DNA from: Kalaharituber pfeilii
Taxonomy: Eukaryota; Ascomycota; Pezizomycetes; Pezizales; Pezizaceae
Direction: 5' to 3'
Assembly: GCA_015179045.1 (NCBI GenBank)
Contig: WHUZ01000097.1
Coordinates: 1-64,000 of the forward strand
DNA: 64,000 nucleotides
Made by a program: the position numbers and the translations under genes. Positions 1 to 64,000 of the stretch are shown in pieces. Position 1 is the stretch's first letter. Each line of letters begins with the position of its first letter. The notes beneath the pieces were generated by a model that had not been told where the DNA came from, ran no database searches, and worked only from the letters and a program-made list of their open reading frames with translations.

Positions 1-638
1 AAATACCCAACACTGCGGTTTTCCCCCGAGGGGTTAAATTGTGAGTCTCTGCCAAGAAGCGACCCAGACGCCCAATAGAATGTCGAAGAAGCCACAGACA
101 GCCGCACCACCACCCCCTCTTCCCCCGCCTTACGAATGGGAATGGGAAGAAATAGCGGCAAGACTGAGAGCGGCCAAAATTTCATCGAGCAGAATCTTTC
201 GGGCATTATGGCAGTTCGTAGCGCAGCAGGCAGATGTGCCGGAAGACACGATACTACTAATCCAGGAGCTCAGAGGGGGGCAGCAGACCTTCAGAGCCCT
301 GAAAGCGGGGGACCCGCCTCCCCCAGACTTCAAGCCTCCGGCGCCACCGCCACCACCACAGACATTGGGGTTCAGCCCCATCACGTGGGTAGAGACGCCT
401 CTGGCAGACACAACTCCGGCACCATCGCCACCACCGCCACAGACTCCGGGTTTCAACCCCGTCACGAGGTTGGATTTTTTTTTTTTTTTTTTATTTCATT
501 ACTCGTATGCCGCCCTATGGGCTATGGCGAGGGTTTAAATTAACTAAAACAAAATCAAAAACAAATACGGTCTTAAGTACATGATGCTCGCGGTCTTTGA
601 GAGGTGTTGCAGGGAGAGCGGTCAGCAGCCTGAATCTT

Positions 639-1198
639 TCATCTCCGTCCTCTTTCAGTCTCGTACTGACACGCCTTGAGCCATTTCCCCCCGAGTCGCA
701 CCTTGTCCTTGTCTAATTCTTCCTCCAAGTATACCACTATGGAACTTGTCTTCTTCCCCTCTCCGACCAGTATGTCTTTCTTTCTTAGCCATCTGATACC
801 AGTGATCTTTGGCAAGTCTATATTGTCCCTGCCTTGGCGAGCAGCCGCACGCGGGGTCATGTGATATTTAAAAAAAAAAAAAAAAAGTCTATATTGTCCT
901 CGGACAGCCATCTTCTGACGTTGCCCAGTTCCCTTCTCAAGGCAACGCCATGTATGACTAGTCCGACTTTGGCTTTCGTTGTCGGCGGGGTCGGCGGGGT
1001 AATCTTTTGGGTGTCTTTTGGCAGGGTGCTACGGGGTTGTGGCGTTGGGGTGGCTGGGGCTGGTGTCGGAGCCGGAGCCGTGGGGGTGGGGTGGCTGGGG
1101 CTGATGCCGGGGCCGGGGTGGGTGCTGGGGTGCCAGCTGATTTCGGGACCGGGGAAGGTGTCGTCTTTCCTTGTCTTGTCTTCCTCTTCCTCCTTGTG
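639..1198 (-). pseudogene. ORF1 C-terminal fragment, interrupted
   Basis: The minus-strand frame ends at 639 (...QYETERGRR stop). Reading inward it shows RLGGKWLK, KKTSSIVVYLEEE and TGIRWLRKKD. After the 829-884 insertion it continues as VRRWLSEDNID and VGLVIHGVALRREL. The residues DNID appear on both sides of the small insertion because its target duplication encodes them. Upstream is a Pro/Thr-rich linker cut off at 1198 by 5' truncation. Only the RRM-like half survives. Confidence 0.75.
829..884 (+). mobile_element. Hairpin-only micro-retroposon, tail class B
   Basis: 56 bp made of one hairpin (CTGCC...GCGGGG), the linker GTCATGTGATATTT and about 16 A. Target duplication AAGTCTATATTGTCC lies at 814-828 and 885-899 (15 bp). 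The 5' end sits at the base of the hairpin. It splits an ORF1 fragment, so insertion was by retroposition into existing sequence. Confidence 0.85.
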
Positions 1199-1824
1199 GT
1201 CACGAGGTTGGAGACGCCCCTGGCAGACACACCTCCGGCACCCCCACACCCCATCCCCACTCGGACAAAGAAGAGAAAGGGGAAGACTCCAGCTCCCAAT
1301 CAACCATACGAGATCAAACGCCAACTCAGCGATGAGGAGGCCAAGAAGATCGCGTCCACGGGAGTACCACCGATGCAGACATCACCGCCGCCATCACCGA
1401 TGCCGGCACCACCGTCACCACCACCGCCAAAACCCTCCACCACCAGAAAGGGCAAGGGAAAGCTTCCGAGCCAAGAGGAGGCCTTCAAGCGCCACATGGC
1501 AACCACCAAGAAGGGCCCCTCTCCCCGCCCCGGGAACACCGCCACCTCTCCACCAACCACTCCCGATGCCACCACCAAAGGAAAAACCGGCATCGTAATA
1601 CACGGGATCGCCCTACGGAAGGACCTAGGGAAGGTCAGACAATGGTTGGAGGCCGCGAACAAGGAATTGGGAAAGATATCGGGGATTCGCTGGCTGAGGA
1701 AGAGGACCACGCTGGTTGAGGAGGGGAAGAAAACCAGCTCGGCGGTTGTATACTTGGAAAAGGAGACGGATGTTGAGAGGGTGAGGCTCGGGGGACGTTG
1801 GCTCAGATCGGTCCGGTACGAGTC

Positions 1825-2025
1825 TTTTTTTTTTTTTTTTTATTTCATTACTCGCATGCCGCCCTAAGGGCTATGGCGAGGTATAAATAAACTAGTTAAT
1901 TACAGGTATAACGAATAAAATAAATGCTAATAATCACTCCTGCCCTGCCCATTCCAGTATCTCCCCGATGTTCGTATCCTTGTCTGGTTGTCTTAATCCT
2001 CCCGCTCCGTCTTTCATCTTTCCCT
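1825..2025 (-). mobile_element. Short retroposon (3' UTR only), tail class A
   Basis: 201-bp insertion: T-run, class A hairpin (plus-strand ACTCGCATGCCGCCC...GGCGAG), then about 150 bp of 3' UTR. Target duplication TCCGGTACGAGTC lies at 1812-1824 and 2026-2038 (13 bp, exact). It falls in the last codons of the ORF1 frame. Confidence 0.87.
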
Positions 2026-2226
2026 TCCGGTACGAGTCGGAGAGGGGACGGAAGTAGGAGATACCGGGACCGGGACTGCCACCCGCATCATGGAGAAGTT
2101 TCGCGGGCACTACATGTAGTTAGGAGTAGATAGTTTGGGGTTCGACTTCTTTTTTCACTTTTAATAAAACCTCGCCATAACCCTTTGGGCGGCATGCGAG
2201 TATTGATATAAAAAAAAATAAAAAAA

Positions 2227-2326
2227 TTCTATTTTCTGTACTTGTACTTTGTTTTGATGTAACTAGATCTCGCCATAGCCCATAGGGCGGCACGCGAGTA
2301 TTGATATAAAAAAAAAAGAAAAAAAA
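2227..2326 (+). mobile_element. Second class A tail placed in tandem after the first
   Basis: About 65 bp of 3' UTR, the hairpin CTCGCC...GCGAG, the linker TATTGATAT and a broken poly(A). It follows directly on the poly(A) of the preceding element. Most likely a second insertion into the A-tract; A-rich flanks hide any target duplication. Confidence 0.65.
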
Positions 2327-5189
2327 GTCCACATTCTAGTAGCTTCTTCATATATAACAGCGTCACATGATATGTCTGCCGATTCGCGAACGGGCCTGGC
2401 CGGTTCGCAAACTAAAAAATGTTCATCGGTGGGCCAGAACATAATTTAGGACCTCCTTATCAATATACAGTAGCATCAACACCTTGGTTGAAAATGGGAG
2501 GTGTCTGTATCTCTACAGAAGTTGAGAAGAGCTGCGGATGGTAGCATGGACAAGCAGTGGCTCATGGGAGTGAAGAAACTTGACCACACCATTTTTTTTT
2601 TTTTTTTTTTAATTCACGTAACCCCGCATACAGGCTACCAGCCTATGGCAGGGACCCATATACCCGGGCCAGGTTTGAGACAACTAACTACGGAATCTAC
2701 ATACACCCTTGAGCACCCAGTGCCCTCCGTCCCCCGGTCCCCGGCTACCCCAGATCGAGGCAGGTAAACCAATACTCGACCGGGTCACCTTCCACGCCTT
2801 CTTGCTTCCATCCTTTCTCCTCTAGGTCCTTCCAGGACTGCCAGGTGACATGTGCCCCATTTTTGTTCTTCCTCTGGGGCCGCTCCAGTTCTGTGCATCT
2901 GAACACCACATGCTCAGCACTCCATGCCTCACCACATGTGCATTGTACCTCCTCGCCACTGACCATCCTCCTCCACATAGCTCCGCCTTTTCCAGTCCGC
3001 AGCCAAGTGTAATTTGTGAGTGCTCTCCTGCCCCACTTTACGAATTTGCCCTTCCCAAACCCTGCACGCTCCCTCTCCTCTTTTCTTTTTCGAACTAACT
3101 CTTGACGCAGCCCACCCTCAGTGGCCTGCCCATCATACCTCATGCCCTTGGCCCCATCTTTGGCCAACTCATCCGCCTTCTCATTGCCTTCTATCCCCAC
3201 GTGGGCTTTGACCCATGCCAGCTGCACTGCATCCGCCTTCCTTAGCCTCCGCCGCCTCTCTGCAATCAGCTCTATCACCCGCGCTAGGTCTGCGGTTCTT
3301 GCCTTGCCAGTTTTTCCTGCTTTCTGGACTGCACTGATAGCTGCCTGAGAATCTGCGAGTAGTAGTACTTTTGCACTGCCATCAACTGCTTCAAGGGCAC
3401 CCCTCATTCCTGAGACCTCACCGTCCCACACAGTTGCCTTTGTGCCTACCCACCGGGACCCCTCTGACTCACCTGCTACCACCTGCCTCCAGCACCATCC
3501 GCCACCAACACCGCCTTCCTCACTGCGGCTGCCGTCTGTAAAAATAGCCACCGAGTCACCCTTAGCCCCATTGATGGCCTTTTCCCATTTGGCTGGGGCG
3601 TCTTCCTTGCACAACTTGAGGTCAATGACCTCAATGCCTGTCTGTGGTAGGTGTACATCTCGCCCCCAGGACACTCTCTCCTCCTCGTTGACCTCGAGAG
3701 TGCTGGCAATCTTTCCAGCTACTGACTCAAACCCATCATTTTTGTCTGTAGCATAACTCAAGCTAAAGTCTCTCCAGTCCCTCCCCCTTTCACCCTCTCT
3801 GTCTGGGTCTGGGGCTACCATTCCAGTGAAGCTTTCCGGCCATAAATCTCCGACTCCTGTAGGGTCCCTCACTGATCTTAGTGCATATCTTGCTTGGCCT
3901 TGATCGAGAATCGTCGTTACACTCTCTACTCCAGCAATGGCCTCAATCTTTACTCTCGCTGCCCCTCGGACTGCACCAGTGCATTTGCGAAGTGCTTGAT
4001 ACTGCAACTTCTCAAACTCCTCTCTCCACTGCTTCTGGCCTCTCCACCCAATTTCGGATCCCCAAAGGGCCACTGCCCTTACCATGCCTGTATAAGCCTT
4101 TCTCCATGAGATAGGACTCATACCCCATTGAGAGTTGCCTAGCCCAGACAGCGCGCCCATGAGTTTCCTGGCTTTCTCGATCCGGCTTTTCCAGTGGAGG
4201 TCGAAATCAAGAGTGCTATCACAAATCACCCCTATCCACTTGCACCTCTCAACATCTGCCCTTCTCTTGGCCTTCTTACCCATGACTAGGACCTCCTCCT
4301 TTGAGGTCTCCAGTGGTAGATCGTGAGCTTCAGCAACCTCCCTGAGTACTCCTGCAATTCTCTCCCCAATTCTCCTCATATCCTTTCCTCCTTCCCAATC
4401 CAGAATAACACAGTTCATATCATCTACAAATGAGGGCAGCTCCACTTCCCAGTCTCTCACTGTTGTAGCTACCTTTGTTTCCATCTCTTCTAGAATTGGT
4501 GCCATGTATATGAGGAACACAACTGGGGATAAAGGCGAGCCCTGCGGCACACCTACATTCGATCTGCCATTGCCCCTCACCTGTCCATCCCATTCCACCT
4601 CAAACTCTCGCTCCCGGAAGAAGGTTTCTAAACCAGGGCAACCATTTCTCAGCTTTAGAACCCTGCACTCGGTGCTTGACCATATCCCAACGTGTGTTCC
4701 CAAAGCCTCCCTTGACATCCTCCATAATCCACACTGCCCCACCGCCACGTGCCAGGGCTCTCTGGCTCTTTACAACTGCCCGGAATAAGGCATCAATTGC
4801 AGACCTTCCTCTCACCCCTCCAAACTGCCCATGGTGGAATAGTCCAGCTTCTTGCAAGTCATCAGCAACCACCTTCTCCATCAGTTTTCCCACACAATTG
4901 ATGAGTTGAATAGGCCTCCAGCTCTTTGCTTGCGTAAGATCCCTGCCAGACTTCGGGATCATGATCACCTTGCTGAATTGCCAATCCTTCGGCATCCTGG
5001 CTGCAGCCAGCTCAGCAGCCAGCTCCTTCATTAACTGCCCTCCTAGCACTGTTTTGTTGACCAGCTTGATGAATCTATAGCTGATACCATCAGGCCCTGG
5101 AGCTGAACGGCTCGAGGTGCCTGCAAGTGCCTTGCATAGCCTCTCAGTCAGCTTTTTTACATTGGAGGTCCATTCGTCTGTCAGGCTCT

Positions 5190-5450
5190 GCAGGCCCGAG
5201 TTCACTGGTAGGTCCAATGTTGTCAGGGAAATTGATGCCGCCTGTAAATTCGACGCCGCCAGCGAATTCGACACTACTGGTGAATTCGGCACTGCCGGCG
5301 AATTCGACACCGCTCGCGAATTCGATGCCGCTGGCGAATTCGATACCGCCGGCAAATTTGGATTTGACATTGCCGGTGAATTTGATACTGCCAGTGAAGT
5401 TAATGCCGCTGGGGAGGTTGACACTGCTGGCGGGTCCGACGTCGCCTGAT
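5190..5450 (-). repeat. In-frame 18-bp minisatellite inside LINE ORF2
   Basis: Imperfect 18-bp units (plus-strand GAATTCGACACCGCTGGC type) repeat about 14 times. On the coding strand they give hexapeptides of the SNSPAA/SNSPAV kind between endonuclease and RT. Unit length is a multiple of three, so copy-number change keeps the frame. Confidence 0.8.
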
Positions 5451-6439
5451 ATTTGAAGTTTCTCTGTACCAGGCCTCTCACCTTCTCCTCGTCTGTCCTC
5501 CATATCTCACCATTGTCACCTACAAGGTCACCCATTTTTCCTCTTAACTTCCAAGGGTCCTTTGCTACTCGGATCACATCCCATGGGTCCTTAGAGCTGT
5601 TTTCCTCTGTAAACTGTTCCCAGCACTCCTTTTTCTTTCGTCTTATGATATACTTGAGGGTCTTAACCCGCTCTTTCCACCGTAGGAGTCTGGCTCTCTC
5701 CCATGCTTTGGCTCCCTGTCCCTTCCCCCCTCGGCCCTCCTTCCTCACTGCCTTCGCTGCCTCTTCTACCTCCTTATCCCACCACAACTTACTTCTTGAT
5801 GATGCACGTATCTCCCTCTTCAGACTCTCTCGAAGCTTGCAGGTCTTCTCATATGCAGTCCCTCCTTCAAGGCTTCGGTACCACTCCCATTGTTCTGAAG
5901 CCTTCTTTTGCATGATTTCTTGGATCAAATCTTCTGCCTTATCCCAATCCACTCCTGTTCTTATTGCAGTTTTGCCTTGGTTGCTACTACAAGTCCCCCA
6001 GACTACTGCATGGTCTCCACATAACCACCCTGGATCTTCGTTTTGCCATCCAAATTCCCCATACTTCCAGACTAGATCTAGAACACTCTCTCTGACCTGC
6101 CCTTCAACTTCTCTTGCCCATGTTGAAACCCATTTTCTTGTTTCCAGAAGCCACCCTGTGCCTTCCAAACCCTCTTTGAGTGCCCTTCCCCTTGGGTCAG
6201 GCCCTCTGTCTAGTTTGGACCATGCTGGATGGTGTGCATTAAAGTCCCCCAGTAGTACTGTGCTAGACTGCAGGCCTCCTGGGCCTCTCAGCCTTCCCCA
6301 TCTGTCCATCCAATCCTCCAAGGTCTCCAAATTCGTATCTGGATGGATATATACTCCTCCCGCTCTGCCACCTCCTTCTACCTCACACCAGACCGACCCT
6401 TTCGTCTCTTCAATCACTTTCCACTCCTGGGTCCCTTTC

Positions 6440-7166
6440 TGTCACGACCCGATGCCTGCATCGCCGCACTCAGGGTAACGGTTACCGGCTACCGCTCGAT
6501 CGCTGAACTTCCATGATAAGCCGGCTGCCGAACCACCAAGAGAGGCCGGTTACTGATCGTCCGCTAGATGTGAAAAGTCTGCTTTCGCCGCGCGTCCTTG
6601 TTGCGCGTCCTTGTTGTGAAAATTCTGTGTTTCGCCGCCATGTCTTTGCTTCTTGGCTACAGGGCCCACCATGTATATAAGGGCCCAATATGGCCGCTGT
6701 GGTGACGACGACGTAATGGGTTAATGCAAGCTTGGCGTGGATAAGGTAGCACGTGGAGATAAGGGCAGCACGTGAGGCAATATCGTATATATAGATTTCC
6801 TGTACTCTAGCACACACAATGAACAACCTTCTTCTCTTCTCTTCTTTTCGCACTCGCACTCGCACTCGCATTTGGTCGTACGTTCGTTCCGCCAGTTCTC
6901 ACCGCTCCGGTCCATCGCAAGGCAGTAGTTGATACTATCTGTCTATCTTACACCGCCTTGTAGATAGTTCTTTCCTTCCTCATCTGTTGTCTTGTCAATC
7001 AACGATCCGCCTGGCCTGAGTCCATGACACCTCCGAACTCCTGAACTGTGACACCTCTGAACTCCTGAACCGTGACACCTCTGAACTCCTGAACCTTGAC
7101 ACCTCCAAAATCGCTAGAATCCGCTAGAACGTATCCCTTGGTCGTCTAGACAGCCCGCTTGTGATA
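6440..7166 (+). mobile_element. Solo LTR (727 bp) in LINE ORF2
   Basis: Ends are TGTCACGACC...CTTGTGATA, an imperfect TGTCAC/GTGATA inverted pair. Target duplication CTTTC lies at 6435-6439 and 7167-7171. Contains a TATA-like GTATATATAG near 6786 and three copies of a 23-bp direct repeat (TGACACCTCTGAACTCCTG type) at about 7022-7100. Joining the flanks through one CTTTC copy restores the endonuclease reading frame. Orientation is set from the TATA box only. Confidence 0.82.
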
Positions 7167-8551
7167 CTTTCCTTGCATGAGCCACTACCCTCTTGCCACT
7201 TTCAACTCGGCTGATGACCTCATAAGCTGGATGCCTTGTTGTGACCCACTCTCCTCCTTTCTCTGCAACCCATGCTTCTCCTATAAAGATCACATCTACT
7301 TTCTCTCTATTTGCCCATTCCAGAATAATATCACTATTTCTGAGAGAACCTCCAACATTCTGGAATGCCACCTTCATCCTCTGTTCAGTAACCATTACGT
7401 CGGAACCGCTTCCCTGCTGGCATATAGCTCGCCAGCTCTGGCCCTAGCCCCGGCCTCTTCAAAGAGTCTCTAGTAGATACAGTTGCACACTCCCTTCGCT
7501 GGTGCCCCATACCACCACACTGCCAGCACGTCCTACTGGCTGCTTTGACTCCCTGTTGTTTCTTACTTTGGTAGGCCCTCGGCGGCTGGTGTGTGCACTC
7601 TCTCTGCTGATGTCCCTTTCTGCCACACTGCCAGCATGTTCTTTCGAAGGCTGCTGCTGGTACCGATACTGGTGTTGGTACCGGTACTGGTAGAGAGCTT
7701 GCATTTACTCCTCCTTTAGCGGGTGCAGACCCTCTCACTGCTAGTGGCTTGTAAACTTCTACCTTTCGGAGGTCATTTCCAAGCTTCACTCCCTCTTTAA
7801 CTAGTCTTTCTGCTTCCTGTACACTGGTTACCTCAAACTTAACTGCTGTAGTTCTCATTGTTTGCCATGCGTTTGGACCAAGTCTCTCCGGCCATCTCGC
7901 TCCGAAAATGCCACTAGTAGTTATGTTTTCTGCTGCAAGGGCCTCATGCAGCTGCCTTCTATTAGAGAGCCCCTCTACAGGAACTCCCTTCGCGATTAGG
8001 GGAACTGTCCCTGATTGCTCAGCCCAAACATTCAGTAGGTCCCCTCCAAATAGAGCCTCCAGCTGACACTGTAGTATTCTTACTACTTCTGCTTCTTCCA
8101 TCGCCCAGGGTGCTTCAATGATACGCCATCTCCTCTCATACCTCGAAACCATGGCATTCTCCTTGATACCTACTACTCGGAAGAGCCTTCTCTTCTCCCC
8201 TCGTTCTAATGCTCGAAGAGCTGTATTTGCTGCTTCTAATTGTTTTTGTTTTGCTTCCTCTGTTGTACCTGCTGATACCTCCTTGTGTAGTGAAATCATC
8301 ACCCACTTGCGCATCTTAGTAGTGCCAACTACCTGCCAGGAGCTACCCTCAGCTCTGGTTGTACCTGTTTCTGCATGTTCTGCAGCTACTCTGGCCTCCG
8401 AAGCCTTTGTAGCAGCTTCCTGTACCTCCTCTTCTGCTTTCTTTATCTCTGCAGCTGTGCTACTTTTCTTCTTTATATCATAGACTGCGAGCTCTTTTCT
8501 CTTAAGTTCCACATCTGCTTCATCAGCTGCAATTTTCGCAGCCTGTACTAT

Positions 8552-8838
8552 TTTTTTTTTTTTTTTTTATTTCATTAATCGCATGCCGCCCTATGGGCTA
8601 TGGCGATGTTTAGTTACAGTGGTATGATGGAAAAATGATAATGAAAGAGTAAAGAAAAATCGATAATGAAAGAGTAAAGAAAATTGAACCGTCCTATTCC
8701 TCCCCCGCCCATTCCAATATTTCCGCCATGTTTGTGTCCTTATCTAACTGTCTTATCACTTCTGCTCCTCTTGCGGTTTTCCTGTTCCATGCCGAGCAGC
8801 TACTCTTTATGTGATCCCAGGTCTCCGGCGCTTCGCCG
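8552..8838 (-). mobile_element. Short retroposon (3' UTR), tail class A, in LINE ORF1
   Basis: 287 bp starting with a T-run and hairpin ATCGC...GCGAT (an A-T pair replaces the usual C-G at the stem base). Target duplication CGCAGCCTGTACTAT lies at 8537-8551 and 8839-8853 (15 bp, exact). Confidence 0.88.
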
Positions 8839-8974
8839 CGCAGCCTGTACTATGTCCAATCTTTGTTTTTCTCGATCTGCTGCCTCTTGGGCATCCTTTT
8901 CTGACTTCTTTCGTTGGGCTTGATCCTTTTCTTCTAGAGCTTTCGCTTTTGCTAAGGCCTTCTCAGCTGCTCTT

Positions 8975-9401
8975 TGTTACGGAGTCTACGATGATGTAGC
9001 TAAAATGAGGGTGTAACTTAGGACAACGCTTGAAGCTTGACCATCTCTCGAAGGCAGAAGACCCTCCTTATATAGCCAGCTCCCCGCGCATGCCCACTGT
9101 ATGTTCTATTGCTTATGCTATCTATGCTTAACAATCGATATCAATGCTTAACAATCGGTATCAATGCTTAACAATCAATAACAATGTCTGAGGCTGTGCA
9201 CAACAAGCCTACGCGTACTCTTGCCACTCAGTGGCGCAACTCACTCAACCATGTGCTCCGCTTGTGATACGCTTCCGTGACCCGACCTGTCAATTGTATT
9301 GCCCTGCTGTAGCTATCGGTTGATCAGGCCGAATGGTCACTAGCAGCCTTACGGGTCAACTCAGGTGGATATCCCCAGCATCTCTGGGTAGGCCCGTGAC
9401 A
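8975..9401 (-). mobile_element. Solo LTR (427 bp) in LINE ORF1
   Basis: Ends TGTTACGGAG...GGCCCGTGACA. Target duplication CTCTT lies at 8970-8974 and 9402-9406. Contains a short ATCAATGCTTAACA tandem repeat at about 9125-9185. A decayed relative lies in the opposite orientation at 25918-26045. Strand is uncertain. Confidence 0.8.
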
Positions 9402-10950
9402 CTCTTCTTGCCTCAACCTCACGGTTCCTCTTCTTGACTTCCTCCTCCTTCCGTTTTGCTGCATCTTTTTCCTCGATGGAGGCAACTCCTAGCTTGACAA
9501 CTACACTTGCAAGACTCTCTTCCAACCTTCTGAGCCTTTGATTGATTGCACTTGTTTCTCTTGCCTTCTGGTTTTCCTTTTCCTTCTTCCACCACTTTTC
9601 ACACTCCCGTAGTGCCTTAACTTTGTCTTCAAGCTGGTTTTCAGTTCGCAAGAAGTCTTCTACTTCTCTCCACCCTTTGCCATCAGCTCCTTTTCGATTT
9701 TCAATAATGTCACCTAATCGGGCTGCAGCATCGCCAACACCTGATGCGCTTCGTACTGCTCCTGCTCCCTTGCACTTTTCCCACGCTTCTTTGAGGATCT
9801 TGAGGTCATGCAGCAATTGTAGAACTTGGATTGCATCTGCTCCTTCCAGCTCCCCAGATTCCTCTACTTCTACTTCCTCTGGTTTTCTACTTCCTTTGCT
9901 TTCTCCACTTTGCTGCTGTCCTTCAATTCAAGAGTCTCTCTCACTAGTTGATCTCCAGCCAACTCACCATCGCGCTTCCGTTTCCTGGTACCATCTGCTG
10001 TGATGTGGGTCTCAAAGTCTACCTCCATCTGCTCACTGCTTCCAGTTTCCTGCTGGTCGAGACCGCCCTTTCTGTAGTGTGGGGTTTGAATTGTTTGGGT
10101 CACTCTACCACCTACGTAGATGACATCCTCAATGTCATCTTCTCTGATAACTCTCCTCACCTTATTTCCTTGTTCAGCCTCTCCCTCCTGTATCGCAATT
10201 CCCTCCCTGATAATATGTGCCCATTCAACCCATGCTGCTTCACTCGCTGTATGTGCTATAAACTGTTGGCCAACCTCTGCCTGGCTCCATACTTCATGCA
10301 CTCCTACTGCCCCCTTTGCAGTCAAAAGGGCTGTTGCATTTCTTACAGCCTGCTGGAGGGCGTCCTCCACCTTTGCAGTCTGGTATCCTGTGAATTGGCA
10401 CCAGTCTGTGGCCCCTTCCACATCGAATTGCCTGCCTCCAGTGATCACTGTAAACCTCTTTTCCCACTCCTTTACTGGGCGAAACAGCCCCACATTCCCT
10501 TCGCTTTCCATTCTAGATATCAATCTGTCTGCCTCTTTCTTTCCATTTCCTTTCTCTTGCCCCATAATTCTTCTGCTGCCAAACTCCTGTAGACGATGTT
10601 GGCCTCTGGTCGTTAAGGCAGCGTGTTGTTTGGTGCTTGCAAGCGTCCCGTTAGTGCGGCTCTCGGTTGCAAACGGCGCGTTGTATTTCTTTGTTGCAGT
10701 GTCTCCTGTGCTGCTTTAATGTACTTGGCGTAAAGAAGGAGTAGAACAATGGATTCTGATCACTTCCACTGCTCTCCCACCTCTGCCAAACGCTGTGGCT
10801 CAACCCCGTAGAAAAGGCCGAAATACTTGCTCGGGCGGTCCCGAGCTTCACGTTGATGTAATTTTCGATGCGGGGCACCCCTCAGTTGCGGCGTCGCGAC
10901 CAAGTGGTAGAATCGGTGTTGGAAAGAAAGGTGGTTGACCACACCATAAG

Positions 10951-11229
10951 ATGGCTGAAAATTCTTTGTATTTTCTAGAACATTTCATATTCGACCAAGA
11001 CTTTGAAAAAATTCTTGCAGAAGCTCATCATCTAAAGGACGCTAGTGTTAGCCACACACAAGCTAATAATATTCTTCTTGCACCTATTGGGCGAATTGCC
11101 TACTCTATTAATACGAATCTACGCAAGCGAGTGGCTGAGAGCACCTCACAGACTATGGACTGCATCTTTCAGTTATTAGAGAATACAAATATGTGTTGTG
11201 TTCCACACTACATAATAGTTCACCAATAA
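10951..11229 (+). CDS. Hypothetical ORF, 92 codons, next to the LINE insertion site
   Basis: ATG at 10951, three bases past the right target duplication of the LINE, with TAA at 11227. The product is MAENSLYFLEHFIFDQDF... with one Cys-Cys pair near the end. I do not recognise it: no signal peptide, membrane segment or motif is visible. It may be a host exon whose upstream part was displaced by the LINE, or a chance frame. A 52-codon frame starting MAEAQEDPQ at 11373-11531 follows and could be a second exon; no convincing intron borders were identified. Confidence 0.25.
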   Translation: MAENSLYFLEHFIFDQDFEKILAEAHHLKDASVSHTQANNILLAPIGRIAYSINTNLRKRVAESTSQTMDCIFQLLENTNMCCVPHYIIVHQ

Positions 11230-11649
11230 CGTGAGATCCAATGCCTAGATGCACTTTTCTTCACTTCCTGGGACTGAAGTTGCTGAAGCAGAGTGAGCTA
11301 AATGCCGAGCTATTCAAGAGTATGATAACATTACTAACAATCACACTTTATATTTTGCACTCATAGCAGAAAATGGCTGAAGCACAGGAAGATCCACAGA
11401 GCAAAGTGACTGAAATGCCGGAACATCAAGAAATTCAGGAGTACAATGATAGTTTAGGAAACCACATTCAGGATGTTATTGTTCCGCACTCACATAGGAT
11501 AGTTCAGGAGGTCACCGAAGCAGATACCTAAGAACTGGAGTAGGTGGTCTACCGGTGTGGTGGATAAAGGTGTGGGCATAAGTGTGGGCATGGGTGTGGG
11601 CGGCAGTAGACTAGCGGTCACCTTCAATATAAATTTGGCTAGCGTCAGT

Positions 11650-11890
11650 TATCCCTGGGTATGTACAGTCAAAATACTGACTGGACAGAGACATTTCGTG
11701 CGAGGTTGATGAGTGGCAACGGAGAGGGGAGCTGGGAGTTTCCTCAAACCTACACCCCAAGAGAAACCTTGAGGAGTTGGGGATTTTTGAATAAAGATTT
11801 GATCAGTAGACTCAGCGCACTGAGAGCTTTACAATCTGTGTAGGTTTCGCAGGTGGGGACATTGTACTTGTGAAGTGGCTGTCGGTGTAC
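11650..11890 (-). mobile_element. 5' UTR remnant of an ORF1-only element
   Basis: Matches the 5' region of the complete element (about 20085-20240) over the stretch with CTCAGCGCACTGAGAGCTTT and GTAGGTTTCGC, in the same minus orientation. No poly(T) or tail hairpin is present on its left side, so the 3' part is deleted. The 5' limit is about 11885. Confidence 0.6.
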
Positions 11891-11946
11891 CTGAACGGTG
11901 TATATCGCTGGTGGACTTAAAAGGTCCGTTCCACCTGCCCTGCGAT

Positions 11947-12045
11947 TAAGCCTGTCTCCAGGCTTTGAGGGCTTGCCCAGGGACCCTGCCATGGCTTGGC
12001 GCTGCAAGCGGGGTTACGTGAAAAAAAAAAAAAAAAAAAAAAAAA
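11947..12045 (+). mobile_element. Short retroposon (99 bp), tail class B
   Basis: Contains the longer B-type 3' module (CCTGTCTCCAGGC...CCAGGGACCCTGCC), the hairpin, GTTACGTG and about 26 A. Target duplication ACCTGCCCTGCGAT lies at 11933-11946 and 12046-12059 (14 bp, exact). Confidence 0.88.
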
Positions 12046-12059
12046 ACCTGCCCTGCGAT

Positions 12060-12420
12060 CTCATACAAGCTATGCATGTCATATAAGTATTATGAGTGGC
12101 TTATAGCAAGTATGGCTGTACCGGTTTATATACAAAACAGCAACTATGACGTTATCATTTCGGGCCAAAGCATTACAATACCGCCATACTACAGCTGAAG
12201 TTCTCACCTCCCTTCTTTATATAAATTGCTGCTTGTATAGTACTCAAGAGCTATTACTAGGTAAAAATACTCGTAATGTTGTGACAACGGCGTGGATTCA
12301 GCTTACATCTTGCTTCTTATGTTGTTTGATATGTATATATAACAATAATATGTGTTACTTCACCTCATAGCTTAGAATATTTAGAAGGTTGAATTACAAA
12401 GAAACCGAGCTATCAATAAT
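12060..12420. other. Intergenic sequence, nothing recognised
   Basis: AT-leaning sequence without a coherent frame or a known repeat. Short frames in it have no motifs. Confidence 0.5.
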
Positions 12421-12471
12421 AGCTGCAAGCGGGGTTATGTGATATGAAAAAAAAAAAAAAAAAAAAAAAAA
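12421..12471 (+). mobile_element. Sub-hairpin class B fragment with poly(A)
   Basis: Only AGCTGCAAGCGGGG, TTATGTGATATG and about 24 A. It starts inside the hairpin loop, shorter than the other micro-copies, and no target duplication is clear. Confidence 0.6.
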
Positions 12472-12984
12472 TCCCGAAGACCAAGGAGCCTTGCTCACTG
12501 CCTGGAAAGCTATGTGGGCAAATGTTACGCCAGGGCCTGCGATGGGCAATTCTCGGTGTTCGGGAACGTTTCTCCCCCAGTCTTTGTACACTGACACTAC
12601 GCCTGATGGACGCGGCATCTTATATAATGTGCCGGGCCATTCGTAACAACGTTCCAGTGGCCACTGGCCCGGACTACTGAACGGAACTTTCCATGCTGTC
12701 GGTATTTTTGAATGTATTCTACATATATCGCATTCTGTTCCATACACTTCTCTAGTATACAACACCAAGCCTATCTTATTTACCTAAACTGGTAATTACT
12801 TTTCAGCCTCATTCCTTAACAATCTTTACCTATGGAGCCTTTTACACCCAAAATTCGCCATCAATTCGAGCTATATATTCAATCTCGGGACCACACAAAC
12901 AGATATCGAATGGAACCTCAGAAGACAAAGGATCAGACCATACTAGATGTGTTAATAATGCTTTAGCAAGAGGTTCAGAAGGGG
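12472..12984. other. Intergenic sequence, nothing recognised
   Basis: A minus-strand open stretch of about 100 codons (12480-12768) exists but shows no motif and runs into the poly(A) of the preceding insertion. It may be an exon of an unknown host gene; I cannot support it. Confidence 0.4.
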
Positions 12985-13425
12985 GCCTTTAATGTAGCTG
13001 TTTTTTCCTGTTGCCGGAGGGGTCCTTTATGAAGCTGTTTTTTTTTTTTCGCCGAAGGGGTCTATGAAGCTGTTTTTCCTGTCGCCGGAGGGGGTCATTC
13101 ATGAAGCTGTATTTTTTTTTTGCCCTGTTGCCGGAGGGGCCCTTGATGAAGCTGATTTTTCCTGTCGCTGGAGGGGTCCTTGGTAAAGCTGTTATATCCT
13201 GTCGCTGGGGGTCCTTGATGAAGCTTTTTTTTCCTGTCGCTGGAGGGGTCCTTGCTGCTGCTGCTGTTTTTTTTTTTTTTTTTTCGCCGGAGACGGTCCT
13301 TGATGAAGCTGTTTTTTCCTGTCGCTGGAGGGGTCCTTGGTAGAGCTCTTTTTTGCTGTCGGAGGAGTTCTTTGTTGGAGCTGTTTTTTCCTGTCGCTGG
13401 AGGGGTCCTTGCTGCTGCTGGGTGT
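12985..13425. repeat. Minisatellite, unit about 37 bp, roughly 12 copies
   Basis: Degenerate units of the form GAAGCTGTTTTTTCCTGTCG CTGGAGGGGTCCTTGAT vary in T-run length and in an inserted CTG triplet. Open frames here (Gln/Arg/Lys-rich on the minus strand) are by-products of the repeat. Confidence 0.8.
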
Positions 13426-13637
13426 TGATCCGGGGTCCTGGTCGTCGTGCCAGGCCAGGCTGGCCTGTCCGGTTGCAGGGGAGTTTACAGGGCACAATAT
13501 CGTATCTGCAGGGGGCTGTACGGTGTCTACAGGGGACTGCATAAGCCTTCAGATCACATGCCAGACTCAAATTGTATGTATGTCTTCTGTAAAACCAATT
13601 CTTGGCTCATACCTCACTCATACCTCTACCAATCCAT

Positions 13638-13690
13638 TTTTTTTTCTTTATTTCATTACTCGCGTGCCGCCTTATAGGCTATGGCGAGGA
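13638..13690 (-). mobile_element. Hairpin-only micro-retroposon, tail class A (53 bp)
   Basis: T-run, linker, then hairpin with inner stem GCCT/AGGC in place of GCCC/GGGC. Target duplication ACCAATCCAT lies at 13628-13637 and 13691-13700. The 5' end is two bases beyond the hairpin base. Confidence 0.85.
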
Positions 13691-13784
13691 ACCAATCCAT
13701 TACCCATGGAGCAGTATGACTACAGCTCACCCTTCGGGTGCACAAATTGTGGAGGCTTCAATTGCATCCATGTCACCACTTCAT

Positions 13785-13845
13785 TTTTTTTTTTTTTTTT
13801 TATTTCACATGACCCCGCGTGCGGCTGCTCGCCAAGGCAGGGCGA
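13785..13845 (-). mobile_element. Hairpin-only micro-retroposon, tail class B (61 bp)
   Basis: T16, ATTTCACATGAC linker and hairpin CCCCGC...GCAGGG. Target duplication CACCACTTCAT lies at 13774-13784 and 13846-13856 (11 bp, exact). Confidence 0.87.
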
Positions 13846-13897
13846 CACCACTTCATCGACAAGCTCCTCTAACTGGAGAGCAGTTTGCATATGGTTT

Positions 13898-14085
13898 TTT
13901 CGGAGGAAGATGGGTCAAGGCGAGCCAGTACGAAGCCGATAGAGGACGGAGATAGGCGCGACTGCTGGCCGTATCCCCCGCAGCACAGTGAGAACCGCGG
14001 GCCCCATGTATTTAAGTTTTAGTTTAGTCTTTCTTTTCTTCTAATAAACCCTCGCCATAACTCATAGGGCGGCACGCGAGTATTG

Positions 14086-14117
<32 letters not shown>

Positions 14118-14119
14118 TA
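13898..14119 (+). mobile_element. Truncated ORF1 element 3' end, tail class A (222 bp)
   Basis: Begins within the last ORF1 codons (GGRWVKASQYEADRGRR stop at about 13955), then 3' UTR, class A hairpin at 14050-14080 and a long poly(A). Target duplication TTGCATATGGTTT lies at 13885-13897 and 14120-14132 (13 bp, exact). Confidence 0.88.
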
Positions 14120-14209
14120 TTGCATATGGTTTATTGAGAACTCTACTACTGTATCGGCTAGTTGGACTATGCAAGCATTTATCGATCATACCAAAGACGA
14201 AGGCTCCCC

Positions 14210-14330
14210 AGAATCAACACGCTCTCATACTAGCACTAGCGCCTACTCTAGCACATGTGCCCACACTAGCACTGCTCCTGGCACTGGCGCCTACACCAGT
14301 ACTAGCGCCACCACTACCATTTTATGGCTC
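14210..14330. repeat. Degenerate 18-bp minisatellite
   Basis: Units resembling ACTAGCGCCTACTCTAGC repeat about six times and encode Leu/Ala/Pro runs in one frame. Confidence 0.6.
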
Positions 14331-14373
14331 ACTAATTAATGCAGGCTGTAATCTTCTCTTAAGGTTACTTGTG

Positions 14374-14434
14374 GCCCTGCCATGGTGAAGAGCTGCACGC
14401 GGGGTCACGTGATGAAAAAAAAAAAAAAAAAAAA
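14374..14434 (+). mobile_element. Hairpin-only micro-retroposon, tail class B (about 61 bp)
   Basis: Starts exactly at CCCTGCC, hairpin to GCGGGG, GTCACGTGATG, about 20 A. Flanks GGTTACTTGT (left, from 14363) and GGTCACTTGT (right, from 14435) agree at 9 of 10 bases. Confidence 0.8.
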
Positions 14435-14487
14435 GGTCACTTGTAGAAGAACAAGCATTTCAGCAAATTCTGTCCTCCAAAGACTTA

Positions 14488-14638
14488 TTTTTTTTTTTTT
14501 TTTTTATATCAATACTCGCTTGCCGCCCTAAGGGCTATGGCGAGGGTTTTTATTAAAAAACTCCAAAAAAGAACGAAAGAAGTAAGCAACTTTAAATAAC
14601 ATGATTCCCGCGGTTTACATAGTGTCACCCCCCTCCCC
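14488..14638 (-). mobile_element. Short retroposon (151 bp), tail class A
   Basis: T-run, hairpin CTCGCC...GGCAAGCGAG type, then about 100 bp of 3' UTR. Target duplication CCTCCAAAGACTTA lies at 14474-14487 and 14639-14652 (14 bp, exact). Confidence 0.88.
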
Positions 14639-14652
14639 CCTCCAAAGACTTA

Positions 14653-16490
14653 GAATGTTATGTGCAATTACACCAGTGAATGGCAAGGCAGCTCAGACAA
14701 CAGTTTACACGTGAGCAGCAGCAGCCGATCTTCCTCAAGGGTGCACACCTGCAGTTGCTGAACCTTCTTTTTTTCCCGGTTCACTTTTCATACAGTTATC
14801 TACATGAATATGGTGATGTGCATCAATAAGGGACCCGTGTCAGCCGAAATTATGGGCTTAAAGTTGAGACTCTTCCTTGTCACCCAACCAGATCTGATTG
14901 AAGTTTAAACCCCATAGATAAGTACTATTTCGTCTGCTCTACAACTTGATGATGTCCGATTTAAAAAATATGAAGGCGTTGTTGAGTTATAGGGTTTTGA
15001 AAACCTTATACTTTGTATGAGAAGCCCTTGCAATGTAATATACTAAAGTAGCCAAGAATTTAGAATTAGTACTAGTGTAAGTCAAATTCTAACTAAATAT
15101 GGAAATGATCTACTTAATCCTCGGTGACTTGGCATGTGTACCATCTAGAGATATGCTTCCATAGTACGCAAACATCTATAAAAAAAAGCGATTAATGATA
15201 ATATCAGAAATAGGTGACAGGCTTGTAGACCATGTTGATATCTGAGCTCAATAGCAGAAAAGTCCATATCTATTATATTTTCATCAACTCCTGATAAACA
15301 TTTGTTGCCATGCTCAAATCGTAAATCTCCTGTACATCACGTTGTTCTTCCTTGATCTGACTCAAATTTATCTTCCAAAGATTCTTCACTTTTGCTAAAT
15401 ACAATGGAAGTATCTACTTTCACTGTAACTGATATTTTTTACTTCCTGCTAGCAGCAGTGCGCAGGCAAGCTCTTCTTCACTTAGTAGGACGAGGCATGT
15501 GGCATAGATGAGGCCAACATGTTCTACAGAACTAGTCTCTCCATAGAGAACAAGTAAGTAGAATATGCTCACTCTTAGGAACTTCGCTCAAGTTGTCCGA
15601 TGTCAAAAAACAGGTTCGTTATAGGGATATGTGGTACTGAATTTGCGAAGTTGTGGGCTCAGGGGCGAGCAGGCGACAACAGTACAAGGGGAACAGACAA
15701 TTTTTGTCATATTAGTCAGCAAGCGGGCGAATGTAACAACTGGTCCCTTGTTGATGCACATCACCATACCACTCTATACCCATGCAAATACGCATGCTGT
15801 TTGATTTCCTGCAACTATATCCATACTGCTTTTATTTTTTGGCCTCTTCGCTAGTTTTCTGCTTGGCTTACCGGTAGCTAACTCTGTGTAGGTGATAGGT
15901 GCGGATGCAGACCCAGGTTTCTCGGCACCATCGATGCAAAGGGGGTATTTTCAACACATTCACAAGTGAGCGAGGCTTAGAAGGCTTAGAAGATGAAGCT
16001 GGTAGCTATAAAAATTAGTAGGGATTCATTAATTAAAGAGATGTGGAAAAATACTTCTGAGTTCCTAGTGGTTCTTTCAGCCGAATACGGCACATCAACC
16101 ACTGGAGAGTTATCTAAAGAAATACCTGCAAGCTGGAGCCGGAGGAGTTCTGCACCTGTGATTGCTCTTGAAGTGGTAATAACCTTTCGTCCCTTATTAC
16201 TTTTTTCCTTTGATCACCTATCCAATGCTATCTCTAAGTCGCGAGTACATTCCTCGTCTACAATACTATGAGTGAGAGACTTCTCAGCCGCAGAGCTGAG
16301 TTTTTCAATTAGAAGTGGTATTTCTGGTGCTGCTGGGTTTTCTTTATGAAGATGAAGAGCATAAAGAGTGGTTTGTCAGACTGCACGAGAATTGGATGGG
16401 GTAGGAGGTATAGGCTTCCGGGGACTAGAAAGAGTAAATTTTGTAGTATGGACTGTCAGTTCTCCGAGTGGATTAATCCTGTTTGTGGGT
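14653..16490. other. 1.8 kb without a recognisable gene or repeat
   Basis: Balanced composition. Frames of up to about 92 codons (15600-15854, 15993-16271) show no motif. It may hold old host or repeat sequence; nothing can be assigned. Confidence 0.45.
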
Positions 16491-16737
16491 TTTTTTTTTT
16501 TTTTTTTCTTTTTTATTATCATTAATCGCATGCCGCCCTAAGGGCTATGGCGATGTTTAGTCACATATGGAATAAAGGAAAGTTAAGTGTAAAAGTAGAA
16601 ATCCCCAGAAATTCCTGTGTGAAAGGGAAATGTAAGTGAGGAATAACAATAAATAACGGTAGAAATCCCCGGTACCTCTTGTGTGAAGGGGAAGTGGAAA
16701 TGGCAAAGTCTAATGGGAAAACAGTCTCCGTCCCGGT

Positions 16738-17767
16738 CTACTTCCGTCCCCTGTCCCAATCGTATTGGCTAGTCTTCAACCATTTTCCTTCAAGTCTCAC
16801 CTTATCCAGCCTTACCTGACCCTCCAGGTATACCACAACCGAGCTGGCGGTCTTGCCTTCCCCGGTCAAAATTGTCTCCTTACTCAGCCACCGAATCCCC
16901 GCAATCTTTCCCAAGTCTTTATTCGATGCCTCCAACCATTTCTGGACATTGTTCAGGTCCTTCCGGAGTGCTATTCCAGGCCATTTTTCGTCCTGGTGAT
17001 GCCGGTCGGAGTTTTCGCCGGGCGGGTGGTGGAAGTGGTGGAAATGGGTGTCGGGGTGGTGCTGACACTGGGCGCCGCGAGGTTTTCAGCTGTCGGGGGG
17101 GGTGTAGGTGTTTCTGCGCTGGACGCCGCGATCTTTTCCGCCTCTCTGGCATCTGACGACGTTTGATGGCGTACTTGTCTTGTGGTGCCGCTGTCTTGCC
17201 CTTGCGTTTCTTGGACGCGGCGGGGCGGGTGGTGTGGGGGCGGGTGGGGCGGGTGGGGTGGGCGGTTGTGCGGGGCTCTCCGGGGATGGCTCCTCCGAAG
17301 ACACAGTGTGGTTTTTTTTTTTTTTTTTTTTATAGCAATACTCGCTTGCCGCCCTAAGGGCTATGGCGAGACACAGTGTGGATGGGGCTAAATCCCTGGG
17401 GTGGTGGTGGTGGTGGTGGGGGGGGGGGGCGGTGGGGATGGGTGGCAAGCCAGTTTGGGAGGGGGCCGTCTGGGAATAACCCACTCACCAGCAAGGCGCG
17501 TCCTTTGTCGAATTTTATTAATAGCATCGAACCTTCCGTCGGGGCGCGGTCAGTTCCTGCCATAAGTTTCCACAGTGAGGCGAGTACCACACTCATCCGA
17601 TACCCGCCTCTTTTCTCATCGTCCCCGTCACGGTCTCCCATTGTGGTGTATGGACCCCGTCCCAGCCTCGAGGGAGCGGTGGGGGGAAGTCGGGGGGGGA
17701 GGAGGCGGTGGGGAGGCGGCCTCCCGTGAGGGGAGACGGTCCTTTGTTTCTTTTTTCCGTTAGGCAT
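16738..17767 (-). pseudogene. ORF1 protein remnant, frameshifted and interrupted
   Basis: N-terminal part starts MPNGKKKQRT at 17767 and runs through MSVVLASLWKLM and a poly-Pro tract to the insertion at 17312-17369. The frame then gives a Pro/Ala-rich linker. Near 16935-17000 a frame change precedes the RRM-like end (LEASNKDLGKIAGIRWLSKE, SSVVVYLEG, VRLEGKWLK, YDWDRGRK stop at 16738). Confidence 0.65.
17312..17369 (-). mobile_element. Hairpin-only micro-retroposon, tail class A (58 bp)
   Basis: T18, ATAGCAATA linker and hairpin ending GGCGA. Target duplication GACACAGTGTGG lies at 17300-17311 and 17370-17381 (12 bp, exact). The 5' end falls at the hairpin base. Confidence 0.87.
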
Positions 17768-18039
17768 TTGATTGGTGCAAGGGCGGTGTTTCGGGGCCTC
17801 CTATTGGGTCTTGGCGCCGGAGAGGGTGTGGTTGCAACGATGGTGGTGAGCTGAAGATTCCTCGTAATTTCACCTCTCGGGGAAAATTTGCAATAGCGGG
17901 TATTTGGGCATACAAATTAGATCAAAAGACTAAGCACGCTGAGAGCTTTCGGTCTATGTAGGTTTCGCTGGGGGGGACGTTGTGGTTGTGGAGTCGCTTC
18001 CAAACGCTCGTCCTGGGGTGGTTGTTGTCCTCGTATACT

Positions 18040-18642
18040 CCGGATAGGAACGCACCTACAATACCAGGACGAAGTCGTCACCGACGCAGGGACACGACAA
18101 CTATCAAGAACGTGGAGAGCCGCGGAGAGGAACCGTCTTGAATTAAGTTACAGACCATTGACAAGGCTCGGGCGGAGAGTCTCAACGCTAGCTGGCCTGA
18201 TAGGGGGGAAGGGTCTGAGAAAGTGGCAACACACAATCGGCAAGGTAGAGAGCCCGGAACGCCGGGGGTGCGGAGAAGAGGAGGAATCCACCACGCACGT
18301 GCTCAACGGGTGCAGGGTATGGCAAAGAAAATGGCCAGGAGGGTTGGCAGACCTGACCAAGCCACCCAAGAGCAATGACAAGGACCAATTGGCAGAGATA
18401 TTAGATTGGGCGGGACTATAGCTACAACTTCATTACGGACTGGTAGGCAATTTCCCTAGTTTCCCTCTTTATGACGGTCTTCCATTTTCCATTTCAGGGA
18501 CGGAGAACATCACTTTACATGTATTAGTTTTCCTTGGTTATGACTACCTTCCATTTTCCATTTCTCTTTATTTGTACCTAACCGCGGCATAGCCCCTAGG
18601 GCGGCACGCGAGTAAGATATTTAAAAAAAAACAAAAAAAAAA
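18040..18642 (+). mobile_element. 5'-truncated LINE 3' end, tail class A
   Basis: Contains the ORF2 C-terminus to the stop at 18421, a 3' UTR, a divergent tail (GCATAGCCCCTAGGGCGGC... AAGATATTT) and A-rich end. It shows that class A tails belong to an autonomous LINE lineage with RNase H and a CxxC-type zinc motif. The start is approximate. Confidence 0.7.
18045..18421 (+). pseudogene. LINE ORF2 C-terminal fragment (post-RNase H zinc motif)
   Basis: The frame reads DEVVTDAG...ERNRLELSYRPLTRLGRR, LRKWQHTIGK, then CGEEEESTTHVLNGCRVWQRKWPGG and ends DWAGL stop. It aligns by eye with the fragment at 31892-32305 (CGEEETTRHVLDECRVWKRRWPGG). The first Cys of the usual CxWCGEEE motif is replaced (RRGCGEEE). 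Truncated before RNase H. Confidence 0.75.
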
Positions 18643-18851
18643 CTGTCAGCTATTGATTCTAATCTAAATCAACCTTGAGGGTGGTCCAACATACGGTAGA
18701 AAGTTTCTTTTGCTAATTGCTTCACGTCCAGTTTCTACACTTTGAGCGTAATAATGCTGAAGGGGTCTAAAGAGTCCAACGTCTAATGGCTGCAAGAGAT
18801 GTGTGGTATGAGATGGAAAGCAGAACATAATGATATCACGCTGTATACAAT

Positions 18852-20246
18852 TTTTTTTTTTTTTTTTTTATTTCACGTAACCCCGCTTGCAGCTGTTCGC
18901 CATGGCAGGGTCCCTGGACCGAAGTCCTTCTGGCCCGGAGACAGGCACCTGTGCAACTACATACAAAATCATCCCCTGTAAAAACACACAACGATACTAT
19001 GACTTCGGTGATGTGGAGGAAACACAAAGCGAAAGCCCAATCCCCCAAGAGAACAATTAAGCACGAATACTCAAATATCCCCCCAGAGAATCAAGCAGTC
19101 ATATCCATCTCCTCCACATCCCACCCCTTCCCCTTTCTGTCCACCTTTGTCATTCTGTCCCAGTCATACAAGCATGAGTGGTACCATTTGCCTGATAACC
19201 GTACCTTCGCTGGTGTTTGACTATCTGATTCTACCTCCCCCTCCAGGTAGATAACAATCGAGCTAGTCTTCTTTCCCTCCCTCCTTTCTTTTCCCACCAA
19301 CCGTCTTGCCGCAACAATCTTCCCCATCCATGGGTTCGCCTTTTCCATCCACTCTCTTACTTTCCCAAGTTTCTTCGTCACCGCTATGCCATGCACTACA
19401 ACTGCCCGGCCAGATTGCGGGAGCCTTTCTTTCTGGGATGTTCTTGCTTTCGGAGATGATGTTGGAGGCTTCTTGTTCTGCTTGGGGGGTTGGTACTGGA
19501 CCCCCTTACTGCGTTTTTGGATTGAGAAGCGGTGGACCTTGTTCGGTTTTTTGGTGGTGCTGCTGGAGGTGGGTTGGTTTTTTGTGCTGGGGGTGTATTT
19601 GGTGGAATGCTTTGAGACGATTGCTACAAATGACAGCGGAGGTATTGTCTCTAGCTTGGTCTGTGTTTCCCCTTCCTTTTGCCTATAACTTCTCTGTGTG
19701 GCAGCATAGTTCTTGCAACGTTCCCCTTTCGCTGCTGCTGCGAGTAAATCTATGCGCTGGTGTGCGTGTCCGATATAGCCTAGGAACAAGTCTGTTGGCT
19801 CGAAGTTTGGTCTTTTCATAAGGTCTTCTATACATTTCTGGATATGAATAATGATATCTCCCACTGCCTCAAGCATACAAGTCATATTAACTCCACCAAG
19901 TTTTTCAATGATTGACTGAAGCAGTGGGGCCTCGGGACGAGTACTTCTGGCAAGTGTTGTCTTGGCACCCGAAGATGTGTTTTTCGGTGCCGGGCTGCCC
20001 AATGCCGCGAATCGATTGGTTCGATCCATGGTGGAAGTGCCAAGAAGTCAGGGGTAGCAGTGTGCTTGTCAACGGAGCAGGGAGCTGAAATCTCCTCAAA
20101 ACTTAACCCCCAAGGGGGAAACTTGAGGAGTTGGGTTTTTTGGAATAAAAATTAGATCTAAAGACTCAGCGCACTGAGAGCTTTCGATCTATGTAGGTTT
20201 CGCTGGGGGGGACGGAGTGCTCGTCCTGTCGAAGTGGTTGTCGCTG
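18852..20246 (-). mobile_element. Complete ORF1-only retroelement (1395 bp), tail class B
   Basis: Target duplication ACGCTGTATACAAT lies at 18838-18851 and 20247-20260 (14 bp, exact). Minus-strand order: 217-bp 5' UTR with a hairpin-forming block (AAAGaCTCAG...CTGAGagCTTT) and a G-run, one intact ORF, about 240 bp of 3' UTR, B hairpin CCCTGC...GCGGGG, TTACGTGAAAT, poly(A). There is no RT and no space for one. It is the reference copy for the family in this window and resembles in concept the mammalian half-LINEs (HAL1). Confidence 0.87.
19091..20029 (-). CDS. ORF1-type RNA-binding protein, 312 aa, intact
   Basis: ATG at 20029 (MDRTNRFAALGSPAPK), stop at 19091. N-terminal 110 residues look helical (SIIEKLGGVNMTCMLEAVGDI, HAHQRIDLLAAAAKGERC). 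Residues 110-200 are a Lys/Ser/Thr/Pro-rich basic linker. The C-terminus is the RRM-like module: RAVVVHGIAVTKKLGKVREW, KKTSSIVIYLEGE, VRLSGKWYHSCLYDWDR. No zinc knuckle. An unbroken frame in a family otherwise full of lesions suggests recent activity or selection in cis. Expected to coat its own RNA; the RT must come from elsewhere. Confidence 0.8.
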   Translation of the reverse strand: MDRTNRFAALGSPAPKNTSSGAKTTLARSTRPEAPLLQSIIEKLGGVNMTCMLEAVGDIIIHIQKCIEDLMKRPNFEPTDLFLGYIGHAHQRIDLLAAAAKGERCKNYAATQRSYRQKEGETQTKLETIPPLSFVAIVSKHSTKYTPSTKNQPTSSSTTKKPNKVHRFSIQKRSKGVQYQPPKQNKKPPTSSPKARTSQKERLPQSGRAVVVHGIAVTKKLGKVREWMEKANPWMGKIVAARRLVGKERREGKKTSSIVIYLEGEVESDSQTPAKVRLSGKWYHSCLYDWDRMTKVDRKGKGWDVEEMDMTA

Positions 20247-20260
20247 ACGCTGTATACAAT

Positions 20261-21540
20261 AATGCAGAAAGTGCCACCTGAAGCTAGAGTTATGACCATC
20301 AATGATAAGAAGTCGATATTGACATGGAAGCATTCGGAAAGAGGGGTGTGGTTCAAAACATAATCAAGGATAGTCTACACTCAGGATTTGAATCGTTCAC
20401 TCCTTATCTGAATACGCGAAAACAGTCTCAGAATCTTTTTCATTCAGATACTCATATCATGCATCTTGATGTGATTTTCCCTTATAAATAATCATGGGTG
20501 GTAGCAGATATCCATCTACAGCAAATGTATTAATCTCACGATTTTCGTCTTTTATCATAGGTAGATTTTTCCTTCCTTGCCTACAAATAACCTTCACTTT
20601 GTTGGAATGGTACATCCGTTGCATTTATGTTGCAGTTCCTAAAATAGTAATTCACTCCGTTATCACTTGTTTCACTTGATTATTTCATGCATATGAACCA
20701 TGTCTGGCGCTTATAGTGTTTCGGTTAATATTAGCATTGACTCATACACCTCTCGGTTGGATTATATTTTCTTTTCTGTTATGGTTTTGAAGTCACGTTA
20801 TATCTCACTTTCTGTGTATATAAGTTGGGCAATTCTGCCACTTCTTAATAGATCAGACTCAACGAGCTTGCCTTTCATTCCCTTCGTGAATACAAGCATT
20901 TACCAAAAAGACTCCGCTTATTTTGATACACTTGGGGTGATTTTCGCATCAATAAGCCCTTTTCGTTCATATTGTAGATATATTGGGGTGAAAGTTGGTA
21001 ATCAACAATGACTTTTTGTAGCTTTCGAAGTGCATCTTTAATAACCATTGGATAGGAGGATAAAATCCATTATTTTTGGAGTGCCGTGCTCGGCAGCATT
21101 CCACCTTGTTCCTTCCATTAGAACCGTGGTTACCACCACGCCGGTTGCCTCCTACGACCAAATGATGGCACACAATAGGGCATACCAACATATTCTGGCC
21201 AAATTCCTAGGTGTTCCACACCTGACATTGATACTGAAGGAACTCATCCCCAGTCTGGAAGTCCGCTGCAATCTTAATGCCTACCCGCACTCTTGCTTAA
21301 ATTACAAAATCTCGCGTTCTATTCACATTGAGTATTACGTGCATACATACAGTATGTTTTATCTATAGATAGTATTATTGACTTTGCTTTATGGCCTGAC
21401 CGTATACCTAATGGTTGGCCTGTGCTATCGATGGAATCCTGAAGTAGTGGCGTGGTTATTCATGTGTGGTAATCAGGAGCTTGGCCTCTTTTGCCACTAC
21501 TCATCTTTTCTTGTTCTACTGACAGTTAAGCATCCTTCAG
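20261..21540. other. 1.3 kb without a recognisable gene or repeat
   Basis: Frames such as 20700-21011 (103 codons) and 21048-21368 show no family motif. Codon usage and hydrophobicity give no clear call. Confidence 0.4.
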
Positions 21541-22245
21541 GTTTTTTTTTTTTTTTTTTATATATCAATACTCGCATGCCGCCCTATGGGCTATGCGGAG
21601 GGTTTTGTTAAAAGGAAAAACAAGATCAACTAGATACATGTGGTACCCGCGGTGTTAGAGATCTACAGTAATGTCGGAGTGTCGGAGGTGTCGGATATCA
21701 GAGAGGTCCGTGATAAAGGGTGGTAAGGGCCCGAGAGCAACCTCATGCTCTATGTATATAGGTGTATTACTTTGGCTACTCTCTCTACGAAGGAACAACA
21801 ATCATCTCTTTCTACCCAAAGCTCAACACGCGGTAATCCTACGTGATGCAGGAGAAAAGAACAATAACGTCCGATCCAGTGTCAGGGAACGTCTTTTGCA
21901 TCTTCGTCCTCTGTTCCACTCGTACTGGCTCCATCTCCCACCTAGTCTCACCCGGTCTGCTTGCGTTGTGTCCTCCAAATACACTACTACCAAACTTGTC
22001 TTCTTGCCTTTCTCCCTCAATGCCGTCTCCTTGATGAGCCATCTGATCCCTGTTATCCTTCCTATGTCATTGTCGGCTTCCATCCATCTCCGAACATTCC
22101 CGAGATTCTTCCTCAGGGCTATTCGGTGGACTACGATGCCAGGCTTGGTGGTGGTGGCACCGGGGGTGGATGGGTGTGTCAGGGGTCTGGCTTTGGTCTG
22201 GGGTGTTTGAGGGGTTTGGGGTTTCGGCTTGAGTCTATTATGATT
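21541..22245 (-). mobile_element. 5'-truncated ORF1 element, tail class A
   Basis: T18, ATATATCAATA, class A hairpin with a GCGGAG change at its base (21575-21602), 3' UTR, ORF1 fragment. The 5' end is about 22245 where the Pro/Thr linker stops. No target duplication was found, so the limits are approximate. Confidence 0.65.
21823..22245 (-). pseudogene. ORF1 C-terminal fragment
   Basis: Minus-strand frame with linker KPKPQTPQTPQTK and the RRM-like module (PGIVVHRIALRKNLGNVRRW, TGIRWLIKET, KKTSLVVVYLED, VRLGGRW, YEWNRGRR). Three residues are missing between GGRW and QYEW compared with relatives. The normal stop is lost, so the frame runs on to 21823. Confidence 0.65.
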
Positions 22246-22359
22246 GTATGTCAAATAGAGCAATTTGAAGTTCAATGAGCTGCGGAAAAATCTCAATACC
22301 GCAACACCCTGCAAACTAACATCATGAGATACTTTCGGTATCCAAACCTCCTTCCAGCG

Positions 22360-22557
22360 ATGCAGGTCAAGCTCTCCACAGCTCTCACCGTGGTTACCCT
22401 CACTATCCTTTCCGCTGGCCATGTTACCACTGTACCCCAAATTACCGTAGCTGCACCCGCGAAGCGCGGGGAATTGGGGATATTATATATACATTTCGAC
22501 TTATCTTGCCCCGTAGTTAGTATTGATTATAGCCTCAAAATCTCTTGGATGACATGA
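22360..22557 (+). CDS. Candidate small secreted protein (66 codons)
   Basis: The frame from ATG 22360 starts MQVKLSTALTVVTLTILSAG, a good-looking signal peptide (basic residue, hydrophobic core, small residues), followed by VTTVPQITVAAPAKRG with a Kex2-like KR. The part after KR is short and unremarkable, so it may be a first exon only. A second ATG at 22324 in the same frame would spoil the signal. No relative is recognised, and it lies between repeats, so chance cannot be excluded. Confidence 0.3.
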   Translation: MQVKLSTALTVVTLTILSAGHVTTVPQITVAAPAKRGELGILYIHFDLSCPVVSIDYSLKISWMT

Positions 22558-22559
22558 AA

Positions 22560-23078
22560 CCCAGCCGAGCGATGGCAACGTCGAGATATGGCAACCAGGA
22601 TAGTCCTGGGCAGGAAATGGAGGGCTGCTTTGTGACAAGCAGAAACGGGAGCGCGTGCATGAAGGCACAAAGCTGGGCACGCTGCTAGTTCCTGTCGTGG
22701 TCGGTCGGTAGGTCCGCGCGTAGTCGGTCGGCCCAGCTGATGAAAAGTCCGGCTGCTCAGCAGAACCGCTCCCTGCCACATAGCTTCATGTCCATGCAAG
22801 GCCACACAAGCCAAACCGCCCGAGCCGCCCCCATCCAGCTACCCGTGGGCAATGCCACCAGACTAGGCCATGCCTACCACCGGACCCCGCATCCCCGTCC
22901 GCCCTACCAATGGGATCTCGTCCTCCGTTGGCCCCCCAGGCTCGACGACTCAGAGGCGCTCGTGCGTCCCACCAGGGATCACCGGCCGCTGAACCTGCAG
23001 CCCCCCCTCCCTCCCTCCTAGCATATGAACGGTTTATAGTGCACCCACCACGCGAACGCCCAATAGGAAGCGCAGCAA
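22560..23078. other. GC-rich stretch, nothing recognised
   Basis: Several overlapping short frames on both strands, none with motifs. Confidence 0.4.
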
Positions 23079-23090
23079 TCTGTCAATTTC

Positions 23091-23162
23091 TCCCTGCCAT
23101 AGGCCGGTATCCTGTATGCGGGGTTACGTAACCCCCCCACCAAAAAACAAAAAAACAGAAAT
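23091..23162 (+). mobile_element. Hairpin-only micro-retroposon, tail class C (72 bp)
   Basis: TCCCTGCCATAGGCCGG...CCTGTATGCGGGGTTACGTA then a degraded C/A tract in place of poly(A). Flanks TCTGTCAATTTC (23079-23090) and TCTGCCAATTTC (23163-23174) match at 11 of 12. Older than the others. Confidence 0.72.
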
Positions 23163-23174
23163 TCTGCCAATTTC

Positions 23175-24573
23175 AGGTGATGGCGTGTATCCAAGTCATG
23201 AGGACAGCCCATGCGCCGGACAGGATAATGATCCAATACCTGTCATTGTCAAGTCGCCTGCATTGCTCTTCTCACTCAAGCGGGGCATCATGGCCACAAA
23301 AGGTGTTTGGAATCTAGGCAACTGCGAACGCAGTTAGTTTTGCACGAGTCCTAAACACACATTGAAGCCCCTATGACCACTAGAAGTACCCTCATATGAG
23401 AACTTTATTATCTCAGATATGAAATCTGGGAAAGGTTGCGTTCCTGTACGTCTCAAGGTGGATTTCCGTTGTTTTCAATGAATCCCTAAATAAATCGTAG
23501 GGCCTATTCTCTGGGAAGTTTTGGCCGCCGCCCGCCGGGAGTACATTCCCCAACACGTGCTCCGCACACCAACTCAGGTCTCCATCGTCAACAGGCCTGA
23601 GTCCAGGGGAGATACCAGCCGCATAAATGCTGATATAGCATCTCAACACAAATCCACGATGAGGCGCTCAAAGTCTACTGCCGGACCAAGCACAAGTCCA
23701 CTTGGTACCAGGTCATCAATGCCGCCAGCCAACGAAGCCGGTTGAAATCGCGGTGTGTTGCTGGCGTCATGCGACCATGTAGGGTGCCCGAAAGACACAT
23801 CCACACAATTGAGGCACCAGAAGCGCAAAGCTTTTTTTCGAAAGGAAAAGGTAATGTTATGAGAACAGCTAGTTTCTATTCGACTTTTCAACTATTTTGA
23901 ACCAAGTTTCTCAACACATCGCTACTAAGCTCAGCTTCGATGAGCACTAGTGGAGTCGGCTTGAGAGAGTCAAAAACCTTTTGAAGCTAGGGCACTCGCA
24001 GTAGGGTATGAGTCTACGCTCGCGGCGACAGGTATATACCAGTATGGTAAATTGAAGCGGTGGCCTTATGCAGTCCGAGATCGGGCTGCAATCATTGGAG
24101 AGAGAAGCTGGAAGCACTGCCAAGCCAGGCTCTCCCCAAGTGCACTGGAGGCTTCCGGAGGGCAGGTTCTTGGAGTGGGATGCGTGCGCCGTCACCAACT
24201 ATACCTAGTTGCGGACTGAGAAGGGTGGAAATATGCGGAGGAGGAAGATCAGCAGAGAAGAGGTGTGCTGCACATGCGAGTAGGGGTGGAATGCATCAAG
24301 CAGGAGCGACACAACAGGAAGAAAGTGAGTGGGCAGGCGGTCTCCTGGCAGAGCTGGGAGGCCCTAGTGTATGCCACCACGTAGCGACACCAACCGGTAC
24401 ATTCTATTATGCAACCTGAGGGACAGTAAGAACTGGTCGGACTGTCCTTTGGGACTATCTGGAGATATCCTACTTGTTACCGTGTTGTGTGGCTCACACC
24501 GCAAACAAAGTGTGCACGGTTTCGCCGCTGCACCTTATTCACATAACCAACTCAACACTTGAGAACGGCACGG
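23175..24573. other. 1.4 kb without a recognisable gene or repeat
   Basis: Frames of 60-119 codons (for example 24060-24419) carry no motif. Nothing in it was linked to the surrounding repeats. Confidence 0.4.
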
Positions 24574-24584
24574 ATGGGCCGAAT

Positions 24585-24617
24585 AATCCCTGCCATAGGC
24601 TGGAAGCCTGTATGCGG

Positions 24618-24650
<33 letters not shown>
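24585..24650 (+). mobile_element. Hairpin-only micro-retroposon, tail class C (66 bp)
   Basis: Starts AATCCCTGCC, hairpin CATAGGCTGG AAGCCTGTATG, GCGGGGTT, about 29 A. Flanks ATGGGCCGAAT (24574-24584) and ATAGGCCGAAT (24651-24661) match at 10 of 11. Confidence 0.8.
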
Positions 24651-24909
24651 ATAGGCCGAATATCTTATGTTGTTTCATGGCACACAACCTAACCCTGCTG
24701 CGGCTCTTAGCAGCAGTGCTACGATGCCGCGTAGTTGATTTGTAGGATTTCTGAGTTACGCCGCCGCTCAGCACTTGCACTGGTGCACCACTAGGTGAGA
24801 CCCCCTGTCATACTAACGAATGAGAAGCTGGCCGGACGGAGATGAGCTATGCATCTTGCATGTGCTTCTCCCGTAGCAGTAATGTGATACGAACTACTAG
24901 TGGACGTGT

Positions 24910-24975
24910 TTTTTTTTTGTTTTTTTTTATATCACATGACTCCGCGTGCAGCTGTTCGCCATGGCAGGGCAGTGG
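24910..24975 (-). mobile_element. Hairpin-only micro-retroposon, tail class B (about 66 bp)
   Basis: T-runs broken by one G, ATATCACATGAC, CCGCGTGCAGCTGTTCGCC ATGGCAGGG. The target duplication is weak (AGTGGACG before, AGTGGAGG after). Confidence 0.65.
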
Positions 24976-25917
24976 AGGAGTAAAAATTGGTTGAGAACTC
25001 CATTGTGTGGGTGAAACTTAGATGCTATTGCAATTGGGCGACTCAGAAAAGGCAATCCACTCTACTGAAGACTTCTAAAAGCCATTGAGTGTACAGAGGT
25101 GTGGAAACTCAATCCAATGCATAGCAAATTTCTTCACGCCACTGCCATCGAATTACCAGTGCTTGCAGCCACCCGAGGAAGTGAGTCTTTCAAACCACTG
25201 TACAAGGTCTTCCATGCTTAATTGTCCTCAGTTAGAACGCCTTAAGTATACTCACTGAAACAGAGCTATTGGAGACTTTATCATTCGCAATAAGATTCGG
25301 AATAAAGAGACTACTTGAGACAGCAACTTCGAATTATACTACTATGTACCGATGTATATATGACAGGATTAAAATCGTGACTTTGGGCATCGAGAGCAGG
25401 AAAACTTATGCGAGACATCTATCTCAAATATGAGATATGACATGTCAAAGTCTTTTCATTGGTTACATCATTAAAATTTTTCTATCCTTCCCATCCTCAC
25501 GAAATAGACGGTGTGGACCGCTGGCATGAAATCGGCCCACTGAAGATTGGCCGGAGCGGTCAATAGTAGAATGAATGCCCCGGTTGATGGTGCGGATTCT
25601 GAAGTGACCTTGGCCAGTGGTCCCAGCCGTTTGGAATATTACACTATTGGCCCATGTTGCAATTACTATTTGTAGTTCCAATGTCTATGCACGTTGTGCA
25701 TAACTCATATGTATGTATCTCTTTCTATTATTGTCTTGCATGTAGTTCACGCCTCGAAGCCTGCTATACGAGGCTATGCATTCCGTGACTCCAGACCCCT
25801 TCCCTCATGTTACTGGTGCATCTCTTGCAATCCCCCACTCAGTATACTTTTTAGAAAACATGGCTTTGGGCTTCCAAAGAGATCCGCTATACCGTATCAT
25901 GACACTCATGACCGCTA
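24976..25917. other. 0.9 kb without a recognisable gene or repeat
   Basis: Frames at 25463-25681 (minus) and 25694-25964 (plus) lack motifs. Confidence 0.4.
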
Positions 25918-26045
25918 GTGCCAAGGCCTGCCCGGGAAGGGGATATCCACCCATAGACCTTTAAAGCTGCTAGTGACAATTCGGCCTGATCAACCTATAC
26001 CTACAGTCTGGCAATGAGACATGGGTCGGGCACGGATGTGTACTA
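25918..26045 (+). mobile_element. Decayed LTR fragment related to 8975-9401
   Basis: Shares, in inverse orientation, GGGGATATCCACC, GCTGCTAGTGAC, ATTCGGCCTGATCAACC and the following block with the solo LTR at 8975-9401. Both ends are eroded and no target duplication is visible. Confidence 0.65.
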
Positions 26046-26084
26046 GGATCTGACGGTATGGTCATCAGCCACTGGACGGACCTC

Positions 26085-26160
26085 TAGGAGCAACGCCACC
26101 GAATGGACCTCCAGGAGCAGAGCCACCGGATGGACCTCTAAATGAGGCGAGGCGGTGGCT
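26085..26160. repeat. Three imperfect copies of a 27-bp unit
   Basis: Units of the form GGACCTCYAGGAGCAACGCC ACCGAAT; the minus strand reads as a Gly/Pro/Ser repeat. Confidence 0.6.
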
Positions 26161-26184
26161 GAGGGATATCCTTAGATAGAACGT

Positions 26185-26243
26185 TTTTTTTTTGTTTGTT
26201 TTTGTCACATGACCCCGCATGCGGCTGTTCGCCATGGCAGGGC
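26185..26243 (-). mobile_element. Hairpin-only micro-retroposon, tail class B (59 bp)
   Basis: T/G-interrupted tail, GTCACATGAC, hairpin to GGCAGGGCA. Target duplication TAGATAGAACGT lies at 26173-26184 and 26244-26255 (12 bp, exact). Confidence 0.87.
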
Positions 26244-26255
26244 ATAGATAGAACG

Positions 26256-26835
26256 TCATGTTATCATAGCAAGTTAGACAATAGATGGAAGGCACGCAGG
26301 ATTAACTATAAGAAGGGCCAGCAAGAGCTGCCCTCTCAAAGGTCAAGCACCAAGCATTGTCCTAAGTTACACCCTCATATTTACTACATCATCGTAGAAA
26401 CCGTAACAGCCTGGACCCGACGCACCGGTCGGATACAAGGCCCTTTCAGATCAGGTTTCCGCTCTCTGATACCAGCCAACAAATTTGACATACAAGACAA
26501 CTTAATTCAACTTAATTCAACTTCACAGTACTAAGGTATTCTAACGTTTAAACATCCAGTTTTGGGGATCCGTTTGGAGAATGTATGTTCCATTTTTCCG
26601 TTTGCTATCACCACACCACCACAGGCTTTCTAATCCTGAATGATAGTAGTGTCACAGTTACCACAAAGTTCGCATCGGTACACTCTCGGGTTTACTTTGA
26701 GGAGCCGAGTGTAATAACAAACCTAAGAGACTGTGTAAGGGGATCCGCTTCAAGGAAGTATGCCTGCGACTTACCCCTGGGTGACTGACCTAGACCGTCA
26801 TATCTAACTTTACTCGAAAATGTCTAGTTGCTGAA
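26256..26835. other. Region upstream of the membrane-protein gene
   Basis: No frame with motifs. A direct repeat CAACTTAATT occurs near 26500-26522. It would contain the promoter of the gene at 26836; no clear TATA box was picked out. Confidence 0.4.
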
Positions 26836-28627
26836 ATGGATACTACGGGCTTCACGCGAGAGCATTATCATCTTGCCAAACTTTTCACAATGCCTAGTCC
26901 CTCCGGCGGGAAAAGTGCAATAGCCGTCCCTGCCAAAATGGAGCTGATGATTGTTTCGGCTTATACAATTCTCGTTGGTAGTACTTTCATGGCATGGTGG
27001 ATCATTATTGCTGTAACAATTTCCATAGTTGCATCAAGGAACTTCCGGAAATGTAAAGCCATCAAGCTTGCTGGAGCTTGCGCCATGACGGAGCCATTTC
27101 AAGCTGCCACTGTTGTAGTGGTGTTCTGCTATGATTTGGTTGTGAAAAGATACAGCCAACGCAAAACCGTTCGTACAACCCGACTGTACTCGCAGGATTC
27201 AATGACTCTGCCGGATACGCAATACTGGAGAGAGTTATTCACTGCTTTCACGATATTGCTTCTAGCATTTGGGATCATAGTCGGAGGAATTATCGGTGGA
27301 ATTTATCTTCCTAAAAAGCTTATCATTGGACAAGTGGCACCTGTGAATGACAGGATGGTGTTTACCGCACCTTTCAATTATGGTGGTGATGGTACCAATA
27401 GTAGTGACCCTTTTCGGGTTTTTGTTGTGGTTACCGCGAAGGGCATTGGACGGGCGGTCTCTACGATAGACTCTTCTGGGACGAATCTGGAATCAGAACT
27501 GGAAAAGATTGTGCATGTCGACAAGAAACCGACAAACAATGGACCTAATGGTCAGGACAATTACAACATTACGTATAGCTTTCGTGTCCACAGCTATGAT
27601 ATGGGCTTACAAAATCTACATGGTTTGTCTGTCAGCATTACAGGGAACTGTCACTTTGAGTATGGCTGGTATAAAGAGCAAGGTCATGGCAACGCAACTT
27701 CTCCACTCAGAGATGAGTATATTAGTACCGAGTTTGAGAACAAGATTATCGGGGTCGATGTACAACCCAACAAAGTTGAACCTTTGATACTTCAATACAA
27801 CTGGACTGGAAAAGGTGATTATTCAGAGGGTGTTCCCAAGTTGCCTTTTGCAATAGTACCAAGGACACAAGGGCGAAACTCAATGTCTTCAAGTCTAGAC
27901 CCTTGGTATCTCACGTCACAAAACCAGACTTCGTCACAAAACCAGACTTCGAAAGACTACATTGTACGTCGGGGAAGACCACCACTGCTTTGTACTGAGG
28001 AGCGTGCTTGGTATTATTGGGGGTCATATCTAGGACCAGACCTAGCAGTTTATGATCTGAAGAATTCTACCGCTGGAGAAGTGGAGCGAAAAAAAAAGAT
28101 GGGGTACAAATATTCCAGACATCCCCATTGGGATATGGACCCTCCTCAGTGATCTCTATCCTTGGGGAATCGTTAGCAGCATGTTTCAGTTGCATCAGGG
28201 CGACAAGTTAGAATCTAGTTGGCGCACTAACACTCTGTCCGGCAAGTGTCTTATCGACGGTGAAACTTCCTCAGCGTACAAGGATATAAAGCGTATGGCC
28301 TATGCTGGATACTTGAAATATCGGAATGTTGTGCGGGATGCAGCCCTGGCGTATGTGGGTGTCCAGGAGCTGAAACTATCCCCTCCTTATCCTAATGGCA
28401 TGCGAGGTAAGAACGACAATCCACTTCCTGGCGCAGGAGATTTCGTAGTCCCCAGCGACAAAGTCAGAACCCTCCGTCTCCAGGTCGTGGTTGCTATCCC
28501 AACATTCGCGGCTTTTTCGTGGGCTATAGTTGCAGTTGTTACATTCCAACAGCGGCGCAGGAGCAAAGACCGTTTGGTGTTCATGGGAATTAGGGACTCG
28601 GATCAGGAGCTTTTGCCGCTGCACTAG
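26836..28627 (+). CDS. Multi-pass membrane protein, host gene with a frameshift at an A9 run
   Basis: ATG 26836 opens 438 codons. At the run of nine A (28089-28097) the downstream frame differs by one, and the other frame continues through TLLSDLYPWGIVSSMFQLHQG to a stop at 28625, so gene length is about 595 codons. N-terminal hydrophobic spans lie near residues 35-66, 85-102 and 134-158 (TAFTILLLAFGIIVGGIIGGI), followed by an extracellular-looking domain with many NxS/T sites and one span near the C-terminus (VVVAIPTFAAFSWAIVAVVTF) with an RRRSKDR stop-transfer. The motif LIIGQVAPVNDRMVF and overall plan resemble large uncharacterised fungal membrane proteins; function unknown. No intron is obvious. 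The frameshift could be a pseudogene lesion or a homopolymer base-call error. Confidence 0.75.
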
Positions 28628-28727
28628 CCATTACTAGGGCATATGGAGGCTGCCGGGTTGACAAGCAGGCCAAATAGAGACAGTGGGTAGAGCACGAGGA
28701 CCTGGAACGGTTCTGTCAGTTTGGGTT

Positions 28728-28783
28728 TTTTTTTTTTTTTTATGTCACGTGACCCCGCATGCAGCTGTTCGCCATGGCAGGGC
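28728..28783 (-). mobile_element. Hairpin-only micro-retroposon, tail class B (56 bp)
   Basis: T-run, ATGTCACGTGAC, hairpin to GGCAGGGC. Target duplication GTCAGTTTGGGTT lies at 28715-28727 and 28784-28796 (13 bp, exact). About 100 bp after the membrane-protein stop codon. Confidence 0.88.
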
Positions 28784-28796
28784 GTCAGTTTGGGTT

Positions 28797-29995
28797 AAGA
28801 AAATTGGATTTCATCACTCTACTGTTGAGGGAAACGGATTGCTATTCCCTTACTTGCTTGAGTTTGCTGCCTTTTATGTGTTGACAGTATGAAGGGAACG
28901 CATGTTGAATGAATAGGTTTAAAGAGTTATAATGCAGGAATGGATGGACTTCCTGCTATTTAGCGGGTTTATTTTCTTTTTTTGTCTTACTTTTTTCCAC
29001 GCCCGAATATTGCCAATTCGACTAAGCGATGTCTATATTATGTTTGTAATTATGTTTGTAAATATAATTGCTCATATCGCCTACGTGCTATGAAGAGACA
29101 CTAAAGCCTCCGATGTGATGAAGGCTGAACAGCATCCACTTTTTCGCACGGGTACCGGTATCTAGAGCTGGCGGAACGAAGTCTCAAGGGCGCTCTCAAT
29201 GGTCAAATGTTAAGGGAAGGGTCGTAAAGGAAGAGTAATCAATTGTCTTGTCTGTGCATGTCCGGTCTGTCTGATCTATCCATATCTGCGTATCCACGTC
29301 TGTCCTGCTTGCTTGCATCGGCAAAAACAAAAATCGTCCTGAAGCGCCCGGGGTCCTGAAAACCCCACTCGTGCGCCGTGGATGCATTTCACCTCTTCTC
29401 AGCGCCATGTCGCGCTAAAAGTGAAGCTACCATCGCTGGCGTCATTTTGTACTACTGGTGGCCAATTGTGTCGGAGAAGCAACATGATACAATCAGCACG
29501 CCAAAATACCAAAATACATTTGAATTTAGATTCCAACTTGCCAAGTCGATTATTTCATAAAGAGCTGAATCATTAAGTTGCCGACTGAAAAATGCTATGA
29601 AATTGTACTGCGAAAGTGCGGTGCCATTGCGCTGCTGCCATTGCGCTGCCGCAAAAGTTCGTATGCTGCCATTGCACTGGGAACGTGCGCTGCCATTGCG
29701 CTGCATATCAGTTCAAAGGTCAAGTGCCGTGCCAAGAATCGAACTGACCTGTGCCTTGGCTGAAGTTGAAAGCTGTGGTCTCCAGCGATGGAGGTAACCA
29801 ACAGCGCCATGGAGAGGGGTAGAATTGAGGGCCCCAGTTCAACTCTCGAGTTGAGCAGGGGAAGAGGGTTGTCTGGCATCTCCCTGAGATAGACTATATT
29901 ACTTCAGTTTCATATAATTAAACTCTAGAAGAACTAGAGCAATCTGTTTTGATTTGGAGTAATTTTTGTCGTAGCTTCATCAGCAAAAAAAAAAA
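28797..29995. other. 1.2 kb without a gene; short TGCCATTGCGCTGC repeats
   Basis: The only structure seen is a cluster of TGCCATTGCGCTGC-like units at 29615-29710. Frames on both strands there are short and repeat-driven. Confidence 0.45.
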
Positions 29996-30134
29996 TTCCG
30001 CCGGGCGCAACCACCCCGCCCTGGGTGCGCCGATTTGCCCCGAGCACCCAAAGCACCCGGCGGATTGAAAAACTTGTATGGTGCTCAACATATAATCAAA
30101 CTACTTATCGTGCCCTATTGCGCCCGGTGGAACC
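29996..30134. repeat. Small inverted-repeat element (139 bp)
   Basis: TTCCGCCGGGCGCAA on the left and TTGCGCCCGGTGGAA on the right are inverted copies with one mismatch (14 of 15). GC-rich ends in AT-rich surroundings suggest a tiny MITE or a hairpin; no target duplication is clear. Confidence 0.4.
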
Positions 30135-30379
30135 AAAATCACTTTCCCCGCCCAGGGTATAATTGATGATAATTCTTAAAACCCGAGCATGCCTACTCTC
30201 ATAGTCGGCATAGGGACGTATACACAGGTAATGCCATTCACGCTGTAGATGCCATGTCATATGCAGTGAACAACTGATTATTTATTTCTAGCTATTTTGA
30301 TCTATATACTAGTGTTCATTATTCTACCATGTCATGCCATCATATATCGCCCTACCGATCTAGCTCTTTCATGTAAATA

Positions 30380-30604
30380 TAGCCCACATTGCCACAGCTC
30401 GCTATGATGCATCTCAAGCTAGCGGGAAGAGCTACAATTCAGCCCATAGTGCCATATCTCATGCCGTCGTAGCAGACCTGTCCTAACTACTGATCTCATG
30501 TTGCTGTCTCTGGCACCGTCAAAAGGATCCTGTCAAACCTGTTAAATTCAGCTCATGTTGTCATATCTCGCGCCGTTGAGAGGGTCCTACCATACCTGTT
30601 AACA
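30380..30604 (-). repeat. Degenerate block of the 57-bp satellite, inverted
   Basis: Units such as CAGCTCATGTTGTCATATCT followed by CGCGCCGTTGAGAGGGTCC and TACCATACCTGTTAA match the reverse complement of the satellite at 34040-36470. The block continues to about 31200 beyond the insertion at 30605-31141. Confidence 0.7.
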
Positions 30605-31012
30605 CCGGCTTCGGCGCCAGCCCCAGCCGAAACACTTACACCAAACCCCGAACCAACACCCACACCCGCCCCTACCCCCGCCCCCACTGCCGCACCACCA
30701 CGCCCCAGCAATCAGACCCCACGCACCACCCGAACCTCCCCTCGTTTCACGCAGGGCATCGTCATACATGGCGTTGCACTAAGGAAAGACTTGGAGAAGG
30801 TTAGGAAGTGGTTGGAAGAAGACAACATGGAGTTAGATAAGAATACAACGGGCATAAGATGGCTGCGGAGGAAGCAGACACTAGAGGAGGAAGGGAAGAA
30901 GGCAAGCTCCGTCGTGGTATACACAAAGACAAGGGTGGAGACTGGGAAAGTCAGACTCGGGGGGAAGTGGCTGAGATCGGAGAAGTACGAGCCAAACAGG
31001 AAAAGGGAATAG
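30605..31012 (+). pseudogene. ORF1 C-terminal half, open but truncated
   Basis: The frame is open from the insertion point: Pro/Ala/Thr linker, then QGIVIHGVALRKDLEKVRKW, TGIRWLRRKQTL, KKASSVVVYTKT, VRLGGKWLRSEKY and a stop at 31010. Without a start it is an insertion-truncated copy, but its frame is undamaged over 135 codons. Confidence 0.75.
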
Positions 31013-31141
31013 ATAGGCTCGGACCCCGGTCCAAATACCTGTACTTAGTGCGTTTTTCCTTAGTTAGTTAGTCTTTATATATATACCTCGCCATAGCCCA
31101 TAGGGCGGCACGCGAGTAATGAAATATAAAAAAAAAAAAAT
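30605..31141 (+). mobile_element. 5'-truncated ORF1 element, tail class A (537 bp)
   Basis: Target duplication ATACCTGTTAACA lies at 30592-30604 and 31142-31154 (13 bp, exact). ORF1 fragment, short 3' UTR with TTAGTTAGTTAG, hairpin CTCGCC...GCGAG, TAATGAAATAT, poly(A). It sits inside the inverted satellite block. Confidence 0.88.
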
Positions 31142-31321
31142 ATACCTGTTAACAGAGCTCATTCTGCACATATCCGGCCTGCCAAACCTGTAAACAACAC
31201 GTTCTTAGCGCGTAAGCAGTGTCAACCGACACTCTGGAAGTGTACTGATCAACAGGCCATCACGCCCATATTATACTAGTGGAGTTGCCAGCCGACCCCT
31301 GTGAGTAACAACCAGTGGCTG

Positions 31322-31405
31322 TAGTGGCCGACCCAATAAGCGGCCCGATAAGCAGGCCAATTAGCAGCCTAATGAGCGGCCTAATGAGTGGCCCCACCGA
31401 GTAGC
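31322..31405. repeat. 12-bp tandem repeat, about six copies
   Basis: Units of the form CCYAATRAGCGG with small variations. Confidence 0.6.
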
Positions 31406-31891
31406 CTTTGCAATGGCGTAAACTTCGTGTCAATTGAGCAATGTCCTAAGAGGGCATCTTAGGCATGCTGTGATATTGCCAGATTGAGATAATGGACCAC
31501 TCCGAAGATAGTGGGCATATCGGGCGTATTAAGGTCATTGAGCGCGCGCATGAGATATTGGGTATCTCCAGCATGTTGAGCGCGCACATGAGCATGCATG
31601 ACGGATTCCACAGTTGTCGGCATCCCAATTTTACTTATTATACTCAATAGAGTGAGAAGTGCGCGCTCAACATACTCAACATGTCCAATATGCCCAAGGT
31701 GCCCAATCTCTCATGTATGAACAGTTTTTTTTTCTTTTTTTTTCTTCATATCATTAATCGCTTGCCGCCCTACGGGCTATGGCGATGTCTTAAGTACATA
31801 ACAATGCGCGAAAATAACATAATCAGAACTGAAAAGGCTCTAACGGAAATAACAGCTTCTCGTCACTCCCCGAGCATATCTACCAACTTCC

Positions 31892-33011
31892 TCAACGGGT
31901 CTTCTTCCCCCTCCTTGCCCCGGGGGGCCTCCTGACCTGCTCCACCCCCCCAGGCCACCTCCGTTTCCACACCCTACACTCGTCTAGTACATGTCTAGTT
32001 GTCTCCTCCTCCCCACACCATCTGCATTCGGGGCCGTCCCCTTCCCCTACATGCCATCTCCATGCCCGTAACCTCTTTCGCCCCAAAAGTCCCGCCAAGC
32101 GTCCGGTCATGTGTCCAAGCCTCTTCAACAGTCTGTATGACATCTCCAGTCGGTTCCTCTCCCCCGCTCTCTCCCTCCTCCCTCCTTGTCTCAGTCCAGC
32201 CTCCGTCACCAGCTCCGGTTCGCACTGCAGTGCAGTGCCCACGCTTGCTGCCTCATCCGCCGTCTCGTTTCCAGGGATCCCCCTGTGCGCCTTCACCCAT
32301 AGCACCGGCGTGTCCCAGTCTCATCGCTCCATTCTTCTTTTCCACGCTTCCCTGAGCCGGTTCGTCGCTCCGTCATGGGTCGGATCACCCCCGGATGCAG
32401 ATGTCATTCTCCTAATCGCGTGTCTCGAATCAGTTATTATCAACAACTCCCCTTTTACTCTATCCATTGCCTCACTGATCGCGATTAATTCCGCGTCGTT
32501 CACTGTAGCGCTCTCTCCCAGGTATACCGACGTCGATCTGCCCCCCCAAAAGAAACTCGCCCCGGCTTTCTCCCTCCTCATGCTCCCATCTGTGTAGACC
32601 GGTGTCCACTCTCGTCCGTAACATTGTCTATGTGTCTCTCCCACTCCTCCCGCTCCTCGTCCCGTTGTAGCTTTGGTAGGATCGCCAGTGGTAGTTCCTG
32701 GCCGTGTGTCAATGAGCCCCTTAAGTATACCTTCTCCTCGTCCCCTTCTGTCAGTCTCTCTTCCGTGTCGAGACGAGACAACACATATTGACGAACTGCC
32801 GGGTGTGGAAACAGAAATACCCCCGAGGTATTGACGACCTCCGCCACCCAAAGACAGACAAGGACGAAGACAGAGACAAGCTGTGGGAATTAATGGATTG
32901 GACAGGGAGATAGGAAACAGGGCAATCTTCATTTTCTTCACTTTTCCTTATATACTCAATTTCATGTATTTAGCACCTCGCCATAGCCCAGAGGGCGGCA
33001 TGCGAGTAATG

Positions 33012-33049
<38 letters not shown>

Positions 33050-33420
33050 CTCTTCCGCGAACCACAGCGTTCTCGCCTCTACTCGGGTTGCCTCCCATCT
33101 CACGAACGTCTCTATGGACTCCAGGTTGGCCAGCCCATCTACCACGTCCCGCCTTGTTCCCCAGGGTGCATGCGTGATCCCTCTCGCCACCGTATACTGC
33201 CACTTCTCCAGCTCCCTCATCGTTTTCTCCCTCGGTGCTCCGTGGGCGTAATCATGCCACCCCCAGGCCCCCCACGTTGCAATGTTCCGCGCGACGCTGG
33301 TATATAACTGCAGCCGTTTCGCCGGTGCCATCCTGATGAGCCGTGCTACCGTGGCCCACGCCGCCTTTCCCAAGCTCAGCCGGTGGGTGTGATGCTCGTT
33401 GAACTTCAGCTCCGAGTCCA
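31892..33420 (-). pseudogene. LINE ORF2 fragment: post-RT region, RNase H, zinc motif
   Basis: Upstream part (33420-33058): LYTSVARNIATWGAWGW, ELEKWQYTVARGITHAPWGT, FVRWEATRVEARTLWFAEE. After the nested insertion RNase H follows: VYTDGSMRREKAGASFF, NDAELIAISEAMDRV, LLIITDSRHAIRRM, a frame change near 32310, then WVKAHRGIPGNETADEAASVG and the C-terminal CRWCGEEETTRHVLDECRVW. Ends at 31892. RT itself is missing by 5' truncation. The frame change and insertion make it dead. Confidence 0.8.
32766..33047 (+). mobile_element. 5'-truncated LINE 3' end, tail class A, nested (282 bp)
   Basis: Target duplication CTCTCTTCCG lies at 32756-32765 and 33048-33057 (10 bp). Encodes the ORF2 C-terminus from CRVWKQKYPRGIDDL to DWTGR stop, then 3' UTR, hairpin and about 30 A. 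Confidence 0.85.
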
Positions 33421-33656
33421 CCTTCATGTATGCACAGTGTATGCACTCAATATCTGATGTGCGCACTCAATATACTCATATGTTCAATATGCCCAATATC
33501 TCAGATGTGCGCTCAATATATTCTTAATACGCCCGATATACCCAATGTCTCCAGGGCGGTCAATTATCTGAGTCTGGCAATATCATAGCATGCCTAAGAT
33601 GCCCTCTTAGGACATTGCTCAATTGAGACGAAGTTGTCATGCCGCAATAGGAAATA

Positions 33657-34035
33657 ACAGGGATTAGTTCTTGGTAACCACCATGCAGTGATCGACCCGA
33701 ACCACAGAATGCTCTCGAACCGCCGCCATAGCTCTACATCATTCCACATCATTCTACAGCATTCTACAAGCACTCTTCTATGTCGCCATGTATGTTTCTA
33801 TTTCCATCTGTCTTCTTCTATGTCGTCATGTCCAAGTTCATGCAATACTCGTACCTGCTACTTCTATTCACTCTCTCTCGTCTATATATACAGGAATCGC
33901 GGCCACTCGGCGTAAGTACTGCTGGTTACGGCTCGCGCCGGATTGAACCCAGTCGCATTTGATACTAAATTGACACAGCTTGAGCCTAAGCTAATGGGCT
34001 GAAGTGCCAAGTAGTCCTGCAACCTGAGCTTAACT
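33657..34035. other. Intergenic, nothing recognised
   Basis: Contains short CATTCTACA repeats near 33740. A GGTTCAATCC box on the minus strand near 33935 is not part of a tRNA fold. Confidence 0.45.
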
Positions 34036-34838
34036 TAACAAGTATGACAGGTCTCTCTCGCCAGCATTGAAATTGATATATATGACAGGTCCGGCCAGAT
34101 GGCATGAGATATGGCAGAATGATTTGAATTTAATAGATATGGTAGGTCCGGCCCCACGGCCTCAGGTGAGGAAGAATGAGCTCAATTTTACAGGCAGAGC
34201 AGGCCCCACCTAGCGCCGTGAGATAAGGTAGAGTGAGCTGAATTTGACAGGCATGGAAGGCCCAACCCAATGGCGTGAGTAAGAGGACAGGTATGGGCGG
34301 CCTACAAGATGAGGCAGAATAAGCTGAGATTGGCACGTATAGCCGGCCTGACCTGACAGTGGGAGATCAGGCACAATGAGCTGACTTTGACAGGTATGGC
34401 GGGCCCAACCTGCCGACACGAGATGCGGCAGAATGAGCTGAACTTGACAGGTTTGGCAGGCCCTATTCGACGGCGTTAGATGAGTCAGAATGAGCCAAAT
34501 TTTCCACGAATTGCAGGCCCGGGCTGTCGGCACGAGGTGATGCAGAATGAGCTGAATCTGACACATATGGCCCACCAGAGCTGACGGTGCGAGATGCGGT
34601 AGAATGAGCTGAATTTGACAGGTATGGCCAGCCCGAGGCTACGGTGCAAATATGAGACGTATGGCAGCCCTGACCTGACGGCATGAGATGCGGTAGAGTG
34701 AGCTGAATTTGAGATGTATGGCAGGCCTGAGCCGAGTCATGAAAAGATGCGGAATGAGCTGACTTTGACAGGTGTGGTAGGGCCCACTCGATGGCGTGAG
34801 GTGAGGAAGAATAAGCTGAATTTGACAGGTATTGCAGG

Positions 34839-35407
34839 CAATGAATCCAACAGGCCAAGCCAGGCCAAGCCAGGCCAGGCCAACCGGAGGCTGGAGGGGC
34901 CTGCACCATGAAATTCTAGGCCTGGCCTGCCCTGATTGTTCAGGCCAGGCCGTGAGGGCCCCCTGGGCCGGGCCTCCAACAATCAGGCCAACCAGGCCGG
35001 TCCGAGCCCCATTCAGGCCGGTCCAGATCATTCAGGCCGGCCCAGGCTAACCAGGCCGGTCCAGACCATTCAAGCCGGTCCAGGCCAATCAGGCCGGTCC
35101 AGACCATTTAAATACTCAAACAATCTGGTAAATTCTGGTCTCAATTCACCTGGATAGCTGTGGAGTGATTCGTTTAATGACTTGAACCTGCCTGAATAGC
35201 CTGGACCGGCCTGGTTGGCCTGGTTGGCCTGGGCTGGCGTGAATGGTCTGGACCGGCCTGAATGGTCTGGACCGGCCTGAATGGCCTGGACTGGCCTGGT
35301 TGGCCTGATTCATATGGATCCGGCCGGGCTAGACCACTGAGAATACCGGCCTTGACCGGTCCAGGCGGTTTCAGTCCAATGCAGGTCACGGCCTGTTGGA
35401 TTCATTG
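34839..35407. mobile_element. hAT-like foldback element (569 bp) in the satellite
   Basis: Terminal inverted repeats CAATGAATCCAACAGGCC and GGCCTGTTGGATTCATTG (18 bp, exact). Target duplication ATTGCAGG lies at 34831-34838 and 35408-35415 (8 bp, as in hAT elements). The interior is built of a GGCCGGTCC-rich repeat of about 24 bp that runs in one direction to about 35110 and in the opposite direction from about 35195, so the whole element can fold on itself. No coding capacity. Confidence 0.8.
34860..35345. repeat. About 24-bp GGCC-rich repeat in inverted halves
   Basis: Units such as CAGGCCGGTCCAGACCATT are repeated on the left half and appear as AATGGTCTGGACCGGCCTG on the right half, with about 85 bp of unique AT-richer sequence between. 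Confidence 0.75.
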
Positions 35408-35621
35408 ATTGCAGGCCCAACGTGATGGCGTACAATGAGCTGAATTTGACAGATATGGCAGGTCCGAGTCGAGGGCGTGAGGTGAGGTAGATTGAGCTCA
35501 ATTTCAGACGAATTGCATGCCCGACTTGACGGCATGAGCTGCATTTGACACGTATAGCTGATCCGACTCGATGGTGCAAGATGAGGTAAAATGAGCTGAA
35601 TTTGACAGGCATGGCCGGCCC

Positions 35622-35825
35622 TAGCCATTTCAGCAGCCATATCGGTAGCCATTTCAGCAGCCATTTCAGCAGCCATTGAAGTAGCCATTGAAGTAGCCAT
35701 TTCAGCGGCAATTTCAGGTGCCATTTCATCAGCCATTTCGGTAGCCGTTTCAGCAGCCCTTCCAGCGGCTATTTCAGCAGCCATTTCGGCAGCCATTTCG
35801 GTAGCCATTTCAGTAGCCCTTTGGC
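35622..35825. repeat. 12-bp repeat (CCATTTCAGCAG type)
   Basis: About 16 copies of a 12-bp unit inside the 57-bp satellite. A decayed T/A-rich version is found at 36470-36575 (ATTTTAGTAGCT type), with C-to-T changes. Confidence 0.75.
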
Positions 35826-36469
35826 ATGTGATACGTAGTGGCAGTTCCGACCCAACGGTACGGGATGAGGTGCAATGAGCTAAATTTGACAGGAAGAGGA
35901 GGTACGGCCTGACAGCGAGAGATGAGGTGAATTTGACATATATGGCTGGCACGATCTGACGGCACGGGGTGATGCAGGATGAGCTGAATTTGACTTGTAT
36001 AGCTGGCCTGACCTGACGGCGCGAGATCAGGCACAATGAGGCGAATTTGACTGTATGGCAGGCACGACCGGACGGTAGGAGATTATGCAGAATGAGCACA
36101 ATTTGACAGGTTTGGTAGGCCCTACCTGACGGTAAAAGAGCAGGCAGACTGAGCTGAACTTGACAGGTTTGGCAGGCCCTATTGGATAGCATGAGATGAG
36201 TCAGAATGAGTTGAATTTCACATGAATTACAGACCTGAGCTGACAGTACAAGATGATACAGAATGAGCTGAATTTGATAGATGTGGCAGCTCCGACACAG
36301 AAGCATAAGATGAGGTAGAAGGAGCTTAATTTGACAGGTATGGCAGATTCGACCTGCTGGTATGAGATGAGATAGAAGAAGATGAATTTGACAGGTATAG
36401 CAGGTACAGCCCAATGGCATAAGATGAGGTAAAGTTGACAGGTATGGCCAGCCTGACCTAAGAGACTTA

Positions 36470-36580
36470 GTAGTTATTTTAGTAGCTATTTTGATAGCTA
36501 TTTTAGTAGCAATTTCAGTAGCAATTTCAGTAGCTATTGAAGTAGCTATTATAGCAGCAATTTTAGCAGTCATTTCCATA
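36470..36580. repeat. Decayed copy of the 12-bp repeat
   Basis: ATTTTAGTAGCT/ATTTCAGTAGCA units mark the border between the satellite and the AT-rich block. Differences from 35622-35825 are mostly C to T. Confidence 0.65.
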
Positions 36581-37630
36581 TATCTTTATAACTTCCTTAA
36601 ACTATATATAAGACTATATGACTAAGTCTATATCTCGACTCATAGAACAGCTAGTATTACAGGTATACTTATTCTCATACTATAATACTATCTTATTTAA
36701 GTATTGTCAAAAGATACTACTAACTATAAGACATAATAGTCAAGTGTTTAATTAATCTAATACTGGTTAGACTAATAGTAATGGAGCTTTCTTAGTTAAG
36801 AAGTAAGTAGCTACTAAGGTTAACAATCTTAATTACTAACTCTTTTGATAGTTCCTATGATACTAATTCTCTACTTATACAATAACCTTTTTTTATCTTT
36901 CTGTTTATATTAGTTTTTATATAGCAACTAGAGTTATAATAAGATTTTTAGATATAGGCTTATATTAGTAGTTTCAAGTTCTTATATTTACTATTTATAA
37001 TTTGTTGTAAGAGTTAATCAAAAAGAAAGAATTCTACTTAAGATTTTTTAGAGTCTGACTTGATTCTTAGAATCTATTCAGGCTAAATTTATTAATAGCT
37101 TTATAGAATTATATTTTGTATAAATAGAAACCTGACCTACTAGAGTTAGAAAAGCAAGAATCTAAAACTTAACTTTAATAAATATAAAGCTTTCTTACTA
37201 CCTTAACTACTTTATTTTCTATGACATATATTTAATTATATTTTATGATGTACTTAGTTATTTAATAAATAGCTTATTCTTAATATACTCTATAATACTA
37301 TATTTATTAAGTATTATTTCACTTTCTTAGAAAATATAACTATAAGGTCTAGATATAATCTTTTAGAACTTATAAGATTTCTAAGTACTAGTAATAAGCT
37401 AGTTGTCTATTAGTTAACTAAAGAGGTAAAATCTAAATATAGAGGTGAGCCAGCTCAGTTGGTACTTACTATGACTTCTATATTAGGATTGAGAGTACAA
37501 GTCTTACTACTAATAGCTCTGTATCAAAGATTTATATAAGCTAGAATAGATTAAAGCTTGATAGAATAGATTAAACTTTCTAGTTTTAAAAAGATAAAAA
37601 AATCTTGTTCTTCTATTTCTATACTATAAG
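36581..37630. other. AT-rich, CpG-free decayed sequence
   Basis: Very TA-rich sequence with essentially no CpG and no frame of note, the appearance of RIP- or methylation-eroded repeats. It is the insertion target of Gypsy element 1 (duplication ATAAG at 37626-37630 and 43601-43605). Confidence 0.6.
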
Positions 37631-38367
37631 TGTTACGGCTAAGGTGGAAACTTGCCTACCACTGTGGCAAGGGGCAAGGGTTCCACTACTAATTAGCTGC
37701 CACGGCTAAAGGTGAAGACTTACCCGCCAAGGGGAAAACGCTGACCCTGCAATCGAACATAAGACCAACGCTGATTGACCGGACTGATCACCCGTTAGGC
37801 TTGGCTGTTGATTCTCGCATCATTTCGATAGGGCAGTACTACGGAAGGGTGTGTCATCCGGAATGCAGCTTGATGCATACACTCGAGTTACGGAAGCTTT
37901 ATTTATATACGCACATGCATTAGTACATTCGTTATCTTTGTCCCGTACTATTTTTGCATGTTTTCGTTACGTATGCCTATTACCACGGTATTGGCATTGA
38001 TAAGGAATCGCCGCGTTGCCAGCCAATTATTCATTTGTTGACTACTCATGTATGGCTGCGCTGAAGTCTATATAAGCGCCGGCTGGCGATAGCATAGTTA
38101 GAAGAATCAAGACACAAGCGGTGTCCTAAGTCCTCTATAACTCTGAACCTATCGTTCCATCATTACGCCCGTGAATCGCTCCGCTCCGCTGCGTGCTACC
38201 CGCCGAGTAGCTGCCCTTCCGGTCCGCCGTATACACCTCCGTAGCCATTCCGACCCGCCGTATTCACACTTCCGGGACGACGCCGGCACCGCCGTGTTCC
38301 CCACCGTAGCCGTAACATCCGGTCCCTTCCAGCGCCCACCGGAGCCGAGCACCTCACGCCCGTAACA
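37631..38367 (+). repeat. 5' LTR of Gypsy element 1
   Basis: TGTTACGGCT...GCCCGTAACA, 737 bp. TATA box TATATAA at 38069-38075. About 48 nt downstream is AGCGGTGT (38117-38124) within GACACAAGCGGTGTC. Confidence 0.9.
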
Positions 38368-38378
38368 TTACACCGCTC
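38368..38378 (+). promoter_or_regulatory. Putative self-priming site of Gypsy element 1
   Basis: TTACACCGCTC follows the LTR directly. ACACCGCT (38370-38377) is the reverse complement of AGCGGTGT in the LTR leader. It does not start with TGG as tRNA-primed sites usually do. Confidence 0.55.
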
Positions 38379-38404
38379 CTCTTTCACCTACCACCCCGCC
38401 TCCA

Positions 38405-41400
38405 CAATGTCGGCACCGGAAGGCTCATCCGCTGCCTCCTCTTCCTCAAGGACCTCTCCCCGGAGATGTCGCCAACCTCCGTGACGAGCAAGCGTCTCAA
38501 GGTAATGTATCCACCCCTCTCTCTCAGAGCCAGCAAGAACGGCAAAAACCCGATAACCCACGTTGCCTAGCTACGGGCAAATATGCGTGGTCAAATATTG
38601 CAGCAGCTAGCATTCCAGCCAGAACCGACTCCGCAACGACGACAGCCACCGCAGCCTCCTTGGCCTACCCAGGTCCGAAAGGCTCTCCTCCGAAGCATTC
38701 CCTCCGCCGGGTACTGATGGTGCGGTTTCCTCCGCAACCTGCAAATGTTCCCCGACCCGAGTCGGCAAATCGCACAGCGCACTAAAGCCTGATCCCGGAG
38801 GACCTCCTCCGCCGGGTATTGATGGTGCGGGTACTCCTCCTCCTCGTGCCCCGCCTTGCGGTTCTCGTCGAGTACGAGACCCTACGCCTCTTCGTTTTCC
38901 CCACGAGCCAAGCACTGCCGTGGGACATTTCTCTCCTCCGCCTCCTGCGAAAATTCCCCCCTTCAGAAAAGTTTGACGGGGATGAAAAAAAAGCTTGACA
39001 ATTTTCTTCCTGGTCCAACGATGGATCAGGAGTTCGTGAATCACTGCCGACGACGAAACCTCTCGTTTGGAGGGCCCTGCCCTCACATTTTCCGTCGGAA
39101 CCCCTCAGCGTTATATGCCACAGCTCTCACCCTACTGCGTATGACCTTCCAGGACTCCTCAGCCATTGCTGAGGCTGCTCGAAACATTCGGACGCAAGCA
39201 GTAGGGTAGGATGCAGGATTTCTCAACTGAAATCGACGAAGTATTAGTACAATGACGTGGCAAAGACCCCCGACCCTGTCCTCATTTCCGACGTCTCCGC
39301 CAGCATTCGGAAGATGTCCGGAACCTTCTAGCGGGTCATTTTGAGTATCGAAGTTATTAGAACCAATGGAAGTTTCCATTGCCGACGCCCTAGGAAAGCC
39401 TGGGGATAAGCGCTTCACTCCCTCCACCACTAAGACAAACATCACCTCCGTCAGCAGCAGCTCTACGATACAGCCACCTCCACCTCCGAAGAACAAGAAG
39501 AGCGATGACATACCTGAAGAACTGATTCAGAAGAAAGGCAACCGATGCATCAGGTACAAGATGACGTCATGCTGCGAAAAGAAGTGGTGGAAACCCAACC
39601 GAAGCCAAAGAAGGAAGACAAAGGGGAAGTAAAACGCCCCGGAGTCACGAATCCACTCTCTCGACTAGCCCAAAGAAGACGAAGACAGATTCTGGCCACC
39701 TCATAGGCCGTCGACGGATCCGAGAGGATCACTGAACTGTCTAACTTGGAGTGGATGGGGACCCTGCTCAGCGTGTAGGACTCCCCGTCACAGCGACCTC
39801 CTCAGTTGCGAGGTAAAATTCAAAACTGGGAAGACCGTTAGGGCTATTGTGGACCGTGCGGCCCCTGCGCCGATTGTTTCCTTGGCAGACTGGGTAAGGA
39901 GTTGAAGATGAGGTCACAAGCAAGACCCGCGATGATCAAGATTCTTGAGAATCCTTCGTTTTCGTTTTTTGCTTTCGTTTTCGTTTTCTGGCGTCCCGGT
40001 TCCCGATTCTGTTTCCTCCGCTTGGGATTATGTGCCTTCTATTGGCATTCCGGGAAAATCTGATAAGGCATTCGTTGTTTTTATGTCGCCTTCTGTTTTG
40101 AACTCCCGCCAGACGGTTAAGGAATTTGTTTTCGATTTTGACGCCAAAGTTATGGATATCGGCGGATGCATCATTAATTGTGTCCGAAGTCAATGGCGTT
40201 CCGGGAAAGTCTGATAAGTCTCTGTTGACTTTGTTTCGTCTTTTGTTCTGAACTCCCGCCAGACGGGTAAGGAATTTGTCTTCGATCTTGACGCCGAAAT
40301 TATGGATATCGGCGGATGCATCATTGTGTCCGAGTCAATGGCGTCCTGAAGCATAGCATGTTTGTTGCACTCGTGTTGAGTTGCTTTCTGTTTTTCTGAT
40401 GATACCCTTGAAGAGGGTGATATTTCGTTGATTGATGCACGCGAGCACTAGCACTCGCGATATGTTAATGTTTTTTCTGAGGAACAGGTATGCCGCTTAC
40501 CTCCTCACCAAAGCTGGGATCATGAAATCCCTTTCGAGAATTTTGATGCGAAGCCTCCCCATGGTCCAGTGTACCTGGAAAGAAGATGAGGCTCCTTAGA
40601 GGTATATCGTCGAACACCTACCAGCAGGGAAGATACGAAGGTCAAGGTCAAAAGCAGCTTCACCGATTTTTTTCGGAAGATAGATGGGTCCCTCCGACCG
40701 TGCGTTGATTATAAGGGCACTAAACGAACTCACCACTCCGAACAAACACCCTCTGCCCTTAACGTCGGAACTCCTCAAAAAGACCCAAAGCGGTAAATGG
40801 GTTACCAAACTCGATCTCGATAACGGCAACAACCCCATGTGAATTAAGTCAGGCGACGAACGGCGGCTGTCAAACACAGCCAACGGCTTATTCGAAGTAC
40901 CCAGTCATACCTCTCGGACTCATCACACCTGCTTCCTTCGAAGAGATGATGGATGAGATCCCCACTTGCATCGGTAGAGTTGTTCGGTACCTGGACTCTT
41001 AATCAATGAAGGCAAGTCCGAACGAGACCATAAAAGGATAGTGGAAAAGTGCTTGCCAGGATTGAGCAAACATGGGCTCGCGGTGCGAGTTCCATGTGCA
41101 CGAAACCATGTTCCTTGGTCATTTTATTGTTGGCCTCGAGATTAAGATGCACCCGTTCAAACTCTCTACCATTCGCGACTGGCCACAGCCGATAAAAGAA
41201 GGTGCAAGCCTTTCTAGGCTTTGCAAACTGCTGCCGCCGATTCGTCCTCAACTACTACCGCCGACTTAATTTACTCCGCTACAACCCGACCGCTTACAAG
41301 CCTTGACCGGAGACATACCCTTTCTTTGGGGGGCGCAGAGCAGCAAGCTGCTTTTACGGAACTCCAAGACAAGTTCATCAGTGCCCCCATACTGCGACAG

Positions 41401-42535
41401 TTCGATCGATCCCTGCCGACGATTATGAAACCGACCGCTCAGACCAGGCACTCGCTGGCGTCTTGAGCTTAAGAATGACGTTACCACCCGTCACCCCTGC
41501 GAGTACCACTCCCGAATACTGACCCCTGCCGAACGAAACTACCTCTATCCACGATAACGAACTCTTGGCAATCCTTGATTGTACAAATAGAGGATAGAGC
41601 TATTTGGAATTAAGTTCACCGTCTTCACTAACCACCACGCACTTCACCACCAAACAACGCCTTAACAGCCGACAAGCCAACGGGAGCCGACTTTCCGAAT
41701 TCGATTACGAAAGCCTAACGGCAAAACAGACGCTCCCTCTCGAACTAGTGAAGTGGAAAGACGTGTGAACTAATATCCCTGGGGTCAACGGTGACAAATG
41801 GGTGAGGAACGATGACGGGTCCTAGGTACCCGAACCAGTATTGACTGGAAGTGATAGTGATGATGCCACGACAGTAACGTGGCTCGACACTGGGGTGTGC
41901 ATCGGGCTCCTCTCTCGGAACTTCTACTGGGACGGCTGGAAAGACCAAGTAGCCGATTATGTCGCCGGTTGTGCAGCCTGCTTGAAGGCCAAAGCCGACC
42001 GACATCTGAGGCAAACTAGACTTATGCCAATGCCTACTGGTACGAAGCCTTGGGAGGAGATAGCTATGGACTTTGTTGGAGAACTACCAAGGGCTTTAAC
42101 GCTATTTCAGTTGTCACAAACCGGTTCACCGAAATGCAGCGCTGCACTATACACCGGTAAAAAACACTTTGACAACTCGAGACGTCGCCAACGCCTTCAA
42201 TGACGTCCTCAGGCAATTTGGTCTACCCCGCCACATCACCTCTAAATGTGGACCACAATTCGCCTCAGCCCTTCGAAAAGACATTACAGAACTCCAACTC
42301 TGTACCACTTACCACCCCCAGACCGACAGAGTCTCTGACGCACAACGTCTGGTATTGCAGAGAGTGTGTAATACAGACTCCCAAACAGTATCTCGACATC
42401 TTCCATGACCGAACTATGGCAGAGATGACGAGACTTGGGAAACGGTTGAGAATCTTCGTAGATCGTTGGAATCTGTCAGAGAGTTCCACGATCAACATCC
42501 GAGGAAGCCTTCGGGACCCTACGGTCCAATAATGC
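38405..42535 (+). pseudogene. Gag-Pol remnants of Gypsy element 1
   Basis: Fragments in changing frames. Gag-like Ser/Pro-rich pieces lie near 38407-39630. RT pieces include LDLDNGN (near 40810), a decayed PLGL block (about 40890-40985), FLGHFIVGLEIKMHP (about 41110) and AFTELQDKFISAPILRQFD (about 41340-41405). Integrase pieces follow: VAGCAACLKAKADRHLR with PWEEIAMDFVGELP (41960-42090), then TSKCGPQFAS and YHPQTDR (42240-42340). A 150-bp tandem duplication (about 40041-40345) lies between gag and RT. No frame longer than about 160 codons survives. Confidence 0.75.
40041..40345 (+). repeat. 150-bp tandem duplication in Gypsy element 1
   Basis: AACTCCCGCCAGACGG recurs at 40101 and 40251, and the flanking GATATCGGCGGATGCATCAT blocks keep the same spacing. 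The copies differ by a few substitutions and small indels. Confidence 0.75.
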
Positions 42536-42863
42536 ATTGATGGCTCATGGGACAGAGCATATCGCACAAATGGGAATTCTGTGCTGCCATGCTACTCGGA
42601 TGGTTCGTTGACGTGAGTACCTTTTCCTTACGAAGACTTTTTCCCACTGGGTTTTGTCTTCGGGAAGGTTTTTAACGGCTCACTGATGATGAGTGAAAGA
42701 CACACCAGTCTCACCATCGGCCACGGGCAACTGCGGTTCAGCTCGTGTGTTACCTCGCGTATAAGGTACGCCGATAGCCAAAGTATGAGACCCACAATCC
42801 CAATTAGTTCGGTTTTCTGTTGGTGATTGTTACTCGGGACGAGTACCCTAAACGGGGGGGTAA

Positions 42864-43600
42864 TGTTACGGCTAAGGTGGAAACTTGCCTACCACTGTGG
42901 CAAGGGGCAAGGGTTCCACTACTAATTAGCTGCCACGGCTAAAGGTGAAGACTTACCCGCCAAGGGGAAAACGCTGACCCTGCAATCGAACATAAGACCA
43001 ACGCTGATTGACCGGACTGATCACCCGTTAGGCTTGGCTGTTGATTCTCGCATCATTTCGATAGGGCAGTACTACGGAAGGGTGTGTCATCCGGAATGCA
43101 GCTTGATGCATACACTCGAGTTACGGAAGCTTTATTTATATACGCACATGCATTAGTACATTCGTTATCTTTGTCCCGTACTATTTTTGCATGTTTTCGT
43201 TACGTATGCCTATTACCACGGTATTGGCATTGATAAGGAATCGCCGCGTTGCCAGCCAATTATTCATTTGTTGACTACTCATGTATGGCTGCGCTGAAGT
43301 CTATATAAGCGCCGGCTGGCGATAGCATAGTTAGAAGAATCAAGACACAAGCGGTGTCCTAAGTCCTCTATAACTCTGAACCTATCGTTCCATCATTACG
43401 CCCGTGAATCGCTCCGCTCCGCTGCGTGCTACCCGCCGAGTAGCTGCCCTTCCGGTCCGCCGTATACACCTCCGTAGCCATTCCGACCCGCCGTATTCAC
43501 ACTTCCGGGACGACGCCGGCACCGCCGTGTTCCCCACCGTAGCCGTAACATCCGGTCCCTTCCAGCGCCCACCGGAGCCGAGCACCTCACGCCCGTAACA
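42864..43600 (+). repeat. 3' LTR of Gypsy element 1
   Basis: 737 bp, no difference from the 5' LTR was seen on visual comparison. Confidence 0.9.
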
Positions 43601-43666
43601 ATAAGCAGTAGCTTCTAGGTACATAAACTTACAAATAGCTTACTTTTTATAAGAAGCATAGGAACT

Positions 43667-44401
43667 TGTAACAATCCAACCTGGACCCCTCGCCCTAGAC
43701 CCTCTAGCTCTGGTCCTATACTACTGGCAACCAACGTACTACTCGCCAGTATTCGTACACGTGCAGCTGACCCTGACACCCTTGCAATTCGCCGCACTCC
43801 TTCTAGCACTCCGATATATATTCCTATACCTGTGAGCACGCTTAAGCGACATGGCCGCCAGCATCCCGGTCATTGCTTAACAACCCGAACCGAAGAACCT
43901 GCCAGAACCTGCTAGAAGAACCCGGATCCCCAGAACCCGCCAGAAAGCCATAGAACCTGCCGGAAGCCATAGACCCTGCCGGAAAGCCGTAGAATCTGCT
44001 GGAAACAGGTATCGCCGAGCTTATTATTTCCGAATATTCTTGATGCTTCTTCCTGCTTCCAGTCATTTCTTGGTCATCCATGTACTTTCTGTCGTTTCCT
44101 TTGTTTCCATGTACTTCTAGTCGCTTCTCGGTTTTCCATGTACTTCGCTTGTTTGCTTGTTTGCCTGGATTTTCCACCGAGGGTTCTCTATAAAGAGGCC
44201 CTCCTCCCTCCTCCCTCTTGCTTCTCCATGCAACAACTTGTTTCCTACCCAAGTTGTGTATCTAGCCTTTTAATACATCTACGTCTCGATATCTCATAGT
44301 CCCGACCACCTCTGCCTCCGCCTCCACCGTGACCTCGCCTCAGCACCCACCGCCTACCCCGTACCCAGATCCTGTACCCTGACCTGGACCTGTTCATTAC
44401 A
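43667..44401 (+). mobile_element. Solo LTR (735 bp)
   Basis: TGTAACAATCC...GTTCATTACA with target duplication GAACT at 43662-43666 and 44402-44406. TATA-like CTATAAAG at 44190, then CAACAACTTG, an arrangement like the LTR of Gypsy element 2, so a distant relative. Inserted in the AT-rich block. Confidence 0.85.
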
Positions 44402-44406
44402 GAACT

Positions 44407-45887
44407 ATATATATAGTTAAAGTAGACTATTGCCAATAAACTTAAAAAAGCTTAAAAAAGACTAGCACCTCATCCTTAGTCCCTATCTATTAAGATAGAT
44501 ATCGATAAAAATAAGAAACTAAAGATCGAGTTTTTATAGTAGTAATTTATCAGCCCTCAGAAGTAGCTTAAACAAGATGCTAAAAAGTATACTAAGTAGT
44601 ATAAGACACAACTTAAGACTAAAGTTAAAAAATAGATCAATAAACTCTAAACCTAGCTACCATAGGCAAAAGCTTATAATATTATAATAGTTACTACTGC
44701 TGAATAATATAAACTAGAATTAGAAAATAAAAAACTTAAGTAGTAGGTGGAAACTACTGAGTGAATTACTACTTTTAAGAAGGAATATACTAAAGATATT
44801 AATACTAATATTATAAGTACTTAAATCTTGAGTAAAGAAGAGAGCTATAGTAACTACCCTTAAACTATTACTTTAAGATACTAAGATTTATATTAATAAG
44901 TAAGCTACTAAATATAAAGAATTAGAGTAGAAGTAGAAGGCTCTAGAAGATTCTAAGACAGACTTCTTAGAAGTAAAACTCAAGAATAATAATAAGAAAA
45001 GAGATTCTAAAGGAGTTTAAAAGACCAAAATAGAGAAGAAAGAGGAAGTGATAGAAATATAAGTATAAAGCCTAGCTTTCTAAATTACTATTCTCAATAA
45101 ATCTAAATTAGAAAACTAGAAAGGTACATCTTAGGTAGTAAAGTTTCTGCTCCTCCTTCTCTAATAGTTAGCTCTCTTCTCCCTCTTTTTGAAGAACCTT
45201 ATATAAAGAAATTAATTATTCACAATATCTGTAAGAAAATTTTTTATATTCTAAAGTATTATATACATTAGATATACTAATACTATTAGACATTAACTAC
45301 TTTATATAGTAATATATCCTTTTTATATGCAGGATCTGAATACCACTCTGAAGAGGCTTACTTCTGCAATAGGAAAGTATTTACTGTAGTATCTAGTAAT
45401 TAGCACTTTGCATATTATATATTATAAATTTAGAGGTATATTAATAACTACAACTTAGATAATCCTATATTATTAACTCTAGCTTTTAAGTATCTTTGTT
45501 CTAAACTATAACTCAATTTTACTTCTATTCTTAACAACAGCTTCAATTGAGTTATATTTTCAACTATATATTAAATTTGCTAATGTTCTTAAGGTTCTCA
45601 TAGAAACTATATTATATTACTAAAGTTGAATTTTCTTATAGATATAGTATATCAGATATCTGACTTTGAAAATATTAGATCTTCTTCTCAATGTATACTA
45701 TTTTTTATAGTATTGTAGAATATTCTATTAATATAAGTAATATAGGACTCCTAAATATGAAATTCTAGATATCTAATATATGTAGTAAATATAGATTCAT
45801 ACTTTATTTTTTAGTTTAATATAGTAGTTACTAATATAAACTATATTATACTTGTAGTTATTTGAATAGATATTTCTGCTTCTTATT
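44407..45887. other. AT-rich, CpG-free decayed sequence
   Basis: Purine-rich stretches near 44690-45060 (AAACTTAAGTAGTAGGTGG type) read like an eroded coiled-coil-coding region with stops; nothing firm can be named. Confidence 0.5.
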
Positions 45888-45892
45888 TATAA

Positions 45893-46129
45893 TGTTACGG
45901 GTTCACCGCGACCGTAGTGTGGGCGGCCGGTGGAGCGCGCGAATAGCGAAAAATGCAAGCGCATACGAAATGCGCATATGCGACGTAGGCGACATGCGAC
46001 AGCCGAAAGGCGCCGCAATCGCATAAATGAGTACTATATGAGCTACGCAGAGGACTAGCGAGTATCGCTAGTCAAGTGTCTTTTTGACCTGGCGGACGGT
46101 AACTTTCTGCGTTTACCACCTCCGTAACA
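45893..46129 (+). repeat. 5' LTR of the TRIM
   Basis: 237 bp. TATA-like CTATATGAG at about 46034. A perfect 9-bp hairpin GACTAGCGA/TCGCTAGTC with a GTA loop lies at 46053-46073. Confidence 0.88.
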
Positions 46130-46130
46130 G

Positions 46131-46141
46131 TTGACTAGCGA
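46131..46141 (+). promoter_or_regulatory. Self-priming site of the TRIM (11 nt)
   Basis: TTGACTAGCGA, one base after the LTR, is the exact reverse complement of TCGCTAGTCAA at 46065-46075, about 30 nt after the TATA-like box, the place where the transcript would start. The 11-nt length equals the Tf1 self-primer. Confidence 0.6.
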
Positions 46142-46530
46142 TAAACCGGTCACCGGTTCGATGCTTAACTTATCTCGCCAATTCCCTGAGTATTAGATAT
46201 TAAAGCCGCAGAAAGTAAGACCTTACCTGAGCCAAGAGCCAAAGAGCGAGAGCCACGAGCCAGAGCCAGAGCCAAGAGCAATATGGAAGGCCATGTAAGA
46301 CGGCAAAATATTGATATTAGGCGACGCTGTGTAATCCGGCATGCCAAGTGATGGGTGGCGCTTGCGCAATGCGTCTGAGGCAGCAGCAAGGATGAAGTGA
46401 CGTATCGGATCCCTGGCTGACATCCTGGTCGGAAGGGTCATGTAGCACAGCGCATGGGATAATCCACGACGGCCAGGGTGGGGGCAGACTCATATAGCAA
46501 CCCGGAGAAGTTGCCCTAAGAGGGGGGTAC

Positions 46531-46767
46531 TGTTACGGGTTCACCGCGACCGTAGTGTGGGCGGCCGGTGGAGCGCGCGAATAGCGAAAAATGCAAGCGC
46601 ATACGAAATGCGCATATGCGACGTAGGCGACATGCGACAGCCGAAAGGCGCCGCAATCGCATAAATGAGTACTATATGAGCTACGCAGAGGACTAGCGAG
46701 TATCGCTAGTCAAGTGTCTTTTTGACCTGGCGGACGGTAACTTTCTGCGTTTACCACCTCCGTAACA
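46531..46767 (+). repeat. 3' LTR of the TRIM
   Basis: 237 bp, no difference from the 5' LTR was seen. Confidence 0.88.
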
Positions 46768-46772
46768 TATAA

Positions 46773-47230
46773 TATAGCATACTTTCAATACAATATATAA
46801 AGATCAAGAGATAATAAACAATCATAAAAGTAAGAAATAATAATAAAAGAGGAGGAAATAAGTAGAAAATAATATAAAGTAGATATAGCATATAGTTTTA
46901 GTATCAGTATACAGAAAATAAGATATTAAATAACTAGAGATAAGAAACAATTAGAAATAAGAGAGAAAAGAACATATCAAAGAATATACAGAAAAAAAAA
47001 AAGTAATAAAGATAAAGAAATTAAAAAGATAGGAAAAGCTAGAAAAGCAAAGTTAGGAAAGTAAGACCTAATACAATACTGTATTAACTCACTTAAGAGC
47101 AAGAAAATGAATGCACACTAGTTCAGTCTTGGTATGGCTTAGGCACCATTAATTGCACTAGTACATAGTTCATGCAATCTTGGCATTACTAAGCACAGGA
47201 ATACAATTATACATGAGGACTAATCTCTAG
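46773..47230. other. AT-rich decayed sequence
   Basis: A-rich, CpG-free; nothing recognisable. Flanks the older solo LTR starting at 47236. Confidence 0.5.
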
Positions 47231-47343
47231 CTTCTTGTTAGGAGTGTGAGGTGCTCAACTCTAGTGGGCGTGTAACGAACTAACCTCCACCACAGCCGAA
47301 ATACTCCTCCCGCACGTGACACGCGAGACCCGAGGCCCCGAGA

Positions 47344-47619
47344 CCCTGCTACAGCCCGAACTCCTGCCGAGCCACCGCGTAGCGGCAGTACCTGAAAGCT
47401 CCGACCCTCGCCGCCCGCCCCGAGTCCTTACGCACAGCAGCCGCTTGCATCCCGGTCGCTGCCCGTATGTTCCTGCATATTCCCTGCCACAGCCTGAACT
47501 CCTGCCGAGCCGCCGCGTAGCGGCAGTACCTGAAAGCTCCGACCCTCGCCGCCCGCCCCGAGTCCTTACGCACAGCAGCCGCTTGCATCTCGGTCGCTGC
47601 CCGTATGTTCCTGCATATT
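47344..47619 (+). repeat. 138-bp tandem duplication in the 5' LTR
   Basis: Two copies differing at a handful of sites (for example GAGCCACCG against GAGCCGCCG). The right LTR has one copy. It arose in or before this copy by slippage or unequal exchange. Confidence 0.85.
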
Positions 47620-47874
47620 CTCTTCCATCTATGATTCGTCCAGAATGTTCTCCTGCATTAGCTCAAAGTTTCTCCCGCGCTAGTTTGTTCTTCTGCCAAG
47701 TTTCTGGGCTCGTTTGATTCTCTTGTATCTAGAAGGTTCTTCTGCCAAGATTCCTGGGCTCTCCATAAAGGAGGCTCATCCCCACGTCCCTCTCTGCTCC
47801 TCACGTAACAACTTGTATCCACACTCAGGCTGTACGTAATTCTGCATACATCTCTCTACATCATATAGCGCCGA

Positions 47875-47876
<2 letters not shown>

Positions 47877-47906
<30 letters not shown>

Positions 47907-48829
47907 CACATAACCCCGCTTGTAGCACTAAGCCATGGCAGGGTCCCTGGGCAAGCCCTCATAGCCCGGAGACAGGCTAAACTAACTCTCTACATACATG
48001 GCCCCCACGCGCCGTCGCCCCCGCTCTCCTAGCTTCTAGAACTTGACACCAACGAAGAAATTCTCTAAAACGTCATACTCCTCCCCATTCTCCGCCTTTC
48101 TTTTCCAATCCTTTCCCATGTCGCTCCACCTCTCAAAACCTTCTGGGCGGTTCTTCTGACTTCTGCATCGGAAAGCGAGGTGCTCCCCGGTTTGCACCTC
48201 CCCGCACCTGCACTTATCCGACTCAGCTGCCCCTATCCTCTTCAACCACACCGCACACCTCCCTCTCTCAAGGCGCAAGGCAGTGAAATTGGATACTGCT
48301 ATCCTATTCCACTCCATGACCTTTCCTCCTCCAAAGCCCTCCACTTCTCTCTTCTCCTTCCTCCACGCCTTCACCCTCTGGCGCACCCCACTTCCGGTGG
48401 CCACCTCCTTCCCCTGCATCACCGTCCCCTTCTTCGCCCACTCATCCGCCTTCTCATTTCCTGCGATTCCGATGTGAGCCTTGACCCACATCAGCTTCGC
48501 ATCCCCTCCCTTCTTCTTCCTCCTCGCTACGGCATCCACCACTCTCCTCACATCCTCGGTTTTCCCCTTTCCCTCCCTGCCTGCCTTCTGGATCGCCATG
48601 ACGGCAGCCTCAGAATCTAAACAGATCAGTACAGGGACCTCCTCCTCCACACTCTCCAGCGCCTTTCTCACTCCCCTCACCTCCCCATCGAACACCGTCG
48701 CCGTTCTCCCCACCACCTCCGCCACGGCTGCCGACTTCCCCCACACCCCTGCTCCCACCTTGCTGTCCTCGATCTTGCTGCCGTCGGAGAAAAGGACTGC
48801 CCTTTTTCTTCCGGCTTCCCCGATCGCGG
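47877..48829 (-). mobile_element. 5'-truncated LINE, tail class B, inside the Gypsy 2 LTR
   Basis: Target duplication CATATAGCGCCGACT lies at 47862-47876 and 48830-48844 (15 bp, exact). T24, class B hairpin (GCGGGG...CCCTGCC), B-type 3' module, then an ORF2 fragment. Younger than the Gypsy copy that hosts it. Confidence 0.9.
48036..48829 (-). pseudogene. LINE ORF2 fragment: RNase H and C-terminal zinc motif
   Basis: The frame is open from the truncation point: LFSDGSKIEDSKVGAGVWG, VFDGEVRGVRKALES, LICLDSEAAVMAIQKAG, WVKAHIGIAGNEKADEWAKKG, then KCRCGEVQTGEHLAFRC and a stop at 48036. All RNase H acidic residues are visible. Truncated but undamaged; almost the same sequence as 55867-56533. Confidence 0.85.
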
Positions 48830-48950
48830 CATATAGCGCCGACTGTCTCTACCCGCCGTGAACTCCGCTGCCTCCCTGGCACCCGCTGCCTCCCTGGCAC
48901 GCGCTGCCTACCCTGTATCTCGACCCCGGCCCTGACCCGTTCTTTACACT

Positions 48951-48959
48951 TTGTTACGT
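48951..48959 (+). promoter_or_regulatory. Putative self-priming site of Gypsy element 2
   Basis: TTGTTACGT, two bases after the 5' LTR, is the exact reverse complement of ACGTAACAA in the LTR leader (47803-47811; 54375-54383), about 40 nt after the TATA-like box. Confidence 0.5.
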
Positions 48960-48979
48960 CGCACCAATCGGTCGCCGCT

Positions 48980-49735
48980 ATGTCTGGAACCCCAGGAATC
49001 GCCAGCAACCCAACCGGTAACCCCCCCGACACAGCAGCACAAATCACGACTGCCTGGAGAGCCCTGTGCGCCACCATCACTACCACCCCCCTGGTCCCTG
49101 ACGACTCCCCGACTATTCCCGTTGGCACTCCTGGAGAGTTTGTATCCTACATCTGCTCAGCCCACGGTAGTGGAATGATCTCAGCAATCCAAGGAGTTGC
49201 AGCAAACTTCAATATACCTGAGCACGGCACCACTAAGGTAGCCGAAACCTTGTGGAAGTACTATTACCAAGGCTTCCGTTACGGCGTCCAGCAACGACTC
49301 AATGCCATCTCAGCACAAACAGTAACTCAGGGAAGTACTACCCAAGTAACGGAAAGTTCCAAGGCCCCGAAATTACACCTCGTCTTCAACACCGACCCAT
49401 CCCGCTATGACAGTGACACCCAGAAACTCTCCTACGCCGCCTCTATCACCAAACCCACTGCCCCTCACCCTTCACAGGCCCCGGAGGAACTGTCCCACTG
49501 GACCTCTCAGCAACTCAAACCCAGATCAGCCGGAAGCGAGGACCCCTCTCAGATGAAGAAAAAAAAGAGGCGACGGGAAAATAATTTGTGCATGTACTGC
49601 GGACAACCGGGGCATTGGGCCACCAATTGCCCTCTTCGAGGAAAAACCCAAATGATTAGAACCGCCAACACTGATACCCCTGGTCCCCCCGCCAACGCTA
49701 CCCCCCTCCACGTCACCCCTGAGCCAAAAAACTAG
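48980..49735 (+). CDS. gag: Gag of Gypsy element 2 (251 aa)
   Basis: ATG 48980 (MSGTPGIASNPTGNPP), stop TAG 49733-49735. A capsid-like helical part (residues about 55-110) precedes a basic KKKKRRR tract and one CCHC knuckle, CMYCGQPGHWATNC, near residue 212. The knuckle binds genomic RNA in this family. The last codons CCA AAA AAC overlap the frameshift site, so termination here yields Gag and slippage yields Gag-Pol. The frame is intact. Confidence 0.88.
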   Translation: MSGTPGIASNPTGNPPDTAAQITTAWRALCATITTTPLVPDDSPTIPVGTPGEFVSYICSAHGSGMISAIQGVAANFNIPEHGTTKVAETLWKYYYQGFRYGVQQRLNAISAQTVTQGSTTQVTESSKAPKLHLVFNTDPSRYDSDTQKLSYAASITKPTAPHPSQAPEELSHWTSQQLKPRSAGSEDPSQMKKKKRRRENNLCMYCGQPGHWATNCPLRGKTQMIRTANTDTPGPPANATPLHVTPEPKN

Positions 49736-49794
49736 TACCCTCTTCAGCACATGATGGCCGTCTGAAGAGTGCCAGGATGCTACCTGGTGCCATC
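49726..49794 (+). promoter_or_regulatory. -1 programmed frameshift signal: A AAA AAC plus hairpin/pseudoknot
   Basis: Slippery heptamer AAAAAAC at 49726-49732 in the Gag phase A AAA AAC, directly followed by the gag stop TAG. After a 7-nt spacer comes an 8-bp perfect stem, CTCTTCAG (49740-49747) with CTGAAGAG (49762-49769). Loop bases GATGGC (49753-49758) can pair with GCCATC (49789-49794), giving an H-type pseudoknot. The -1 frame is open from 49726 into the protease. Confidence 0.8.
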
Positions 49795-50148
49795 TACCCT
49801 GAACCTGTCCCTGCTTCTGCTTTTGTTTCTGCTTCTGCCGTTGTTTCTGCTTCTGCCTCCGCTCCTGCTTCGTGCTCTGTCTCTGCCTTGTCCCCTGCTT
49901 CTACTTTATGTTCTGTTAATCGTTTTTGTGTTTTGGAGGAAGTACTGATGGAAGGAACTGGTAATAAGGAATTGGGAATGTCAAGGAAGGCTAGGAAAAG
50001 GAGGAACAAGAAGAATCGCTTTCGTCATTGCATTTCATCTATTTCTATTTCCGGAGACCTAGGAGGAGAAGACCCTTTGATTCTGTCCTGTGTTGTCAAT
50101 GATTCTATCAAATCTACCTGTATGATAGACTCGGGAGCTACCTCCCAG

Positions 50149-50483
50149 TAGTGAGCGGCACGAGCCGAGCCAGCTCGAGCTCAAACGAGCCAAGATCATG
50201 CTTGTGTTTTTCTTGACAGCTCGCTAAAATGCTTAGCCAGTGCAAGGTTTCATAAACTGTAAATACCTAATATAGTAATAATTAGAGACTTGGAGCTCAT
50301 TCTGACCTACCAACAACTTCGGAATGCATAATTTACCTGATAGTAGTGAGAAAGATGAAAATTTAGCTTAGTTTAGTTTAGTTTGTCAATATTATGTATA
50401 TAATCAATCCAGGCTCGAGCTCATGCCACGCCAGCTCGAGCTCACCCTCCAGCTCGGCTCGAGCTAGCTCGTGCCGCTCACTA
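50149..50483. mobile_element. hAT-type MITE (335 bp) in the protease
   Basis: Terminal inverted repeats TAGTGAGCGGCACGAGC and GCTCGTGCCGCTCACTA (17 bp, exact). Target duplication CCTCCCAG lies at 50141-50148 and 50484-50491 (8 bp). Subterminal CTCGAGC motifs occur on both sides. No coding capacity; a hAT transposase elsewhere would be needed. Confidence 0.88.
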
Positions 50484-53400
50484 CCTCCCAGTTTATTGAC
50501 CGAGACCTTGCTATAACCCTGAACCTGCCTATGACCCTGAAACCTAGACCCGAGAAGCTAACGGTGGTAGATGGACGAGCCTCTATCGCCGGAGATATCA
50601 CACATACCTGCACCCTGAAGCTAGCCATAGACCAACACGAAGAAGAACTCACCTTCCAGGTAACCAAGCTGGGAGGATGGAACATGATCTTGGGCAGGAC
50701 CTGGCTACGGCGGCATAACCCCGTCATCGATTGGGAAAAGAACACTATCCTATTGGCTTCCGGTTACTGTCAAGCCCACTGCTTACCTACCAGGCAAAAG
50801 ACCCCCCTATGCAGACAACACAACACAGAATCGCCATGGTATCCCGCGCCGCCTTTAAGATAGCCTCATCACAACCCGGTAGTCAGATTAGCATCATCGC
50901 CGCGGCTCCAGTAGTCGAACCTAGCAACAAACCCGCCAATGAATTAGTGCCCTCCGAATACCACGACTTTCTACCCCTCTTCAGCAAGAAGGAAGCGGAC
51001 ATACTTCCACCCCACCGGTACGTAGACCACGAGATACCCCTGGAAGAGGGGACTAAGCCACCATTTGGACGAATGTACTCTATGTCAGACTCAGAATTAC
51101 AGGAGGTCCGTCGCTGGCTAGACGAAAACCTGGCCAAATCCTTTATTCGACCGTCCTCCTCCTCAGCCGCCTCACCCATCTTATTTGTCAAGAAGAAGGA
51201 TGGATCACTCCGCCTCTGCGTTGACTACCGAGCCTTGAACGACATCACCAAGAAGGATCGATACCCATTGCCTAGAATTGAAGAGACCCTGAACCAGGTC
51301 AGAGGAGCACGAATCTTCACTCGACTAGACCTCCGCTCTGCGTTCAACCTCATTCGAATCAAGGAAGGCGATGAGTGGAAAACGGCTTTCCGGACTCGGT
51401 ATGGACTGTTTGAATTTCTCGTCATGCCCTTTGGACTCACCAACGCCCCAGCAACATGTCAACGATTCGTGAATGACACCTTGAGGGAATACCTCGACGT
51501 CTTTTGCTGTGTATACCTTGACGACATCCTGATATACTCCAAGAACAAGAGTGAGCATAGGAACCAGGTACGGAAAGTGCTAGCCAAACTCCAGGAAGCC
51601 GGACTCTTTGTTAAACCGGAGAAGTGCGAATTCTCTGTCACAGAAACGTGTTTTCTAGGATTTATCATCTCCGAACAAGGTATCAGAATGGACCCCGCGA
51701 AGGTTTCAGCCATCACTGAATGGGAAACACCCAACTCTACCAAAGACCTTCAATGCTTCCTAGGGTTCGCGAACTTCTACCGAAGGTTTATTCACCAGTA
51801 CTCAGCAATTTGCCAACCCTTCTTCAACCTGCTGAGAAAAGGAACCGAGTTCAAGTGGAATGAAGAATGTAGCCAGGTATTCGAGAAACTGAAGGAAGCC
51901 TTCACCTCCGCACCCATATTACGGCACTTTGAACCTGAACTGGAAACAATCCTGGAAACCGATGCCTCCGACCATACCACATCCGGAATCCTGTCACAAA
52001 AATTCCCCGAGAACGGCAAAATGGTACTGCACCCAGTTGCCTTTATGAGTAAGAAAATGTCACCAGCAGAGAGCAACTACGGAATTGGAGATAAGGAACT
52101 ATTGGCCATCGTACAAGCAGTCAACGAGTGGCACATATACCTACATGCACTACCGCAGCCATTCACCATCATTACCGACCACCATAACCTAGAGACGTTT
52201 AAGTCCAAGACCCTGTTAAACCGTCGCCAAGCCCGATGGGCAGGAGAGCTCGCCCAATACGACTTTAGGATTACCTTCCGGCCCGGAGATAAGAATGGGA
52301 AGGCTGATGCACTCACAAGACGATCTGGAGATCTCCCTAAGGAAGGGGATAATCGTGCTAGGCCAATACAAGAAGTCATCCCAGGCGAAAAATTCTCCTC
52401 CCTCTCCTTGAACGCTATGGTAATTAGTCATGAAGCCATGATCCAGACCCTGACCCAAACCGACTCCTTCGCCCAGGACATACGGAAGGCACTAGAAAAA
52501 GGAGAAAAACGACATCCTAAGGTCCCTCTGGGAGAATGCGACTTCAAGGACGGTGTCTTATACATCTACGGACTGGTATACATCCCTGACAACCTCGAAC
52601 TACGAACCAAGATTATTCGTACCTGTCACGACCACCCCGCAGCAGGACACCCAGGGCAAGCTTCGACATATGAGATTTTGTCCCGAAACTACTACTGGCC
52701 TGGCATGCGTACAACCATAGCCCGCTACATCCGGAACTGTGATACCTGCTCCCGTATCAAACCTGTTCGCCATGCACCCTACGGACTCCTGAAACCCTTA
52801 GAAATACCTCAACGAAGGTGGAATTCCCTGTCCATGGACTTCATCACCGGACTGCCTGAGTCTAATGGTAAGGATGCGATCTTAGTTGTGGTGGACCGCC
52901 TCACGAAAATGGCGCATTACCTCGCTACCCGGTCCGATGCCAACTCCAAGGATACCGCCCAGCTCTTTTTTGATCACGTGTTCAGATTACATGGCTTGCC
53001 AGAATCCATTGTCTCCGATAGAGGTACCCAGTTCACCTCCGAATTCTCCAGAACCCTCTGCGAACTTCTCGGAATCCAACAGAAACTCTCAACCAGCTTC
53101 CACCCCCAGACCGATGGACAAACCGAGCGAGTCAACGCGATCCTGGAACAGTACCTGCGGGGATACTGCAACTACCAACAGGACAACTGGGCTGACCTTC
53201 TCACCTTGGCCGAATTCGCATACAACAATACCCTGTCCTCAACCACGGGAGTAACCCCCTTCTTCGCCAATTATGGCTACCATCCGCGCTACACCCTGCT
53301 CCCCAAGCCCAACACCAAGTTACCCAGCCTTCCGGTCCTTCAGGAGTATGCTGACCGCCTACAGGCCCTTGAGGAGTACCTGCGAACTGAAATCAAGTGG

Positions 53401-53980
53401 GCACAAGCTGTACAGGCTGAAAACTCTGACCGGCATCGCCTGCCCGCACCCAAGTATGACGTCGGTGATGAGGTCTGGCTACTTCGACGAAACCTGCGTA
53501 CCACGCGACCCTCTGGAAAGCTTGACTATAAGAGATTGGGAAGGTTCAAGATCCAAGAGAAGATTTCCTCCCATGCGTTTAGGCTCGAACTCCCCCCCTC
53601 AATGAAGGTCCATCCCGTGTTTCACACCTCCCTGCTTGAACCTGTCGCCACCGACCCCCTCCCTGGCCAGACCCAAGAACCGCCACCCCCCGTCATTGTC
53701 GAAGACCAAGAGGAGTACGAAGTTGAAGAAATCCTTGACTCCCGCCGAAGGTACAACAAGCTGGAATACCTCGTTCGCTGGACTGGTTACGACCACCCCA
53801 CCTGGGAACCTGCAGAGTTGTGTGCTAACGCCCCCTTGTTGGTCCAACGTTTCCACGACTCCTACCCTGCTAAACCTCGACCACGACCCCCACCGAGACG
53901 AGTAGCACATACGAAGACCTAGTACCCCAGTACCTCGACCCTGAAGTTCGCTGGAGCTCTCCCTTTAGAAGAGAGGCTAC

Positions 53981-54552
53981 TGTAACGAACCAACCTCCAC
54001 CACGGCCGAAATACTCCTCCCGCACGTGACACGCGAGACCCGAGGCCCCGAGACCCTGCCACAGCCCGAACTCCTGCCGAGCCGCCGCGTAGCGGCAGTA
54101 CCTGAAAGCTCCGACCCTCGCCGCCCGCCCCGAGTCCTTACGCACAGCAGCCGCTTGCATCCCGGTCGCTGCCCGTATGTTCCTGCATATTCTCTTCCAT
54201 CCATGATTCGTCCAGAATGTTCTCCTGCATTAGCTCGAAGTTTCTCCCGCGCTAGTTTGTTCTTCTGCCAAGTTTCTGGGCTCGTTTGATTCTCTTGTAT
54301 CTAGAAGGTTCTTCTGCCAAGATTCCTGGGCTCTCCATAAAGGAGGCTCATCCCCACGTCCCTCTCTGCTCCTCACGTAACAACTTGTATCCACACTCAG
54401 GCTGTACGTAATTCTGCATACATCTCTCTACATCATATAGCGCCGACTGTCTCTACCCGCCGTGAACTCCGCTGCCTCCCTGGCACCCGCTGCCTCCCTG
54501 GCACGCGCTGCCTACCCTGTATCTCGACCCCGGCCCTGACCCGTTCTTTACA
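53981..54552 (+). repeat. 3' LTR of Gypsy element 2
   Basis: 572 bp, TGTAACGAAC...TTCTTTACA, preceded by a purine stretch (AGAAGAGAGGCTAC). Confidence 0.9.
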
Positions 54553-55273
54553 GGGCGCTGGAAGGGACCAGATGTTACGAGTACAGTGAAGAAAACGATG
54601 GTGCCGGCATCATCCCAGAAGTATGAATACAGTAGGTCGGAAGGGTTATGGGAGTGTATGCAGTAGATCGGAAGGGCAGCTACTTAGTGGGGAGCACGCA
54701 GTAGAGTAGAGTAATTCATAGGCATAATAGTGGAATGATAGGTTCAGAGTTTATAGAGAAACTTAGGACACCGGTTGTGTCTTGATTCTTCTAACTATAC
54801 TATCACTAGCCAGCACTTATATAGACTTCAGCGTAGCCATACATGAGGAGTCAACAAATGAATAATTGGCTGGTCCCGCGGTGATTCCTTATCAATGCCA
54901 ATACCGGTGGTAATAGACACATGTAATAAAAACATGCAAAAATAGTATGGGACAAAGATAATAAATGTACTAATGCATGTGTGTATAAAAATAAAACTTC
55001 TGTAACTCGAGTGTATGCATCAAGCTGCATTCCGGATAACACACCCTTCCATAGTACTGCCCTATCTAAATGATATGAGAATCAATAGCCAAGCCTAATA
55101 GGTGATCAGTCCGGTCAATTAGTATTGGTCTTATATTCGATTGCAGAGTCAGCGTTATCTCCTTAGTGGGTAAGTCTTCACCTTTAGCCATGGCAGCTAA
55201 TTGGTAGTAGAACTCTTACCCCTTGCCATAGTGGTAGGCAAGTTTCCACCTTAGCCGTAACACTTCTCTACTC

Positions 55274-55476
55274 TGTTATGGAGGTGGTAAATGCAGAGAT
55301 TACTATCTGCTAGGCTAAAAAAATACTTGACTAGTAATACTCACTAATTTTCTATATATCTCATATAGCTATTATGTAACTGTAATATATTTACGCATTT
55401 GTACATTACATTTTTCATATTTTTTTGCTTCACTAGCTGTCTACCCTACAGTCAATATTACAGTGACCCTGTAATA
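55274..55476 (-). mobile_element. Decayed solo LTR of the TRIM family
   Basis: Follows the reverse complement of the TRIM LTR from TGTTATGGAGGTGGTAAATG CAGA through ACTTGACTAGTAATACTCACTA to CAGTGACCCTGTAATA, with nearly every CpG lost. It shows the TRIM family is old as well as recently active. Confidence 0.72.
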
Positions 55477-55866
55477 TCTCCTACTCTTCCTCTAATACTC
55501 ATCCACCTACTAACAGAAATTATATTCGGGCCTATTATCTTTAGTATCACTAATAACTAGAAAGGAAATTATATGACTATACTATTTTCCATTCAACCTA
55601 ACACTTCTTCTAGTTGAAAGTTGCACAGACTCTAAAACTGATTGGTTAAACTCCAGAAGTGATTTTTTAAGCTCTAGTAAACTTGCATATGTACCAGAAT
55701 CATGATCTTGTCCATCTTCTATTCTATATCCTCTTCCAATCTCTCTTTCATGCCCCCTTTCATGCCCCCTTCCTCTCCCACTCCTACTCGCACACACACT
55801 TGCACTCACACTCGCACTCCCACTCCCAGTCGCACTTGCACTCGTACTCACACTCCTACTTCTACT

Positions 55867-56533
55867 CCCGACGGTTTTTGACGGGGAGGTGAGGGGGGTG
55901 AGAAGGGCGCTGGAGAGTGTACCGGAGGAGGTACCGGTCCTGGTTTGCTTAGATTCTGAAGCTGCTGTCATGGCGATTCAGAAGGCAGGCAAGGAGGGAA
56001 AGGGAAAGACCGAGGATGTGAGAAGGGTGGTGAACGCGGTAGCGAGGAGGAAGAAGAAGGGAGGAGATGCGAAATTGATGTGGGTCAAGGCTCACATCGG
56101 AATCGCAGGAAATGAGAAGGCGGATGAGTGGGCGAAGAAGGGGACGGTGATGCAGGGGAAGGAGGTGGCCACCGGAAGTGGGGTGCGCCAGAGGGTGAAG
56201 GCGTGGAGGAAGGAGAAGAGAGAAGTGGAGGGCTTTGGAGGAGGAAAGGTCATGGAGTGGAATAGGATAGCAGTATCCAATTTCACTGCCTTGCGCCTGG
56301 AGAGAGGGAGGTGTGCAGTGTGGTTGAAGAGGATAGGGGCGGCTGAGTCGGATAAGTGCAGGTGCGGGGAGGTGCAAACCGGGGAGCATCTCGCTTTCCG
56401 ATGCAGAAACCAGAAGACCCGTCCAGAAGGCTTTGAGAGGTGGGGCGACATGGAAAAGAATTGGAAGAGAAAGGCGGAGAATGGGGAGGAGTATGACGTT
56501 TTGGAGAATTTCTTCGCTGGGGTCAAGTTCTAG
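55867..56533 (+). pseudogene. LINE ORF2 fragment: RNase H and zinc motif
   Basis: The open frame covers VFDGEVRGVRRALES, LVCLDSEAAVMAIQKAGKEG, WVKAHIGIAGNEKADEWAKK and KCRCGEVQTGEHLAFRC to the stop at 56531. Only a few residues differ from 48036-48829. Starts within RNase H, so it lacks RT and the first catalytic Asp. Confidence 0.83.
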
Positions 56534-56692
56534 AAGGTAGGAGAATGCGGGGTCAGGTTCTAGAAGCTAGGAGAGCGGGGGCGACGGCGCGTGGGGGCCA
56601 TGTACGTAGAGAGTTAGTTTAGCCTGTCTCCGGGCTATGAGGGCTTGCCCAGGGACCCTGCCATGGCCAAGTGCTACAAGCGGGGTTATGTG

Positions 56693-56748
<56 letters not shown>
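55867..56748 (+). mobile_element. 5'-truncated LINE, tail class B, poly(A) of about 52
   Basis: RNase H part of ORF2, 3' module CCTGTCTCCGGGCTATGAGG GC, hairpin CCCTGCCATGGCCAAGTGC TACAAGCGGGG, TTATGTGATT and about 52 A. The long pure A-tail argues for a recent insertion. The target lies in the hexanucleotide array, which hides any target duplication. Confidence 0.83.
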
Positions 56749-56751
<3 letters not shown>

Positions 56752-57242
56752 ATACTCATACTTCTACTTCTACTTATACTCATACTCTCACTCATACTCA
56801 TACTTATACTTGTACTTGCACTTGCATTTATACTTACACTTACACTTATACTTCTACTTCTACTCCCACTTGCACTCATACTCATACTCACACTCATACT
56901 TGCACTTACACTCCTACTCACACTCCTACTCCCACTTCTACTCCTACTTATACTCCTACTCCTACTCATACTCCTACTCCTACTTATACTCGTACTCCTA
57001 TTCTTACTCACACTTGCACTTGCACTCCCACTCCCACTCCCACTCGCACTTCTACTTCTACTCCCACTCCCACTCCCACTCCCACCCCCCCTCTCTCTCC
57101 CTCTTCCACTTCCCCTCCAATGACCTCTCCCACTTCTACTGGTTTGCTGAGTTTCCACTATACTAGCATTTGTAACTGAGAGTAGTAGATCATTATCAGG
57201 GCTACTAGACTCTAAGTCTGAGCTTGAATTGGAGCTGCTAGT

Positions 57243-57740
57243 TGTTACGGCTAAGGTAAGACTTACGGGATACTGCCCCGAGAAGCACCGCCAGTTCCGT
57301 ATAAGCCGTGTGCTGAAGATGTAGCTGATCACTACTAGGCAACGCATGGAACACTTTGGGCCCGAGAAACGGCGGTCGTGTACAGAAGTGTGTGTCAAGC
57401 AATAAGTCATACAGACTAGCAACTGCACATGGTTTATAAAGTAATATGCGTACATGTATTAGTCGCTACTGACCTTCCTAATGCATGTTTCTACTACGTC
57501 TCCTTATCTACGTGTCTTATCTATATTCATCATGTCATTGTCATATCATGTTGATAGCCCGGAAGTCTATATAAACGGGCCGAATAGATAGCTAGAAGAA
57601 ATCAAGACACTAGCGGTGTTCTAAGTTGAACTCTCACTTCATGCTCTCGCATAACCTTTTGCCGTCCGCTTCGCTGCCTTCGTGAATCCCGGAGTCGCCC
57701 CAGTGCCACTCTCGCGAGCCCAGCGACGCCTACGCTAACA
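57243..57740 (+). repeat. 5' LTR of Gypsy element 3
   Basis: 498 bp; TATATAA at 57568-57574; AGCGGTGT at 57612-57619. Confidence 0.9.
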
Positions 57741-57751
57741 TTACACCGCTC
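57741..57751 (+). promoter_or_regulatory. Putative self-priming site of Gypsy element 3
   Basis: TTACACCGCTC directly after the LTR, the same 11 bases as in element 1; ACACCGCT complements AGCGGTGT of the LTR leader. Confidence 0.55.
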
Positions 57752-57954
57752 GTTAACTACTCTTTTTCTTTTCCTTCTCTCATTACCAATGGAGTCCCAA
57801 CGGTCGCTTTCCCTCTTCTCCCAGTACTGCAACCGCTCCCAGCATACCCCTCCTCACCGATAACGGATGTCGCGATGTCCGGAGAATTTGTGGAAACTGA
57901 TCACCAACCCCGCACGTCCTACGTGTAAGCTTCCGGCTGTTAGAAACCCTCACG

Positions 57955-58290
57955 CAGCCGCTCGGAGTCCCATCGCCGCTCGGAGTCCCATCGCCGCTCG
58001 GAGTCCCATCGCCGCTCGGAGTCCCATCGCCGCTCGGAGTCCCATCGCCGCTCGGAGTCCCATCGCCGCTCGGAAGTCCCGCCGTCGCTCAGAGTCCCGC
58101 TGCTCGGAGTCCCGCCGCTGCTCAGAGCCCCGCCGCCCCTCAGAGTCCCGCCGCCGCCGCCGCCGCCGCTCGGAGTCCCACAGCCGCTCGGAGTCCCATC
58201 GCCGCTCGGAAGTCCCGCCGTCGCTCGGAGTCCCGCTGCCGCTCAGAGTCCCGCCGCCACCGCCGGCAGTCCCGCTCAAGGTCCCGCTCA
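57955..58290 (+). repeat. 18-bp minisatellite in gag of Gypsy element 3
   Basis: Six near-perfect TCGCCGCTCGGAGTCCCA units, then degenerate GCCGCYCGGAGTCCC units with a pure GCC run at 58150. Confidence 0.85.
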
Positions 58291-60254
58291 CCCCCGCCCA
58301 AGGTGGAGCAGCCGAAAAAAGCTGTATCCATTGCCACCTACTCCTCCAAGCCCTCCGCCGATAAGGGCAAACATCGACAGGTAGAACGCACCACCGAAAG
58401 ACCCATAAACGTACGGCAGGGAGACAGGAGCTCCCTGGAAGGAGTTAAGGTTTTGAATACTGCATTTGTGTTTTCCGGCGTTCGGAATAAATCAGGTAAT
58501 GTAATCTTTAGAACTGCTTTTGATTTTGATGCGGAATGTCTGGATATTGGGAATAGAGAAGTGTTATTGGAATTATTTTGGTTGGGAAGGAAAGGTTTCT
58601 CTGTTCATTGTGAAAACCGGCGTTTGGTTCATGATTCCCTTGAATTTGTTGTTCCTTATGATGAAATTGTTTTACCCTCGGTCATTTGTCCCTGTTTCTA
58701 TTTATGCCACCTGTTTCTGTTTTGGATTTAGAAAGGAACCCCCAGAGGGAGGAAGGCAATGTACTACTAACGATTAACGCACGCGAACGTTATGAACGTT
58801 ACGCTCAAGTGTTCTTTGAGAAGCAAGCAGCCAGACTACCACCCCGCCGATCCGGGTATCACGAGATCCCACTCAACGACCCTCATGCTGAAGTACCCAA
58901 TGGCCTGGGAAGATGAAGCCCTGCAGAAGGGACCCAACAAGATCATGGTACCGAATCGGTACCCCCTCCCACTCATACCAGACCTTCTGGAAAAGATCTC
59001 CGGCGATGAACACTTCACCCGGTTGGACCTTAAAAACGCCTCATTCGAATCAAGTCAGGCGACGAAAGCCTGTTTGAATATACCGTTATGGCTTTGAACT
59101 CGCACCGACGAGTTTTCAGGAGATGATGGATGAAATCCTGGAAGGATACCGTTGAGGTAGTATGACCGTGGAACAGGTCCTACAACTACCACTTGACCAC
59201 GGACTAGCCGTACAGGAGATAGTCCTTCTTGGCCATACCATTAATGGCCACAAGCTTAACACCATTGCCGACTGGCCAACTACTCGTCAAGAACTACTAC
59301 CGCCGCCAGAGCGAAACCGCTTACCTCCGTCATGGACAACGTACCATTTTTATAAGGCGACGCACAACAGCAGTCATTCGATGAACTAAAGCAAGCATTC
59401 CTATTCGCCCCAGTACTCCGCTCATGGGATAAAACCCTGAAGGCGATCATGGGATAGAACCCTGAAGACGATTATGGAAATTGATGCATCAGTACTCCGC
59501 CTATAGGATAGAACCCTGAGGACGATCATGGGATAGAACCCTGAAGACGATTAGGGAAACTGATGCATCTTACCAAGCCCTCGCCGGCACTCTCTCCCCA
59601 TACCACAAGGAGAACGGAGTCAAAACACTACACCCAGTCGACTTCCACTTACCAGCCTTCACCACAGCCAAACGGAATTGACCATGACAAGGAGCTGTTC
59701 GCAATCGTCGACTGCTTCAAATGGTACACTTGGCTAGAGGGCGTACATGTCGATGTCTATACGGATCACCACCAAGCAGAAGCTTAACTCCCGGCAAGCA
59801 AACCAGCACATAAAGATGTGCGAGCTGGACTTTACTATCATCGATCGCAAGGGAGCGATAACGGGAAAGCCGACACCATATCGCGTCGATCCGGTGATGA
59901 ACCGGCAGATCCAGAAATCCAGCTCTTAAAAGATGGGCAACTACTCACCAACGGCGACCCCATTGAGGAAGACCCAGAGGTCACGAGCCACTGGGGGGTG
60001 CACCGCACCCAAGAAGTGATATCAAGGAACCTCTACCGGAATAGATAGAGAGAAGCTACGCAAACATACGTCGCCAAAAGGCGAAAGCTAACCGACATGC
60101 CTGCCGAACCCAATACCAATGCCAAACTGGAGTCAGATCTGTTACTCGGTTCGGTGCCTCACTGGAATAATTCACCAGCCAGAAAATGGCTCATAGGCCT
60201 GGCCAGCCTATGTGAGTGAAAGGCGTGTGGCATCGACTGAATACAGACACACGG

Positions 60255-60540
60255 CTCCGACCGCATCGGCACCGACCGCACACAGGCACGCGGCACTGAC
60301 CGCATCGGCACTGACCGCATCGGCACTGACCGCATCGGCACTGACCGCATCGGCACTGACCGCATCGGCACTGACCGCATCGGCACCGACCACATCGGCA
60401 CTGACCGCATCGGCACCGACCACATCGGCACTGACCGGATCGGCACTGACCGCATCGGCACCGACCACATCGGCACTGACCGCATCGGCACTGACCGCAT
60501 CGGCACCGACCGCATCGGCACCGACCATACACACACGCGG
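60255..60540 (+). repeat. 15-bp minisatellite in pol of Gypsy element 3
   Basis: About 17 units of CACTGACCGCATCGG with CACCGACC and CACATCGG variants. All six frames stay open, which explains the stacked ORFs here. Confidence 0.88.
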
Positions 60541-61845
60541 CACCGACCGCATACAGGCACGTGGCACCAACCGCATATAGGCTATAAGTCCGGAAGTAAC
60601 CCGGCGTGCTAAGGGTCCAAACTGGACAATATATGGCGCTGTACCCTGGTGAACCAAGTGAACAGGCACCACGGCACTTGAGTGAAATATGCGACAGGAA
60701 TTCCGGCATACTCAAGTGAGGGGTGGTAGCCGCACGGGCTGGGACAGCAATTAGCAAATACTACTGACGCTAAAGGCTATGGATTTCGTCGGAGAACTAC
60801 CGGAACCGGGGGGCGACAACGCGATCCTCATCATTACGAACCGTGTTACCAAGATCCAGCGATACGTACCGACCAAAACAACCTGGACCTCTACAGATGT
60901 CGCCTCCGCATGCTGAAAGGAAATTAACCAGCAGCCCAACATCAAACTCCGGCTATCCACATCCTACCATTCACAAACTGACGCACTGTCAGAGCAAGCG
61001 ATACAAACTCTCAAGTAGTACCTACGCATCCTCTGTCAGGATAGACAAAACCGCTGAGCTACTTGGCTACCACGAGCCGAGTATGCACACAACACTTCGA
61101 TAACGTCAACCCACGGCTACATACCCTCGAAAGCCTATACGGATTCAACCCAAAACACTACACATCTCGGATGACCACTCACTCGCCTCACCAGCAGCAG
61201 AGGACTGGCTAATCGGGAAACAACCGAACTTGAACTGCCTCAAGGCATGCGACTGCATAGCCATTCACGTTAGCCTCCGAGAACATGGCAACATAGACCT
61301 TGACGATGACGAACAAGAGCTCTACTACGATGTCACTACGTCGTCAACAGCCGCAAGGTCCGGGGCCAGCTTAAATACCGAATCCGTTGGCAAGGGTACT
61401 ACGAAGATGACGATACTTGGGGAGCCTATTGGCAACCTACAATGCTCATTGGAATCCGTCAAAGAATTCCACGATAAGCACCCACGAAAGCCTAAAGACA
61501 TGAGTCTATGAGGCAGTGCAACCAACGTACCAATAATGGGCGTTATTTGGGAATGAGGTCTAGCTACGTGGGCTAGAATCTCATGTAGGTGTTATACCTT
61601 CCACGCTCTCATGGGTTTCCCACAGGGTTTTACCAGAGAAGTGGTTTAATGGCTAGCACTGAACGATATGAGTGCAGGACACACCAGTCTTACCATCGGC
61701 CATTGTACTTACAATGAATACCAGTACTCAGCGCATAGGGTACGCCGACACTCTTAGCTATACAAAACATACACTGACCCGACCGAGTAAGTCTCGGATC
61801 GTTTAGAAGCTTTTCGGGGCAAAAAAGCTCTAAAACGGGGGGTGA

Positions 61846-62343
61846 TGTTACGGCTAAGGTAAGACTTACGGGATACTGCCCCGAGAAGCACCGCCAGTTC
61901 CGTATAAGCCGTGTGCTGAAGATGTAGCTGATCACTACTAGGCAACGCATGGAACACTTTGGGCCCGAGAAACGGCGGTCGTGTACAGAAGTGTGTGTCA
62001 AGCAATAAGTCATACAGACTAGCAACTGCACATGGTTTATAAAGTAATATGCGTACATGTATTAGTCGCTACTGACCTTCCTAATGCATGTTTCTACTAC
62101 GTCTCCTTATCTACGTGTCTTATCTATATTCATCATGTCATTGTCATATCATGTTGATAGCCCGGAAGTCTATATAAACGGGCCGAATAGATAGCTAGAA
62201 GAAATCAAGACACTAGCGGTGTTCTAAGTTGAACTCTCACTTCATGCTCTCGCATAACCTTTTGCCGTCCGCTTCGCTGCCTTCGTGAATCCCGGAGTCG
62301 CCCCAGTGCCACTCTCGCGAGCCCAGCGACGCCTACGCTAACA
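61846..62343 (+). repeat. 3' LTR of Gypsy element 3
   Basis: 498 bp, same sequence as the 5' LTR on visual comparison. Confidence 0.9.
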
Positions 62344-62944
62344 CTAGTACTGTTCTTAGGCTTTAAGTCACTATTAGTAGCTAGTGCCCCCTTCATCCTT
62401 CAATCTGCTAGAGCTTCTATAAAAGAAGGCCCTTGTAAACTCTTGATTGATATTTCCCTATTTGAAGATCTATTAATTGGTCGAGATATACCTAAGCACT
62501 GAAAGCTTTCTATAACCACCCCTTATTTCTGTTGATAAAATACTTTCTATGCCTGCATAATATAGTAAGTCATTATAACTCATATCTTCCCAATAGCACT
62601 ACTACTAGCAATATCTTTAGTATCTATGGCTAAGTCTTGATATTGAAATTCCTTATCAATCTCATCCTTGAATAAGTCTTTGAATAGTCTATTAATAGAA
62701 ATATTAAGAGGTTGAATAAGACCTATATAGTCACCTAGAACTAATAAAAGCGTAATGTCATATACTTTTAAAAGCTTTTTGACAGAAGCTGTTTTATGGC
62801 AATAAAGAAGATCTATAATTAGTAGTATAAGCTGCCCTTCTAAGACTAGTACAAGGAGTTTTTGAAGCCAAAATTGAATAATATCAGTATTTGTATATGC
62901 CTTCTTATTGAACTGAATAACAATTAGCATTCGCATTGGTACAA

Positions 62945-63300
62945 GTTGAGTCAGTATAAGCCTTCAATAAAATTCCTCTGACCCTACTATAAACTTACTT
63001 AGGAACCGAGTAGTAGTTGTACAATATCATTCGACTCAGTCACGCTGCACATACAACTCATACTGGCTCACTCGGCAGCCGAGTACCAGTTGTATATTAT
63101 CATACCAACTCAGTCCCGCCATATATATAATATACTGACTTACTTGGTAGCTGAGTCGGGTACATTTTATAGCATAGCAAACTGACCTGCCATACATACA
63201 ACTCATACCGGCTCACTCGGCAGCCGAGTCAGGTATGTTTTATAGTATGAAAAATTAACCTGAAAACCGACTCACTTAGAAAAACTATCAAACCGAGTGC
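62945..63300. repeat. 72-73 bp tandem repeat with a palindromic core
   Basis: Palindromic core ACTCGGCAGCCGAGT at 63070-63084 and 63215-63229, a decayed version ACTTGGTAGCTGAGT at 63142-63156, and a partial one at 62997-63011. The regular spacing gives four units. Each unit also carries CATACAACTCATAC. Confidence 0.75.
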
Positions 63301-63853
63301 GAACACTAATAATAATATAAGAATGATATCTTGAGATCTCCTGTTTTCTTACACTACTTGTACTCTCAGCAACCCTATGAAAGATCAAGAAAGACTTAAT
63401 ATAAGGCTTTCTGTCTACAAAACCTGTAAGTTGAATTGTTACCTACCACTTCTCCCACCTAGATTTTTGGCTCTTTACTTATACAGTTTTGTTTCCTTTA
63501 AACTCATATGATTTATCCTCCAAGTATTCTCAAAGCAAGAGTATTTGATCTATATTTATGATATTAGAAATTGAATATCATTCAACTCTTTACATAACAT
63601 TGGTTATGCCATCTCATAGTTATGAATTTCGGCAATTAAAGTATAAAAAGTTGGTAATAAGTTCATAGTATTCTTCAGATATTTGTTAAGCTTTGTTAGT
63701 TATTGCAGAGAAGGTAATTTCATTATGAGCTAAAAATTGCTAGAATCAGCCTTAAGAAAATCGAAATTAGACTAATAAATCAGGATAAATCTTACTAAAT
63801 AGCTGTTTTGAAGTTCACTTAAACTACTAGTAACATACAACATAGGCAATTTA
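63301..63853. other. AT-rich decayed sequence
   Basis: No CpG to speak of and no readable frame. By position it may include the eroded N-terminal part of the DDE transposase, but I could not recognise it. Confidence 0.45.
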
Positions 63854-64000
63854 TGTTACAGCTAAGGTGGAAACTTGCCTACCATTGTGGCAAGGGGCAA
63901 GGGTTCCACTACTAATTAGCTGCCACGGCTAAAGATGAAGACTTACCCGCCAAGGGGAAAATGCTGACCCTGCAATCGAACATAAGACCAACGCTGATTG
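63854..64000 (+). mobile_element. LTR of the Gypsy 1 family, running off the window
   Basis: 147 bp matching the start of the element 1 LTR with four differences, all transitions (for example TGTTACAG for TGTTACGG, AAAATGCTG for AAAACGCTG). It is older than element 1. Whether it is a solo LTR or a full element cannot be told. Confidence 0.85.

Follow-up and report, generated by a model that had tools for sequence, protein, structure and literature searches.

Hairpin-only insertions in the window

The window (the whole 64-kb stretch of DNA analysed here, part of the 78-Mb genome assembly of Kalaharituber pfeilii) contains nine short insertions, each composed of a hairpin of 30-33 nt followed by a linker of about 10 nt and a poly(A) tail. 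All had been listed, with target duplications, in a reading made from the letters of the window (hereafter the sequence-only reading), and inspection of the nine places on both strands found every one of them. The target-site duplications (TSDs) are exact in six cases and carry one mismatch in three; automatic TSD scoring backs eight of the nine, the copy at 23091 lying under the threshold.

The insertions belong to three hairpin families (A, B and C; TSDs are quoted on the element strand). Family B, with a TCA linker, is found at 829..884 (+ strand; an exact 15-bp TSD, AAGTCTATATTGTCC, on both sides), 13785..13845 (-; TGAAGTGGTG), 14374..14434 (+; GGTTACTTGT/GGTCACTTGT, one mismatch), 26185..26243 (-; CGTTCTATCTA) and 28728..28783 (-; CCCAAACTGAC, the element starting at the G of GCCCTGCC). 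Family A is found at 13638..13690 (-; inner pair of the T-A type; TSD ATGGATTGGT) and at 17312..17369 (-; C-G type), where the final two bases of the 13-bp TSD CCACACTGTGTCT are also the first two of the stem. The hairpin-only copies of family C number two, both in the window: 23091..23162 (+; 12-bp TSD TCTGTCAATTTC/TCTGCCAATTTC, one mismatch, recognized by eye) and 24585..24650 (+; 12-bp TSD ATGGGCCGAATA/ATAGGCCGAATA, one mismatch). A probable tenth insertion, of family B, lies at 24909..24970 (-) with a TSD core of 6 bp only (TCCACT), and a family-B copy at 12421..12471 (+), in which no TSD was found, is half a hairpin, beginning where the apical loop ends on its 3' side.

The same 3' hairpins also terminate longer copies. 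In family B one such tail (11947..12046, +) extends 67 nt to the 3' base of the hairpin and has a 14-bp TSD; in family A two tails with the same hairpin type extend 124 nt (14488..14638, -; 14-bp TSD) and 175 nt (1825..2025, -; 13-bp TSD).

LINE origin of the hairpins

The three hairpins are the 3' ends of LINEs and LINE-like elements, and the hairpin-only elements therefore depend on LINEs; the sequence-only reading was right about the hairpin-only class and had missed this origin. Some copies of each family have RNase H coding sequence at a distance of 120-210 nt upstream. One example is a LINE copy that covers at least 2592..6441 (-) and ends in a family-C hairpin (tail 2592-2610, hairpin 2622-2653); its two overlapping frames (4600-6441 and 2745-4769) encode endonuclease, reverse transcriptase (RT) and RNase H (Pfam PF14529, PF00078 and PF00075 over 2745-6441), the RNase H lying 126 nt upstream of the 3' base of the hairpin. 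A search listed 77 homologues. The 3' part of a family-B LINE occupies 47876..48848 (-), with an RNase H frame at 48036-48848 and the hairpin and tail at about 47876-47945. The full domain set is seen in family C only, and RNase H is the only LINE domain seen for the other two: in family A it lies 180-209 nt upstream in 2 of 90 regions, and in family B about 120-157 nt upstream in 4 of 42. We take a LINE of this EN-RT-RNase H type to be Tad1-like.

Structure of the hairpin

Among 80 distinct family-A hairpins, two of the nine stem pairs covary: pair 1-30 is C-G in 53, A-T in 14 and T-G in 6, while pair 13-17 is C-G in 55, T-A in 17 and T-G in 5. The CATA and GGCA columns, which do not pair, are conserved. 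Folds and compensatory pairs together thus describe a conserved, covarying 3' hairpin common to several elements, of the kind known from stringent-type LINEs. When three further observed copies were folded, two gave another lowest-energy fold.

A spike of 5' ends at the hairpin base

If hairpin-only elements were simply the short end of a truncation spectrum, then 5' ends should be spread along the element. Two surveys that do not depend on the whole hairpin were used. The first, which ignored the hairpin, was anchored on A-rich tails (nine or more A), sought a TSD within 160 nt, and covered 194 kb (the window plus 130 kb of chosen stretches). The second was anchored on the 3' arm of the hairpin alone, with 5' ends dated by TSD. 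In total 282 kb were examined, a non-random sample comprising the window, the 130 kb, and 30 loci and 20 short stretches that were chosen by means of a 17-mer from the 3' arm of family A.

In the tail-anchored survey a TSD was found near 47 of 137 tails, compared to 11 of 409 control flanks that had been swapped. The lengths of the 47 inserts (without tail) fall into three groups: 20-27 bp (five, of which one is doubtful by eye, being AT-rich or satellite), 34-51 bp (30) and 52-150 bp (12, of which six are doubtful on the same grounds). The peak in the length distribution that had been proposed as a check is therefore present in the 194 kb, with 30 of the 47 inserts at 34-51 bp.

The 3'-arm survey gave 178 copies; ten for which no tail was found were set aside, and 62 of the remaining 168 lack a confident TSD. 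Dated copies longer than about 1 kb, some of whose TSD matches fall in poly(A) stretches, are unsafe. Family A has 77 copies with 5' ends dated by TSD; 22 of them start 28-33 nt away from the 3' base (3.67 per nt), compared to three at 34-63 nt (0.10 per nt), 12 at 64-150 nt (0.14 per nt) and 19 at 151-300 nt (0.13 per nt): the spike stands about 27-fold above background (P about 1e-24 against the density at 34-150 nt). In family B, 20 of 28 dated ends lie at 28-33 nt. The two families are thus alike in their 5' ends despite differing hairpins and upstream sequence. Included in the 77 and 28, and excluded from the 22 and 20, are three copies judged by eye: C1:472805 (family A) and C1:178242 (family B) are hairpin-only elements inserted into an older copy's hairpin and were scored as starting inside the hairpin, and C1:309483 (family A) is a longer copy that adjoins part of a hairpin.

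Genome-wide counts, which may be lower bounds, point the same way: a G is the outermost base in 304 of 316 exact TCA hairpins of family B, and in 156 of these 304 the next base outside is A or T, the next base out being mixed. A conserved G with a mixed base beyond it is what one would see if this G were the end of most elements. An exact 26-mer of one subfamily has 567 matches genome-wide, again possibly a lower bound. We considered whether the G in family B might be an extra base derived from a cap; it is already present in upstream-extended copies (C2:4036; 9 of 100 rows) and so can be templated.

These data bear out the argument that random 5' truncation is insufficient: there is a separate hairpin-only population with a sharp start at the base of the hairpin, and no smooth spectrum. 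The tight 5' limit claimed earlier is real in surveys that did not require the whole hairpin, although it is not absolute, for a few copies begin inside the hairpin. In family A, TSD-supported starts of this kind lie at 10, 15, 16, 16 and 19 nt, roughly at background density; those at 10, 16, 16 and 19 nt come from the 3'-arm survey and that at 15 nt (C2:16213) from the tail-anchored survey. For C2:16213 the 3'-arm survey had favoured a more distant TSD match at 517 nt. Four of the five starts fall at 15-19 nt, which is suggestive of nicking at the apical loop, but five copies are too few to make this a general rule.

Upstream of the spike no further structure is claimed. The three copies at 34-63 nt are about what background predicts, and we claim the spike and not a cold zone beside it; one of the three (C1:88621) sits within a local repeat and probably belongs to the hairpin-only class. 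A second favoured start was considered too, but by eye the 5' ends at 43 to 376 nt look scattered.

Hairpin-only and longer copies compared

In family A, hairpin-only and longer copies have similar TSDs (median 13 versus 14) and tails (20 versus 19), so both seemingly used the same integration machinery. Where family-A copies have 1-3 additional nt beyond the stem, these are mostly LINE-like by eye.

The composition of the two classes differs. Among the family-A copies that could be typed, the T-A type accounts for 9 of 18 that are hairpin-only and for 7 of 72 that are longer or undated (Fisher test, P = 4e-4; typing failed for 4 of 22 and 16 of 88, respectively). The two types also differ in modal 5' end, about 32 nt for T-A and about 29 nt for C-G (9 versus 9; Mann-Whitney P = 0.005). 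The 19 hairpin-only copies with readable loops include 15 loop types, eight of which are absent from readable longer copies. In family B the near-identical B-TCA and B-TTA hairpins have strongly different hairpin-only shares: among the matches listed, a LINE-like AGGG lies upstream in 9 of 100 B-TCA versus 58 of 100 B-TTA. B-TCA-CAY hairpins with the G number 184 (extended ones included), while upstream-extended CAY hairpins with AGGG and any linker number 22, of which several are TCA. Two near-identical hairpins have folding energies of -14.3 and -14.0 kcal/mol.

One further insert (40 bp, 12-bp TSD) is a fragment of the LINE-A 3' UTR that carries a poly(A) of its own, which indicates that a fragment of a LINE transcript can act as template.

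Origin of the hairpin-only elements

The best reading of these data is that a discrete hairpin-poly(A) RNA serves as template, whether it comes from LINE-type transcripts or from an independent micro-SINE. Both explanations offered by the sequence-only reading – a discrete template, or RT stopping at the base of the hairpin – were weighed: the former is favoured, and the latter is disfavoured by the differing hairpin-only shares of near-identical hairpins.

In its most probable form (we would put it at roughly 0.47) the elements would have arisen by target-primed copying of a short hairpin-linker-poly(A) RNA trimmed from LINE-type transcripts. The transcript would be held by LINE proteins through its 3' hairpin, upstream RNA would be trimmed or cut off as far as the hairpin's outer border, 0-3 nt from the stem, and the leftover stub would be copied by RT to its true 5' end, with normal LINE integration yielding duplications of 10-15 bp. 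We infer, then, a short RNA that is trimmed from longer transcripts and protected by LINE protein. Two findings sit awkwardly with this account: starts inside the hairpin mean that the hairpin is not an absolute barrier, and hairpin-only copies do not mirror longer copies in proportion (T-A type, loop types, AGGG upstream of B-TCA). The disproportion among subfamilies fits dedicated sources better than it fits the trimming of every LINE transcript.

Dedicated sources are what an independent micro-SINE would supply: at some source loci the hairpin would be transcribed from a promoter close by, and the resulting RNAs of about 40 nt – the hairpin that RT seemingly recognizes, plus poly(A) – would amplify through the LINE machinery as self-sustaining lineages independent of LINE transcripts. 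We regard this as rather unlikely, while recognizing that it accounts for the subfamily skew in both families A and B, for the eight of 15 hairpin-only loop types unseen on longer copies in the sample, for the different modal 5' ends of the T-A and C-G types, and for the excess of B-TCA-CAY hairpins with the G over upstream-extended CAY hairpins. Against it, a single master or a handful of them would hardly give 15 loop types in 19 copies, all three hairpin families and the B-TCA-CAY subfamily occur on longer copies too, and no source locus came to light in the sample examined.

A stop of RT at the base, with nascent cDNA snapping back once the 5' arm has been copied, would place the end at the base in any family of hairpin, and dissociation of RT is the usual view of 5' truncation (PMC2104539). 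We nonetheless think it improbable, since the 5' base is the side that RT leaves last, starts inside the hairpin are at about background density, and near-identical hairpins of similar folding energy have very unequal hairpin-only shares. Moreover, RT covers the last stretch of the hybrid, so that folding of the product should act some nucleotides past the base, and the 40-bp LINE-fragment insert, whose poly(A) lies upstream of the hairpin, cannot have arisen in this way.

Trimming might instead act on DNA: a host 3'-flap nuclease (the XPF-ERCC1 type is a candidate) would remove the single-stranded cDNA as far as the folded hairpin, and second-strand synthesis would follow. This would explain both the starts at the edge of the stem and the few in the loop, and short overlaps of TSD and stem are seen in several copies; yet such a nuclease should hit the near-identical B-TCA and B-TTA hairpins equally, and we hold it to be improbable too. 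That the class is an artefact of noticing only hairpin-bearing copies is scarcely credible: the sequence-only reading did select by hairpin, but within the 282 kb examined such circularity is contradicted by the peak in both the tail-anchored and the 3'-arm surveys and by the chance TSD rate in swapped flanks.

Truncation of LINEs at the 5' end is usually ascribed to RT falling off or to breakage of the RNA, which are hard to tell apart. The question becomes open to test with a sharp 5' end that is set by structure, that recurs across hairpin families and whose frequency differs between near-identical subfamilies. Should the short RNA be found, then a LINE RT is able to use a 40-nt stub as template, which would set a lower size limit for retroposons and reveal, as a natural footprint, which RNA the LINE protein protects; annotators would be warned as well, since insertions of 40 bp may easily escape repeat finders. 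Micro-SINEs, if real, would be among the smallest retroposons described.

Relation to known retroposons

In searches of open-licence PMC papers, judged by title and abstract, no report came up of hairpin-only LINE insertions or of a spike of 5' ends at a hairpin base. Stringent-type LINEs (UnaL2, ZfL2-1/-2 and Tad1-clade pairs in fungi) resemble the present elements in having a 3'-terminal hairpin right before the tail, here with compensatory changes, but in those systems the hairpin forms the tail either of a LINE or of a SINE that has a body. In zebrafish, the region of ORF2 between EN and RT binds the 3' hairpin (PMC4176376).

The hairpin-only elements share with SINEs a non-autonomous nature, poly(A) tails, TSDs and many dispersed copies, but have no body of their own and no room for a pol III promoter, inserts of 34-51 bp being hairpin plus linker; the 64-kb window contains no tRNA and no Rfam match. 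Fungal LINE-tailed SINEs (Mg-SINE with MGL, SINE2-1_BG with Tad1-24_BG), described in PMC2104539 and PMC3747384, are likewise non-autonomous and use the 3' ends of LINEs; they are listed as tRNA-derived (PMC3747384), whereas the present elements are bodyless and too short for a pol III promoter. Tailless retropseudogenes, which Schmitz et al. (cited in PMC3747384) trace to truncated tRNAs and SINE RNAs, are similar in that very short pieces of RNA act as templates for retroposition; theirs are without poly(A), whereas all copies counted here have it, an A-rich tail being built into the design of the surveys. Ordinary 5'-truncated LINE copies have the same 3' end and similar TSD and tail lengths, but their truncation points are spread, whereas those of the hairpin-only class are concentrated at one place.

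Hairpin families and their LINE origin

The sequence-only reading described nine insertions consisting of a hairpin, a linker and poly(A). All nine are present in the window and were read on both strands: in each, a short linker joins a 30-33-nt hairpin to an A-rich tail, and the insertion is flanked by target site duplications (TSDs) that are exact in six cases and carry one mismatch in three. Eight passed the automatic TSD threshold, while the TSD of 23091-23162 was recognised by eye; 24909-24970 is probably a tenth insertion of this kind. The hairpins belong to three families: A (CTCGCCATAGCCnnnnnGGCGGCAYGCGAG), B ((G)CCCTGCCATGGCGAACAGCTGCANGCGGGG plus loop variants, followed by the linker TCAYGTGA or TTAYGTGA) and C (CCCTGCCATAGGCTGGTAGCCTGTATGCGGGG). 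Neither a tRNA gene nor an Rfam match at gathering score was found in the window. Across the genome assembly (78.0 Mb, 360 contigs) the 17-mer of the family A 3' arm has 3093 exact matches, compared to 0 for the pattern read backwards. Seven hits bear the name Kalaharituber pfeilii, four with 92-98% identity over 31-56% of the query and three with 40-73%, making this desert truffle the probable source of the window.

Upstream of the same hairpins, longer copies run into LINE 3' sequence. One LINE copy (2592-6441, minus strand) ends in the family C hairpin and carries endonuclease (PF14529), reverse transcriptase (RT; PF00078) and RNase H (PF00075) domains, with the coding sequence split across two frames; judging by its domain set, the LINE is probably Tad1-like. 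Protein-to-DNA comparison of the sequence preceding the tailed copies, reaching back at most 2.5 kb, took in 90 A, 42 B and 6 C regions, each of at least 600 nt. RNase H coding sequence ends approximately 120-210 nt before the hairpin 3' base in 2 of the A regions (contig positions C358:31757 and C1:284428), 4 of the B regions (C358:47914, C358:56685, C2:308350 and C2:1010528) and 1 of the C regions. In the same comparison a shared short ORF is instead the frame directly upstream in 13/90 A and 2/42 B regions; in the window it is found at 962-1867 (plus strand), 21823-22482 (minus) and 19091-20047 (minus), the last without a Pfam match. Some carriers of the hairpin are thus LINE-like elements with no visible RT near the tail, as if non-autonomous LINE-like elements carried the short ORF without RT.

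Seven typed variants fold into two stems, an outer one of 5-7 bp and an inner one, with an asymmetric internal loop between them (z-scores -1.2 to -2.5). Among 80 distinct family A hairpins, two of the nine pairs show two-sided changes in many copies: pair 1-30 (C-G 53, A-T 14, T-G 6) and pair 13-17 (C-G 55, T-A 17, T-G 5). The other seven show chiefly one-sided changes and mispairs, and there is conservation in the unpaired columns CATA and GGCA: a pattern such as a protein-recognised RNA hairpin would give. In zebrafish LINEs (PMC4176376), the part of ORF2 between EN and RT binds such a stem-loop, and retroposition requires the stem-loop. When three more observed copies were folded singly, two (17312 and 23091) gave another lowest-energy fold; folding energy by itself is thus weak evidence.

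Distribution of 5' ends and insert lengths

One survey was anchored solely on the hairpin 3' arm, so that 5' starts are visible wherever they fall. The 282,519 bp examined were merged from the window and chosen genome pieces (130 kb of stretches, 30 loci of 3 kb and 20 short stretches) and yielded 178 copies (121 A, 51 B, 6 C), 168 of them tailed; a confident TSD was obtained for 77 A, 28 B and 1 C. Counting from the hairpin 3' base, family A 5' ends fall at <28 nt (6), 28-33 nt (22), 34-63 nt (3), 64-150 nt (12), 151-300 nt (19), 301-700 nt (8) and beyond (7). Two of the six shortest (C1:472805 and C1:309483) are self-matches of nested insertions. The family A density reaches 3.67/nt at the hairpin base but is 0.10-0.14/nt between 34 and 300 nt (P~1e-24 relative to the 34-150 nt interval). 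Family B ends lie at 28-33 nt in 20 cases, with one below (nested), one at 67 nt and six at >700 nt. A spike thus stands out from a flat background of ordinary truncation, bearing out the tight 5' limit noted from the window. Starts within the hairpin exist (10, 15, 16, 16 and 19 nt), at about background density so far as copies so short are detectable. At two loci, L027 (C1:472805) and L006 (C1:178242), hairpin-only elements sit inside older 3'-end hairpins, and the TSD duplicates part of the hairpin.

A further survey, blind to hairpins, took 137 A-rich tails from 194 kb and sought TSDs within 160 nt: 47 tails had one, compared to 11 of 409 controls. Without the tail, inserts measured 20-27 bp in 5 cases, 34-51 bp in 30 and 52-150 bp in 12. 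By eye, 29 of the 30 contain hairpin A, B or C (the TSD of one, C20:102641, is poly(A)-like and doubtful) and one another LINE piece; the window holds 8 of the 30. Of the 90 tails without a nearby TSD, 34 have a hairpin-like end. The sequence-only reading was to fall if lengths across the genome showed no peak at 35-45 bp; this 194-kb sample does have such a peak, at 34-51 bp.

Source of the template

TSD and tail medians in family A are 13 and 20 for hairpin-only copies and 14 and 19 for longer ones: integration of hairpin-only copies looks ordinary, so that it is probably the template in which the choice is made. At locus L034 (C2:310564-310605, minus strand) lies a 40-bp insert that has a 12-bp TSD and carries poly(A) of its own. 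It derives from the LINE-A 3' UTR, approximately 110 nt upstream of the end and upstream of the terminal hairpin; allowing up to two mismatches, the 23-base core of the insert has 34 matches genome-wide. This suggests that a short transcript fragment is able to act as template. The B-TCA and B-TTA subfamilies, named for their linkers, have near-identical hairpins of similar energy and strongly different hairpin-only shares; a difference in template supply need not affect the two alike. We therefore favor a discrete hairpin-poly(A) RNA as template, whatever its origin (probability about 0.77).

Genome-wide, the exact B-TCA hairpin occurs 304 times with an outermost G and 12 times without; the base just outside the G is A or T in 156 of the 304, so conservation largely ends at the G. 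LINE-like AGGG directly precedes 9 among the first 100 of 304 B-TCA hairpins vs 58 among the first 100 of 422 B-TTA hairpins (Fisher P 8e-14), a comparison of listed rows, in which a missing AGGG alone does not prove that a copy is hairpin-only. Among copies dated by TSD, TC follows the stem in 15 of 20 hairpin-only B copies vs 1 of 7 longer ones.

The hairpin-poly(A) RNA may be trimmed from LINE-type transcripts and shielded by bound LINE protein, an origin to which we give nearly even odds. Against it, hairpin-only copies are not a mirror of longer copies: a T-A inner stem is found in 9/18 typed hairpin-only vs 7/72 typed longer or undated A copies, the T-A type starts approximately 3 nt further out than the C-G type, and 8 of the 15 loop types among 19 readable hairpin-only A copies are absent from readable longer copies. 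These differences favor separate sources, as expected of an independent micro-SINE; loop diversity, however, runs contrary to one master gene, and we consider a micro-SINE somewhat less likely than trimming, and on the whole unlikely.

The sequence-only reading had offered a discrete template or an RT stop at the hairpin base; the former is favored and the latter is not. RT reads RNA from the poly(A) toward the 5' side, so that a stop at the 5' base implies that the entire hairpin has already been passed. A stop there would yield hairpin-only copies, but B-TCA and B-TTA should then behave alike, making this explanation improbable. If the cDNA were trimmed at the hairpin, both subfamilies ought likewise to be affected equally, yet their shares are unequal, and such trimming is if anything still harder to credit.

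The nearest known systems are stringent-type LINEs, LINE-tailed fungal SINEs, ordinary truncated LINEs and tailless retropseudogenes; none of the four, as described in the sources consulted, unites a fixed 5' end and poly(A) with a hairpin that has no body. No report of hairpin-only LINE insertions was found in the open PMC literature.

Other features of the window and genome

Approximately 2.3 Mb of one contig (G000:C1:599000-2920000) has no family A 17-mer match among the matches listed, and hairpin tails are almost absent from stretches of C2 (at 1.0 Mb), C300 and C350: the genome seems split into LINE-rich and LINE-poor compartments. In the window, 12989-13606 is a tandem-like repeat around CCCCTCCGGCGACAGGAAAAA with one open minus-strand frame of 205 aa, and the 452-aa frame open at 26794-28152 matches no Pfam family at E 0.001. 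A 1067-aa frame (50719-53922), which by eye resembles a Gypsy-type polyprotein, sits between the two ends of a family B LINE copy (47914 to ~54427) whose ends show a 21-bp TSD match.
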